Notes under the pieces: model-generated | What the model was told of the DNA's origin: nothing | Seen by the model: only the letters and a program-made list of their open reading frames with translations | Databases searched by the model: none | Position numbers and translations under genes: made by a program | Part shown: piece by piece, positions 1 to 64,000 of the stretch | Position numbering within the stretch: the stretch's first letter is position 1 | Layout: each line of letters opens with the position of its first letter | Assembly: GCA_963920765.1 (NCBI GenBank) | Contig: OY987242.1 | Location: 25,382,002-25,446,001 of the forward strand | Direction of reading: 5' to 3' | DNA from: Ulota crispa | Taxonomy: Eukaryota; Streptophyta; Bryopsida; Orthotrichales; Orthotrichaceae | DNA: 64,000 nt

Positions 1-155
1 GTTGCGCACGACAGCAAACACCTGGCATCGGTCTCCTCCAATTGAAGAAATAAAGATCTATTCAGTACTTAAATGTAAACAGCTATTTACGCAAGAGGCA
101 TGTGATTTCGACGCCAAGTGGTCCTTAAAGAGAAGCGTTTTAAGCATATACTAAC

Positions 156-2391
156 CTGAAGAATAGCTCGCAAACCAGATGCAAACGCATGATTTGTCAA
201 GCCATGCTTGAAGTGTGATCTTGCTTCAACAAACTGGCTCACAACCATGTAATTCTCACATATCGGAAGGATCCGATTTGCAAGCTCCTGCAATCCAGCA
301 TTATTGCGAGATTTTAGTCACCTGCTTAATGAATATTGGGCGAACGCTTTTCAATTAGAAAGGAAAGCAAGGTGTAGAAACTTTGGTCGGCGTACATGTA
401 AAGAGCTGTTTAGTTTTGAATCCACGTAGAAAACGAAGGAAAAGTCAAGATCCCGACCCTTTCGCACACGCACATAGTTGCCATCAATCCCCACCATGGC
501 ACTCAACAACTCGTCTACAATGATAAGCTCCTGAGGATATAGATTTGGCTCAAATAACACATTCACAATTAGTACTGTAGTAAGGACGGATGGCGCCAAG
601 TTGCGAGGCAACAATATTTGCGTCCAGTTTTAATGATTTACTATTGGAGTGTGTTTGAGCTCCAAAGGCTATACAGAATTTCCTCAAATGGAACATGTAC
701 TAATCCCTAAGAAGCTGCAAGATGTAAAACGCTTAGATCCGCTATTTAGAAAGCTTCATACGATCAACAGTACCTGAACAGATGGACAACATGCATTGAG
801 CTGATGAACGTTCTCCTCCTTTCTGCGTAAGAAGACTGAGTCGTAAGGAGAGAATTTATACTTTGAAGTATTTAGTATCTTAACACATCATCTGAGCATT
901 CTCACTCAGGCGATTGTAATCCTAACTCAAAATGAGATGATAGCGTCAAAAGATGAGAAAATTACTTCTCAGGGATGTGCTTCTTCGAGTATGAAGACGT
1001 ACATATGTCATTATCCTGAAATGCGTGTGCGACCAAACAGATATTAATCATAGACCAACGGCAGCACCTCACAAGTGCTGTTCATCGCAGCTGGCAACCC
1101 TAATAGAGTGTAGCAAGCATTTAAGGCACCGAAGACTTCATACAGAGAGGTAAGATAGCCACCTATGATAGCCATCTACAATATGTAAATCTGACAACTC
1201 TGCAAATATGAAATCCAGTCAAGTTTCTGTACCAGAAAGATGTGGCGACCTGTCAGATACGGCCTCTCAGAATTCCACCTGGGAGTTCCTGGATTTGGAA
1301 CACCGGAAGGGCTCTTCGATTTCTCTAAATGAACATTTATAAAAAGCGGTCAAGGAAAACAGGCTTAGTAAGATAGAATCATGATGTACACACTTAACTC
1401 ATTCTCTTTAATTGTACCTTTCATGAAACGACAGAAGATTGTTTAGAGAAAACTTAGTATAAACTTCTTACTTCAGAAGAACTGCAACTGGCCTTTCAGG
1501 CTCTTAAATTTGTTTTCCTGCTGAATGACTTTGGTTGTGTGTTGCTAGGGCATAGCACGTCTCTAAAATTCTCACTTCAATTTAGCACATTTCCAGAAAG
1601 CGCTAACGAGGAACTAATACCCAACAGATCCTATTATGGTGGACATCATTTGTATCTTAATATGTGAAGTATAATATGTAAGCAAGTAGTTATGAGATCA
1701 TTATATTGTATGATGAAGCTTACTTTTCTTAACAGAAGGCTCGGATTCCGCAATTTGTGACTGCTCATCACCAACGCGTGGCTCCTCCGTCTGCTGCGCA
1801 CTTTCCAAATATTGATAGTTTTCCTCTTCGCTTAGAGTAAGCGGCTGCAACATAAAATCAGCAAAAGTGAGCCCGAAGGTTAAATTTCCCTTTTATGAAA
1901 TGTAGTTGGCGTAGAGTTACTACTTGTTGTCAGATGGCATCGTCTGGAATTTGTGACATCTTTATTCAATAGGTAACACACACAGTCTACTCCGTTGCGT
2001 CGACAGCAGCGTATCTACTTGTCGACCTCTCCCCGTTTTTTGAGCATTAATCTGAGTAGTCCCAGATGTTCCTGGATGTGTACAAGTGATGACTATTGCT
2101 ATTGGTAATAAAAGTTATGTAAGAAACAACATTAAAGCCTGATACTCCTTACTTCTCCTCAGCTGCACCATCCCACAACATAATCTGAACAGAGCCTACA
2201 TGCGTGATTTAATATAGCTTCTTTGAATTGCATCATCCATCTTGGTAGGATATAGACAGAAGCATACATGAGATTTATCAATGCAGTAGATGGAAGACCT
2301 TAGAGAACGGACTGACGTCAGAGTCTTCGTCAAGCTCCAAGGAGAGGATGTCTGGGTAGTAGCCATCGTCAGAACCATATGGTTCTGCCAT
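156..2391 (-). CDS. GCP2: gamma-tubulin complex component 2 (GCP2/SPC97-like), 5' part
   Basis: GCP2 pairs with GCP3 to hold gamma-tubulin in the small complex that nucleates microtubules at the cortex, spindle and phragmoplast. Exons read on the minus strand: 2391-2299, 1844-1724, 1324-1233, 530-396 and 287-156, all joining in frame. The ATG at 2391 opens an acidic stretch (MAEPYGSDDGYYPDILSLEL). The third exon carries TPRWNSERPYLTGRHIF, which matches the plant GCP2 start of the Spc97/Spc98 domain. The fourth has ELIIVDELLSAMVGIDGNYV. The fifth has ANRILPICENYMVVSQFVEA followed by HFKHGLTNHAFASGLRAILQ. All three blocks are hallmark GCP2 N-terminal segments. The gene leaves the window on the left, so the C-terminal gamma-tubulin-binding half is not seen. 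In GCP2 proteins about 20-40 residues separate the third and fourth blocks; here they abut, so a short phase-0 exon between 531 and 1232 may be missing from my model. The start rests on fit: an acceptor (ATTTTAG) lies just before the ATG, suggesting an intron in the 5' leader. Confidence 0.85.
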
Positions 2392-4620
2392 CAGCTGCTA
2401 AAATCCACCTGTTGTTCTGATCTTAATATCCTCGTTCCTTCAAAAGAACCTGCGGGATAACAAACACTAAATATCAACGTATGACCGGCTTCGAACACAT
2501 GATGCCAATAATTATCCTATCATAATCCCCCACTCTTCATTTCACTATGTGTATCCTTGATACAATGTTCAAGACGACGTAAATTTTGAAAAGCCTTGAA
2601 TCCAAAGAAAGCAATAAACGCCTAAATCAGAAGTGCACATCAAATTGCAACTGAAGTACTACTTAGCATGTTTGAGCCCTACTAGCTCCTTCGTTGCCAT
2701 TAGTTCTCGCCTTCACAAGTACCTTCCTAAGTATTCAAGAGCCGAACAAGCATGGTTCCATCTGAGTGCTTGATAGATCATTGTGCTGCATACAGTATTA
2801 TGTCGCATGTGTCGATTTCCCCTCCGAGCTACAGAGTGGTTCCAGCATCCACTTCTGTTCGGGTATGAACTTCCTATGGCGCAGTCGGTCAAGCTCCGCA
2901 TCTATTTCCATGTAATCCAGCCACTCCAATACTCTTGGACTCCGAGTTTGCAGTCTCAACTCTCAAAGCTCCCTTTATAAACCTGGTTTGACTTCTTAAT
3001 GCAGGGAAATCCTGATGATCTGTTGGAACGCAACTACCGAAATCTCCTCACCCATCAGGTGATTGGTACATGCACGCTGAATGGCTGATTACATCTACTC
3101 CAGTGCAAAAAGAACCAAAAAACATAAACCCAGGGTGTCAATTTTTTGCAGAATTGTTATACTCGAACATGTAGAATCCCTTGTACCCTTTGATCCCGTT
3201 GACCGTATCCTTATCCATTAAGGAAGTCTTCTACTGATCTCACAAACTAAGTAGTGAGAGAAATATCTCCTTGAACTTCGTGAGCTTGCATATAGTTGCA
3301 TGCGGCAAAAATGTGCACCATACCCTTTCAACAAATTGAGCACGCTCAACTTGGCATTAGAAAATTGAACGATGAGTCAGAAGGTAGTCTCAGAAACTGA
3401 TCTTATGGCAAGTGCCACTCCCAGAAGCTACTGCACAGAATGGATACTCTGTCCGTCAAAGTGCCCAAATTGGTAACGGTTCATCAATTTGTGGTCACTT
3501 AAAGTTAATGGCAAGTAATGCTGGACCAAGAGTAGCTAATCGCTTCACTTGGTAGCAGCCGCACACCATAACTTCAATAATGCCTATATGAAGATTTAGT
3601 GTAACGATGTACATGCTTTCCTTGGAACTTAGGTTGACTTCCAGCAACAGCTGCTGAACTCATACTCGTATAACTGTGATTCACAGCAAATCACATCTAT
3701 TTGTGTTACTATCACAACAGAGGAGCTCGCAGTCTAAAACAAAAAGGTTCGACAAAACCGACGACCAAATGAGAAGTAACACTGCAGTTATAATTCAATT
3801 AGTGAAAGTATGCCGGCACAGAAGACATGTTTCACCAGAGACACTGACTTCCTGTTCTAGAGAATTGTGTTCTGGAGATTCAAGTAATTGAACCATTGAA
3901 TAATGCGCAATGGAGCCTCAAAAAGGCAGAGGATGTAAATTAACCTAAAGTTTCAAACTAAACCTGAACGTTACAAGGTGGTGATCTTTTAAAACATCGA
4001 ACTTGCAAACTCCTCTTCTAAATGAATTTAAAATGGAATCCGTGCGTAGGAAACAGACCTCAACAAGAAATTTAAGTAGAATGAGATTGAAGGTAGAGCG
4101 AGAACGATGAGCTCTCGAAGTACACAAATATCCTGCTCCAGTCTTCAAATCATCCACAATTTCCTCGCCTCACCGAGAAAATGGTGTGAGGAACAGATGA
4201 CATCTTATATAAATAGGACGTCGCTAACCGCGGCCTACAGTTGCCAGAGATTCCCCGAGAAATGAATGACATCTCCAAATTTTCGCTCACAGGCCGTAAA
4301 TGCCACTTGAGCCTTAAAGTAACAATAGAACAGGCAACCGATCCAAATTACGGATACTTAGCTTGAAACAGCACCAAACATCTACAAGCCAAATTGCGAA
4401 GCACAGAAGATCTCATTCACAATATAACAAAAACACTCACCAAACCATCGCTTTCGAATCAGCCCGGCCACCAAATTGCGCACGATCCTTCACCATTTTC
4501 GCCAACAAGCGGCACCAACGCTCGAGAAGACAGCAGATGATGCATCGGGCCCAACAGGCCAGCATTCATGCGGCGCATTAGCAGGGAATCGAAGCAGCCT
4601 TCTTCCTACCCCTGTCCGCG
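2392..4620 (-). other. probable 5' leader and leader introns of the GCP2-like gene
   Basis: No convincing coding exon was found here. On the minus strand a strong donor (GGTTTG then GTGAGTG) at about 4442 could end a leader exon. Just upstream of it a short frame starts MVKDRAQFGGRADSK, which could be an alternative N-terminus. Another open stretch, 4157-4050 (EIVDDLKTGAGYLC...), lacks clear splice signals. I treat the region as untranslated leader plus introns. Confidence 0.35.
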
Positions 4621-6129
4621 CACGTGCTCAACGCAATACTTTGAAGTGGAAACCTGCACCTGTCAGTCGCCGAAGTGGTCGCTAACTTACCAACTGCTGG
4701 TCGGATCTTTCCATGTTCAATCCATAGCCGTCCAAAGGACCGCTCCCAACATCCAAAGGACGCCTCATGTCCTTTTGATGTACCAACTCTAACGTGCGCC
4801 ATGACAGCTTTCCTACCACTGGTCGGTCTCGTGTTTGGAATGATCGCCTCCATGATTGTGTTGCCGCCCTTGAGTCCTGAACTCCTGATACGGGCCGGCA
4901 GCTACAGTGAACTGTGGCCATATGCCGGCTACAGCGAATCAATCGGAGCCAATTCTGTTTCGATTCCGTTACACTACCGCATTCCCTGTTGTTCTATAAC
5001 TTAACTTTGTATGAAAATACAGTTTGGAAGTACCGTTACTGTTACATAGAGCAGCAGCCGGCCGGCATTCAAGGAGTGTGACCACTGAAAGCTCGACCAG
5101 CACTGGAGACGAAGTCGAAGGGACCATTTTCGAGCACGTTGAGCGTTAAAATGCTCTGCAGTTTCGCTCTGAGGAACCAAGTCTGTTCTGCTTTGTCCAT
5201 TCCGATGCCATCCAAAGGAAGATCAATAGACCCTTCCTTGTTGCATTTCTGCGAAGTTCGATGTCAAATAGAGGATGCATGTATCGCAGACGATGCTCTG
5301 TCGCCGAAATTTGTTGCTCGTCGTGTTGTTGAGAATTCGCATGTCCTTGTGTGGCATTTGTGACACATTTACTGACATCAAACATTGCAGATAGAAAGAA
5401 TTAGCTATAATTGTGATTCTGTAGAGAAAATCAGCACTGCCTCCACATGACCACGAACATTGTTCCAACTTCTTGAAACCAGCGTTACACAAGCAAATGG
5501 AAGATTCCGTATCGCGCCATTTTTTATTTGCATTTCTGATGACAGTAGTCTGCGTGTCTTTCGATCCTTTGTTATAAAGACTCTGTTCTCAAACTCTTAG
5601 GTTCCGTACAAAGATCATGAAACGTTAAAAAAATCTTTCAAACCGTACTGAACAAAAAATCAGAGAATGAAATAAAACGGTTATCTTCTGCTTTCCACCA
5701 TAGCTGCTTGAAACCGCATTGAATAACCAATACCTTAACACTTCCATCGCACGAATTAGAAATTCAAATCCAAAAGCACACATCATGTCATTCCGTTTCA
5801 TTCCGGATTTTATCTGTATTTTTTATGGCCTGACACTGCGTTTTCCGACTCTGTTTTCAGAGGCTGTCCTTCAGCTGTACGTACATATGCAATAATCAAA
5901 AACTGTTAATAGATCGTTCAACATATCACTGAACTAGAAATCCGAAAATTGAATAAAAGATTCAATTCTGTTTTCCATAGAATCACTAAAAAACCTTAAC
6001 GCTTCCACGGAGCATTAATCGAAATAGACATTGCAAGTCATCAATTCGGTCAGAGACAGACGTTGTGTTCAAGAAGATTGCAAAGTAAAGGCAACTCAGT
6101 GATACAGCGATCGACTTACACTTGCAAAC
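4621..6129. promoter_or_regulatory. intergenic region between divergent genes (probable bidirectional promoter)
   Basis: The GCP2-like gene runs left and the armadillo gene runs right from this stretch, so it should hold both promoters. It contains no credible coding sequence; the short frames in it have no splice signals or recognisable motifs. The last 60 bases before the ATG at 6130 are the probable leader of the armadillo gene. I could not pick out a definite TATA box. Confidence 0.4.
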
Positions 6130-9100
6130 ATGGTGAAGGAGTTCTCAAAGTACGACAGACGCATCGAGGATGCGCTCATTGCGGACGACAAGCGGATCAA
6201 AGCGGAAGCGGCGGCCAAGAAGGCACTGGAGAATGCCAAGAAAATCCAGAAACCGCCGGACGACCGCAACATCGTGCGGTCCGAGCAGCCGGTTTGGGTG
6301 GAGGACGAGAAGCTGGCGAACTACATGCACGACAATCGCAACGAAAACGGGTCTCTGCGTCCCTACCTGGCATGGCGATACATGTTACGGCAGCTGGGAG
6401 TGAGCGGGACGGACATCGTCGCCGTGCCATGGCCGAACGACATCGACAACGAGCGTGGCTATCCTCTGCTGAACTGCGAGCGCCATGGCCACGATATCTG
6501 GATGCATCAAGCGCAGCCGAACGTGACACCGCAATTGGCCAGTACTGTCACCCCTGGTCACCTCAACTTCATGTTTTCCAAGATGGTAAGTAAGATGTTC
6601 TGCCCTGTAATTCTTATAAGAGAAAATTTCATGGATACCCCTGAAGTTTGCCATAATTTCATAGATACCCCTGCTTGCTTTTTCAGAAATATCACAAATA
6701 CCCTTCACCAAAAAAATTAGGCCTTTGTTTTGCTATGTATGTCATTTCTTTCTTTGTGCACACATTACTTCTTTCTTGTTATACATGCACACAAAGGAAG
6801 AACGAAAGTGACATGCACAATAAAGCAAACACTTAAATTTTTTAATCTAAGGATATTTGTGATATTTCTGAAAAAGATGGGGTTTATGAAATTATGACAA
6901 ACTTCAGGGGCATCCATGAAATTTTCCCTAATTCTCATAATCCCTCTGTCCCAAAATGATCTTAATGTTACACAAAATGTTATAGATTAAGCTCAAAAAT
7001 AACCACTTGTCAAAAAAAATTGACCTATGAATAGAGTTTGATGTCCTCCTATTGTAATGAAATTTTGAGTTTCAAATTAGTTCTCAAAGTGTGGTTTCAA
7101 AATGCTTGAAATTTAAACTTTTGAGACATTTTTGAAGAGCATCGGTGGCCACTCACTTGATGGCATCAAATTGGTTAGCATGTCCATGCTTTTGGACTAT
7201 GTGCAAGTGATGCTAGCTCCCTTCCTACTCCAACAAGAAGAGCATTTTGGGACATTAAATAAAGGTCAACATGAAGATCATTTTGGGATAGAGGGAGTAA
7301 TTCTTTAGCTACCATACTAGGGTTGGTGCTTGTTAAGCAACGCATTCATAATTAGGATTGTTGTGAAATTCAAAATCGCTTCAATGTAACTAGTATTTCA
7401 AATCATTTGGTAATAGCAATAGAAAAGTGAAATCATGAAAGTCCAAAGTTCCTTAAAATCACAAATTTTGAGTGTGGAGCAAAGAGAAGCAATATGACTA
7501 TGACTTCTTTAATATCACTCTATGCACCCTCTCTAATATCACCTCAACTTCAATGGCTATCTCCTCATTTTCTATAATATCACAAAGATTGGAGATGTGA
7601 TGTTACTAAGACTGTAGATGTGATATTGCAAAGGACCTTGTGATTTTAGTAGTGTGAACTTTTGTGAAGATTTTCAAAGTATTTCTCATTAATTGTACCC
7701 TTAAATGTCCCATGGGCTACCGTATAATTGGCATATGCTACCAACAAGAAGTTTTAATTTGGGATTTCAAATAGCTCATGAGAAATGCACTAATCTATAT
7801 TCCAACTTCATTGTTGATATCAACTATAAACACAATATTCATTAAATTGGGAAAAAACGGACATTTTGGGAATTCTTGCCCTTTTTTGTTAGGTGTGCAC
7901 TTGACTATTTTCCAATGAAATGAGATATATATCTTCCAAAAATACTATCTCTGTTACCCAAAAAGCTGAGAATCTTTCATAAATACGCTCTTTATTACCC
8001 AAAAAGCTAAAAACAAGACCTCTTTGTTTCACAAAATAACAATATTTCTGAGATTTTGGACACAAAGTTCATTAATTACGTTTAAGTTAACCTCCTTAAA
8101 CATTTAAGTTGACCTCCTTAAATGTTTAAGTTGACTTGAGAGGTTTTAGGTGAAATACAATTTGGGAATTTTTTTTTCCCAATTTAATGAATATTGTGTT
8201 TGTAGTAAAGGTGTGGATCCATTCCAAATACAAGAAAAATACCTTGCCTTGTATTGGTCACAAAAGATCTTTTAGATGTTTAAGGGTTAAACCTCTAGAA
8301 GGAGGGCCAACTTCCATGTGCATTAGAATAGGAATATTGAATAAATGACAAAGGAGTTGTAAAGCCATGTATTAGAAAACAAGAGAATTGGAAATTGAAA
8401 ATGACATTTTAGCAAGTTTCTTGTAGAAAGCACAAGAACCAAAGCACATAAATTTTGGGGATTTCAATTTTTTGCAACCAAATACATTGATGGTCATGGC
8501 TGATTCAATGCAGCATGGAAGATTGCCTTAAGAAGTGCAAAGACCAAGTTAGTTGGAAAAAAAATTAAGTAATTTGTAGGTGAAAGTTAATAGAAGAGGG
8601 TTCTCATCCGCATAGGTGTTACATATCTTTGGAGATATAATGTGTGAAGTATGAATTTTCAAAGTCATTGTAGTGACTTCTACAATACCAAATTATAATA
8701 TATTCTAAGAATGGAATAGGTAGTTTGAAAGTAAGAGGCTTGTTACAAGAAACAACATTGAGCCATATGATCATAAAAGGATATTATTTTCATGAAGAGC
8801 TCTTTGTAATGTTTTGCATTCACACCGCCAAACATGGCCTCAATGGTTGACACTTGTTAAATCATGCACAATTAGTTTAGAGCCATAAACCTTGATTATC
8901 TATTTTTTGTCCATGCATCTAGGATGGCCTACCCAAACTTTGAATAATGAGTTTCACCCTTCATTTGGTGCTATGAGTGATTAATAGTGATTTTCTAGTA
9001 ACCAAAATACTTTGTGATTTAAAAAGACACCGTAATGTTAAAGTAACACTATCTTAATCAACCACTAGTTATCATGTGAAAACACCCAATGAATAGCTTG

Positions 9101-12100
9101 CCATGTACCCAATAGACGACTTCATAGAAATTACGTTAATCAATGTGGGATGGAAAGGCTACAACCAACATAACATTGAAAGCATGATTATATTGGTATG
9201 AGTGTCCCAATACTCATCACTTGTTATTGTAAATAAAATTAACTGAAAAGCAACCAAGTTTAACATTAAAATATTTAAAACAACATTTTAGTGTTTTAAT
9301 TTGGAATCTCGTGAATAACTCTATTATAATATAATTCTTTACTGTCACATACATTGAAACCAAACTCCCTTTTGCAGGCACGCACATTGAAAAGCGACCT
9401 TCTTATTGTAAGACAAAAATCCGTCACTTGGTGTGTCGAGTTGTTACGAGTTCCTGATAACCGTGCTCGTTGTATAGCAGCTGGTCTGAGTTGCTACACT
9501 GTATACCTCTTTAATATCACCCTTTCTAATATTGCATCCTCTTTTCTTTAACCCGTAAAGGACCATTGTCCCTTTGGGGACAAATGGGATTTTGGGTATA
9601 TACTTATGGTTATACTACTTTGTGAGATTTTCTGAAATTTTTATTGAAAGTGAGGAATTCAAAAATCATCTTGGGAATGTAATTTTTTCTTCATTCCAAC
9701 ATTTATTGAAGAAGTTATGCATGAAAATTTGGAAAATGCTGCTCCCCCGGTAGCCAAAAATTTCTTTTAAAAAATCATTTTTTTCAAATAAAAATTTAAA
9801 ATAGGTTCTTTAGACTTATATAGACATGGGGAGCTTTAAATCATTCAATTTTGATAGATGAGATGAAAGTTATGAGGAATTTTTGTTTGTGGGCAGTTCT
9901 AGATTCTCTACTCTAAAATAAACTTTGAAGTCCTTTATTTATTCAATTTTCAATATTTTGGAAAAAAAAACAAAATCAAAGGATATAGATTGTTTATCAC
10001 AACATCATAACCGTTGGGATTTGCATTTTTCATTTAATAATTAAATTCTTAACAATTTATTGTTTTTGACTCATTATCTACTTCTTTTTACTTACTATTT
10101 TTCCCCATGTGTTCTATAGTTCCAATTGATTTGAAAATTCTCTCACATATACCTACTTGGTCTTCTACATGGGAAGAAAAAAAACCACAACTTTGTGTAA
10201 AGCAATTTTTTTGATATAGGAGTGGTCAATGGCTTTTGAGATCTTTGGGCAGTACAAAAAAGAAACTTTTTTCTTCACTTCACATGTAAATATCTCACTC
10301 CTTTTCTTTTGAAATAAGCTCATTTTTTTTCCAAGTACCTCATACTGTCTAGAGCAAGATCTTACGGTTAGATTTCAAAAAAAAAAAAAAACTACCATTC
10401 CTTTCATCCTCCCAAAAGTGGCAATTTTTAGTGTTTTTCACAGAGAAAAGGGCTTGGTCCTTTAGGGGTTAACCAAAATCCTCTTTTAGATAGAGATACA
10501 TGAAGTGCAAAACTCATTACATTTTTTTATCATAACACTTTGCTGTGCCATGGTTGAGAAATTGCATACAAATCTGATAATAAGGATTGGATAGCTCGTT
10601 TGATAGGTGTAAAGATGATTCTACATTAGAAGGAGTATTTTTATTAGGTGAATTTATTTCAAAAGAGTAAGCTAGTATGCTTTAAAACCGTCACTTTAAG
10701 GGCTGGTTTACCTTTTCATCTGCTTTTTGAGATAAAAAAGATTTCTATCTAATTTTTAGACAAAGAGGAATGGATGTCAAGTATAATACCATTTTTTTCT
10801 CAATTTTGAAGTATTATTGAATTGTTGATGAATTTTCAAGGTTTTTTGTAGTAGACATCTATTTGTGACTCTAGGTCTTCCATAAACTGTCCCCTTGTAA
10901 CTTTGAAGACATGATGTGAAACCAAGGAGTATGATTGGCTCTTGTTATAAAATACACATTTTTTTCTATGACTTCAAGGGGTCCATTCAAGAACCACTCA
11001 TATCCATTCAAGGACCACTCATATCCATTCCTAAGCTACCTATGAGAAGCTTTATATGAAAAGGTTGCTTTTAGAGCACACTACCTTAGTCTCCAATTGC
11101 AATCTCAAGATCCAACCACTCTCAACACACCTTGCATACAAGGATCACAAATGATCCAACAAAATGGATTTTTAGTTCACAAAAAGATCACTAATGACAA
11201 ATCATAAGTTGAAAATTTTAATGCTGTCACAAGTAATGACAAGTTTTTTTTGGCCTTAATGAAGCTTAGACATACATGCCAACACATTCAACACCAAAGA
11301 TTGCAAACATTCTTTCCAAAACTTCAATGTTAATAGTGCGTATTTCAAGTGCCTAGGTGGCATTCTAGATGTATGTTTCAATTGCACAAGCTAGCAAATT
11401 GGCTAGATGTATCACATAGATATTGTAGTAATAGTATCTTATTTTATAGTACTCATAGGGTTATTTACCCTCTCATTCAACTTACTCTTATTCTTATTTA
11501 ATTGACAATTAATGTTCAAGTTGACAATTAGTGTTAATTTGTATACCATTATAATGCAAGCTAAACCATTATAGTATTGAATTAAATTTTGGTGAAATTT
11601 TAGTTGATAAATACTTATCATATTGACATTTAGTATTAATAACACTAATAGTGTTGTTGACATATAGTGTTACAATTTGCAATTAGTGTTGCCAATACTA
11701 AATATCATTATTAGTGTAATGAGTATTCCAGTGTTGCACATAGTGACAAATGTGCCCATGAACCTTTTTATGAAGAATTGTTTTAGGTTATTGCCAAGTT
11801 TATTTTAGGTTTATTTTTTGTTTATATTTTTTATACTTGATGGTATAGTAAGAGCTGATGGTGGCATAGGCTTGCAGGTCTTCTTCCTATTTTAGCCAAC
11901 ATGATTCCAGAAACAGACCTGTACATTCGTCAACAACTTGCCCTCTGTTTCAAGTATTTTTCAGGTAATTGCCACTTCTCTATGTGTCTCCTTTGTTAGC
12001 TAAGAGGTGTGAGCATACTTGGTTGTCCTCTTATTGTAATTTTTGTGGTATTGCAAGAAGGTTTGGGGTTGAAACACAAAAAGTTTGGATTGGTGGTCAA

Positions 12101-15100
12101 AAGTGGTAAAAGAATCTCAAAAGATATTGTATTTAGATACCACGCCTTTATGTGCTATCACAAAGAATCATGCTAAAACCAAAAAAAAATCAAATGAAGC
12201 AAATATGTGGGTTTTTTTTGGAGGGAACGTATTAGAGTGGAATTGCACAACTTCTCTTCCAAATGTGAAGATGGTCATTTTTGGAGCTCATTTGAATAGA
12301 ACACCAATTATTGATAGGACACCAACCATTGAGAATAGGGTCACCTCTAAAATTAAGCATAGCATGGAATGAAGCTAACTCAAAAAATGGTAGGTACAAA
12401 TTGAGACTTGTTCAATAGCTTCTTGCGTTATGGTGGTTATCAATCTTTCAAGCTAATACAATTATATTTTACTAATTCTGGACTATGAAGGCAAATAAAA
12501 TTGTATAAGACCATGGTGATTGAGAGATATTATGATATCATGCATATTTTTTGGAATTAAATTCTTCACGCATGGAGTAGTCCTCAATTGAGGGATCTCT
12601 TCGTGCAACTTGCCACGCACTAGAAGCAACTTAAAAGTGAGTCTTTTTAATGAACAATGGACTCACCTCCATTTTTCACCCTATCCCCTTTGTCCATTTA
12701 TGTGGAAAAGCTCCACTTGATATATTAACAATAAAAAGAGTAAAAAGCTGCCCTCATTGTGGAGTTGTTCATTTTTACCCAACTCAACCATGGTAAACTA
12801 ATTGAGGGTCTCTAAATCTAAATATGAACTCAAAATTTCCAAGTTTGACTTATTATGGCAAATTTTTCACTTGGGAAAATGCTTGAATTTAGAAATTTTC
12901 CATGAGAACTCAAATTTTGAATTCATGTTTGGAACTAGAGACTCTCAAGTAGTTTACCGTGGTTGAATTGCGTAAAAATGAACAACTCCACAATAGGGGC
13001 AGCTTTTTACTTTGTTTTTTTAATAAAACAAGTGGAGCTTTTCCACATTGGGGTCCACATAAAGGAAAAGAGGAGATCTAGGGAAAGATGCAAGGAGGCT
13101 ATGTGTTTACCAAGAAACCCAACTTTAAGGTAGAACCACCAATTCCCAATTATTTAAGCTCATGCAGGATAGCACATTAGAGCAACAATGCAGCACAAGT
13201 TTTTCTTTGGTTGGTTCATACAAAATATTGCGACATAATTTTTTTTTTTTTTAATTTTCAAGCAAAATTGAATTATATACAAATTTTGAAGTACACAAAG
13301 TGTTTGGAACCCATACCCAATCACTATACTCTCTTGATCCTGATCATAGCCAAAACACTTTTTGCTCACTACTTCCTACTTTCTTTTGGGACACATGTCA
13401 CAACCTCATTCATCTTAATCTTGAAAAAGGAAGAAATACACATTCCAAGGCTTGGAAATAGGCTTTAGAAATAGCACACCCTAGACTGGTTGGGTTTGGA
13501 TCCCTAGTTGGGGATGGGTGGTTCTACCTTAGATTGCTTCTAACTTAGTGTGCGCCATGCAATTCTTAGGAATCATAGATTGATCAAAACTTCAAATTTT
13601 ATCTTTTTTTTTTTGGACAAGGTCTTTATTATTGGAATTTGGAAAATTGCATCTCTGAAATGACTTGGCTCTTAGCAAGAGTAAAATTGTTGTGGTGCTT
13701 TCTGTTAACAGCTGCAATTCAAACATGGAATGACCTAGTTAAACTGGGTTGCATTAAAGGCCTTATTGAAATGGTAAGCATTTTGACCTTTGGTGCATTA
13801 ATTTGTCTTAGCTTTCACGTAGAAAGTCTAACATTTTTGTTTAGTTGTTTTTAGTACTTTGAAAAATTTAGTAAAATAAAAATCCCATGAAAGTGTCCCT
13901 TAGCATTACCAATACGCTAAACTCTCAAAGAAGACACTTAGTAATTGCACTTCTCTAAATATAGTAAAACATACAATATATGGCTATGGATACATCTAAT
14001 TAGAAAATTGTCACATGTCATGTTCTAAATACATGTGAAAGCCCATTAAATGATAGCACATTTAAAACCACTTATCTCTAGGACAATGTTGCTAGAGAGG
14101 TTTGAGTGCATAGACACTAAGCAAATGAGGTGATTTGAAGTTGGAATTTCCATAATAACATTGTGAAAATCCTTTAAAAGAATTGCAATGAGATCTTTGG
14201 AATAAGGTAAAAGCACCCATAATTATCTTTGTACCCAAATTGGAATCTACAAAGAGCATCTCACACTAATCCCTTACACATCCACTTGAAAATCATCTTT
14301 TAACACTATATCTTGTTCATGTATTGAATAATGTTGGATTTATTTAATTGCTTTGAAACAAGAATGGTTGTTGAGAGTATTTTATTAAAGAATAACAAGA
14401 ATCGTATAAAGCAATCCAATATTGTTTTTGTTTTTTACTTTTTTTTGAATCTCATTGATTTAAAATGTTAACATGGAGAAAATATTGGCACATGTCATTG
14501 AGAGTGGGAACAACATCAAATTCCTTAAATTGGATCTTGGTCTCTAAGTAGTTGGTACAAGAGTACAACTTTTGAAAGATGAATGAATTCAAACATATTC
14601 CATCTACGTGAAAACTACCCTTTGCATCCATGCAAATATCAAATGTGCTAGATCATTGTGTTAGTTTTTTGGGATGTGTGTTCATTATAGATTCCCAAAA
14701 TAACTATATTTAGATGTTTTCAACACTAACTATGTTTTACCTACATAATCCAAGTTTCCACACTCAAATAACAACCATAGTTAAAATTAACATGAGAATT
14801 TAAAATAGAATCAAACTACCCTAATTAGAAATTTAGAGTTCAAATTATTTTATAAGAAATTGATGTAAATGAATTTTTCTTTTTAAAATTACTCATGACT
14901 AATTTCTAATTCATTTTCAAAAGAACTTTGCATTACATGTCTCAAATATATTCAATCAACACTAATGAGTGCAACACCAAATCTAACCATATGAATATGA
15001 TCTATGATTTATTGTTAGCAAAGTTTGCTTGAAAATCAAAATGAAGGTATTCTAAAAGTTGCTTTCTCTCCCTTCTTGTGTGATTGATTTGTGAACACCA

Positions 15101-18100
15101 ATGTCTTATTTTTTTGAAAACTATGAAACCCTTGAATTTTGGAATTTTTGCACTAAAGATTTCAAATAAGTTCTCCAATAGCTAAAAGGAACCTAGTGAA
15201 ATTCAAAACTTGGATTGAAATGTCCTTAATATTTTATAAACAAAAATATCCAAAATGTAATAGGTTTTCTAATTTTGTTTTATAGACACAATATGTTTTT
15301 AATACAAGTGAAGGGATGATTTTACAATACATTTACATACATCCCTATTCCTTAAGGGGATAACAAGATGGAGATGGGTTTTAACTTATCTACCTTAGAC
15401 CCCTTGGGGAGAAAATTGAGCTGCCCCCACTATAAGGAAACCATGGTTGAATTTACAAAAAGTTGACAAAGATTGTGACCTAATCTACAATAGATTAGGT
15501 TGCAATTTTTGTCAACTTTTTGTAGATTCAACCATGGTTCCCTTGTAGTGCTATGAAGTCTGACTTATGTGGCACATTAGCTTCCATGTCACCCAAGCAC
15601 TTCAACATCTTATGTGGTCCTACGGGATATGAATTGCTCTTGCAAAAGCCTATAGTCCACTTCACCAATTCCTCAATTGGAAACCAAGAAATCCAGATCA
15701 AGAGTTTACATACCACATGTGTTAGAGAATATGCCAAGACTAGTGTGAAGGTGTTGGTTGTTTCTAAGTTTTACAATTTTGAACCACCATATATGTTTGC
15801 CCAAAGTTAGGTATTAAACAAACCTTAAGTTAGTTATTAGACACAATAAATTTGCTATGTTTAGTTTTTTTCTTAAAGCCACTGATCTCTTTATGAATTT
15901 CTCTAATCAAGGACATATTTGTTATGTGGTTAAATGAAAGGTTGTGGCACAAACCTTGAAGCTTGTGTCCAATTAAATGTGCAATTGGTTAAGGGAGCAC
16001 ACTAAAACTCATGTTGGATTTTAATGACTCTAATGCCTTGTTTGTTGGGTCAAGGAGAAGAGGTTCCACTTTTTCATATGCCATAAAATGCAAGAGTTTA
16101 GAAATATCATCAAGAAACTGGATTTGGGAATTTTGAATTAATCTCCAAATTTAGAGACCTTGATTAAATCTAGGAAGCTTGGAAAGCAATAAATCGACCA
16201 AATCCAAAATAGAGGCAAAGTTTTACATTTATTCTTATTTGTAAGATAGGAACATGTTTTACCTTGGCCCAAAAAAAGGTGCTACATTAATTAAGTCCAA
16301 GGTGAGTTTTAGTGAAATCCCTAGTTGTGTCACTAGTCACAAGTTAGATGAGGAATGTAGTATATTGTGAATAAGGATCCATGAGTTGTGAGATGTGAGC
16401 CTAGATTTCTTTTATCAAATAATAAATTTCACCTATAATTGTGTACGTAGAGCCATATGATTATGCATTTTAAACTTTAATTTTTTGAAAGATTTGCTTT
16501 TATTTTAAAGTTCCATTGATTTTGAGCTCAAAATTGATTCTTGCTCACAAAATCTTGGCAAACTACTCAAAAGCTCACCATTTTACTCTCACAAAATAGC
16601 ATTGTTTCTCACAGATGTTTAGGTTCTCATGGCATGCCCATGATTGCTTACAACAAAAAAATTGTGAACAAAGACATGGACTTTTTCTTTGAAGATTTTT
16701 TTTCTATTATACATTTTACTATTAAGCAAGAATATTTTTATGAAAATTTTGTAATTTATCTAGTCATGTGTGTTTAGTTGTCCTCACAGCTTCAAACAAA
16801 TGACGCAATATTGAGATGTAATGCTCTTGATGCCCTAAACGTCTGTGCCCTTTCATGTGAAGGTGATCCTCTCTCTTCATTTATTATTTTATTTAAAAGT
16901 TAAGATGTTGGAAGATTTTGAGTCAAAACCTTATCAACATTGATCGATTATATTAGTGCATGTGACATTGATTTATGAAAGTACTTTTTTTTTCATTTTC
17001 AAACTAATACAAGATGAAATTACTAATGTACTCCACAAGAAATCAAACTGCATTGCCATTGATCTTGCACTCATGTTGATAGGATCAATCACTATAGAGA
17101 ATGTTAGAATTACTAGGGACATGATCATGTTTCTTGTTTGGTTCTTGCTACTAAAGCAACTTGTCTCTCTATACACACGGTTTGATTTGTTTAGCAAGCC
17201 ATTCAAGCATGACTTGGTCAAATGTTAATCATCTCTAAAACAAATTTGTTTATTGGCACTTTATGGTCATTTTGCTTAAATGTAAATGCATACTAATTAG
17301 GATAAAATTTTATTTTGTTAATTTTTTTGCCCTAGATTGCCTAGAACTTAAACACGCTTCCACATCTTTATGATGATCTCCCAACCATAGCACTTCTAAA
17401 TACAATGCAATGCTTAAGATATCTTCTAATTTTATGTTACAAGTGGTGTTAGCAAGAGTTTGTGAAATAAACTGAGGTGTGCTTTTGGATTAAATTCACT
17501 TTGCAAACACCATTCCTTATATCAGGAGCAAACATGTTGACAAAAGAATATCCTTCATTTGACAAGATTTGGAGATTAAATCAAGTTTAAATGATTACAA
17601 GCTATTGTTGCATTGTTAAATATAAAATTGGCTTAAATCTTTTTTTGATGTGTCAATTTTATTGTCATATTTTGTTATGCATCCAATTTTTCAAAAATTA
17701 AGTTGCATTAAAATTTGTTTCACAAGACTTGTTAAAATAGTCAACAAGCAAATGTTAAACTTGGTTGTGCTATGGTGGTATCATAGTGCGGGATTCAATT
17801 GTGAATGATGGAACCATTTTAGCCACTTTTGTGAGCTACCTTGGAACGGACACCAATAGCAACAACGTATGCCATGCCATGGACCTTTGCTCTAGTTGCA
17901 TGGGAAGCTTGAATTATTGCCAAAAGGCCATTGACCAAGTCTTGGGGGTATGAAAGCACCATCAAGCTTCTAAAATCTTCTAAAAACCTATTAAATTGCA
18001 TCACTAATCTTCAAAAGCTCTTTGTGTTTCTAAAAACCATTAGTAGAAAAAAAGTAAAAGGTAAGCAATAGAAAAAAAGAACACAAAAGATTGCTATTTG

Positions 18101-20233
18101 GGTTGAAATACCCATTACCCATCATTTTAACAATTACACCCTCATGTAGTAGGAATATACATTTGAACTCACAAGGGAAAATTTGAATGTTGAGTAGCAA
18201 TGGGTGCCCCTACCTTATTGCAATTTTTCAAACTTTTTCCTTACGTGCTTACCTTTGTTATCTTTGTGTAGTAGTAACTATTAGCTACGTGGGTGATTGC
18301 TAACATGTATTGTTGGACAATGTGTGAAGGCTGGTGGTGTGCCAATAGTAGTGAAACTTGCAAAGACCATATACCAACCTATGATGGTTTCTTGTGGCCG
18401 CTTCATTTGCCTTGTTGGGTAGAACAATTCACATAACTACTTCATTTGAATACATACAATATCTTGCATTTGGAGAGTTCAACATCCAATACCATTGACC
18501 TTGTGCATTTGTAATTTGAAAACCTAGACTTCAACATAGATTGAAAACTTTCAAACGTTTTATTTAATCTTTTAGTTACAAACAAAATATCCTCATGCAT
18601 TTTCTCTACTTTTGCAACAAATACTAAACTTGATCTATACATATCATTGGTTAGACTTAATAGCAAGTGGAGTGACACTCTAAAATCTCACACATTGCAA
18701 CTTCTTGAGGAATTCTTATGCAATTAATAAAATCTGATTTGGATTCTTGTACCCAAATTGATCTCCTTGTTTCTCTATACTAAAAGTGGCATAATATAAG
18801 AGTATTCTCTACCTCATGGGTCGTAAATGAGTGGTCCAAAATGTGATTTTCACTATCAAATGTGCAAACTTAACTTTGAGATATTCATTGTTTATTTCTT
18901 ATTTTGTTTTTTATAGAAATGTGGTTGGAGATTTTTACAAAAAAAAATAGTAAAAGTTGTGTAAATATTGGTGCAGGTTTGATGAGAAGGGAAGAAAGCA
19001 AGCCGTACAAATTGGAGCGGTGGCTGTTTTTGTGCCCTACTTGGATCATGTTGAGAACATAATCATGGCTTATGGCACAGCTGCACTGTTGAGGTAAACG
19101 AGCTTTGAACTTTTCCAGTTTTTATTGCCATATAAAATTTTAAGAAATTTTTATCAAAATACTAGTGGCTATTCATAACGTGCCCAATATATTCTTGGCT
19201 TTTAAAAAATAAATTTTAACTATTACAGTATCTAACTTCCAAAATACAACCACTCCCACTTGACATTTGTTTGAGTGACAATTTTATTTGGGACAAAGAG
19301 ATGCTAAACAAAACTCAAAGTCATCTACACATGGTTTTTAAAAATATTATTCACAAGGGATAGAGAAGAACATAAAAACCAAGATAAATTAGTTTATATA
19401 TTGTAAAATATTTGGACAATTAGACCATTTTGGAACATGTAAATGTCTTTTTTTTTATATATAATTATAAATTTGCAATGATAAATGTCAAGTAGCTTTA
19501 TGAAAATATGTTTCATTAACTAACTCAAATTGCTTGTATAATAGACTATAGCATTTTTGGAAGTTTTCAAAAGTTAGGGATATTTTGATCATTTTACAAA
19601 AAGCTAGGAGTATTTTGGTCAATGTTGTTGTTTTTAATGAAAATCCTAACACTGGTGCATAATTGATTGTGTAGCTTGACACTAGAGATAAAAGGCAAGA
19701 AAGACTTCATCTTGGTAAATGGTGTGCCTTTGTTAACACCCATGATTCACCTAACTGACGGCGAGCTAACATTCCTTGCAATGAATGTAAGAAGTTTTTT
19801 TAGTAATAGTACTCTTCTAATTATGTATGTTACATATGATCCTCAGAGTCATGAGTTAATATGGAATATTGTACATGACTTTGATTCACATGCATTTTAC
19901 TCTTTTTTGTTTTTGGAGTTGTAGTTAATAATCAATGTAACGGAAGATCCGGCTGCAAGAGCAAAGGTGCAACATGGTATTCAAATTTGTCGCAACTTAA
20001 TCTTTCAAACCTTCAATGGCACGCTCAAGAAATGTTCTTGCCAGACCATCCAAGAACTCCAATTCACATCACGGCCATTCCAAAACCTCCGAGATGTGAG
20101 GTGATAAATGAAATGGAAGAGTGTCCTTTTTTGAAGAAACTATGTGTAAATTTACGTAAACTTATTATTCTAGGTTGGAGAGGATAGTAGAAAAGATCTT
20201 GAAGGAATCAATGGTTGGGAATCCCAAGCTTGA
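6130..20233 (+). CDS. armadillo-repeat protein, possibly radial spoke protein 14-like (13 exons)
   Basis: Exons 6130-6585, 9378-9483, 11878-11964, 13712-13773, 16790-16862, 17014-17135, 17345-17435, 17787-17947, 18330-18418, 18977-19093, 19675-19786, 19925-20095 and 20174-20233 join in frame to 568 residues. Residues 1-152 (exon 1, GC-richer) start MVKEFSKYDRRIEDALIADD and form a charged Lys/Ala helix near 20-45, then a Trp-rich segment. From about 153 onward it is helical armadillo-type sequence. Joins such as CIAAG/LLPILANM and LVNGVPLLTPMIHLTDGEL then LIINVTEDPAARAKV have the hydrophobic spacing of armadillo units. The C-terminal units resemble the radial spoke protein 14 (RSPH14) group, which would fit a plant with flagellated sperm; this name is a guess. 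If the last intron is not removed, the frame stops at 20104 instead. Introns 1-4 are 1.7 to 3.0 kb and hold most of the transposons between 6600 and 16600. The small exons 17345-17435 and 9378-9483 rest on phase and sequence fit. Confidence 0.72.
6619..6929. mobile_element. Mutator-like MITE, copy 1 (in intron 1 of armadillo gene)
   Basis: A 311-base inverted repeat begins AGAGAAAATTTCATGGATAC and ends with the complement (GAAATTTTCCCT). The arms (CCCCTGAAGTTTGC / GACAAACTTCAGGGG) pair over about 100 bases. It is flanked by AATTCTTATA (6609-6618) and AATTCTCATA (6930-6939), a 10-base near-identical target duplication as expected of Mutator-like elements. It starts 33 bases past the exon 1 donor. 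Confidence 0.75.
6941..7297. mobile_element. Stowaway/mariner-like MITE
   Basis: The left end reads CCCTCTGTCCCAAAATGATC and the right end GATCATTTTGGGATAGAGGG AG followed by TA. This is the classic plant Stowaway terminal repeat (CTCCCTCYGTCCC) with a TA target. It abuts the Mutator-like element just before it. It has no coding capacity. Confidence 0.8.
7693..8286. mobile_element. TTAA-flanked element carrying a nested foldback
   Basis: The outer ends are near TTAA at 7689-7692 (then ..ACCCTTAAATG) and TTTAAGGG before TTAA at 8287-8290. A 226-base relative without the insert lies inverted at 45411-45636. Inside sits a second foldback, about 7829-8206, with arms ATTCATTAAATTGGGAA and TTCCCAATTTAATGAAT. 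The outer element was therefore interrupted by the inner one. It lies in intron 1 of the armadillo gene. Confidence 0.65.
9552..10468. mobile_element. TTAA-flanked inverted-repeat element E1 (917 bases)
   Basis: Left: TTAA (9548-9551) then CCCGTAAAGGACCATTGTCC. Right: GGTCCTTTAGGGG then TTAA (10469-10472). Internal sequence (GGTTCTTTAGACTTATATAG, TCATTCAATTTTGATAGATG) is shared with copies at 39067, 43769, 47171 and 63635. No open reading frame of note; the terminal repeat and TTAA target resemble piggyBac MITEs. It lies in intron 2 of the armadillo gene. Confidence 0.75.
11423..11722. mobile_element. inverted-repeat MITE family F, copy 1
   Basis: About 300 bases, matching 50468-50775 in the same orientation, with shared blocks GTTATTTACCCT, ATGCAAGCTAAACCATTAT and CCAATACTAAATATCATTAT. 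The better copy shows terminal repeats close to CTACACTAATAATGAT. There is no coding capacity; it lies in intron 2 of the armadillo gene. Confidence 0.6.
12670..13078. mobile_element. foldback element in intron 3 of armadillo gene
   Basis: Arms pair over more than 100 bases: AAAAAGCTGCCCTCATTGTG at 12741 matches the complement of CACAATAGGGGCAGCTTTTT near 12990. CAACCATGGTAAACTA pairs with TAGTTTACCGTGGTTG. Outer arms (GTGGAAAAGCTCCACTTG / AAGTGGAGCTTTTCCAC) extend it further. No target duplication was identified. Confidence 0.65.
15428..15550. mobile_element. small CACTA-like foldback
   Basis: A 123-base hairpin. It begins CACTATAAGG and ends CCTTGTAGTG, with inner arms ACCATGGTTGAA / TTCAACCATGGT and AAAAAGTTGACAAA / TTGTCAACTTTTT. 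The ends fit the CACTA (En/Spm) terminal motif CACTACAAG. It lies in intron 4 of the armadillo gene. Confidence 0.6.
16360..16610 (+). repeat. dispersed repeat family D, copy 1
   Basis: About 250 bases, sharing AAGGATCCATGAG, GAGCCTAGATTT, TAATAAATTTCACC, GATTTTGAGCTCAAAA and TCACAAAATCTTGGC with 21845-22090 (same strand) and 31452-31640 (opposite strand). No reading frame and no clear terminal repeat. The left and right ends (GATCCATGAG.. / GAGCTCACC) may be degraded inverted ends. Confidence 0.55.
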
Positions 20234-21844
20234 AAAATGTACTTGTTGGATATATGGTTTGAGAGCAATAATGGATCTTTGTTCCTAGCATACTCATTTT
20301 TCAAAAATCAAAAATCAAATTGAGATGGTTGTCAATAATGATTCTTCCAGAGGATGAGTTTTACTTTTGTTCTAGTATGATATACTTATGGACAAAAGCA
20401 AGGTAGCTTATTTTGGTTCTATCCTTGTAGTGATAATAAAGAGCTATTTTTTTCATTCAACCTTTGACGAGATCTTTGATTATTGAGTGTTATTTGATTT
20501 CTCAAGTAGTTGACTAAATTGACAAACATTTGTCACACATTCTTTAAGATTTAAGTTCTATATTAAGAATTATTTCATGCATTATATTTATCATCATGTC
20601 AAATTTAAGCGTGATTACATAAAATTACAAGTCTTGAGACAAAATATTTGTGGTATTTCTTATAGCAACTTCAATTGGTTGAAATTCACAACAATTGGTC
20701 AACCTTATATTCCAAACATGTAACACAAGGTCCATGTCCAACAAATAGAATAAAATCAATATAGTTGAATATATATTAAATCAACCAATCATTGAGTGGT
20801 TTTAATTTTTTTACTCAAGTGAATGTTTATGTAAAATCATTGTTATTTGTGGTTCCTTTTTGTCCAAATAAAAAATAACTAGGAATTGTTTGAAAGTTCA
20901 AAGCCAAGTACAAGATTTTTCAAAACATATTTTTATTATTCAATACATGTTACTTCTTTCTATTGTTGTCTTTTTGTATCTTTTTGGAAGCTACTCATAT
21001 GATTAACAAAAGCAACAATTATTATTCATTTAGGCAATTACATGTTAAAAAAAGGAATCACGACTAATTAGAGCAAACTTATTCATTGTTACCGTTTTAA
21101 TGGACATAGCCAAATCAAAGTCTTTGTTTTGATATTTCCCTAGTTCATCATGTATTCAAACAAAGAGTTGGCAAATAGTTAAATTCTTCACACAAACATA
21201 CTTCAAGTTGCCTCCTAACCTATCTTTTTTGTACCAAAAAAAGGAATCAAGTTTGAATTCCAATAAGTTTACAAAAATCATTTGTTACACCTTGTGAGAT
21301 CAAACACATGCATTCACAAATGCTTGCATAATTCAAAGTAACAAGAAATTGTCAAAGGTTCCCAACTCCGCTTCACAATTTTACTTTTTCTTAATTTCCA
21401 AATTGTAGGTCATACAATTTTAAGATTCCTAATCTCAAATTCATGATAATCTTACCACAAGGAACTCTAATTCCTTTGTTCAAATCACATCTAAGTTTAC
21501 ATAACACTATTCAACTATGGAGTTCAGGGCTCAGGCATTGTTTGAGCCAAAAATGAAAGAGATGATACTCAAACCACTAACTAGTTTCAAAGATTGGTAC
21601 ATTTTATGAGTAAATTTGTTTTCCCTCGAGGCATTTTTGCAAGAGAAAAATCATAATTGATTCTTACAATGGTTTCTTCATTACCTTGTGTAAAGAGAAC
21701 CCATGCTTGCACTTATCTACACCTCCCTTGGTGCACAAAACTTTTTGGTTTCTCATGCAAAGACTAGGATTTTGCTTGAAAAAACCATGCTTTCCTTTTG
21801 CAAAAATACCTCAAGAAGCTTTATTTTTCTGAGAAATGTTAAGT

Positions 21845-22090
21845 TGTGAGTAGGGATCCATGAGCCATGAGTTTTGAGCCTAGATTTATTGTCAAAAATA
21901 TTAAATTTCACTTATAAACGTGTACATAGGACCTTATAATTATCTATGCACTATAAATGTTCATCTCTTGAAAACCTTGATATTTTTTTAAAAAATCCAT
22001 TAGTTTTGAGCTCAAAACTGGTTCAAGCCCACAAAATCTTGGCTTACCACTCATGGACTCAACAATTTATGCTCACAAAATAGCATCATC
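21845..22090 (+). repeat. dispersed repeat family D, copy 2
   Basis: Matches the copy at 16360-16610 across its length (TAGGGATCCATGAG, AATTTCACTTATAA, TTTTGAGCTCAAAACTGG, CACAAAATCTTGGC). It lies in intergenic DNA. Confidence 0.55.
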
Positions 22091-22435
22091 CTTATTTCCC
22101 CCAAGGTTTGCACCCCCTTATAAGTAAAGGTCCAATCTTCTTTTCATGTGAATGCATGATCTAGAAGTCATTGTCCAACTTGTTTCACTCCTTCCGTATG
22201 GTCACTTCTAAAGGCAAACTTGCATGCCCAGTTTAGAAGAGTAAAACTTAAAAACAACAAACAAATTTGCAATGTAAATTTTTTTTTTTAATTTTGGGTT
22301 TTCCAAACCTGGACCAACATGGAGATTTTCTCTTGGTTATATGAACTTAAAGAATGCTAATTCCTAAATTCATTTTGAACATGTTTGTTGAATTTTCAAA
22401 TTTTTAGTGTAAGAAATAACCAAGCTTTACAATCA

Positions 22436-22759
22436 AGGGAAAATTTCATGGATACCCCTGAAGTTTGCAATATTTACTTAGATACCCCTATTTTTTCAAA
22501 AATTGCACTAATATCCTTAGACCAAAAAATTTAGACATTTATTTGTTGTGCTTGTACTTCCTTCATGACCAATGTTGAAGAAGGGAACATCATGAAACAA
22601 AAAAGAAGCAACATGCACACAAAGGAAGAAGGGAAGTGACATGCACAACAAAAGAAACACTTGAAAATTTTGGTTCAAGGATATTTGTGTAATTTCTGAA
22701 AAAGTAGGGGTATCTATACAAATATGACAAACTTCAGTGGTATCCATGAAATATTCCCT
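22436..22759. mobile_element. Mutator-like MITE, copy 2
   Basis: Left end AGGGAAAATTTCATGGATAC, right end ATGAAATATTCCCT. Inner arms GACATTTATTTGTTGTGC.. / GCACAACAAAAGAAAC.. pair as in the copies at 6619 and 37156. Flanks ACAATCA and ACAATTCA are a possible imperfect target duplication. Confidence 0.7.
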
Positions 22760-23613
22760 ACAATTCAGGTAGCAGCATCCATAAGCATTGTGTCTCCATG
22801 GGCGTCACGTGACAGTGGTAGGGCTAATCAATAAAAAAACAAATGGCTGTGGGTGACTAACTAAGTGATGGTTATGGGTGATGAAGTGATGTTTGTGGGT
22901 GACTAGTATGAGGTTTTGAGAACCCATCTCATTATTTAAGAACCAACAAGTGTTATTTATAGCATCTCTTACACATGGTTCTTACAATTTCAGTGATTTT
23001 GGACTTTGAAAAATCTTTGTGAACAAATGCTTGCGGTTGGAACCTTGAAATTGATGCCAATATTTTTGATTTCCACTTCCTAACTTACAATATTTTTTTC
23101 AAAGTTAGTCAATTATTTTACCTACTCCAAATCCCTTATTTCCACGCTTATGGGTGCGCCTACCTTAAATGGATTCTTGAAGCACAAGTTTCAAACTCTG
23201 GAACCCTGGAACAAATTGCAACAGAAGAAAGGATAGCAATTTCCCAAACTCTTCCAAGCAGCTGCAGGTAATCAGAACCCCATACAAATGCTTGGTGTCC
23301 ACGTCACCCCCCATCGTGCGTACGCATTGGTCAAGACACCTAACACTAAACCTTTCAAAAATACTAATTACACCACTCGTACTAATTCCACAACAACGAC
23401 TCCTTTAGATCCTCCTCTCCTGAAACGCAACCGAGACCATTGTCGCCACTCTCACTCCACAAGAACAATCAGAGCATTCATTCGAAATCTCGGTGTTGCT
23501 GCACAGAATTTGAGAGAATTTGTGAGAGCTTGAGAGATTTTGAGACAGTTTGAGAGATTTTTGGGATCTGAAGTTGAAGGAAATCAATCAAGTTGAGAGA
23601 GGTCAAGGAAGGA

Positions 23614-26600
23614 ATGCGGTGGAGGGCGAGCGCGTGGCAATGGGTAACCAAATCTGCCGAAGTGTATATGGAGGGAATACCTCGGAAGGCCTTCATGAAT
23701 TCCCTCACCAACTGTCTCAAGTAATGCGCAATCCTCTGCTCCTTCAATTTTATGCTACACTGGATTTTTCTGTGAAGTTTGGTTGTGAAAAATCGCTATG
23801 GAGTTCAGTAATTAGGGTTTAGTGCTGGTGAGAAGGATGTGCTGTTTGGGATGGTATGTTTTTGAATGTGTTGTGTTTTGGAGAGCAGAGAGTATCCACA
23901 TTTGTATGGCAGGGAGGCTATTGTTGTGCAACGAATTGAGGAGGTTTGTCAGTCGGGGGTGCAGCGACATGCCGCCTTGGCTGTTGACAACCGAGCTTCC
24001 ACACATCTGCAAGTAAGTGTCACCAGTTACCTACACTAAATATTGCATTGCATTTAGGTTGCCTTACCTTGGAAAGTTACCTCATGACTCATTGCTTGGC
24101 CACTTGGAGGCACATGCAACTATTTCACATGGTTTGCGACATAAAAGTTGCTAGTTTGTCTTTTGGCAACTGTGTTGTTGCCAAGTCCTTTAAATATTGT
24201 TTATTGTAGTAAATTATTTGGCAACTGTGTTGTTGCCAAGTCCTTTAAATATTGTTTATTGTAGTAAATTATTTGGCAACTGTGTTGTTGCCAAGTCCTT
24301 TAAATATTGTTTATTGAAGTAAATTATTGATGAAAATTATTGTAGTATCATTAAGTTTTTATAAAGTGTAGAATGTTTAGAAATTAGTGTGGAGCAACTA
24401 AATGCACTATTTATTGTAGTTCATCAGTTTTTTCCTGGGAATTGATATAGGCACACCTCGGAGAATAACGCCTAGTGGAAGAGCTTAGCTTTTTTTTACA
24501 AACAAAGTTGAAAATTAAGTAATAATTTTTCCCCTAGCTAAGCTTTTCCACTTGGAGTTGTTCAATTATATCCTCCTTTGTGATTCTAGACTAAATTGAG
24601 GTCTCTAAATCCAAATGTGAATTCAAATTTTCCAAATTCAACTTGTTGATGATAAATATCTAAAATTTACCCCCCCATGTCAATTCTCTTTTTTTATACT
24701 AATTCTATTCTAGTTACCACTCAGTTTACAGCTTTGTGTCTTAGGCCACTCCACCTGAATGCAACAATAGTGGGCGTCAGAGTTGGAACTCCTACATGAC
24801 GATAGTATTCTTGGGTGGTACACGTGTCACATGTAAAAAGAAAACCAAAAAAGAACTTTGACTCCCCTGTTATAGTTACATACAAATTTGTCTTTTGTTG
24901 TCTCTTTTAATCTCAAGGGAAGAGGGCAAGAGGCTCAATAAAGGAAAATTCTCAAAATCCAACCGCCCCCCTCCCCTTGGTTTTTAGAAAACTCAAACGA
25001 TGGAATATTCAACGACAAGTGTACTTTTTGACAACCTGGTTTATCCATATTCAGGCAGAAGTTCCAACTCTGACTCCCCCTGATTTAAAAGCTTCTTCTG
25101 GTTCAAAATACTTGAATGTAAAACTGAGAAATCAATACCAAATTGGTAATTGACAAAGTAATGCTCTGGTAACTCCCATGGTTTTGTGTTGGAATGTCAA
25201 TCCAAGATAGCTTGTTTGGTTCAAGGAACGTATCAAACGTTGCTGCCGTGGTTCAAGAATGATCAAGGGAAGGTGATGGAAATCATAAGGAAGCCTGTCG
25301 GGGAGAGCTCAGCAGCGGCGGTGGGCGTGGCACAAAGGATTGCGTTGCTTTTGAGCTTTGACAAGTTCAAGCTTGTGTCCAAAGGGTTGAAGCACATGGA
25401 AACCGACTTCGGCAAAGCCTTTGTTGTTGAGCATTTTGAAAAGCCTGAGTAATTTTCCCCATCCAGTTCCTTTCTCACCAATCTGTGCAAGTCTTAGAAA
25501 AGAATATGTACTCCCTCTGTCCCTCTAAAAAGCTCCAAATCAAGCACATTTCTTGTATCACTAAAAAGTTCAGTTGTTAATTTTAAGCGTTAAGAAAGCG
25601 TTTGCCATGTTCAATAATCTTGTGGGGGCAAGTTAAGCAATCACAGAGCATTCCATTCCTAGCAGGCTTGGCTACAAGGGAACATTGTAAATTTGGTCTT
25701 TTTTTTGTCAATTAGGACATGTCAATTTGAACATTTTTTGTCAATTAGGACACATTTAGTCAATTAGGACACTATTACCTTGTAGCTTTGCCCATATGAG
25801 TTACCATTATTGCCATTAATCTTTAAATCATTAATAATGAGTTGGCAACATTTACAGACTATGCTTGAATATGGTACTTTTTACATGGAATTTGGGTGCC
25901 CAAACGGCAACGCCAAAGCTAGAGATTTTGCTTATGTTTGGTATATGGGTTATCAATTTTTGAATGCATGTGTCACTAGCACAAAGACGAAAAATACAAT
26001 TAATCTCTCACAGGGAAGCTTTTTGGAGGTTTTTAGAGGGACAGAGGGAGTACATATTTGGAGGATTCGATTGCTCTTAAACCTTTGACGGTTCATACTC
26101 TACGATGTACAAATAGCAATGTTTTTAGCTTTTTTGAGTGGAAAACTTCAAGGTGGTGTCAACCAAATTCTTCTAAAACAGTGTTTAGAATTCCAACCAT
26201 ACCAATGGATGCATTGGATTGACTATTTTTTTGGCATTGTATTGTGAGATTGATCTACCACCTAATCAGTGTATAGAATGTATGTATATCAACCCAAATG
26301 TACTGTATGAACTGTCAAACCGTTACAGGGTTAAGCACTGACAGCATGGATGTTGTTGCATGCAGCTTTCATAGAGCAAGAGTGCGTCGTTGTCTCTACC
26401 ATTCTGTTTTTACAGCGGAAGGCAATCCGGAGTTGACGCCCATCTTCTGTGCCTTGGACAGCATGTGGTAAGTCTTTCATGGAATGTTATCACTATATAA
26501 CCGTGATCTTGTGTGTTGCTGAGACTTGTTAAGGGCTTTTATCCAGCATGTAATTGGTAGGTCAATATAGAGCTGTAGAGATATAACTTTCATTGTGTAA

Positions 26601-27251
26601 AATAGGCTAGTTTGTTGTTTGAAAAAATGTTAGGGCTGTGTAGTGAAAGGTGGTTTAGTTTTTGAAACCCGTGAAGTACAATGGTGTGGCATAAACCCTC
26701 ATGAGATACTAATTCTATCTCAACTAAGAGTATTTTCACTAAAAGCGTGAACAGTTTTCCAAGTAACTATGCTAGGTATGCTTGCATGTAGCGTTGCTAA
26801 CCACGCATCTTGGAGCTCTTCCTCCACTAATGGGCGTGTCTCTAGATGACTTGTCACAACGTTCTAACCAAATAAACTAGGCTAGTTTGTTGAGGTCAAA
26901 CTTTTATTTTTTATGTATGGCTTTCTTATGCCATTCCAAGGTGTGAGGCTGTAGTAATTGGCGATAGACAACCTCGTTTCCACGCAAGGACCGAATTAAG
27001 TCATTCTTACTACACTTCTAACAAGGCCAATCAAAGTGTATGAATCCCCCCAATACGACCAGCCTAGAATGGATGAGTTTATGGTGAATGGTGCTCAAAT
27101 TCCATCATCACAAACAAATTCACCCTTTTTTGTGTTTTGTTTCAGGTTTGATCAATTGAAACCTCAAAAACATGGAGTTGAGTTTCAACGGCCCACCACT
27201 CTAGCAAGAGGGAATGAAGTATGTGATTTCCTCTTGCGCAGAATACCTTAG
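23614..27251 (+). CDS. L-2-amino-thiazoline-4-carboxylate hydrolase-like protein (5 exons)
   Basis: Exons 23614-23720, 23889-24012, 25207-25448, 26336-26467 and 27146-27251 join in frame to 236 residues. The founding bacterial enzyme opens the thiazoline ring of L-2-amino-thiazoline-4-carboxylate on the route to L-cysteine; what plant members do is unknown. Family features: a helical N-terminal part (EYPHLYGREAIVVQRIEEVC), then YQTLLPWFKNDQGKVMEII, then RCLYHSVFTAEGNPELTPIF with CALD (about residues 171-194). It ends with HGVEFQRPTTLARGNEVCDF, matching the family's Arg-Thr/Pro-Thr-x-x-x-x-G-x-x-x-Cys-Asp-Phe C-terminus. The usual His before the final Cys-Asp is Val here. The length suits the family. 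The start at 23614 is the first ATG of an open exon with a GTAATG donor. The acceptor of exon 4 (TTAAG/C) is chosen by phase. Introns 2 and 3 hold several MITEs. Confidence 0.75.
24031..24419. mobile_element. inverted-repeat MITE family B, copy 1, with internal tandem repeat
   Basis: Left end CTACACTAAATATTGCATTG followed by TTAGGTTGCC. Right end GGAGCAACTAAATGCACTAT then TTATTGTAG. A conserved inner block reads TTACCTCATGACTCATTGC. It lies in intron 2 of the hydrolase-like gene. Relatives are at 37836, about 40745, 53045 and 61366. Confidence 0.65.
24163..24328. repeat. 55-base tandem repeat, 3 copies
   Basis: The unit starts TTGGCAACTGTGTTGTTGCC and ends TTGTAGTAAATTAT, at 24163, 24218 and 24273. 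The three copies are nearly identical, with one change (TTGAAG for TTGTAG) in the last. It lies inside MITE family B copy 1, so it expanded after that element inserted. Confidence 0.9.
24437..24688. mobile_element. inverted-repeat MITE family G, copy 1
   Basis: Left end GGGAATTGATATAGGCACAC, right end CATGTCAATTCTC. Inner arms CCTAGTGGAAGAGCTTAGCT / AGCTAAGCTTTTCCACTTGG pair. Larger relatives are at 42536 and 60326. It lies in intron 2 of the hydrolase-like gene. Confidence 0.65.
25511..26050. mobile_element. Stowaway/mariner-like MITE K1, with a nested CACTA-like insert
   Basis: Ends CTCCCTCTGTCCCTCTAAAA and GGTTTTTAGAGGGACAGAGG GAG are flanked by TA on both sides (25509-25510, 26051-26052). 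About 540 bases long, in intron 3 of the hydrolase-like gene. A diverged copy lies at about 51940-52305 and lacks the insert at 25672-25785. Confidence 0.8.
25672..25785. mobile_element. CACTA-like mini-element inside K1
   Basis: Starts CTACAAGGG and ends CCTTGTAG. It holds repeated GTCAATTAGGACA motifs of the kind seen as subterminal repeats of CACTA elements. The related copy K2 at about 52050 reads straight through the insertion point (GCTTGGCCTTGTCC), so this is a real insertion. Confidence 0.65.
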
Positions 27252-29268
27252 GAAAGTTCAATCCTGAACGTCGTTGGGAGTTAAGGTGAACGTCATAACC
27301 GTATGTCAGATCCATGAAGCCTTTCAGATTTACTTTCTTCTTCGCTGATATGCTCATTCTACTTATTTGGTCATGAATGTGCAAATGCATGGACAATATT
27401 GTTAGTGAGCATTGATTTTCTGTATAATAGAGTCCCAGGTGTGGAGGACCTTCTTAATAGGTTAAAATGGCAGAGCCTGAGGGCCCTTAAACCTAAAAAC
27501 GCCTAAACATGGCTAAGATTCTATTGCACAACGAACATGCAATCATATTTCTCCTGCCTAAAATTGCGACAGTACATTCCACTAGGTGAAATCTACTTAA
27601 ATTTGGAACATTGTATTTCACGGGCATGGAGTGTATTAGGGGACGTCAAGACTAAGTTGAATTAGAAGACGTAAAAGTTAGCTTTCCAAAAAGTGGCTTA
27701 GATTTATGGGTAACCAATCACATCATCTAAAGTTGCTGTCTTTTGGGTTTTCAAGGAATCTTGGGAGAGGGGCTCAATTTTAGGTATCTTCTGTAAGTTT
27801 GGAACTTATTTTTGCGCTTCTTGCTTTAAGAAGCAACTGCTGAAAGCCACAAACTCAAACAGGTGTTGAGCTTGAGGCAAGTGCACCACGTGTCCTATTC
27901 TCTAGCCTAAAGTTTTGCACAAAGTTTCAATCTTGATGCCCACTCTTTCAGTGGCATGGAGTGCACTATTGTTGCCACTATAGTGAGGTTCTGCCTGCAA
28001 GACAAGGAAGTGCTATTTGCAAGTAAAAAAATTTGCCATGCTATTTTTAATAAAGAGTGCTTTTTATGATGAAGTGGAACAACGCATAACTATTGTACAG
28101 TACAATCGAGCCTCTCTTTTGGTCTCGAAGGTTTCTTGCACTGCCTGTCGAGCTAATTTCAGCAGACTATTTGAGGACTTGTTGATGTTGAATCCCAACA
28201 TAACAAGGATTAGAGTAACTTTGTAGTCAAAGATTGGACATGGTGTTCCCTTTTTCTAACTTGTCTAGGAGGATGTGTGATTTTACAATGCCATTCCGAA
28301 CTAGTTCGTAAGTTCTTTGAAACTCAACTAGCCATTATTTCAACTTTGTTAAACAATAACAAGTCACGTAGTTTCACTCATATTTTTTCATTAATATGAT
28401 TTATAAGTATGTGACTTGAGATTGCTAGCATACAACCTCATGAGATTTTATTGATTTTGAAGTGTTCAATTTTCTTTATGTCTAGTTGAGTTTAACTCTT
28501 AAATGCTTGGTTGGTAACCATGTCTTGCCTTGCCTTGTAACAAGTTCCCACCCTATAGTATTGTTTTTAAAAGTTGCAAAAGTCAACAATGTATGTTGAT
28601 CTCATAAAAATTGCAAGAAAGACAATATGGGATCTAACATCATGTCTCTAAGTCTTCTCACAATTTGGGTTACCTAAAAATATGAGTGTATTTGGTGAGG
28701 TTGTTTTTTACCTTCCATAACAGATGATGGGTTAATGGTCATTTTCTGAATAAAAAATTAGATGAAAATAGCTTATTTTTGTCCTATAGAATGTTTTTCT
28801 ATAGCCAAAGGATGAAAAACGTATGCCTTCGCGTTTAGAGGTTAAAAGAACTCAAGCGCTTGTTTGGAGGGCACTGTACAATCAAAGTATTCAAGGGTGT
28901 TTTTACTTGACATAGCAAAAGCACTCACAATCTGCAAAAGGTTTTGGGATCTGCCATGGTAAGGTAGCAGCATCCATAACCATCAAATTAAGGGTTTTGA
29001 ACATGATGATTATTGATAAACATCTAACAAATTATAGGATCCTATAAGCAAGAGAAAAATGATGAGCTTGCACTTTCAAATGTATTATTTGGATATTATG
29101 AGAATAAGTTGTGAATATTTAAAGAGCCAATTGCAATTACACCTAATATCAACACTAAGGTTTCATATTCACTTGCTATACATCCTTATAATTATATCTA
29201 TTCACTTTTATAGATTTTTCAAGATTTTAGAGGTGATGGTTATGGGTATAGTGATGGTTGTGAGTGTT

Positions 29269-29428
29269 CACTACAAGGGAGCACTATCAATTTGAACATT
29301 TTTTGTCAATTAGGTCATGTTGATTTGGACACTTTTTTGTCAATTTAGAAATGTTTTTATCAAAATTTTGTCAATTTGGACATTTTAGTCAATTTGGACA
29401 TGTCATTGTGAATAATTTTTCTTGTAGC
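29269..29428. mobile_element. CACTA-like mini-element
   Basis: Starts CACTACAAGGG and ends TTCTTGTAG. Inside it repeats the motif TCAATTTGGACA (also CAATTAGGTCAT, GATTTGGACACT) several times, as in the elements at 25672 and 51650. The ends match the CACTA terminal motif CACTACAAGAAA. Confidence 0.65.
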
Positions 29429-29669
29429 AATGTTGCTACCTTGGGTTGTTTGTAATCATATGGCTCTAAGCGTGGGCTTTCCCGGCAAAATAATCGATTT
29501 TTTACGTACATGGAGCATCCGTGGCCTTGCATTATAGCAAAAACTAGCAGCATATATGGCTTCCAGAGGTGATGTGCCCTCATATTGCCTATTGTGGTAA
29601 TTTTTGTAGGCAAATGAGTTATGTATACACGTGTTTGATACAGCCAAACTAAAATTCCATTCAAATAAT

Positions 29670-30048
29670 AGGGGGTTTCAAACATAAAATCTGGCCTATG
29701 AGTTTCTCACCTCACAAGAATTTAGGTCACTAGTGAATTATTTTTGTTCACTCACATGCCCGAAGTCTCAAACACTCATGAGTTTGGGTGAGTTTGCGTT
29801 TAGGGTTCAGCTTTTGCAACAACAACGTTGCAAGAACAGGACCAATACAAGCACAAAGAGCAAGGCAGGAGTGAGAGTAAGATGGGTGGGTGACGACCTC
29901 TATTTGCATTCACGCTTGTGTCCAAACTGTCACTCATCGAAGCCACGAAGGTGGATTTTTGGAGTTCACTCCTAAAGTGCATGACTTTACGAGTGAACCC
30001 ATTGAGGTGAATGATGATGTGAGTCACCGTTGATGTTTGAAACCCCCT
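29670..30048. mobile_element. inverted-repeat element H
   Basis: The left end AGGGGGTTTCAAACAT pairs with the right end ATGTTTGAAACCCCCT. TAATA-like bases lie on both sides. Further inside, CTCACCTCACAAG.. / ..GAGTGAACCCATTGAGGTGA are weakly paired. Only one copy was seen in this window. Confidence 0.55.
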
Positions 30049-31451
30049 AATATTTGCACTTGAAAAGACCACTCCTTTCCAGTAGTCATTTTCTAGCCGT
30101 GATTACTAATATCAGCCTTTTCAGAACCGCATATAAAATGCTCCTGAAAAAAACAAAACCTTCTAGGTCCATCCTCCCTCGCAAGGGAAAAAGTAAATGC
30201 CAATGAAACCATCATGTAATTGCAACGCACAGTTCTAGAGATTTATACCCTAGAAAGATCTAAACCCTTCAAACAATTTAACAAAATACAGGTGGATGGA
30301 AAACAACGATTGAAGTAATTCTCCCTACTGGAAAATCACAGACAACTAGCTCTACAAAAAATGCTTTCTCTGTCACTAATATTCACCAAAATGCACAAAG
30401 AATAAAGACGCTAGCAAGAGCAAAAGAGGAATGAGCTAAAACTGAAACATACCATGAATTTCAATAAATTGAATTTTTTCAAGAATTTCACAGCATTAGA
30501 AGGGCGTCCATCCATGTGAGGGGGTAGGGTGGTTTTGTAAAAGCAAGATCACTTGTGGGTGGAAGATCCCAAGTCAAAGTTATTGATTATTGCATTTGAC
30601 ATTTCCATGTGGAAGAAGTATTGCAAATAGTCTTCACCAATGATCAACAAAAACAAGAGAAAAGCAAATTAAACCTCAAAATTGATCAATACAATGGTAA
30701 CTTTCCACCAAACGTACTTGACCCTAAAGCTACTTCCATGAGCACCAATCAGGAGAACTATTGTTGTCTAGCGCTTCTCCCAATCACCAATGCAGCATGG
30801 AAGGACACCCTAAAAGAGAAATCATCTACTTGTGGTCACAGTGATCCTAAGCAGACCTCCCCATGGACAGGAGAATATTGCCTAGAGTCTCTGGACACAA
30901 AATACTGAAAACACTGTCATGTCAAAACCTATAACCGGAGAAAAAGAGTTATAGGAAAACTCTTACACAAAAGGCAAAAAACTTGGGCCCTGGTATAAGC
31001 CAAAAACTTAAGCCAGCGTCAGAGAGGGTGAAAAGCGCCCTCCTATTGTCACAAAAGCAGAAGGCCGACCTCCCCCTCAAGTCCCAAGTCAAACTTGCAA
31101 CACCAGCCATACACCAATGACTGTACAATTATGCTTTCATCAGAGACTATGTCCGAAGAAACACGTGTACAAACGATCCTACACACGATTACAACATATC
31201 TCAATGCACAGATTCATACCGACAACCTAAACAAAAAACGAGTTCGGAGAATGTTTACCTCCAAATTCCACCGCATAGTTATCCACCAAAATACTACAGC
31301 ATATACAAAGGAATTAAAAAAAAAGCACCTCATGTGCGAACAGAGATATTACTAGCAAAAGTGAGAAAAAAAAAACCCAAACAAAAATAGCACTGAAAAA
31401 CATTTGGCAAGTATAAGAACAAAAAATCAGGACAACAATATCTTTTCAGCA

Positions 31452-31640
31452 TAAAAACAATGAACCATGAGTGGTGAGCCAACCGATTCTAAGCTCAAAA
31501 TCAATGAAAAAACTACAAAAACAACAATATTTTCAACAGATGCACAATTATAGGACCCTATGTACACAGTTATAGGTTAAATTTAATATTATGACAAAAA
31601 AACCTAGACTCAGCTCACAGATCCCCGCTCACGACATAGC
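31452..31640 (-). repeat. dispersed repeat family D, copy 3
   Basis: Inverted relative to the copies at 16360 and 21845. It shares AAGCTCAAAATCAATG, GGACCCTATGTACAC, TTAAATTTAATATTATGAC and CCTAGACTCAGCTCAC. Confidence 0.5.
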
Positions 31641-31825
31641 ATTCCCCAAAAAACCACATACCACTGACAAGTTGAATGACATGTTCTCAAAGAGTCCATG
31701 TGAAAGTCCAGGAAGGATTTTATGGAATATATATAGATGTCAAGTAAAGGAAAAAAAGCAGCGAATAAACACAAGCACCTTTTCAAACCTACTATTTTTT
31801 AGTGTACAGCCGCTGTGCTGGTGTG

Positions 31826-34800
31826 TCATGATTCCACCCGGGTAGTGTTGGCATCTGAGGTGGTGACAGAAGCAGGAGCCTTACGAACCGGAAGAAAAGC
31901 TTTGAAATTGCTTCCAGGAGAGTCCAACTGATGCTCAGCCCCTACAGCTGTCCAGACCGAGCTCCTTCCCCGGTCATCTAGCTTTGCCTTCTTCGGGATC
32001 CAGTGGGGCTCCAGCTCGAATCGGTCACGAGGGTGCTTGCTCAGCACCGGCCGTATCGGTAACCTGCTGGAGATACCGGCAGTGGGAGCTTTAGCAGCGG
32101 CAGGGACGGTCGCGGCCGCGGCGGCGGCGTCAGCTCCGACCCAGGGGACGCCCCAGCCGGGTGACATCCACGGCGAGGTTACAAGACCTGGAGGGATTCC
32201 GGGGATGAGAGTGGATCCCCAGCAAACGCCAGGCCAGAGGGCGTTCGGAGGCGGCGACCAGGTGGTGATGCCACCTACTGCTGGTTGGCCGGCGCCGGGC
32301 GGTGGGCTGCTCCATCCCACGTTGTAGCCGAAGGGCCAGGAGCCGTTGAAAAGGCCGAAGGGAGTAGGCGCTGCGGTCCAGATTGATCCCAGACCTGGTA
32401 CCACACCTGCAGCCCCGGGTTGTGGTGTTGTTGTTGTTGTTGTTGTTATTGTTGTTGATGCAGCTGGCACTCTGATCGTGGACTGCACTTCCTGCGCCGT
32501 CGTGTCCATCTCTGAAGAAGAGTGGCTTGGTGCTGAACTTGTGCAGGGCTCTGCACATTCTTCCTTCTCCGCTTCTGGATCGCCACTGGCATCGTGCAAT
32601 CTGCTCCCTCCTTGGTCGCTTGAAATGCTCGCCTGAGGTTCTGCTGCAAAAATATATATCAAGCATGTCAAAAGCGTTGCATGGCCAGAAAAGTGCAAAT
32701 CCAAAAGGTTATGGCATTGAATGAAGAGAGTAGGACCAAAATGAGCATAACAAAGAAGCATGGTGTAAGCTCGTTTGAGGCTCAATTGTAAAGAGGAGAG
32801 CCAATCCCAAGGACCATGGTATCATGAAGTAGTAGCAGATGCCCCAAATATAGAACATCAATAAACGCCCTCCAACCATGTGGTAGAGAAACCAACAAAA
32901 GGAAACGCCAAGCACTTTCTAGCAAAGGATTAAATAGTAGCATTGTGATGAAAGCAATTACTATTTGGTTACAAAAAAAGAGACCAAAATGACGGTGCAT
33001 CAAGGATAGATTATGAACCAATTGTGAGATTTTGGTTTTCCTGTAAAGTACAACAAGATTAGATTCTAGACCAATTGATTTGTGAGATATAAATTTTTTT
33101 GTAAAGGTGAACGTTGCATTACCCATACATGCCCAACTCGTGCAAAGCGTGTGCCCCTATATAGTAAGGTAGGAGGTTCTAAAAGTGCCCAGGCTCTAAA
33201 ATTGCCCACCTTCTCAAATGTACTCCATTCGTTTGTACATGCTATTTTTCATAGTCTTCAACAATGTAGAAGCAATGTACATGTGAGGAGGTGGGCAGTT
33301 TTAGAGCCCTCCACCACTTCAACTTCATGATTTCATAACTAATTCCACAAAGCTCCAAAAGATATGAAACAACTTGGGTTAGATGCCAACTCCTCTTGTC
33401 TATCAAGGAAAATTTACTGAAAAATGTTTCATGTAGATTTCACCTCCCAATTTCAGCCCTTAGATCGTCGGTTTATGAGCCTTCTACCTTAACCCCTAAA
33501 GGACCATTGTCCCTTCGGGGGACAAATGGGATTTCGGGCAGGTACCTACGGCCTCAATTTTTGTCCTAATTTTTTGAAACTTTTTTTGAAGATAGAAAAA
33601 CACATTAGCTTTTGGGGAATATAATTTATATTCCAATTGATGCTAGGGAGCAAAAGTTATGGAGAAATAAGCACAAATTTGGGGACTAGAGGCAGCAAAA
33701 AAAAATTCTTATAAAAACCTTAAAAAAATTTAATTTTTTTTTCTCATAGATTATATCTTTATCTACTTCTGAAGATTTGATTCATTCCATTTGGACTAGT
33801 TATGAGAAAGTTATGGACAATCTTGTTTTTTGGGCAACTCAAGCATCTTCTTGAAAAAATAACTTATAAAACTTCACTTTTGAATGCAGATTTAACATTT
33901 TTTCAAAAAAAATTGTTGGAGAGGGTGAAGTTTGCTTTCTAGAACAATCTCACCATTGCGATTATTGCGTTTCAATTCCATTGCAGGGTTATTAGCAATT
34001 TAAGTTTTTCTTCAATCTCATACCTTCCTCTACCTAATGTTTTTTTAAAGAATGAAAATTAAGTATTCTTTTTTGAAATTTTTTCCCAAGATTCCCAACT
34101 CAACTTCCCACCATGCAAAAATGGAATTCCAAACTCTTTGGTGCAAAAATTTTAAGTTAAAAATGTTCAAAGCTAAAAAATCTAATCAAGCAAGGTGCAA
34201 AAAAAGTTTTTTTTTACTTTTTAAATGCAAATATCTTCCAATTTGTGCAGTCAAAGTTCTTGAATTTTGTATGACACATTCTTATAATAGTCTAGCACAA
34301 GATCCTATGGTCAGATATGCAAAATGCCTAATTTTCAAACTTTTTTACTCTTTGCCATAGAGGTGGCAGTTTTTAGTGTCTTTTGACAAAATAAAGGCCA
34401 TGGTCATTTAATTATAAAGTTTTGAAGTGGAAAGATCATAGGGCTCTAAAATGGTCCACCTCCTCAAATATACATTATCTGTACATTGTTGAAGGGCTAT
34501 GAAAAACAACATGTACAAAAAGAGTACATTTACGGAGGTGCACCATTTTAGAACCTGCACGCTTTATGAGCCTCCTACCTCAGTACTAATGAAGAGCATG
34601 GGAACACAAATAGCACAAGAGCAAGCACGCATTCAAGTGGTTTTAGGGGGATACCTGGAATGGACTGTGGTCGAGCAGCTTCTGCAGTTTGCAAAGAGCT
34701 ACCATGAGTGGCAGCACCAGAAGACACACCCCGTCCATGGCTACTGGGGTAGCTGGAGCTAGCCGCAAGAGGGGGGGAGAACTGGCATTGAGGCCTCAGA

Positions 34801-35303
34801 GATGGCTCCAGCCTCACCTGTTGTTCAGATGGTGATCCATGACGTGCTTGCAAGCTGCCGTGCTTGTTTTTCCTTCTGCCTGCGCCTACTGGAACGTTTC
34901 TCAACGTACCCCCAGCAGTCCAATACCGCTGGCAGTTTTTGCAGAAGTGGCGTGGTTGATTAACATTGTAGTTGTTGTAGTAACAGAACTTGGTGTCTAA
35001 GCTTTCGCATCGTGGACATGGTGCCAGTTTGTCTGGTTTCTTCAATGCCGGTTTCTGCTGCTGCTGGGACTTCCCTTGCCCTGCACCCTTCTCAATGTGG
35101 CTCAACACAGCCGGAGCACTAGCAACTCTTTCTGGCACTAATCCAAACTTTTCTGGTACTGGTCCAAACTTTTCTGGCACTGATGCAAACTTAGCTGGCA
35201 CTGATTCAAACTTTTCTGGTACAGTAGCAGTTTCTGGTACCGTAGCAGCACACTTCAAAACCTTGGCATTGTCACCCCCGGGGTCATGAGATGAGCTATC
35301 CAT
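31826..35303 (-). CDS. CDF: cycling Dof factor (CDF-type zinc-finger transcription factor)
   Basis: CDFs are plant-specific repressors that bind AAAG sites. In flowering plants they delay flowering and are degraded through FKF1 and GIGANTEA. Exons 35303-34655 and 32643-31826 join in frame to 488 residues. The Dof finger is at about residues 93-148 with Cys96, Cys99, Cys121 and Cys124 (C-x2-C-x21-C-x2-[21 protein letters not shown]). The CDF-specific C-terminal blocks are present: [12 protein letters not shown] (316-327), [11 protein letters not shown] (374-384) and [18 protein letters not shown] (430-447), the last matching the motif used in FKF1/GI binding in angiosperms. Residues 20-65 repeat VPEKF. 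A (GTT)n run at 32430-32456 encodes poly-Thr. The N-terminal KLFG motif common in angiosperm CDFs is absent. The start is fixed by an in-frame stop in the upstream leader exon. The 2-kb intron holds a TTAA-flanked element. Confidence 0.93.
33167..33486. mobile_element. inverted-repeat element in the CDF intron, next to E2
   Basis: The left end AGGTAGGAGGTTCTAAAA pairs loosely with TTTATGAGCCTTCTACCTT at the right. An inner pair CTCTAAAATTGCCCACC / GGTGGGCAGTTTTAGAG encloses ACATGTAC-type arms. A second, similar unit lies at about 34445-34583 on the far side of element E2 and ends GAGCCTCCTACCTC. Confidence 0.5.
33493..34407. mobile_element. TTAA-flanked inverted-repeat element E2
   Basis: TTAA (33489-33492) then CCCCTAAAGGACCATTGTCC. 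The right side is GGCCATGGTCA then TTAA (34408-34411), so the right terminal CCCC has been lost. Inner sequence (CCTATGGTCAGATATG, GGCAGTTTTTAGTGTCTTTT) matches E1's right half. It lies in the CDF intron. Confidence 0.65.
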
Positions 35304-37100
35304 TTCACATCCTATTTCCTGAAACCTCTCTAGAGTTTAGACCATCTCTCTCTCTGTGGCTTGTACCATCAGCAACCCCCGGCTCTTCATAACATTCCAA
35401 GCTCACGAACTAACCCTCTCTCAATGCAACATGCAGCTTCTCACAACTCCGCGAGTTCTCATGGCGTTGCTTCTCTTTTCTCATGCATCCACAAAATCAT
35501 TCACAAAAGCATTCATATATCAAATACGCTCGGAGCCTTTACCAAACCTGCAAAAACATTCCAGATAAAGGAATTAGACTGTTACAAGCATAAGTCTTCT
35601 TCAAAGTCCACATATCCTACCCATTCAAACATGGCAAAACGTTACAGAACACTGGCAATAACACTCCATTTAGGTTTCCTTCGAAAATCTCATATGAAAA
35701 CATCAAGCGAACCGTGTTTATACATAACTGCAATATCTCAACTATGGAATACTATGCAGCTTTGAAAAATTGAGCAGTGAAACCTCGAAATTCTGTCTCT
35801 ACAAGGGTTTCCTGACTGCACGACTTTTATTCAAATATTTTGGTGTGATCCTCCTGAAAATCCATCCAGTTCAAACTCTTGAATGAATAGGGTGATTAAG
35901 TATAAGTTGCCATTACTCCTCTAAACTTCAAATCTACCCTCACATTTTGGTTCCCTAAAGTTTCACCTCACCTCTCACTCTTAAGCAAATACCCCGTTTT
36001 CACAGCACTACTATGAGCAAAAAATTAGAAACATTTAGAAGAAAACTCATCCAAACAACACTTGGCGTAATTGCCTGTAAGTAAATCCTTAATCATAAAA
36101 AATCGAATCGTATCTTCCAACTCAACAAAAATTCCAAAAAGCTGCATCCAAGGCAAAACCTCACCTTGGACCAAGTTACACTCTCACAGCAAAACCTTCC
36201 ATTTCACACCATCTCCAAAACTAAAACCCTCATACCACGAAACCCCAGTTTAACGCACATCATCACCCTAATGATCTTCAAAAAGGGCTACACCAGTGAT
36301 TTCAAAAAAAACTAAACACACACGATCTCAACTCTACAGGTTCCTGTAAGATTCAAATCACCCTTGCAAAACCCCGAGATCCTAAGCAGCTGGCATTTCA
36401 AGTGATAAAATAAAGCTTGAAAAATGGGAGCTGGGCATACCTTGCAAATTGGCTGCTAATTATGAGATCTGTCACAGCTGGTGGTCTCTGAATCCTTGCT
36501 ACACCTGATCTCTCACTACAGAATCAATCAAAAGCATGCCAACGTCGTTTCTCAATTAGCTTGTTCACAGCTTCGTGATGCTCTGTTTCTACGAGTGTGC
36601 TTTTTGCCCTTGCATCATCAGCAGGCTCTGACAACGTAAAAGTGGCAGGTTTTGGGGTTAGCGGCTGGATTTGGGGGACGGTAAAGGGGATCGATTCTGG
36701 GCCACAAGAGAGAGCGGGAGAGACGGACGTACTTTGGCCCTGGAGCAAAAGTGCAAGGACCTCCGCTTCGCCTGCGCCACAAGCCAAAGGCAGACCAAGC
36801 TTGTGGCCAGGCGGCGTCGATGCTTTCGGACTATTCGGAGGATCTCGGCCGTTTGTGAAAAGGACGGCGCCGATCGTCCGAGCTGGCTGTTGCGATCCGC
36901 CAGTGTCATATCGCTTTTGGATATGGTGGTGTAGCAAGACGACGAAAAGAGGCGGAAAGCCGACGAAAAGCAGCTTAACTTCGACGGACGAAGACGAAAA
37001 GCGGCTTCATTTTGACGGGCGAAGACGAAAAGCAGAGTTCGGTGGAAAAGTACCGACGGATGCGTGCGTGGAGAGGATGGATAAATGGATGCATGCGGAT
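35304..37100 (-). promoter_or_regulatory. CDF 5' leader with intron and long upstream reading frame
   Basis: On the minus strand a strong donor (TTTGCAAG/GTATGC) lies at about 36440 and an acceptor (GGTTTCAG/GAAATAGG) at about 35320. The leader is therefore probably spliced just before the CDF start. The inferred leader exon (about 36441-37100, less AT-rich) contains a 137-codon frame at 36937-36524. It ends before the donor and so cannot be the CDF N-terminus; it is an upstream open reading frame or chance. A transcription start could lie near 37100. Confidence 0.45.
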
Positions 37101-37155
37101 GTTGCACTGATGGATGGATGAATAATTTGCGTCAGCTGATCTGGTTTTTAATATT

Positions 37156-37528
37156 AGGGAAAATTTCATAGATACTCCTGAAGTTTGCATATTTTCAGAG
37201 ATACCTCTGAAGTTTGCAATATTTTCATAGATATTCTTGAATTTTGCAATATTTTCATAGATTTCCTTGTTTTTTCAGAAATTTCAGAAATACCTTTGGA
37301 CTAAAGTTTTTAGGCATTTGTTTTGTTGTGCTTGTCACTTCCTTCTCCCTTTGTGCATACACTACTTCTTTTTTGTTATAAATGCACACAAAGGGAGAAG
37401 GGAAGTGACTAGCACAACAAAACAAATGCCTAAAAAATTTGGTCCAAAAATATTTCTGAAATTTCTGAAAAAGGAAGGGTATCTATGAAAATATTGCAAA
37501 CTTCAGGGGTATCCATAAAACATTCCCT
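37156..37528. mobile_element. Mutator-like MITE, copy 3
   Basis: Left AGGGAAAATTTCATAGATAC, right ATAAAACATTCCCT. The left arm carries three copies of TGAAGTTTGCAATATTTTCA-like sequence, a local expansion. Flanks TAATATT / AATATTA. It lies immediately upstream of the inferred CDF leader. Confidence 0.7.
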
Positions 37529-37835
37529 AATATTACGTGTAAAATTGGATGTAAACATTGGATGGGTCATTTGGATGAACTTTGTTGAACGTTCAGTTTT
37601 TAGTTGGTGGCGTTCGGGATAAGCTTGATTCAGTTTGGCTGGGTCCCATCCAATCTGCTCTCGTCCATCTTTCTTGGGTTATGGGATCCATACTTTTCCG
37701 TCCAATTACTGTGGGCTATAGGTAATCATAATGCGTTTTTCTTTTTCTTTTGAGTTTGAATTGAAAGCATCATTTGGGCTCATTTTCTAAACCAAGATGA
37801 ATGATGATAATGTCGTATGTGATTTACAGTAAGTC

Positions 37836-38070
37836 CTACACTAAATAGTGCAATTAGGTTGCCCCACACTAAGTTCTTGATACTTATATTACAATGAATT
37901 TTATCAATAATTAAAGTAGGAGCACTCAATACCAACAGTGCACTTAGGGCACTCAATACCAATAGTGCACTTAGGGCACTCAATACCAATAGTGCACTTA
38001 GGGCACTCAATACCAATAGTGCACTTAGGGCACTCAATACCAATAGTGCACTTAGGGCAGGGCACCTTAA
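37836..38070. mobile_element. inverted-repeat MITE family B, copy 2, with 27-base tandem array
   Basis: Left end CTACACTAAATAGTGCAATT then AGGTTGCC. The right end is built from five 27-base units (37922-38056), each GCACTCAATACCAATAGTGC then ACTTAGG, followed by GGGCAGGGCACC. Each unit contains the terminal repeat motif, so the array is an expansion of the element's own end. Confidence 0.65.
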
Positions 38071-38468
38071 AAGTGGAAATCTATTAATAGATTCCACTTA
38101 AGACTAATCAATTCTCACTTTTAAGGGCCCTTGGGAGGCATCAATGGAAGGGAAGTCACTGAAGTTAGGGAAGGATATGATTGATATGTCATTTGTGACT
38201 TGTGGTTGAGGTTCTTTGCTGCATTACATACCATTCTCCATTCTACTATTGTCCAGTTTTTTGAAGATCATTTTCACAAACCATTCTCTAATTTATCATT
38301 CTCCAGTTTTTTGTAAATTGTTTTCAGTCGAAGATGACATTTGCCAAATGATCTTGGCTAGATTTTTGCCTAGCCATGCTCTCCATGTTGGTTAGCAATA
38401 AAAATTGCTGCGTGATTGGACAGGAGGTATTGCCACATTGTTTCCAAATATTGCATCTATGGAGACGA

Positions 38469-38630
38469 ACTTCTTCATTCTTGGATGGGAAAAAGACTAA
38501 TACCACAAGTCCATTACCAATTTGTCCTTGGAAGGTGTCGTGGAGTCTATCTTCTCCATCCTTGGACGGAAGGAAGACTAATACCGCAATTCCATTACCA
38601 AATTGTCCTTGAAAGGTGTTTTGCAATCAA
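38469..38630. repeat. 81-base direct duplication
   Basis: Two adjacent copies: CTTCTTCATTCTTGGATGGG.. and CTTCTCCATCCTTGGACGGA.., both followed by AAGACTAATACC and ATTTGTCCTTG/AATTGTCCTTG. They diverge by roughly one base in ten. A frame runs through both copies but resembles no known protein. Confidence 0.7.
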
Positions 38631-38792
38631 AGCAATTTATGCTTTTGATTCAAATTGGCTTGTAGACACCACAAAAAATGGATAAAATGATTAAAAGTGG
38701 ATATAAATACTTTTAACTCTTGCCATGTACCACTTTTAAGCTAATTTTGGATAAAAGTGAATTTACCACTTTTAAGGTGGCCTAACTTAGGG

Positions 38793-38953
38793 CCTCCTTC
38801 CATGTGAGGGGGGTGTCTGGTGGAGATAAAAATAGACCACCGATCATTGGCCAAATTGGGATTCCAAAAAATTGAAACCTCATCTGATCGATGATTGATG
38901 GTCTATTTTTGTCTCTACTGGCTACCCCCCTCACATGGAAGGAGGCCTTTAAT
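38793..38953. mobile_element. 160-base foldback
   Basis: Arms AAGGCCTCCTTCCATGTGAG (right, as complement) and GGGCCTCCTTCCATGTGAGG (left) pair almost perfectly. Inner arms AAAATAGACCACCGATCA / TGATGGTCTATTTTTG also pair. It could transcribe to a long hairpin. Confidence 0.65.
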
Positions 38954-39066
38954 GGCATCACTCTCTACACAAGGTGGTCAATTTAGAACTTAAATCTAGG
39001 TACACCATAGATAGCTTATTGATGTTGACCAAAATGCTAAGGTATCTATGATGTATCTAGATTTAA

Positions 39067-39807
39067 CCCCTAAAAGTCCATTGTCTCTACGGGGGACAAA
39101 TTGGATTTTGGGCTATTCACTCTAAATGTAGTTTTTTTTTTTTCTATGAAAATTTTATGCAACATGCACCCAAGGAGTAGCTTTAAGGTTCAACAAATTT
39201 TGTAACTTTTGACTACATGTTTTAAAAGTTATTGTATGATATGTAATTTTTTTGAACACAAGGCAATTTGGGTAGTTCAAAAAACTTCTTTAAAAATTAT
39301 ATTATATTCTAGTGTATTTTTTAAAATGGTTCTTTAGACTTATACATACGTGAGAAGCTTTGAATCATTTGATTTCAATTTACAAAATGAAAGTTATGAG
39401 AAGTTTTAGTTTGCAGGTAGGTATGGTTTTGAAAGATTCCATCCATACCTACCCACAAACTAAAACTTCTCATAACTTTTATTTCATTATTTAAAATTGA
39501 ATGATTCAAAGCTTCCCACATATATATAAGTTTAAAGAATCAAATTAAAAATAAACTAAAATAATAATGTGATTTTCATAGGAGTATTTTGAGCTATCCA
39601 AGCTGCTCAAAGTTGAGAAAAACTACATATCATGGAATAACTTTTGAATCATGTAGTAAAAAGTTATGAAATTTGTTGGACCTTAAAGTTACTCTTTGAA
39701 TACATCATGATCATGTATGATTTATTCTTTAAAGATGAAAAATCCATTTATAGTGAGCTTCCCAAAATTGCTATGCTACTAAAAAACACTGCTTAGGCCT
39801 TTAGGGG
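39067..39807. mobile_element. TTAA-flanked foldback E3 (741 bases)
   Basis: TTAA (39063-39066) CCCCTAAAAGTCCATTGTC at the left. GGCCTTTAGGGG TTAA (39808-39811) at the right. The centre, near 39420, is a palindrome around GGTATGGTTTTG / CATACCTACCC, and the arms pair over most of their length. No coding capacity. Confidence 0.75.
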
Positions 39808-40744
39808 TTAAGTTTTAGAATGACTACCTTTTGTGTAAAAAGTGACAGCGTTGTTGGGTTGAGAGGAGTGCGCTTTGAGAACACGTGGAGTGTTTGATTG
39901 CAACTGTGTGTGTAGTTGGTCTCTCCTAATGCGGGCTCTAAACAAAATTCTAAATAGCATCTAAATTCTTAACTTTCATACATCATAACTCTTTCAATTA
40001 ACCTTCAAATAGTTTGAGTGATAGCAATCTGAAGAGCTAATCTAACAAGTTATCACCTCTGAATTTTTTTTAAAAAAACTCCAAACTTACCAAAAATCAT
40101 GGCTAGTCAAAGTTGCGGCCTCCCTTTCATAAAAGACAACCAACCTCCAAGCCTTTGAACTTCTATATCTTTATCTTCAAAGCTCCAAATCTTAAGTTTA
40201 ATAGCTTTTTGAAAAGCTAAGACAAAGAAAAACACTTCCTTTAAGTTTCTTTGCAAAATGATGGACTGAACGTCAAATATGGCTTGTCATCAAGCACTCA
40301 TAGATTTTGTATCCTAGCTCCAAATTGAATTTGCAAACACATTTCAAAAACGTCTCCTCACCAAAAACAAACTCTCAAATTTTCATCAACAAAAGATAGA
40401 TACAATAGAAGTTATACTCCCCAGAAGGCTCAGATTTCCTAATTGGCAATTAACTCTTACACATTAAAATATATATTTTTCCAACTCACACATGCTAACG
40501 ATACACTTTCTTTTTACTTTTCAACTTTATCTAAAATAGGGGGTATGTGAGACACATTGGATTATCCTCTTATCTTACCTAATCCCACTCAAGACACTTA
40601 TCTTCTTATCATCTCGCTTTTTAAATCCATTCCATTTTCCTTAGTAGTTTTATTTAATTTTAAAAAAAAAACATATCACCTATTGAAATCCAAACATATT
40701 TAGTTGAAATACAAATATCTATATGATAGAAGAATTTCCATCAA

Positions 40745-41003
40745 GACAATATTAGATACAATGTTGGTATTGGATGCTCCTGCCTTACTACAATAAATAA
40801 TTTTTAACAACAATAAAGGTTTGACAATAACAAAGATGTTGCTGAAAAAGATACTAGCAACATAAAAATAGTAAACCATGTGAAATCCTAATATGTGTAA
40901 AATCATATGTGTTTTCAAGTAACCAAGCAATGGGTCATGAGGTAACTTTTTAGGATAAAACAACCTAGTTGTTAAGGCACCCTAATCACACTATTTAGTG
41001 TGG
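40745..41003. mobile_element. inverted-repeat MITE family B, copy 3
   Basis: The right end (GGCACCCTAATCACACTATT then TAGTGTG) is the complement of the family B left end. The inner block CAATGGGTCATGAGGTAACT matches the family block TTACCTCATGACTCATTG. The left end is degraded, so the start is approximate. Confidence 0.5.
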
Positions 41004-42536
41004 GCATTTTAAGAAAGTCGTGCCAAGAATTGGACTATTCACCCAAAATGTAGTTTTTTTTCCTTCCATAATTGTATTAAACCATAATAATAACCTTTTG
41101 TGCATTACAGTTTAGCACCTTCTATAAGAGTTAAGGTAGACATACCCATACCTAACCGTTTAAGGGTTTGGGATATCTCAAGGTCTAGGAAAATTTAGGA
41201 AAAATCCATGCTATTAGACTTTCAACAAGCTATTATGGAACGTAGTTTTTGGGGAAAAAAATATTGTAGATTATTTTATATTAAAGGGAAAAGTTGCAAC
41301 TCATATGGTCCATATTAGCAACTCTAAACTAACCTTGAAACTGCTTGGATGTATAATGGCACTTAACAATCCTAATCTCAACCCTCCCAAACTAGCTTAG
41401 CAATTGACTTGTGACAAGATTTGCTTGCGCAAATAGAGTTCATTACTCCACTATGGGTTCAACAATGAGTGGTGAAACCCTCAAAAGTAGGGTGCAAAAT
41501 TGGGGACCAATGGGGAATTGGTGTGTCTACCTTACTCACAGGAGTAGCATTTTTCATAACACTTTGAAGAAATATAAAGTATTGGAGTTAGAAAAACAAA
41601 ATTAACATTTATGAATTTGACATCTATAAAATATATCATAAAGAAGAATAATTACAACAAGTTATTTCCACTTCTTCTATTTGAAAAGAATATTTTATAC
41701 CATGAAATAAATTGACATTGTATTGTTGAAAGTGATGATTGCATTATCTTTTTACAATAGATAGAAAAAACTAAGCAATAAAGTTGTGCCAAAAATCCAT
41801 TGAATGCCAAGGTCTCAATTCCCTATCTAGTTCTTGAAGGTTTTAATGAAATGCATGATGTTTCTAAACTTTTGTTTAAAGAATCTGGTTCAAAGTACTG
41901 ATTGCAAAAAAAGTTTTAGCGAATTCTACCATTGCAACTACCAGTTCAACCAAGTCCACCTTACCTTCTGTTTCAAGAGTGTTACTTTCTTCAAGACTAA
42001 ACATTTCCAGTAACTAAGCACTTGTTCATTAATAGGAATAATTGAAACCAGATTCAAATGCATAATTGACCAATTCATGAGCATTCATGGTAGGCAATGT
42101 GTATAAATTCTCACATGATAGAGTCTTTTAAGCGTTTCTAGCACAAATGTAATATCTCCAATTTCTTCTTGATGCCTAGTGCTCTGCTTGAATTAGCTCG
42201 TACAAAATGCACACATGTTTCCAATGATATGCAATTGTTGAAGGTTTAACTCCTACTCTCCAAGTCACTTCAACAATTGTCACTAATTCAAAGAAAAATG
42301 CTTCATACAAATTATGCGCTTTGTTTAGAAGAATGATTCACAACAATGATGTGGTTGAGAATAGAAGAATCTTTTATTTTTGTTTACCAATTTTCAATCA
42401 ATGAAAAATTTATCATTATTTGGATGACTTAACATCTACCTGAACAAAATTTATGAAAAATGAAGTATTGATAATGATTATACTAAATGCTTAAGTCTTT
42501 TTTTGTTGCAAAAGTAGGAAGCACTGATTTATATAG

Positions 42537-42952
42537 GGAATTGATATATGCACACCGGAGGTTGATATTTGTACACCCCTCTACAGTAAATTATAGATTT
42601 CTACCATCATAAAGCTAAATTTGAGAATTTTGAATTTAGATCTGGACTTAGAGACCATGATTTAGTCTAGAACTATAAAAATAAAAATAAAAAGTTGCAA
42701 TTCAACAACACCCAATGAAAAAAGTTATCTTTTTTTATAAACAAAAGTAAAAGTAACACTTTTTTCCCTAGCTAAACTTTTTCATTGGGTCTTGTTGAAT
42801 TACAACTTATTTTCATGGTTCTAGACAAAATCATGGTCTCTGAGTCCATATCTGAATTAAAAATTCTCAAATTCAACTTTTGATGATAGAAATCTAAAAC
42901 TTACCCTGGGGTGTGTGCAAATATCAACCCCTGCCTGCATATACCAATTCTC
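42537..42952. mobile_element. inverted-repeat MITE family G, copy 2
   Basis: Left end GGGAATTGATATATGCACAC, right end GCATATACCAATTCTC. TTTATATA lies on both sides, an 8-base target duplication. The arms pair over nearly the whole element (GACCATGATTTAGTCTAGAA / TTCTAGACAAAATCATGGTC). Confidence 0.75.
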
Positions 42953-43768
42953 TTTATATAGCACCCATAAAGTTTTTACACATAGAGGCAACTCTTATAA
43001 AAAGTCAATTGTTGTATCACATGTCAATCTTAGGTGCCACTGCCACCATGTGTATGACACGACTTTCATAAAGATGGTCTTCTTGTTTGAATCTTTGTAT
43101 ATAAATGCTTATTTAGATAAATCTAATAATAGTAGAAGATAAGTGAATGATTGGAGTGACAATACTTGGCTATTGTTTTTCATAATATATATTGGAAGAT
43201 CTTTTATTTAATAACATCTGCTTACAAATAGTATGTTTGTAACTACATGGATTAGCTTATAAATTGAAGGATATTTTTGTTACAACACATGCAAAAATGC
43301 ATTAGAAGGGATGTAATTACACTTTTTGTACATTACTAAATATCAACTTTTCTCAATCGAAATACTTTTGAAACACATATGACATCAATATTGCTATTTT
43401 TTGTTGTTTGTATTACTCATGTTGTTTTAGGTTTTGAATTAACAAAAACTTGTCATATTATCATAATTTGAAGTTTGTAACCTACTATCTATACAAAAAA
43501 AAAAAAAGAAAAAAAGAAAGAAAAAAGAAGCAGCAACGTAACAAATACTAAAGGAGATTCTCCCATCATATGTGAAATTTGTTTTGAATTCAAAATTTGT
43601 AACAATGGTACAAAAATTTGTGATCAATCATATTTTCTATGTCATATAACCTTCACTAAAATGTAAAGTAAGTAGAGATAATCTCATGATTTATTTCTAT
43701 GAAAGCTTTATTAATTTAATCCTTCATGCTGTTAATTGTTATGAACAAATGCTAGATCTTGCCTTTAA

Positions 43769-44477
43769 TTCCTAAAGGACTGTTCTCCCTTCTATAGACA
43801 AATGGGATTTTGGGTACGTACCTATGGCTAAACTATTTTGTGTAATATTTTTGAAATTTTTATAGAAGATGGAGAATTCAAAGATCTACGTCAGCATTTA
43901 AATTTTTCTTCATTCCAACATTTATTGAAGAAGTTTAAAATGAAAAACGGGGTGGGCAGGTAGTCCAAAAGTTTTTTTGAAAATTGTATTTTTTTCAAAT
44001 AAAATTATGAAATAGGTTCTTTAGACTTATATATACATGGGGAACTTTTAATCATTTAATTTTGATTGATGAGATGAGTTATTAGAAATTTAGTTTGCTG
44101 GTAGGTATGAAGTCTCTCAAAACCATACATACATGCAAACTAAAACTCCTCATAACTTCCATTTCATCAATTAAAATTGAATGCTTAAAAGCTCCCCATG
44201 TATATATTAGTCTAAAGAACCTATTTCATAATTTTATTTGAAAAAAATGCAATTTCTAAAGAAGTTTTTGGGCTGCCTGCCCACCTTTGTTTTCCAAATT
44301 TTCATTTTTAACTTCTTCAATAAATGTCACAATGAAGGAAAAAAATAGATGCGCACATAGGTCTTGGAATTCCCCATCTTCCATAAAAATTTCAAAACAT
44401 CACACAAAGTAGTTTAGCCATAGGTACATGCTTGAAATCCCATTTATCCCCCAAAAGGGCCAACAATCCTTTAGGGG
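43769..44477. mobile_element. TTAA-flanked long foldback E4 (709 bases)
   Basis: TTAA (43765-43768) TTCCTAAAGGACTG at the left, CAATCCTTTAGGGG TTAA (44478-44481) at the right. Both arms are about 340 bases and pair closely. For example GGTTCTTTAGACTTATATAT / ATATATTAGTCTAAAGAACC and GTACCTATGGCTAAACTA / TAGTTTAGCCATAGGTAC. The loop is near 44115. Confidence 0.85.
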
Positions 44478-44481
44478 TTAA

Positions 44482-45289
44482 CTCCTAAATGCCCTAGGCC
44501 TATCTGAGCTTCTTGGAATTTCCATGAAACAAAAAAATCAACTACCCTTTTCAAAAATTTCATCAAGTTTTTTTCTATTGTAACCGTACAAATTTAAACT
44601 AAACATGTTAGAGATTACATAGAAAAAGAAAACATAGTAATATCACTTTTTGAAATATTATAATGTTTGAACATGAGGGTGTCAAAATTGCAAAAGTGAC
44701 TTGAACTCTTCCAATCCTCATTTTACATGTCAAATCTAAAAATTTGGTCACCAAAAAAATATGAGGTTTAAGGTCACTACATGTTTAACTTCAATCAATT
44801 TACAGCTTTCAAAATCTACTCCTGTATTTTTCTTAAATGAGTTTCTAATGTGGATTTGCCTCTAAGCTCTAGTGTATTTGAGGCTCATTTTCAAGATCTT
44901 CCAACACTAGAAAACTCAAGATTGCAGTGGACACTCTTGTACAAAATTTTGAGTAGAAAAATCATGAACATTCATTTTCAAAAGCAGATTTATGGTGTTG
45001 AAAATAGATTTCAAAACAAACTTGTATTNNNNNNNNNNNNNNNNNNNNNNNNNNNNNNNNNNNNNNNNNNNNNNNNNNNNNNNNNNNNNNNNNNNNNNNN
45101 NNNNNNNNNNNNNNNNNNNNNNNNNNNNNNNNNNNNNNNNNNNNNNNNNNNNNNNNNNNNNNNNNNNNNNNNNNNNNNNNNNNNNNNNNNNNNNNNNNNN
45201 NNNNNNNNNNNNNNNNNNNNNNNNNNNNGGTTTTATTAATCTTCAAAGTTTTGTAAAGACCCAAATCTGGTCGCTTTGGCATTTAGGGG
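44482..45289. mobile_element. TTAA-type element E5, interrupted by assembly gap
   Basis: It starts right after the TTAA that ends E4 (CTCCTAAATGCC). It ends GGCATTTAGGGG then CTAA at 45290. Its sequence matches the element at 61979-62600 in places (AATTTAAACTAAACATGTTA and the complement of TCTAACATATCTAGTTTGAA). The gap makes its true length unknown. Confidence 0.6.
45029..45228. other. assembly gap (200 N)
   Basis: Exactly 200 unknown bases, probably a placeholder length. It lies in a repeat, where assembly is expected to break. Reading frames that run through it are meaningless. Confidence 0.99.
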
Positions 45290-45410
45290 CTAACCTATAA
45301 ACCTTGAAAGTTTTTGTTTAGCAAAAGAGCTAAATGTAAAATATTCATAGTCTACAGTCCAATGGTTACATCAAAAGGAACAAAAGGTAAGCGGCAAAAC
45401 CACGTATTAA

Positions 45411-45636
45411 CCCTTAAACAATCGAAAGGCCCTTTGCGACCAGTATAATACAGGGTGCTTTTCTTGTATTTGGAATGGATCCACACCTTTACTACATTTG
45501 AGGCCAACAAAGAAGTTGAAGAATAGATCAATGCGGTTCTAGTGAGCTACTTGAGATCCCAAATTAAAATTTCGTATTGGTAGCAAATGACAATTATACG
45601 TCAGCGTACATATCATGTCCTATGGTTGTTTAAGGG
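45411..45636. mobile_element. TTAA-flanked short element E6 (226 bases)
   Basis: TTAA (45407-45410) CCCTTAAACAATC at the left, GTTGTTTAAGGG TTAA (45637-45640) at the right. It is the uninterrupted, inverted relative of the element at 7693-8286 (TTGTATTTGGAATGGATCCA, CCAAATTAAAATTTCGTATT). Confidence 0.75.
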
Positions 45637-46399
45637 TTAATAAGCATGTTATGGGACACCATTGTTTGCGTCCAGCCTAAGGTAGATTTTCATGTTTGGA
45701 AAGACAAATAGAGGAATGGTATTGCCGCATTGAAGTGTGACCTTATTGGAAAAAAACAAATTGACAAACTTAGTTGGCATGATTAAAGCATAAACTAGGG
45801 GTTAACCTTTAAAGGACCATACACCGTTTTATTTTGTCAACATAGAAATTTTGGGCATCTTAATTTGAACAAATATTGGCATAAATTCTTTGAATTACTA
45901 ATAGAACTTGTGTAAAAAGTACCTTTTTGGCATTCTAATTTTCAAAAGCACTAAACTTATGGTAATAAGCTAAAATAGAATATGTATTTACTTTTCCATA
46001 TGAGGCAATTTGGACAATCATAAAAAAGATTCAATTAGTTTAAAAATTTGCATACACACTCTCAATGCCAGGGTTTTTTTTATGTATTTGTCAAGGTAGA
46101 GCAACCTGCACCGTGGACCTCTCGCAAGTAAGGAAAAATAGCCTATAGTTGGAAAGAATGAACAAGGTGTGCTTGTTCATCCAATATATCTAATATATAT
46201 AAAAGAATCATGTGGGATGTTTTGGATGAAAAGTAAAATAAAGTAAAGTAACACTAAAGTATGACAAATCATTGGAAGTTACACCACTCACTACAAGTTA
46301 TACCACAACACTCTATTTTATCCACATACAACACTATCTATTATTTGCTTCTCCAAAAGTTAACAACAGGTCACCAGCAATTGCACAACAACTTTCTCT

Positions 46400-46855
46400 C
46401 GGCCAAAAGGAGGCATAAGGATAGGGGGATGGGGATAAGAGGCACAAAGATAGGAGGCATAAGAATAGAGGGCACGGGGATAGGAGGGCACATGGATAGG
46501 GGGCACATGCAGAGATAGGAGGACACATGCAGGGATATGGGGACACGAAGATATGGGGACATGGGGATATAAAGCACGGGAATACGTAATTATGGAGATA
46601 GGGGGGCATGGAGATAGGGGGTATGGAGATAAGGGCACAGGGATAGAGTGCATGGGGCATAGGGGGCACAAGGCATATGGGGCACGGGGCATATGGGGCA
46701 CATGGATAGGGGGTATAGGGATATGGGACATAGGGATAGGGGGCATGGGGATAGGAGGCATGGGGATAGGGGGCATGGGGATAGGGAGGTACAAGAATAG
46801 GGGGCACCGTAAGGATATGAGGCATGAGGATAGGAGGGCACGGGGATAAGATTGC
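46400..46855. repeat. G-rich minisatellite on + strand
   Basis: About 450 bases of degenerate units close to GGCATGGGGATAGGG and GGCACATGGATAGGGG. The plus strand has many runs of three to six G, and the strand asymmetry is strong. Proline/cysteine-rich frames seen on the minus strand are a by-product of the repeat. Confidence 0.9.
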
Positions 46856-47170
46856 TATTGCACAATTTTTTTATCACAAGGATGTTTTTGTTGCCTCCGT
46901 TGGTACAATAGGTACGTAAACTAGTTTGCTAATATAATCTACTTTCATCCAAAAACTAGAGAATCTGGTGTTTGAGGAATGAGGGACTTGGCAAATTCAT
47001 CCCCTTTTTTCTGAAAATTCTTAGTGTATTGGGAGCCAGTGACTATTTCAGGTAAGATTTTGGCAAAAATTTGCCCAGAAAAAGAACCGTGCTCAAAGCA
47101 CCCATGTAACATATTTCAAAGAGTTACAATGTCAACAAAGACATGAAACACAATTATGAGCTTTTTTTAA

Positions 47171-48141
47171 CCCCTAAAGGACCAAGCTCTTTTTTTCTAT
47201 GAAAATCACTAATAACTGCCACTTTTGAAGGAATGAGTAGAAATGTAGGATAAAAAGCTTTTATTCAAAATCCAATTGTAAGATCTTGCCCTAGACTATG
47301 GGAGGCACTTGTGGGAAATTTGTTTTTAGCTCATTCTAGATGTAGATGAGTCAGATATTTACATCTAAAGTGAAAAAAAAAAAAAAAAAAAAATCCGTAC
47401 TACCCAAAATTTACAAAAGCCTTTGACCTCTCCTATATCAAAAAAATTGCTCTACGCAAAGTTGAGGTCTATTTTTTTCCATGTAGAAGACCAAATTAGG
47501 TAAGTGTCTGAGAATTTTCAAATGAGTTGGAGGTGTGAATCATACTTTGTAAAATCCTCCAATGTTGTAAGGTCATGAAATTTGCATGTATTGTACACTA
47601 GGAAAAATTGAAGATTTATGTAAAATTCAGATATCTGAATTACTTGAATCCAAATGGTAAAAATCAAGGAATCTTAGTCTACTACAACTTGGGAGAAAAA
47701 GAGTCAAGAAACAAATACACAAAGAGCTCAAGAATGTAAAGCACCAGAGTTAACAAGGCGCAAAAGGAATGGAGGTTTGGGAGTCCCATACCTACTCGCA
47801 AACTAAAACTTCTTATAACTTTCTTCTCATCAATAAAAAATGAATGATTGAAAGCTTCCCACATATATATAAATCTAAAGAACTAATTTTGGATTTTTTT
47901 TATTATTTTTAAATGAATTTTTTTTTAAAGTTTTTGGGCTCCCTGCCCTCCTTTGTTTTTCAGAAATTCATACATTACTTCTTCAATAAATGTATGAATG
48001 AAGAAAAATTTAAGTGCCCACACATATCTTTGAATTGCCCACCTTTAATAAAAGTTTCAAAAAATCACACAAAGTAGTTTAGCCATAGGTACATGCCCAA
48101 AATCCCATTTATCCCCTGAGGGGACAATAGTTCTTTAGGGG
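47171..48141. mobile_element. TTAA-flanked element E9 (971 bases)
   Basis: TTAA (47167-47170) CCCCTAAAGGACCAAGC at the left. GACAATAGTTCTTTAGGGG TTAA (48142-48145) at the right. The left part matches the complement of E1's right half (AAAATCACTAATAACTGCCA). The right part matches E4's right arm (GTAGTTTAGCCATAGGTACA). Confidence 0.75.
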
Positions 48142-48145
48142 TTAA

Positions 48146-48414
48146 TTGGTGCAAAAGCCACCCCAAATTAGAGTTGCCCAGAATTTGAATGCTTTCACAT
48201 AAACAAAACAAAAAAGAATCACTTTAGACCCTAAAATTTCACAATTTGAGCGGTAAATATCTTTCATCTTTTTACTATATCATAATGCAGAAGTCTACTA
48301 CTAAATCCTAAAAGAAATTGTACCAAGATATCATTTTCAATTTTTTTTGTCTTTCTATCAAAACAACCCATTCTAAGTGATTTTTGGTGAAACGTAGTCA
48401 AAGAACTTTAGGGG
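48146..48414. mobile_element. possible TTAA-type fragment E10
   Basis: It lies between the TTAA closing E9 and AACTTTAGGGG TTAA (48415-48418). The right end fits the family, but no matching left end was found, so it is probably a fragment. Confidence 0.4.
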
Positions 48415-50467
48415 TTAATTGAATAAAATTGCAGTACTCCAATGAATTGATTGACTCCAATCTAGAGCTCGGTTGTATAAGCTTTATAATCAAGAATAAG
48501 TGTTTCATTGTTCCATACTTTTGTATTTGTAAACAAGATTTTTTTTTTTTTTCATTGGGAGAACACCTCAAAATGCATACAAAAGTAAAGAAAAAATAAA
48601 CAATAGCACCCTGTTTCCAAATTCATCCATAAATCGACCGAGTTTTACTGACTTTTATCCCAGGATTTGGCAAATTTATCCTCTTTTTTTTTTTTACTTT
48701 TTTGTTGTTGTTGTTAAGGTAGCAAGTTTCAGATCAAGTAAGATTTTGGACAGAAAATGCTCAAAAAAACCCCTACTTGTACACACAAAAATACAATGCT
48801 AAATAGGTGCTTGAAATAATACTTGGCAATGAAATCACAAAAGTAGATCTTCTGATTGTGAGATTTGTTCAACCATTTGGCAACTAGTAATTTTTAGTGC
48901 ATTTTGCCTATTGTGCTTTAATGCAGTATCTAACAAGAAGCAAGTTTTTTTGGGTTTCCTCAAAACTAGTGGCCTAAGTTATGATTATTTATAGTGCATT
49001 TTTTTGTCTTGACAATATCCATGCAACCAAGTTGCTTTTTATTTTAGATTGTCTAGGTTTTTTTGCCAAGGAGATTACTAAAGAACACAAATTGAATGGT
49101 AACAAAATTATCAAATTTTGACTTGTTTTGAGCTAGAGGATGTCGTTTAGACACAAAGGAGCATGAAACCAAAAAATTAAATCTCCACTTCTCAACAAGT
49201 CAGATTCTAGCTTTTAAGGAACAAAACTGATTTGTACTTTGTAATCTTTTTGGCCATATTTGTTATTCATCTTGTAAGAAATTCTCAACATCATAATTTT
49301 TTTGGATGAAAAAGTGCTCATTTTATGTTTGAATACCATATTAAACTCCTTTTGAATTATCCAAATTCCACAAGAAGCAATCTAAAAACTGCTTTGGTTT
49401 GCAAGAAAATAGAAGATATTTGCAAGACATTGAAAGGTACGTGCAAATATTGGAGAAATCTCCAAAATTTCAAGGGCATGAAACTAATCAAATTAATAGT
49501 TCGTAGGTAGTTGAAGAAGTCATTTGTTATGAAATTTAGGAATTTTGCACTTGGGCTTACAATCATACACTTGGGCTAAGAATCATGCATTTGAGCCCTT
49601 GAATGTTTGAAATGATCAAAAATGACAGTTCCAAAGTTTCAAAACTACAAATCTCAAAACAACATTTCTACAACGTGAAGGAACAACAAAATTGCCACTT
49701 TTTTCAAATATAAAGGATGGCAACCTTCAAAATCATTGTGTGAAATAAGCAAATCTAACACCCTTAGAAGTGCAATTTTACCAACTTTTCAATGAAATAT
49801 TTATAAAAGCATTTGGTGAGGAAAGAACAAAAACATAAATAAAAAAACAGAGGTTAAGAGGTGGTCTAAGGTTCAAGAGGTGTAAGTAGGTAGAAGGTTA
49901 GGGTTTGCGTTTAGAGTTTAATTATCACACCTTTGCTTGTCTTTAATACATGCACACATTTCTGATTCATTCAAAAAAATCAAATGTAAAACATTTTGAA
50001 AAGAATACAAGACTTTGTGTGGCCAATCAAGTAGAGAAGAGTCTTTGATGATGGTTGTAATTAACCTTGTACATTTTGAGATAAAAACATTCAAAATTTT
50101 GAAATTCATCAATATAAAGGTGAGTGTTCTACCATCTTTAAAAAATTGCACTTATAACTTTGAGTTTTTATTAATGAGGTGTATGATCTAATTAGAAGAA
50201 TTAAAACAAATATGTTCTATCCCCACCCAATTCCATGGATTCAAAGGTGTGAATGATAAATACAAAAAGAAAGGGGATGAGGCATATGCCGAACGCTCTT
50301 TACATTAATTTTATGCAAATCAAATTAAAGATTTGAGGCAAAATGGCTAGGGGAAATGAGGGATCTGAGAGATATTTTCACACTAACTTTTGATGAAATT
50401 GAAACTAAATGCCAAAGGGAGGAAGTTGAGACATTCCACATGTATCCTTGTGGAAGTTAAATTACAG

Positions 50468-50775
50468 GCAACTACACTAATAATGATGTTTAGTGTTATG
50501 GTATTTCTAGTGTTATTTACCCTACCATTAAATTCATTCTAATTTTCATTTAATGACAACTAATGTTCCATGTCAACAACAACTGTGAATGTTGAATACT
50601 ATTTTAGTGCAAGCTAAACTATTATGATACCAATTTAGAATATTAGGTGAAATTTAGTTGACAAGTAGTGCTTGTATTGATACATAGTGTTGATAATAGT
50701 AATAGTATTGTTGACACTTAGTGTTTATAGTTTGTAATTAGTATTGCCAACATTAAATATCATTGTTCATGTAGT
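50468..50775. mobile_element. inverted-repeat MITE family F, copy 2
   Basis: Left end CTACACTAATAATGATGTTT then AGTGTT. Right end AACATTAAATATCATTGTTC then ATGTAG. The terminal repeats pair over about 30 bases with a few mismatches. It matches 11423-11722 throughout. Confidence 0.65.
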
Positions 50776-51649
50776 TCTCTCAATGGATTTTTGCCAAAAA
50801 AAAAAAAACTTCCACTTTCCCATCATTGAACAACCCTCAATAATTGAATCTTGTTCCATCAACATAACATTGTTTACCAAAGCTCGGGAATGGCATTGGC
50901 TAGAGGGATCCTCATATTGAGGGAGGAAAAAGGAACCCCCCAGTGTTATGAATCATACTCAAGTGCAAATAATTTAAAAGTATATACCACATAATAACAT
51001 CAACAAAGATCAAGAATTTCTTTATAAAATATACAACCATGGCCCCATGTCCTTTGCATGTTTTTCACCTCTTCCAACAAAATGGGCTCCATGTTGAGGT
51101 TAGTAAATCATGCAATTTTCAAAAGGAAAACTTGTTTAAAGTAGGAATGTTAAGAAAATTGACGTGATAGACTATATTGAAGCATAGTGGTCCCATATGA
51201 TTTTCTTAAATTATTTAATCATCTATAATTACTGCTAGTTGTGATAAAATTTCAATTCTTTTAATGTGCTATTCACTTTTAGCGACAAAAGAAATGCTAG
51301 GTGTAGTAAAGGATTGATATAGTACATATGGTATTGGACATGCAAAATAAGGGGAACAAGCTTTCACTCTTTTAGAGGATTAGCTGCTAGATGGAGATCT
51401 TAACACCAAGTAAGAAAATTAACACGTTTTGCATCATGACAAACTACAATGCTTAACATTGGGGTTGTTTTAGGCCTAAAGCACATAGAGTTGAAATCGA
51501 TCGTGTGTTCATCGAAATCATTGGCTACCCCTTCATTTGTAAATAATTTTTGCATTGCCATTTTCTTTATAACACTATAAAACGACTTGGATTTGGACAG
51601 TTTTGGGTTAAACATTAGAAAGTAAATATTCTAATAGTTGAAGGGTGTG

Positions 51650-51797
51650 TACTATAAGAAATTGTGTCTTAATTGACAAGTCCAAATTGACTGAATGTGT
51701 CAAAATGATAAAAAGATTGTCAGATTGGACAATTTCCGTAGGTTTAGCCATGTTGATTTGGACATATTTTTGTCATTTTGGACAATTTCCCTTGTAG
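51650..51797. mobile_element. CACTA-like mini-element
   Basis: Starts ACTATAAGAAATTGTG and ends CAATTTCCCTTGTAG. Inner motifs CAAGTCCAAATTGAC, ATGTTGATTTGGACAT and GTCATTTTGGACA are the same subterminal repeats as in 25672 and 29269. Confidence 0.55.
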
Positions 51798-51939
51798 AAC
51801 TAGCAAAATAATTCTCAAATTTCAAAACATTTTTGTCATAGATTTTCTTTTATAGAAATTGTTATCTATACCACAAGTGAAGGAATGACATAAATCCTTC
51901 ATTTGAATGTGCGTCATTTCACTTTTCAAAGTTACAAAA

Positions 51940-52305
51940 CCAATTTAACGCCTCTTTGAAACCATGAATTTACTCATGTAGGGCAAACTTCCATGCTAAT
52001 CTCATGGGGGCAAATTATGCAATATGAGAACATTCCTCTCCTAGCAAGCTTGGCCTTGTCCATATGAGGTACCATTGTTGCTACTAATCCTTAAATTATC
52101 AATAACGAGGAGCCAGCAACATGCACAAATATGATATTTTTTGCATAGAACTTGGGTGCCCATATGACAACATCAAAGTTTGAGATTTTGCATACATTTG
52201 GTAGATGGTATATTGATTCTAGAATGCATATATCACAAAGACCAAAAACACAATTAATCCTTTGCAAGGAAAGTTTTTGGATTTTTTAGAGATACAAAGA
52301 GAATA
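51940..52305. mobile_element. Stowaway-like relative K2 (diverged)
   Basis: Matches K1 over blocks such as TTCCTCTCCTAGCAAGCTTG, AACTTGGGTGCCCATATGAC and AATCCTTTGCAAGGAAAG, ending TTTTTAGAGATACAAAGAGA. The terminal repeats are degraded, so K2 is older than K1 or less constrained. Confidence 0.5.
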
Positions 52306-53044
52306 TTTGCTACCAATAAGAAGTCTTAATTTGGGAATTCAAATTGCTCACTTGCACCGCAACGATCTATATTCCAACTTCATTATTAATATCAAATGTA
52401 ATAAAAGAGATAGATTGTTTCCGATACAAGAAAGACACCTTCCAATATACAAGAAAGATACCTTCCAATATACTTGCCACGAAGAATTTTTCAAACTTTG
52501 AAAGGTTGAATCAAAGTCAACCCTCTGGAACAATACAATTCGAATTTTGCACAGATATATACTCACAATTATTTGTGTTGTATGATTGAACAACATGCAT
52601 ATACCAAGTGGTGGAACAAAAGTATGAGCATTTACAAGTGCACCCATCCCTCACCACTGCCAAGTGCCAATTGGCCATATTGCCGTCTGTGCAATTAATG
52701 CTCTGAGAAAAGGATTTCTGATAAAAAGCTGCAAGTCACCAGTCACCACCGGTAAGGTTTACAAACGTGCAGTACTAGGGTGCAATACTAGGGTCATCAC
52801 AGTCTACAAAATGAAGACAGACTGTACACCCACCTTAGCCTCTTTCCAATACAAGTAGACTGCATTAAATGCTGGAGTATTTTGCATTTATAGAATGTGC
52901 TGGCACTTTTACTCTTGGAACCTGGTCATAAATCAGATTTAATGGAAAAGAAGTGTAACCTAAAACTGCGATTCTATCCAGCATGAGTAAATTTCAAACC
53001 ATGCTATTATACTGTACTCACATTAGGGTTTCGAAGAACTCTTC

Positions 53045-53203
53045 TACACTAGATAGTACACTTTGGTTGCCCACACTGATTTCTAGACAGTTTACTGATA
53101 CTTCGATAATTTTTCTAAGCGACCAAGTAGTGAGTCAAAATATAACTTTCTAGGGTAATACAACCCAATTGGTAAGATAACCTCAAAGCATTATTTAGTG
53201 TAG
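53045..53203. mobile_element. inverted-repeat MITE family B, copy 4 (159 bases)
   Basis: Left TACACTAGATAGTACACTTT then GGTTGCC. Right GATAACCTCAAAGCATTATT then TAGTGTA. The inner block AGTAGTGAGTCAAAATATAA is the shortened family core. It is the shortest copy. Confidence 0.65.
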
Positions 53204-53384
53204 ATTTCTAGGTTATCTTTAAATACAAAGTGAAATGCAGTGAGCTGTAACTAGAAATGATAGAAGCTCAACCTTAAAAGCAAAAGAGTCAGTCGCTTTT
53301 GTATTTACAAGCCTCTAAACCTATATAGATACATATCACATTCGAAAACTCTCACCTACTAAAGTCGAGAAATATACCTCATAT

Positions 53385-53472
53385 CTGTACCAGAGAAATA
53401 TACCTTATATCTGTCCCCAGAGAAATGTACCTCATTTCTGTCCCCACAGAAATGTACCTCATTTCTGTCCCC
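53385..53472. repeat. short tandem repeat, about 3-4 units
   Basis: Units of about 29-30 bases around ACCTCATTTCTGTCCCC AGAGAAATGT. The last two are almost identical and the earlier ones diverged (ACCTTATATCTGTCCCC, ACCTCATATCTGTACC). Confidence 0.75.
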
Positions 53473-54553
53473 ATTCGTTTGTCAAGCAGTTTTGGTATAT
53501 TTGAATATTAAAAATGCAGGATAAAAAACAACATAAGAAACTGAACAGATGCCGCTAGAAACCATAAACATGATAAAACCTTCTCAAACCATCGAGTGCA
53601 CATCCTTATTAACACCATTGATCCTCACTGCAGGTATATTATTTCACAATTACCATCAGACAACTCTACCAAATCCAATCCAACACATCTCCAAGCTCCC
53701 CTGTCTCATCGCAAACTACTAGCCTCACCACTGATAAAACGTTTAAACCAAGTTACACAAAATACTCCTTTCTCAAAGCAAGTTTTTAAACTACGACAAA
53801 CACAGCAAGTCCTAACTAGAACTCTCTTGATTCTTAAGATTCCAAAACCTAATCAGAAAAAGAAAAGTGAGAAAAGAGAGATAGAAACAGCAATTCGTAA
53901 GTAACAGCCGCAAACCTGGATGTTTTTTTTTTCCTTTTTTTTTACTTTACAACACAGACTGTTCTAAAATACACAGGGTTTCTCATGGTTCGTACCCCCT
54001 GATAGCAGCTGACTGAATACATCTAGGCACATTCTGCAAGTCGAAGAGCCTTGGAGCACAGAACGACAAGAAACAAACAACAGATACACACACACTCATA
54101 TGTATGTAAATATATATAACGTAGTCTCTATGCTTGCTCTGGCTGGCTGAATGACTTCCAAGGAAAGACCAAGGCTTCCATCAGACTTCATTACGGGTGC
54201 TTGACTGGAGCAGCAGTCTGCACATTGTTCCCGATAAAGAGTAGTACTAGTTTCTCCTCAAAAAACATAAGCCAAAAAAAGAGGAGTATGGGAGGGAGAG
54301 AGAAATCCTACGCCCCTACGAAAGAGAGACCATGTACAAGCTAACACCTTACTCTCCAGAGGGACACGTATACCTTTTCGAGTACTATTCACATAAAAAG
54401 TCTTAGTAGTAACATCTACGAATGAGTCACCCCATCCATGATGTTGTGGCATATGGCAAACCTCCCATCCATTTATGCCTCTTCTGAGTCTCCCATCCAT
54501 GATGCTGATGATGGTGCATAAGATCACTTGTGCTTGGAATCTGCCATACTTGG

Positions 54554-56047
54554 TCATTCGAAACTCACAGTTGGGCGTTCCTTCTTTGGAGACTCGACAG
54601 GTGCTTGAGTTTGGTGAAGCATGGACCACATCACATGCACATCTTCATAGCCGCATGAGATTACATCATTGTATAGCTTCCCCATGCCACTTCCTGCAAG
54701 CCATGCAAAACACCGAACAAAACATCAGTAAACTACATATTCTCTCTATCCTTCAGTTTGACTGTAAAACGCAAGTCCCACCATGACGAATACAACTTCA
54801 CTAACCTGAACATACCACGGCATCACAGTCTCTCTTCAAGTAACATCCAAGGCTAAGCAATTCTCACAAACCTTATAAAACCTCAACACAAAACTAGAGC
54901 CTTAATACATGCCAGTCATAAAAACAACTAAGAGAACATACCATGATATCAGTCATGAAAACAGCGAAGAGAACACACCATGACATCACAGTCATGAAAA
55001 CAGCTAAGAGAACGTACCATGACATCACAGTCACTCTTCAACTGACATCCCAAGCTAAGCAATTCTCACAAACATTCTAAAACCTCAACACAAAGCTAAA
55101 GCCTTGGTACATGCCAGTCATGAAAACAGCGAAGAGAACATACAATGCCATCACAGTCACTCTTCAACTATCACAAGCTAAATAATTCTCACTTATATTC
55201 TAGACCTCAACACAAAGCTAAAGCCATAACGCATGCCAGTCATGACAACAGCAAAGAGACTAAAACTGATCAGTAATTTACAACATCGATTCTACAGAGG
55301 GCACAAATTCAAAGGATATTACTATACACATAATTTCCTTATATCTACCAAACAAGAAATGAAAGAGTAACATACGGGACAAGAATCTTTCATGTACACC
55401 AAGAAAAAGCTTTTAACTCACATAATTATTCATCAGAAGATTATAATTGACACACTGTATACACAACTCGATCATAAACTCTGACCTCAAACATTCCTAT
55501 CACAGATACACAAACTGTGTATTGCACAAGAAACTTGTATGCCAAATGTTCATTTTCAGTATACTCACCACCAAATCGTCGATATCTAAAGCTTTTATTC
55601 CTTAGTCTCGAGATCGCGAACTCGACAGAAGGGAACTAGTAGAGTTACTAAGCCAGGCTTTCAACATCATTCTATTCGAATTAACCTCCCTCTGGACTCC
55701 AAAAAAACCTCAAAGCAGATGATATTAATGAATTACAACGAGAGAACACATGGAGGAAACAGAGCTCGGAAGTTTGCAGAGGAGATAGGCCTCTAGAGGT
55801 GTCCAAGGGTTAGTAGCTTTTTTAATAATTCGAAAGTGCTCTACACGAAGTCAGCAGGAAGCGACGAGGTTCTAGAAATATTACAGAACTTGCTGGCAGA
55901 CTTCTGCGTAGTGTTGCTCTATTCAATCGAGAGCTTGTTTCTTTAACTTGGTGACTTACCACGCTTGCTCTTGCGAGGACGAAGCTTTGCGAAAATAGCT
56001 TTCCACACCCTTCGAAAAGGGGTGGATACCTTGCGTAGCCACCTCAT
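54554..56047 (-). CDS. small basic protein of 75 residues (unnamed, plant-type)
   Basis: Exons 56047-55960 and 54693-54554 join in phase (CGT G/GTAAGT ... TTGCAG/GA AGT). The protein starts MRWLRKVSTPFRRVWKAIFA, then KLRPRKSKRG, giving a strongly basic, amphipathic N-terminal half (residues 1-30). It continues GSGMGKLYNDVISCGYEDVH and VMWSMLHQTQ, then a polar tail ending in TVSFE. The joined block (basic start, Gly-rich turn, CGYEDVHVMW) looks like a family of small unnamed plant proteins I have seen before, but I cannot give it a name or function. No signal peptide; a membrane-skimming or nuclear role is possible from the charge alone. The intron is 1,266 bases and carries a tandem repeat. 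A separate strong donor at 55568 (GGTG/GTGAGTAT) might mark an alternative leader exon. Confidence 0.68.
54830..55262. repeat. complex tandem repeat in intron
   Basis: Three large units of about 110-190 bases share ACTCTTCAACTGACATCC, AAGCTAAGCAATTCTCACA and CCTCAACACAAAGCTAAAGC. Within them a 40-odd-base subunit (CAGTCATGAAAACAGCGAAG then AGAACATACCATGA) is repeated up to three times in a row. It lies wholly inside the intron of the 75-residue protein gene. Confidence 0.8.
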
Positions 56048-57300
56048 ATTCAGTTTACTGTGTCGTCGACGACGAATCGTCACGGCTTCCCGTGTCTCTG
56101 CCAGTTCTCCTCACGAATCTCAACTGCGAGTAGTCTGTAGTAGTCGAAAAACGACTACATGAGGAGAGTGGAGCGCACGGGTGTCATGAGTCTCAATCCT
56201 GAGCTTCTTCCCGTCTACACACAACAATTCACAAACAAAACTCGTCACCAAAACTACTCACTCATCACCACGAATACTACTATTTTCTTTTTCCATCTCC
56301 ACCTAGATAATCCTAATCCAATCTCGAAAACACGATCTAACACATCACGTAAAAACCTTGCACCATTAGTTATACAAATAAAACGCGCAATTCCAATACG
56401 CATGCAAAACAAAGCCAAAACGGCTACGAAATCTCAAATCTTTCACCAATTCTCGTCCGTAACACCGAATCGGTAAAACGCGTAAAACTCAAAACAAACC
56501 TGTGTTAACATACGCACGAAAGCAAACGAGAAAGTAGAGTTAAACTAAAATACACATACAATAACGATAAGAGTGCAAGAGTGCACACTACTACTTCTAA
56601 TCTGACTCACGCTCGCGTCGGGAAGTGGAGAAATGCGGGCAGGCGGGCCACCTACACAAACCTGGTGCATTATACAAGCAAAACCGATGACGACGACGAG
56701 CGGCCAGCCTCCAAATGGAAACGAGAAAACAATTGCTCTGGCTCGCCGTGCCCGTGGCCAGGGAGCGAGCAAGAGGGCAAGAGAGAGAGCGAGTAACGAG
56801 AGATCTTGTGCATGCGTTAGTTATGGAGGTGGAGGGCCTAGCGAGAGAGGCGATCGTTGTCGAGGAGCAGCAGGAGCAAGCTCAAGCGGAGCAAGGGACC
56901 CGCCATAGCCACAAACAACGCAAAGCCATCTGTCCTTCTCCTTCTCGGCTCCCTTTCTTTCCTTTCTTTTTGCCTTCCTTTCCTTTTTCTGCTTCACTTT
57001 GCCTTTTTGGCACTGCTTTTTGGAGTTGTTATTTTGCGAAGCTTTTGTGCTTGGCTTTGCTTGCTTGAGGGTGACGAGACTATTTCCTTTCCTTTCTCTG
57101 CTTTGCTTTGCCTTTTTGGAGTTGCTTTTTTGCGAAGCTCTTGGGCTTGGCTTTGCTTGCTTGCTTGCTTGAGGGTGACGAGACTACTGTGTGTGGACAG
57201 TGCTGTACTTTGCTGTAGCTCCTCCTCCCGGTATTCCATGCTCTTTTATTAAAATTCCTTGCTATATTCTTTTATGAAGTTCAGGGGGGTACCTGTATTG
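56048..57300. promoter_or_regulatory. leader and promoter region of the small-protein gene
   Basis: Upstream of the ATG at 56047, less AT-rich than its surroundings between about 56550 and 57250. It contains a direct duplication of about 100 bases: GGCTTTGCTTGCTTGAGGGT then GACGAGACTA at about 57050 and again at about 57150, with GCCTTTTTGG.. before each. Several overlapping frames are open here on both strands, which reflects composition. I see no supported exon. Confidence 0.4.
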
Positions 57301-57579
57301 ATATTATTATATTTGGGGATTTGGTATTTTTACTGATTACTTGGGGGTAAGGTCGTTCAATAATTCTCTTTGCCTTGTCACTCATTGAGTGTGGCCCATG
57401 TCCACGCCCCTTTCCTTTTCGTTGGCTTTGCCTTTGCCTTTGCTTGCCCCTTCGGCCCCTCCCCGCGCCCCTTGCTTTGTGCAATTGCTTCAGGAGTGCC
57501 CACGTATCACTGCACGTCATTGTTTGAAATCCAATCTTTTTCCGTCAGTATTTTGTTCCCATGTCAAGACAAAATGGTA

Positions 57580-58270
57580 ACATTGGTACGCAAGAGGGTA
57601 ATATTGGAACTCAGAAATGGTAAGAATGGAACACAGAATGGTAATATTGAATTTGCAAACTGGTAATATTGGTAATACTGAAACAGGAAATAGTAAAATT
57701 GAAAGTGAAATATTAATATTGAAATGCAAAATGGTGATATCATACTACTAAAATCACAATGACCTGTGTAATATCACATATTGACCTTTATAATATCATA
57801 TCTCCAGTCTCATAGGTACAATCACATTGGCCTTTTGTAATATCACATCTTGATTTTTGTAATATCACATCTTGATCTTTGTAATATCACATCTTGATCT
57901 TTGCAATGCCACATCTTGATCTTTGTAATGCCACATTTCTAATCTCTATGATATTATTACATAAATATAATTTTAAGACTTGTTGAAATTTTTACTTTGC
58001 ATTCTACCTAACACATCAAAATCCTAATAAATTTTTGGTAGTGAATGCTTAGCATAGCAAGAGTCAACACCTAGTTAAAGTATGAAATAGTGATATTGTA
58101 AGTGTGATATGGTAATATTGTAAGTGTGATATGGTAATATTGTAAGTGTGATATGGTAATATTGTAAGTATGATATGGTAAGATTGTAAGTGTGAAATGG
58201 TATAGTTGAACTGCAAAATGGTTGTATTGAAGTGTGAAATGGTTGTATTGAAATGTGAAATGGTAGTGTT
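57580..58270. repeat. opposed minisatellites of an ATATCAC/GTGATAT motif
   Basis: From 57590 to 57740: units like AATGGTAATATTGAA. From 57750 to 57955: about six units of 23-24 bases, AATATCACATCTTGATCTTT. From 58085 to 58200: four or five units of 22 bases, GTGTGATATGGTAATATTGT, then AAATGGTTGTATTGAAGTGT variants. The middle block is in the opposite orientation to its neighbours, so the region can fold on itself. Confidence 0.8.
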
Positions 58271-60325
58271 GGAATTAAATTGAGAAAATCAAAAAGTTTT
58301 GCTCAATTAATGAGGTGTTGAGAAGCGCAAGCATGGGCCCTCTTAGGTGAGAAAACAAGGAAAAATATTAAAAATTATTGGCCTTGAACCACCATCAAAA
58401 AACCAAAATTGTTGTTCTCATACATACAAAGGAGCACATGGAGAAAAGAGATTTAGGAACTAAATACACCTGGCTTTGAAACTTCATGTTGAAACAATAA
58501 CAATGTTGTCCTTCTATACTAGTCTTGTATTTCATTTCAAACACGAGGTATTGTATTCATTATTGTTACTTTTTTCTACTATGGGTTAATGTACTACAAA
58601 TAATTGAAAACTTCATGTTGAACCAAGCTATTTTAGTATTAACCTTAAGTTATATTTAATGTTTAGCAACCTATTATAATGTTTTAAGTATTATGTAGAG
58701 TATTTAAGGTCAAGTTGCACTAATTAATGACATTATAATAAATTATCAAAAAAATTGTATATGATGTAGTTGAGATATTGCTACTTGTTGCTACAAAATG
58801 AAATTCTTGTTTTGTAACCCCTTTTCAATTTTAGAGAGATTCACAAAATCTTACACAAGGTCAAAATCCATGTTAAAGTACAAGATGAAACGTAGTTCAA
58901 TTTTTTCATTCCACAATTTTGACTATTATTTGTAATTAATTTTTAACTCATAGGCAATAATCAAGTATAATGAAGTACTTTGGCTCATAGACTTTAAAAG
59001 AGAACTCCTTTATTTATCAAATGCTTCATATTCTTAACATTTGGCAATGGTACATAGAGTGTTTACAAATTTCCTTATGAATGAATAGTTTAGGTCCAAG
59101 GAAGTGCAAAATTTGAATAATGTATCCAAATGCTAAATTTTCAAAAAAATGAAATACCAAGAGAGTGTAGTTATTGCATTGAAGTATGTAGTATAGTATT
59201 GGAAATAACTTTGTAATAAACAATAACCTATGTTAAAATCTAAGAATGGTACAATTGAAAATGTTTAATATCTAACAACATGGTGGGTTTAGATTTGAAT
59301 AGGTATTGTTGAGATTGTTTTAAACCTACAAATAAAACATGTCACAATTAACATCACTATATTTCATAACAATTTTCAACAAATATTTAAGAGTATGTTG
59401 TAAATAAAGTTTATAGTTTAACCATAAAATACAACAAATTTGACATCAAGTTCTTTAATAGAATGATCCATTGAGATTAAAAGAGTCTTTTTGGAAATCG
59501 TTTCACCTTATAGAGTAGATCAAATCTCATGTTGAATCACAGGACAATAGAACACATTCAGATTTGGAATAGAGATTATGAAAATTGTGATAATAGAGTA
59601 CTCTAGGCTTAGTTGACAATTCTTGAATAAAATCTATTGAAATGCATTATGTTTTGGAAAGATAAATACTAAAAAATCACTTCTACAAATGGAATAATCC
59701 ACTAATTTGGTATAAGTTTTTGCAATTGTAAAATGCTTCAAAGCTTGGTAATATTTTGTGAAAACTAATGTATTATGGTAATATAATTATATCTCATTGT
59801 ATGACAATTAATTGCATTAAGATTTGAAAAATCCATTACAAAATTGTTTACACTTGACACCAAGATGTATGTCAAATTTAGTTTCAAACTATTTGATATT
59901 ATGATACATTAAAATATGAAGATTAATATCACTTAAATAATTTATAACAAATGAAGGAATTGATAGTGGCCTTCTATTTTTTGACAATAAAGTATATCCA
60001 ACTGAAACCTTATTTGATAACATGATGTGCAAGTATCTTCTTTGTGTGTTGTTTGTTATTTTATGATTAACAACCATATGCTCAAAGTGTGATTGCACAT
60101 TATTTAACAATAGGATATCCAAAGATTTGCAAATTCTTTTTTGTTTGAAGTATAAGAAAAAAAATGGCTACTAATAGCAGAAACATATTATACATGTTTT
60201 AGGCATTTGTGTATTCAAACCCAATCAAGATTTAATCTACAATACCATTTTTGTTATCATTTTTCCAAACAACTTAATGTGGAGATCTACTTACAACAAT
60301 GAGTATTGATAACATAAAAAGTAAA
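58271..60325. other. AT-rich intergenic stretch, nothing recognised
   Basis: No convincing exon, RNA gene or terminal repeat was seen. The few short frames have no recognisable motifs. If the exon at 63000 is real, this may be intron of that gene. Confidence 0.4.
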
Positions 60326-60731
60326 GGAATTGATATATGCACACTAGGGGTTGATATTTGCACAACCCCTAGGGTAGATTTTAGATTTTTACCATCATAA
60401 AGCTAAATTTGAGGAATTTGAATTCAAATTTGGACTCAAAGACCATGATTTGGTCTAGAACCACAAAAAAATTGCAATTCAACAATATATAATGAAAAAG
60501 CTTATCTTTTTTTACAAACAAAAGTAAAAGTAACACTTTTCTTGATAGATAAACTATTTCATTGAGTTTTGTTGAATTGCAACTTTTTTTTATGGTTCTA
60601 GACCAAATCATGGTCTATAAGTCCAAATCTGAATTCAAATTTCTCAAATTCAGCTTTATGATGGTAGAAATCTAAAATTTACCCGAGAGGGTGTGCAAAT
60701 ATTAACCTCCAATTTGCACATATCAATTCTC
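60326..60731. mobile_element. inverted-repeat MITE family G, copy 3
   Basis: Left GGAATTGATATATGCACACT, right GCACATATCAATTCTC. The arms pair over nearly all of the 406 bases (AAAGACCATGATTTGGTCTA / TAGACCAAATCATGGTCTAT). AAAAGTAA and AAAATTAA on the two sides are a possible target duplication. Confidence 0.75.
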
Positions 60732-61079
60732 AAAATTAAATTCTAATTTCCTTTCCATAACATTATTTCCTTGTAGAATTAGCAAAGTACATTTCAATGA
60801 AAGGCAATACACCATATAAATTTACTTTGATGTTATGGCAAGTCATTTCAAGTGCTTGACATGTAAGGCAATGCAAGTAAGCGTAAGGGCGTCTCCACTA
60901 CATCCTTATAAAATGCTATGAAACACGCCCTATTGGATGAAAACAACCTCTTTGCAAAAGTTGCTCAAGTGGAGACATCACATTTTGTAAATGTACCTAG
61001 CTCTTTCAAACTACCGTTTAAAATCAAGTTTACATGAATTTATGTACTTGTTTACAAATCTTGATGGAATTTCCTCTGA

Positions 61080-61190
61080 CATTTATAATAAGAAGATTCT
61101 TGGTTGATCCATTGCTTGTTTGTCGAGTGAATACAGTGAAGGTGATTGGATCCATTGCTTGTTTGTCGAGTGACTACAGTGAAGGTGATT
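61080..61190. repeat. 51-base direct duplication
   Basis: GATCCATTGCTTGTTTGTCG then AGTGAATACAGTGAAGGTGA TTG occurs twice in a row with one change (GTGACTACAG). It is a recent duplication. Confidence 0.85.
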
Positions 61191-61365
61191 GGGTCCTTTA
61201 CAAATGAGAGTGGAATAAACTTATACTACAACTAAGCATGTAGCCTATTGCACTAGGGAATTAGGGTTGCTTTAATTATTTTGTAAAGTTACAACCCCTT
61301 CAATCACTAAGCAAATGGGAAATTGGTATCTGAAATTTGAAAGTTTGGGTGAAACTTGTGTAAAG

Positions 61366-61943
61366 TACACTAAATATTGCATTTGGGTTTCATCACACTA
61401 GTTTCTCAACATTTTTCACTATACAAATACTTGTTGATACTACAATAACTTTCAACAATAATTATTACAATAAATTTTTTAAGGAGCCTAGCTACAACAA
61501 CAAAGCCACAAAAATGAGTTTGGAACGTCCACGTTGTAAACCGTGTGAAATCCTAATATTTAGAGGGTTGCATGCGCCTCAAATGGCTAAGCAATGAGTC
61601 ACAAGGTAATTTTCTGAGGTAAAGCAACCTACAATGAATGTTGCACTTATATTGCCTTGACAATTAGGTTGCCTTACCATGCAAAGTTACCTCATAACTC
61701 ATTGTTTGGTTCCTTGGAGGCACATGTAACTCTCTAGATTTTAGAATTTCACGTGCTTTAGTTTACGACATGGATGCAACTATTTTGTTTTTCTGTGGCA
61801 TCTTTGTTGTTCCTAGGCCCCCTTAAAATTTGTTTATTGCAATAAATACTGATAAAAATGATTGTAACAACAATGAATATTTATATCGTGTAAAATGTCA
61901 AAATAATTAGTGTTAGGCAATCTAAATGCAATACTTAGTGTAG
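61366..61943. mobile_element. MITE family B, copy 5 (composite)
   Basis: Outer ends TACACTAAATATTGCATTTG and AATGCAATACTTAGTGTA. Inside, the core block appears twice in opposite orientation: GCAATGAGTCACAAGGTAAT at about 61588 and TTACCTCATAACTCATTGTT at about 61688. The element is therefore two family B copies head to head, or one large foldback. Confidence 0.65.
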
Positions 61944-61978
61944 GCTCCAAGACTCAACACACCTACCAAAACTCTTAA

Positions 61979-62600
61979 CCCCTAAATGCATGCGGCACCA
62001 AATTTTGGTGTATACAATACTCTAAAGTTCAATAAACCTAACTAAGTTACTATTTTTAGTATTTTACATTTTGGATTTATTCTTTGTGAAGTCTAATTTT
62101 AGGACCAACAATCTGATTTTGAAAATGATCAATTATGATTTTTTTATTCAAGCTTTTGTGCAAGGGTCTTGACTTTCTCTAGTACTGAGAGCTCTTGGAA
62201 ATGAGCCTCAAATACACTAGATCTTGGAGAAAAATTTACTTGCATAATTCGTTTGAAAAATTTGTAGAAGAGATTCTAAAAAGCTATAAAGTGATTGGGG
62301 TTATATATGCTATTTCCTTTAACCTTATATTTTTTTAATGGTCATTTTTTTACATCCAACATGTGAAAAGAGGATTCAAAGGCTTCAAGTCAATTTTGTA
62401 GTTTTAACACCCTCATGATCAAACATTATAATCTTTCAATCCATAAGTGATATTGTTGTGTTTTTTTTCCAATGTGACCTCTAACATATCTAGTTTGAAT
62501 TTGTATGATTACAATTCAAAAGAACTTGATACAGCTTGTCTTCTTGTTCAATTTGTAGCAAATTCTTAAAAGCCCAAAAAAGCCCTCAGGCATTTAGGGG
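61979..62600. mobile_element. TTAA-flanked element E11 (622 bases)
   Basis: TTAA (61975-61978) CCCCTAAATGCATGC at the left. CTCAGGCATTTAGGGG TTAA (62601-62604) at the right. It belongs to the ATGCC-ended sub-family with E5. No coding capacity. Confidence 0.75.
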
Positions 62601-62999
62601 TTAATATGGGTGGTTAGTATGCCTACTACTAAAGTAGTTCATATGGCATGCATTCCTTTTATATGTATTATTGCATTCATGCCCTTTACAACCCTCTACA
62701 CGTCAAGTAATTTAGGCAATTCACGAAGTCAAGTTTTAAGTTTGACCACTCCCTTTCAAAATAATAGAGCAGGAGCCCTTGTGGAAAGAGCTCAACCCCT
62801 AATGAAAGAAGAAATCTCCTTTTACTTTGGGTCCCATGGACCAGTGCTTGATTAATCTCAAAAGAAGAATTCAACAAAAGAAAAGGAAAATGCAACAACG
62901 AAAAGAAAAGAAATCAAGCCATTGGTCGATCCGCCCCCAAACAAAAAGAATTTAAAACGAGAAGAAATGACCCAGCAGTCGAAGCCGGCATCAACTTAC

Positions 63000-63094
63000 C
63001 TACCGACCCTCCATAACCTCTCATCAGATCTCGACCATTCATTTAGATCGATATCCTCCGGCTCGAACTCAGCCAAGTAGTCGAGGTCCAGCAT
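63000..63094 (-). CDS. possible first coding exon of an unidentified gene
   Basis: ATG at 63094 opens MLDLDYLAEFEPEDIDLNEW, then SRSDERLWRVG, and ends at a strong donor (GGTAG/GTAAGTTG) at 63000. The stretch is acidic and less AT-rich than its surroundings, like exons elsewhere in the window. The remaining exons would lie at lower coordinates, but I could not find a continuation, and the protein is not recognised. It might instead be a chance frame with a good donor. Confidence 0.35.
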
Positions 63095-63634
63095 GGAATT
63101 TCAGACGTGTCCAAGTTACAGCCATTGATTGGTCAAGAAATTCACGAAAGTTCTGGAAGGCCTTCAGCAGGGAACACGTGGGAGGAAACCAAGCATGCGA
63201 ACCCATGGCCCTCGTGTGAATGCAAACTGCGCTTCGAGTGTTATTATCATTTACCAGTCCCTTCTTTATTGAGTCTCCCCGTGTCAAATTCTCGTGTATC
63301 CTTCGAATATTTTTAGTGTTTTTGTGTTAGTCTTAAATTATTATTTGCCACTGGAATTTGATTCCATTTTATGGCTCCCATTACCGTTTGGTTCCTTTAT
63401 GGTGTGCTGGTGCGCTGCAATATATGGTTGCTATTGGAATTTTCTGTTTTGAGTAAATTTGAATTGGGTGGTAACCATATTTAGTTGGGGTTGGTGGAGG
63501 ATAGTGACCTATTTAGGTTTCTTGTATGGATTTTTTCTAAATTTTGTTTTACTGTAGCACACCTGTTTTTAACATTTAGGGCTTGGTGGTGTAGGATCGA
63601 ATTATTTCTGTTTTTCTTTATTTTGTTGTATTAA

Positions 63635-64000
63635 CCCTAAAGGACCACTTGTCCCTATGGGGGACAACTGGGATTTTGGGCATGTACTTATGACTAAACT
63701 ATTTTGTGTGATTTTTTGAAACTTTTATGGAAGATGAGGAATTCAAAGATTTGTGTGGGCATCTAATTTTTCCCTCATTCTGACATTTGTTGAAGAAGTC
63801 AAAAATGAATTTATGAGAATTTTAGTTTGGTGGGCAGCCCAAAAACTTCTTTAAAATTTATATATTTTTAAAATAAAAATTTGAGGTTAGTTCTTTAGAC
63901 TTACATATATGTGGGAAGCTTTGAATCATTCAATTTTAATTAATGAGATAAATTTTATGAGAAGTTTTAGTCTACATGTAGGCATAGTTTTGAGATTTTC
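63635..64000. mobile_element. TTAA-type element E12, cut by window edge
   Basis: TTAA (63631-63634) CCCTAAAGGACCACTTGTCC, then GGGGGACAACTGGGATTTTG and GTTAGTTCTTTAGACTTACA, matching the left arms of E1, E3 and E4. The right end lies beyond the window. Confidence 0.7.

Follow-up and report, generated by a model that had tools for sequence, protein, structure and literature searches.

Results

Mobile elements in the window

The window, that is the whole 64-kb stretch of moss DNA that was analysed, contains numerous MITE copies and a gene for a Dof zinc-finger transcription factor, and because of this gene the host can be recognized as a land plant. The features are as follows.

7694..8290, plus strand: degenerate CCCTTAAAC-type copy, alignable over 7716-7829 and 8201-8290, with TGTA on its left side and TTAA on its right
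9548..10472, plus strand: MITE of the ~930-bp family, both flanks TTAA, TIR CCCGTAAAGGACC / CCCCTAAAGGACC
28960..29274, strand not given: weak fragment related to the MITE L022:8673-9638 (family alignment)
33489..34411, plus strand: degenerate copy of the ~930-bp family; left end TTAACCCCTAAAGGACC clear, with subterminal palindrome, right end decayed
34575..35303, minus strand: Dof zinc-finger transcription factor gene (PF02701, E 1.5e-33)
39063..39811, plus strand: MITE whose interior contains long inverted arms (39164-39426 / 39443-39705), both flanks TTAA
43765..44481, plus strand: MITE with diverged left end TTAATTCCTAAAGGACT and right end TTAACCCCTAAAGGATT, both flanks TTAA
44478..45293, plus strand: CCYCTAAATGCCC-type MITE, left flank TTAA, right flank TTAG
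45407..45640, plus strand: CCCTTAAACAAYC-type MITE of 234 bp, both flanks TTAA
45802..45820, plus strand: lone left end TTAACCTTTAAAGGACC, its TTAA in common with a diverged opposite-strand end (45794-45805)
47167..48145, minus strand: MITE of the ~930-bp family, both flanks TTAA
48407..48418, minus strand: lone end TTAACCCCTAAA (motif match), no partner identified
52305..52433, strand not given: weak fragment of CCCTTAAAC type (family alignment)
61975..62604, plus strand: CCCCTAAATGC-type MITE, both flanks TTAA
63631..64000, plus strand: ~930-bp family copy (family alignment) truncated by the window edge, so that just its left part is included

The first-pass annotation had listed at least ten copies with ends of the form CCC(C/T)TAAA, almost all of them next to TTAA. 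Not all of them begin in this way; those at 43769 (TTCCTAAA), 44482 (CTCCTAAA), 9552 (CCCGTAAA) and 63635 (CCCTAAAG) depart from it. Inverted ends with TTAA on both sides were found in six copies (starting at 9548, 39063, 43765, 45407, 47167 and 61975), but TGTA stands before the copy at 7693, and the one at 44478-45293 is followed by TTAG. The possible left end at 45806 was confirmed as a lone end, while just the left end is clear in the copy at 33493, the one at 63635 runs past the window edge, and the lone end 48407-48418 and both weak fragments had been overlooked. The GGACC type is the commonest subfamily of the window. The TTAA at 44478-44481 is common to two neighbouring MITEs (43765..44481 and 44478..45293), and another single TTAA is common to two copies at L011:1415-1418.

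In the degenerate copy 33489..34411 the family alignment is limited to 33489-33599 and 34287-34410, and 34653, considered as its right end, was dropped after this alignment. The copy stands between the Dof exon and a downstream ORF (31826-32785), a location that is probably an intron. A second repeat (33289-33488) ends at TTA, and the TTAA-element sits on that TTA.

Abundance of the ends in the window and in the genome

With up to 2 mismatches the end motif TTAACCCYTAAA matched 48 times in the window, a number reached by none of 100 dinucleotide shuffles (mean 23, maximum 38), and exact CCCYTAAA occurred 21 times against a mean of 6.1 in shuffles. In the 274.8-Mb genome there were 39,919 exact TTAACCCYTAAA matches (19,961 + 19,958 on the two strands) compared to 792 (397 + 395) of the reversed pattern; the copy family is thus real, as had been proposed. 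Furthermore, the 13-bp terminal repeat CCCCTAAAGGACC was present 9,597 times genome-wide, a control pattern 3 times, and exact TTAA preceded 28 of 34 plus-strand CCCCTAAAGGACC copies among the matches listed (C1 up to 1.233 Mb, compared by eye). The 13-bp TIRs of the MITEs, CCCCTAAAGGACC, CCCCTAAATGCCC and CCCTTAAACAAYC, all start with 5'-CCY, and between families the end sequences have only about 8 bp in common. Pairwise identity within sub-branches of the best-sampled family is 77-88%.

Duplication of TTAA at the insertion sites

Eight insertions were compared with uninterrupted copies of their surroundings in 44 alignments, the empty sites being paralogous and not orthologous. A single tetramer stood ungapped between the flanks in 34 of the 44, and the tetramer was TTAA in 15 and another one, mostly differing by one base, in 29. 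At 5 of the 8 insertions at least one ungapped paralogue had TTAA, the better-preserved empty sites being those that show it, and at 2 of the 8 there was no TTAA-bearing paralogue. No target duplication of other length, or outside TTAA, was seen at these paralogous sites. These sites show that TTAA is duplicated at the MITE insertions, the outcome that had been named beforehand as support for piggyBac-type insertion, and a duplication of TTA or TA is rejected on the same sites.

These results bear on the other explanation that had been offered at the outset, namely that TTAA belongs to the terminal repeat of another superfamily. Such a superfamily could be, for example, PIF/Harbinger (TTA) or Tc1/mariner (TA), the true duplication lying outside or inside TTAA. 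The repeat 33289-33488, ending in TTA under a TTAA-element, makes local confusion possible; against this, a single tetramer remains at the empty sites and an outer duplication is absent, both outer TTAA bases are conserved at either end, and the transposase-bearing copies described below are of the piggyBac class. We consider this explanation highly improbable.

piggyBac transposase genes in the same genome

A genome search with the PF13843 profile gave 528 first-look candidates, 116 of which were scored, and 120 scored match rows with a best E of 1.3e-73 (controls 0/14). One ORF matched the structure of T. ni piggyBac (6x67, E 4.1e-20) and another that of piggyBat (9c0f, E 1.7e-16). The catalytic residues named for piggyBac in the available part of PMC7351741 are D268, D346 and D447; in the C5 copy D is aligned at all three sites (positions counted manually), and in L040 the third residue is N. 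In-frame stops interrupt 110 of the 120 scored rows and are absent in 10, so that no working source is demonstrated, and by eye no transposase ORF was evident in the first 264 kb examined. The reading of a long-lived, active lineage is therefore accepted in part: long life fits the divergence and the several end types, but activity is unsupported, because of the sub-branch identities given above and the few rows free of in-frame stops. At least one transposase gene, that at C1:1180709-1181995, looks intact, with exon-like pieces and no visible transposon ends.

Both ends could be located for six transposase-bearing copies of 5.0-5.7 kb (on C3, C10, C8, C2, C9 and C5), all with TTAA-CCY ends, and the TIRs of transposase-bearing copies (CCCCTCATCGCC, CCCTTGACCGCC, CCTTGTATTGCC, CCCCTAAATGCC) start with 5'-CCY as well. 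The 3' flanks were taken as a set for 13 of the 120 scored rows: TTAACCC lay 3' in the correct orientation in 6 and in the opposite orientation in 1, and in 7 the 1.7 kb on the 3' side had no such end. No ends were found around the copies L040 and L042, nor a left end within 4 kb of the copy at C4:4129821. A cysteine pattern devised for this analysis, in agreement with the C-terminal cysteine-rich, zinc-binding domain of the superfamily, followed the PF13843 domain in 9 of the 13 flanks, and there was a weak alignment to the piggyBat CRD region with a score that was not significant.

Kolobok-type elements, the other well-known superfamily that duplicates TTAA, are present in chlorophytes and rhodophytes, and they have a different transposase family and termini of the form 5'-RR...YY-3' according to the available part of PMC9587614. 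The ends in the moss start with 5'-CC, and the transposases beside them score to PF13843 and to piggyBac structures; a Kolobok origin is rejected by the terminal rule and is left with a negligible probability.

Relation of the MITEs to the transposase-bearing elements

The copies on C3, C10 and C8 form family A, in which the match breaks off at TTAA (TTCA in one) and the flanks are unrelated; its ends gave just 5 and 4 matches, and there is no MITE crowd. The C5 element (5,746 bp) matches the 905-bp MITE L014:2642-3546 at 83% over bp 5193-5746 (554 bp) and at 72% over bp 1-135, according to which this MITE is made up of the two ends of the element, as an internal-deletion derivative would be. 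The terminal 394 bp of the C5 element gave 1,773 first-look candidates, and the 40 scored of these match at 87-100%. In the window, the MITE 61975..62604 resembles the ends of the same element over 37 bp on the left (84%) and 29 bp on the right (90%). The proposed search for a DDD transposase in elements with ends of this kind thus gave a positive result, and one of the six two-ended copies has MITE termini. As judged from these alignments, MITE termini of the TGCCC type derive from a transposase-bearing element, a link that was found for this type only and not for the GGACC type.

Among the copies with located ends none was a transposase-bearing element with CCCCTAAAGGACC (GGACC-type) ends, and ends of different families agree over only a short stretch. 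Both observations would suit a different, unsampled enzyme moving the GGACC-type MITEs, with only the target rule in common with the real piggyBac transposases. On the other side, TTAA and CCCYTAAA are common to all families, the TGCCC type is tied by sequence to a transposase-bearing element, and the 3' flanks come as a set from just 13 of 120 scored rows; we regard a separate enzyme as unlikely.

Subterminal palindrome

In 83 pooled ends, palindromes peaked at centres 24-25 (0.096 and 0.084 of ends; at most 0.048 in 200 shuffles). Of the left ends of four transposase-bearing copies, three had a palindrome centred at bp 25; of the 5 right ends, none did. Over 32 end clusters there was no enrichment, and at this level the idea that every end family has the palindrome failed; the palindrome is thus a possible feature of the ends, with observations on both sides.

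Discussion

Exact TTAA targets and ends starting with CCY define the piggyBac superfamily. In this article we described copies that are, with high probability, non-autonomous piggyBac-superfamily MITEs of a moss; the proposal of piggyBac-like elements in a plant is supported by the empty sites, by the PF13843 transposases and by the six copies with TTAA-CCY ends. By analogy with known piggyBac elements, larger relatives in the same genome would encode the transposase, which would act in trans on the MITEs, bind their 13-bp CCCYTAAA terminal repeats and contact the subterminal palindrome through its CRD. The element would be cut out together with TTAA by hairpin cut-and-paste chemistry, and upon insertion into another TTAA that tetramer would be duplicated.

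A broader scenario can be put forward tentatively, and as a whole it is rather less likely than likely: a long and diversified moss piggyBac radiation, with several transposase lineages each having its own ends and a differing bp-25 palindrome, with deletion derivatives making up about one tenth of the genome, and with C1:1180709-1181995 perhaps domesticated.

T. ni piggyBac (6x67, 6x68) resembles the moss elements in its TTAA target, CCC ends and related PF13843-type DDD transposase, and the cysteine-rich C-terminal motif has its likeness in the 3' flanks mentioned above. The bp-25 palindrome of the transposase-bearing left ends can be compared with the T. ni left end, where a CRD dimer binds bp 17-33 (PMC7351741, available part). 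The moss elements differ in host, in size (T. ni piggyBac has 2,472 bp according to an excerpted source), in termini, which are CCCYTAAA or CCYTYNNYYGCC, and in the very large number of MITEs that accompany them. piggyBat of Myotis lucifugus (9c0f) and its MITEs belong to the same superfamily, with a related transposase and the third catalytic region in common; its host is an animal and its ends are different, as stated without direct end comparison. In corals, which are likewise animal hosts, non-autonomous TTAA elements have reportedly been attributed to piggyBac (PMC2872659), and they are likened to the moss MITEs by description alone.

To our knowledge, piggyBac is best known from animals, and plants are considered to lack it or to have it very rarely. 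The moss elements are a new and abundant member of this known superfamily, in a host group with hardly any reports. The repeat table of the C-fern, another land plant with annotated PiggyBac pieces, contains 1,230 of them (122,417 bp, 0.00% of the assembly), and the available part of that source describes no elements, ends or transposases (PMC6890710). One paper on plant transposable elements excludes piggyBac from plants in its available part (PMC4093653), and others, as far as their available parts go, mention piggyBac without elements.

The piggyBac transposases of the moss, together with about 40,000 exact MITE ends, would change the annotation of unclassified plant repeats, and one would have to ask whether they are an old inheritance or came by horizontal transfer. 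Additionally, this genome would supply plant-native piggyBac sequences, and the choice that such a transposase makes among many MITE families could be studied in it as a natural test.

Results and Discussion

The window copies are non-autonomous piggyBac elements, and the moss genome that carries them also has relatives with a transposase gene. Six of them carry inverted ends with TTAA on both sides, and a seventh has TTAA on one side and TTAG on the other. Several more ends are degenerate or truncated, or stand alone. The ends gave 48 matches in the window against a shuffle mean of 23 and a largest shuffled value of 38 (100 shuffles), and 5,735 bp (9.0% of the window) were matched by 18 sequences fetched elsewhere. 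Genome-wide, TTAACCCYTAAA occurs 39,919 times and its reversed pattern 792 times, the corresponding figures for CCCCTAAAGGACC being 9,597 and 3. In a 160-kb sample (round coordinates, chromosome contigs C1-C8) there were 21 exact ends. Candidate elements from elsewhere in the genome, 41 in all, served as a library and matched 18,923 bp of the sample (11.8%), a rough figure because library elements can contain other repeats; read backwards, the library matched 0 bp of the sample.

TTAA-CCCYTAAA is common to all 83 exact ends collected, with CCCCTAAAGGACC, CCCCTAAATGCCC and CCCTTAAACAAYC as the main forms of their 13-bp repeat. The best-sampled MITE family is about 930 bp long and non-coding (longest open stretch of the 940-bp consensus, 70 residues), with pairwise identities of 77-88% inside one sub-branch, 80-83% inside another and 67-72% between the two. 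Some MITE copies, e.g. window 39063-39811, have a fold-back structure.

Target duplication and empty sites

The first-pass annotation had named a single TTAA at empty sites as support for piggyBac-type insertion, and such sites were found among paralogues. The flanks of 48 candidate insertions were joined and compared with all collected DNA of this genome, and uninterrupted paralogues were found for eight (44 alignments). Exactly one tetramer separated the flanks, ungapped across the junction, in 34 of the 44 alignments; the tetramer was TTAA in 15 of the 44, and five of the eight insertions had an ungapped TTAA in at least one paralogue. At two insertions no paralogue had TTAA, the tetramers being mostly TCAA, or GCAA/CCAA, which we read as divergence of copies 68-87% identical. 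No duplication of another length was seen at the eight insertions with paralogues, and adjacent window copies have one TTAA in common (44478-44481).

Transposase-bearing elements

A genome search with PF13843, the Pfam piggyBac transposase model, gave at least 120 scored matches (best E 1.3e-73; 528 first-look candidates, 116 of these scored) and none in 14 control genomes; ten of the 120 scored rows were without an in-frame stop. The best solved relatives of the reading frames of two copies were T. ni piggyBac (6x67, E 4.1e-20) and piggyBat (9c0f, E 1.7e-16). The piggyBac active site consists of D268, D346 and D447 (PMC7351741); D is aligned at all three in the C5 copy, and N at the third in the copy on fetched piece L040. 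Within 1.7 kb of 3' flank each, a correctly oriented TTAACCC end was present in 6 of 13 transposase copies and an oppositely oriented one in 1. A genome search for a DDD transposase with matching ends had also been suggested in the first-pass annotation; transposase-bearing copies with TTAA-CCY ends are present, both ends being located in six.

Transposase-bearing elements with both ends located
C3:13130262-13135288, family A
C10:11524996-11530021, family A, left flank TTCA
C8:14764131-14769128, family A
C2:15046195-15051296, family B
C9:about 16419462-16424749
C5:10867266-10873011

Family A copies are 88-96% identical; the similarity stops at TTAA and the flanks are unrelated. The copy at C4:4129821 has a right end, its left end not being found in 4 kb, and no end was found in about 4.2 kb around each of L040 and L042.

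Two further loci were observed. C11:4438368-4448830 is a diverged family A relative with left-end (71%) and right-end (72%) matches; these face the same way, are separated by about 10.5 kb and enclose no scored transposase. In L042 (C1:1179000-1183200), PF13843 pieces at C1:1180709-1181995 form separate exon-like blocks, with no in-frame stops in the scored pieces and TTAACC ends absent from the 4.2 kb fetched; this transposase-like gene is possibly a domesticated piggyBac gene.

The C5 element (5,746 bp, TIR CCCCTAAATGCCTAA) can be tied to MITEs. L014:2642-3546 (905 bp) matches its bp 5193-5746 at 83% and, at the other end, its bp 1-135 at 72%; L010:5486-6393 has the same two-end match (75% and 73%). 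The terminal 394 bp of the element gave 1,773 first-look candidates genome-wide, and the 40 scored were all 87-100% identical to it and nearly full length. Window copy 61975-62604 matches the two C5 ends over 37 bp (84%) and 29 bp (90%). For the GGACC family, the commonest in the window, no transposase-bearing partner was found among elements with located ends.

Subterminal palindrome

The left end of T. ni piggyBac carries, at bp 17-33, a palindrome to which a dimer of the cysteine-rich domain binds (PMC7351741). Several moss ends are palindromic around a centre at bp 24-25, as are the left ends of family A (5/7 pairs), C9 (6/7) and C5 (5/7). The family B left end pairs at 2/7 only, and none of the five right ends examined has the palindrome. 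Among the pooled 83 ends, fractions with at least 7/9 pairs were 0.096 and 0.084 at these centres (at most 0.048 in 200 shuffles); clustered into 32 groups, the excess was gone. Since related ends supply most of the pooled signal, the likeness to the domain-bound repeat is no more than suggestive.

Neighbouring repeats and genes

Another high-copy repeat occupies window 33289-33488, with further copies (L034-L039) on C3, C9, C8, C7 and C10 (3,662 first-look candidates, of which 40 were scored; there were partial matches as well). Its copies end at TACC-TTA and diverge beyond; two TTAA-MITEs, one at window position 33489 and one in L038, stand exactly on this TTA. Window 42527-42957 and 60314-60737 hold a fold-back repeat (about 410 bp) that is also present within the C5 element (bp 4319-4744) and at several further loci.

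Minisatellite-like tandem arrays in the window
37895-38086, unit 27 bases
46424-46807, unit about 15 bases
57765-58271, unit about 22 bases

The window contains a Dof gene (34575-35303, minus strand; PF02701, E 1.5e-33). Downstream, a reading frame at 31826-32785 (minus strand), in which no Pfam family was found, looks like a cycling Dof factor's C-terminal portion.

Relation to earlier reports

The Ulota crispa genome paper gives 11 chromosomes totalling 275.00 Mb (PMC11803377), and its main text has no word beginning 'repeat' or 'transpos'. Searches confined to an open-access collection turned up no land-plant piggyBac element described with ends and transposase among the papers listed. Complete novelty is countered by the C-fern repeat table with 1,230 PiggyBac pieces (PMC6890710), by a mention of piggyBac isolated from plants (PMC10813416) and by a paper that cites Wicker et al. 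and lists PiggyBac as one of the plant superfamilies (PMC10794571). The kind of element is already known; it is the host and the scale that are surprising.
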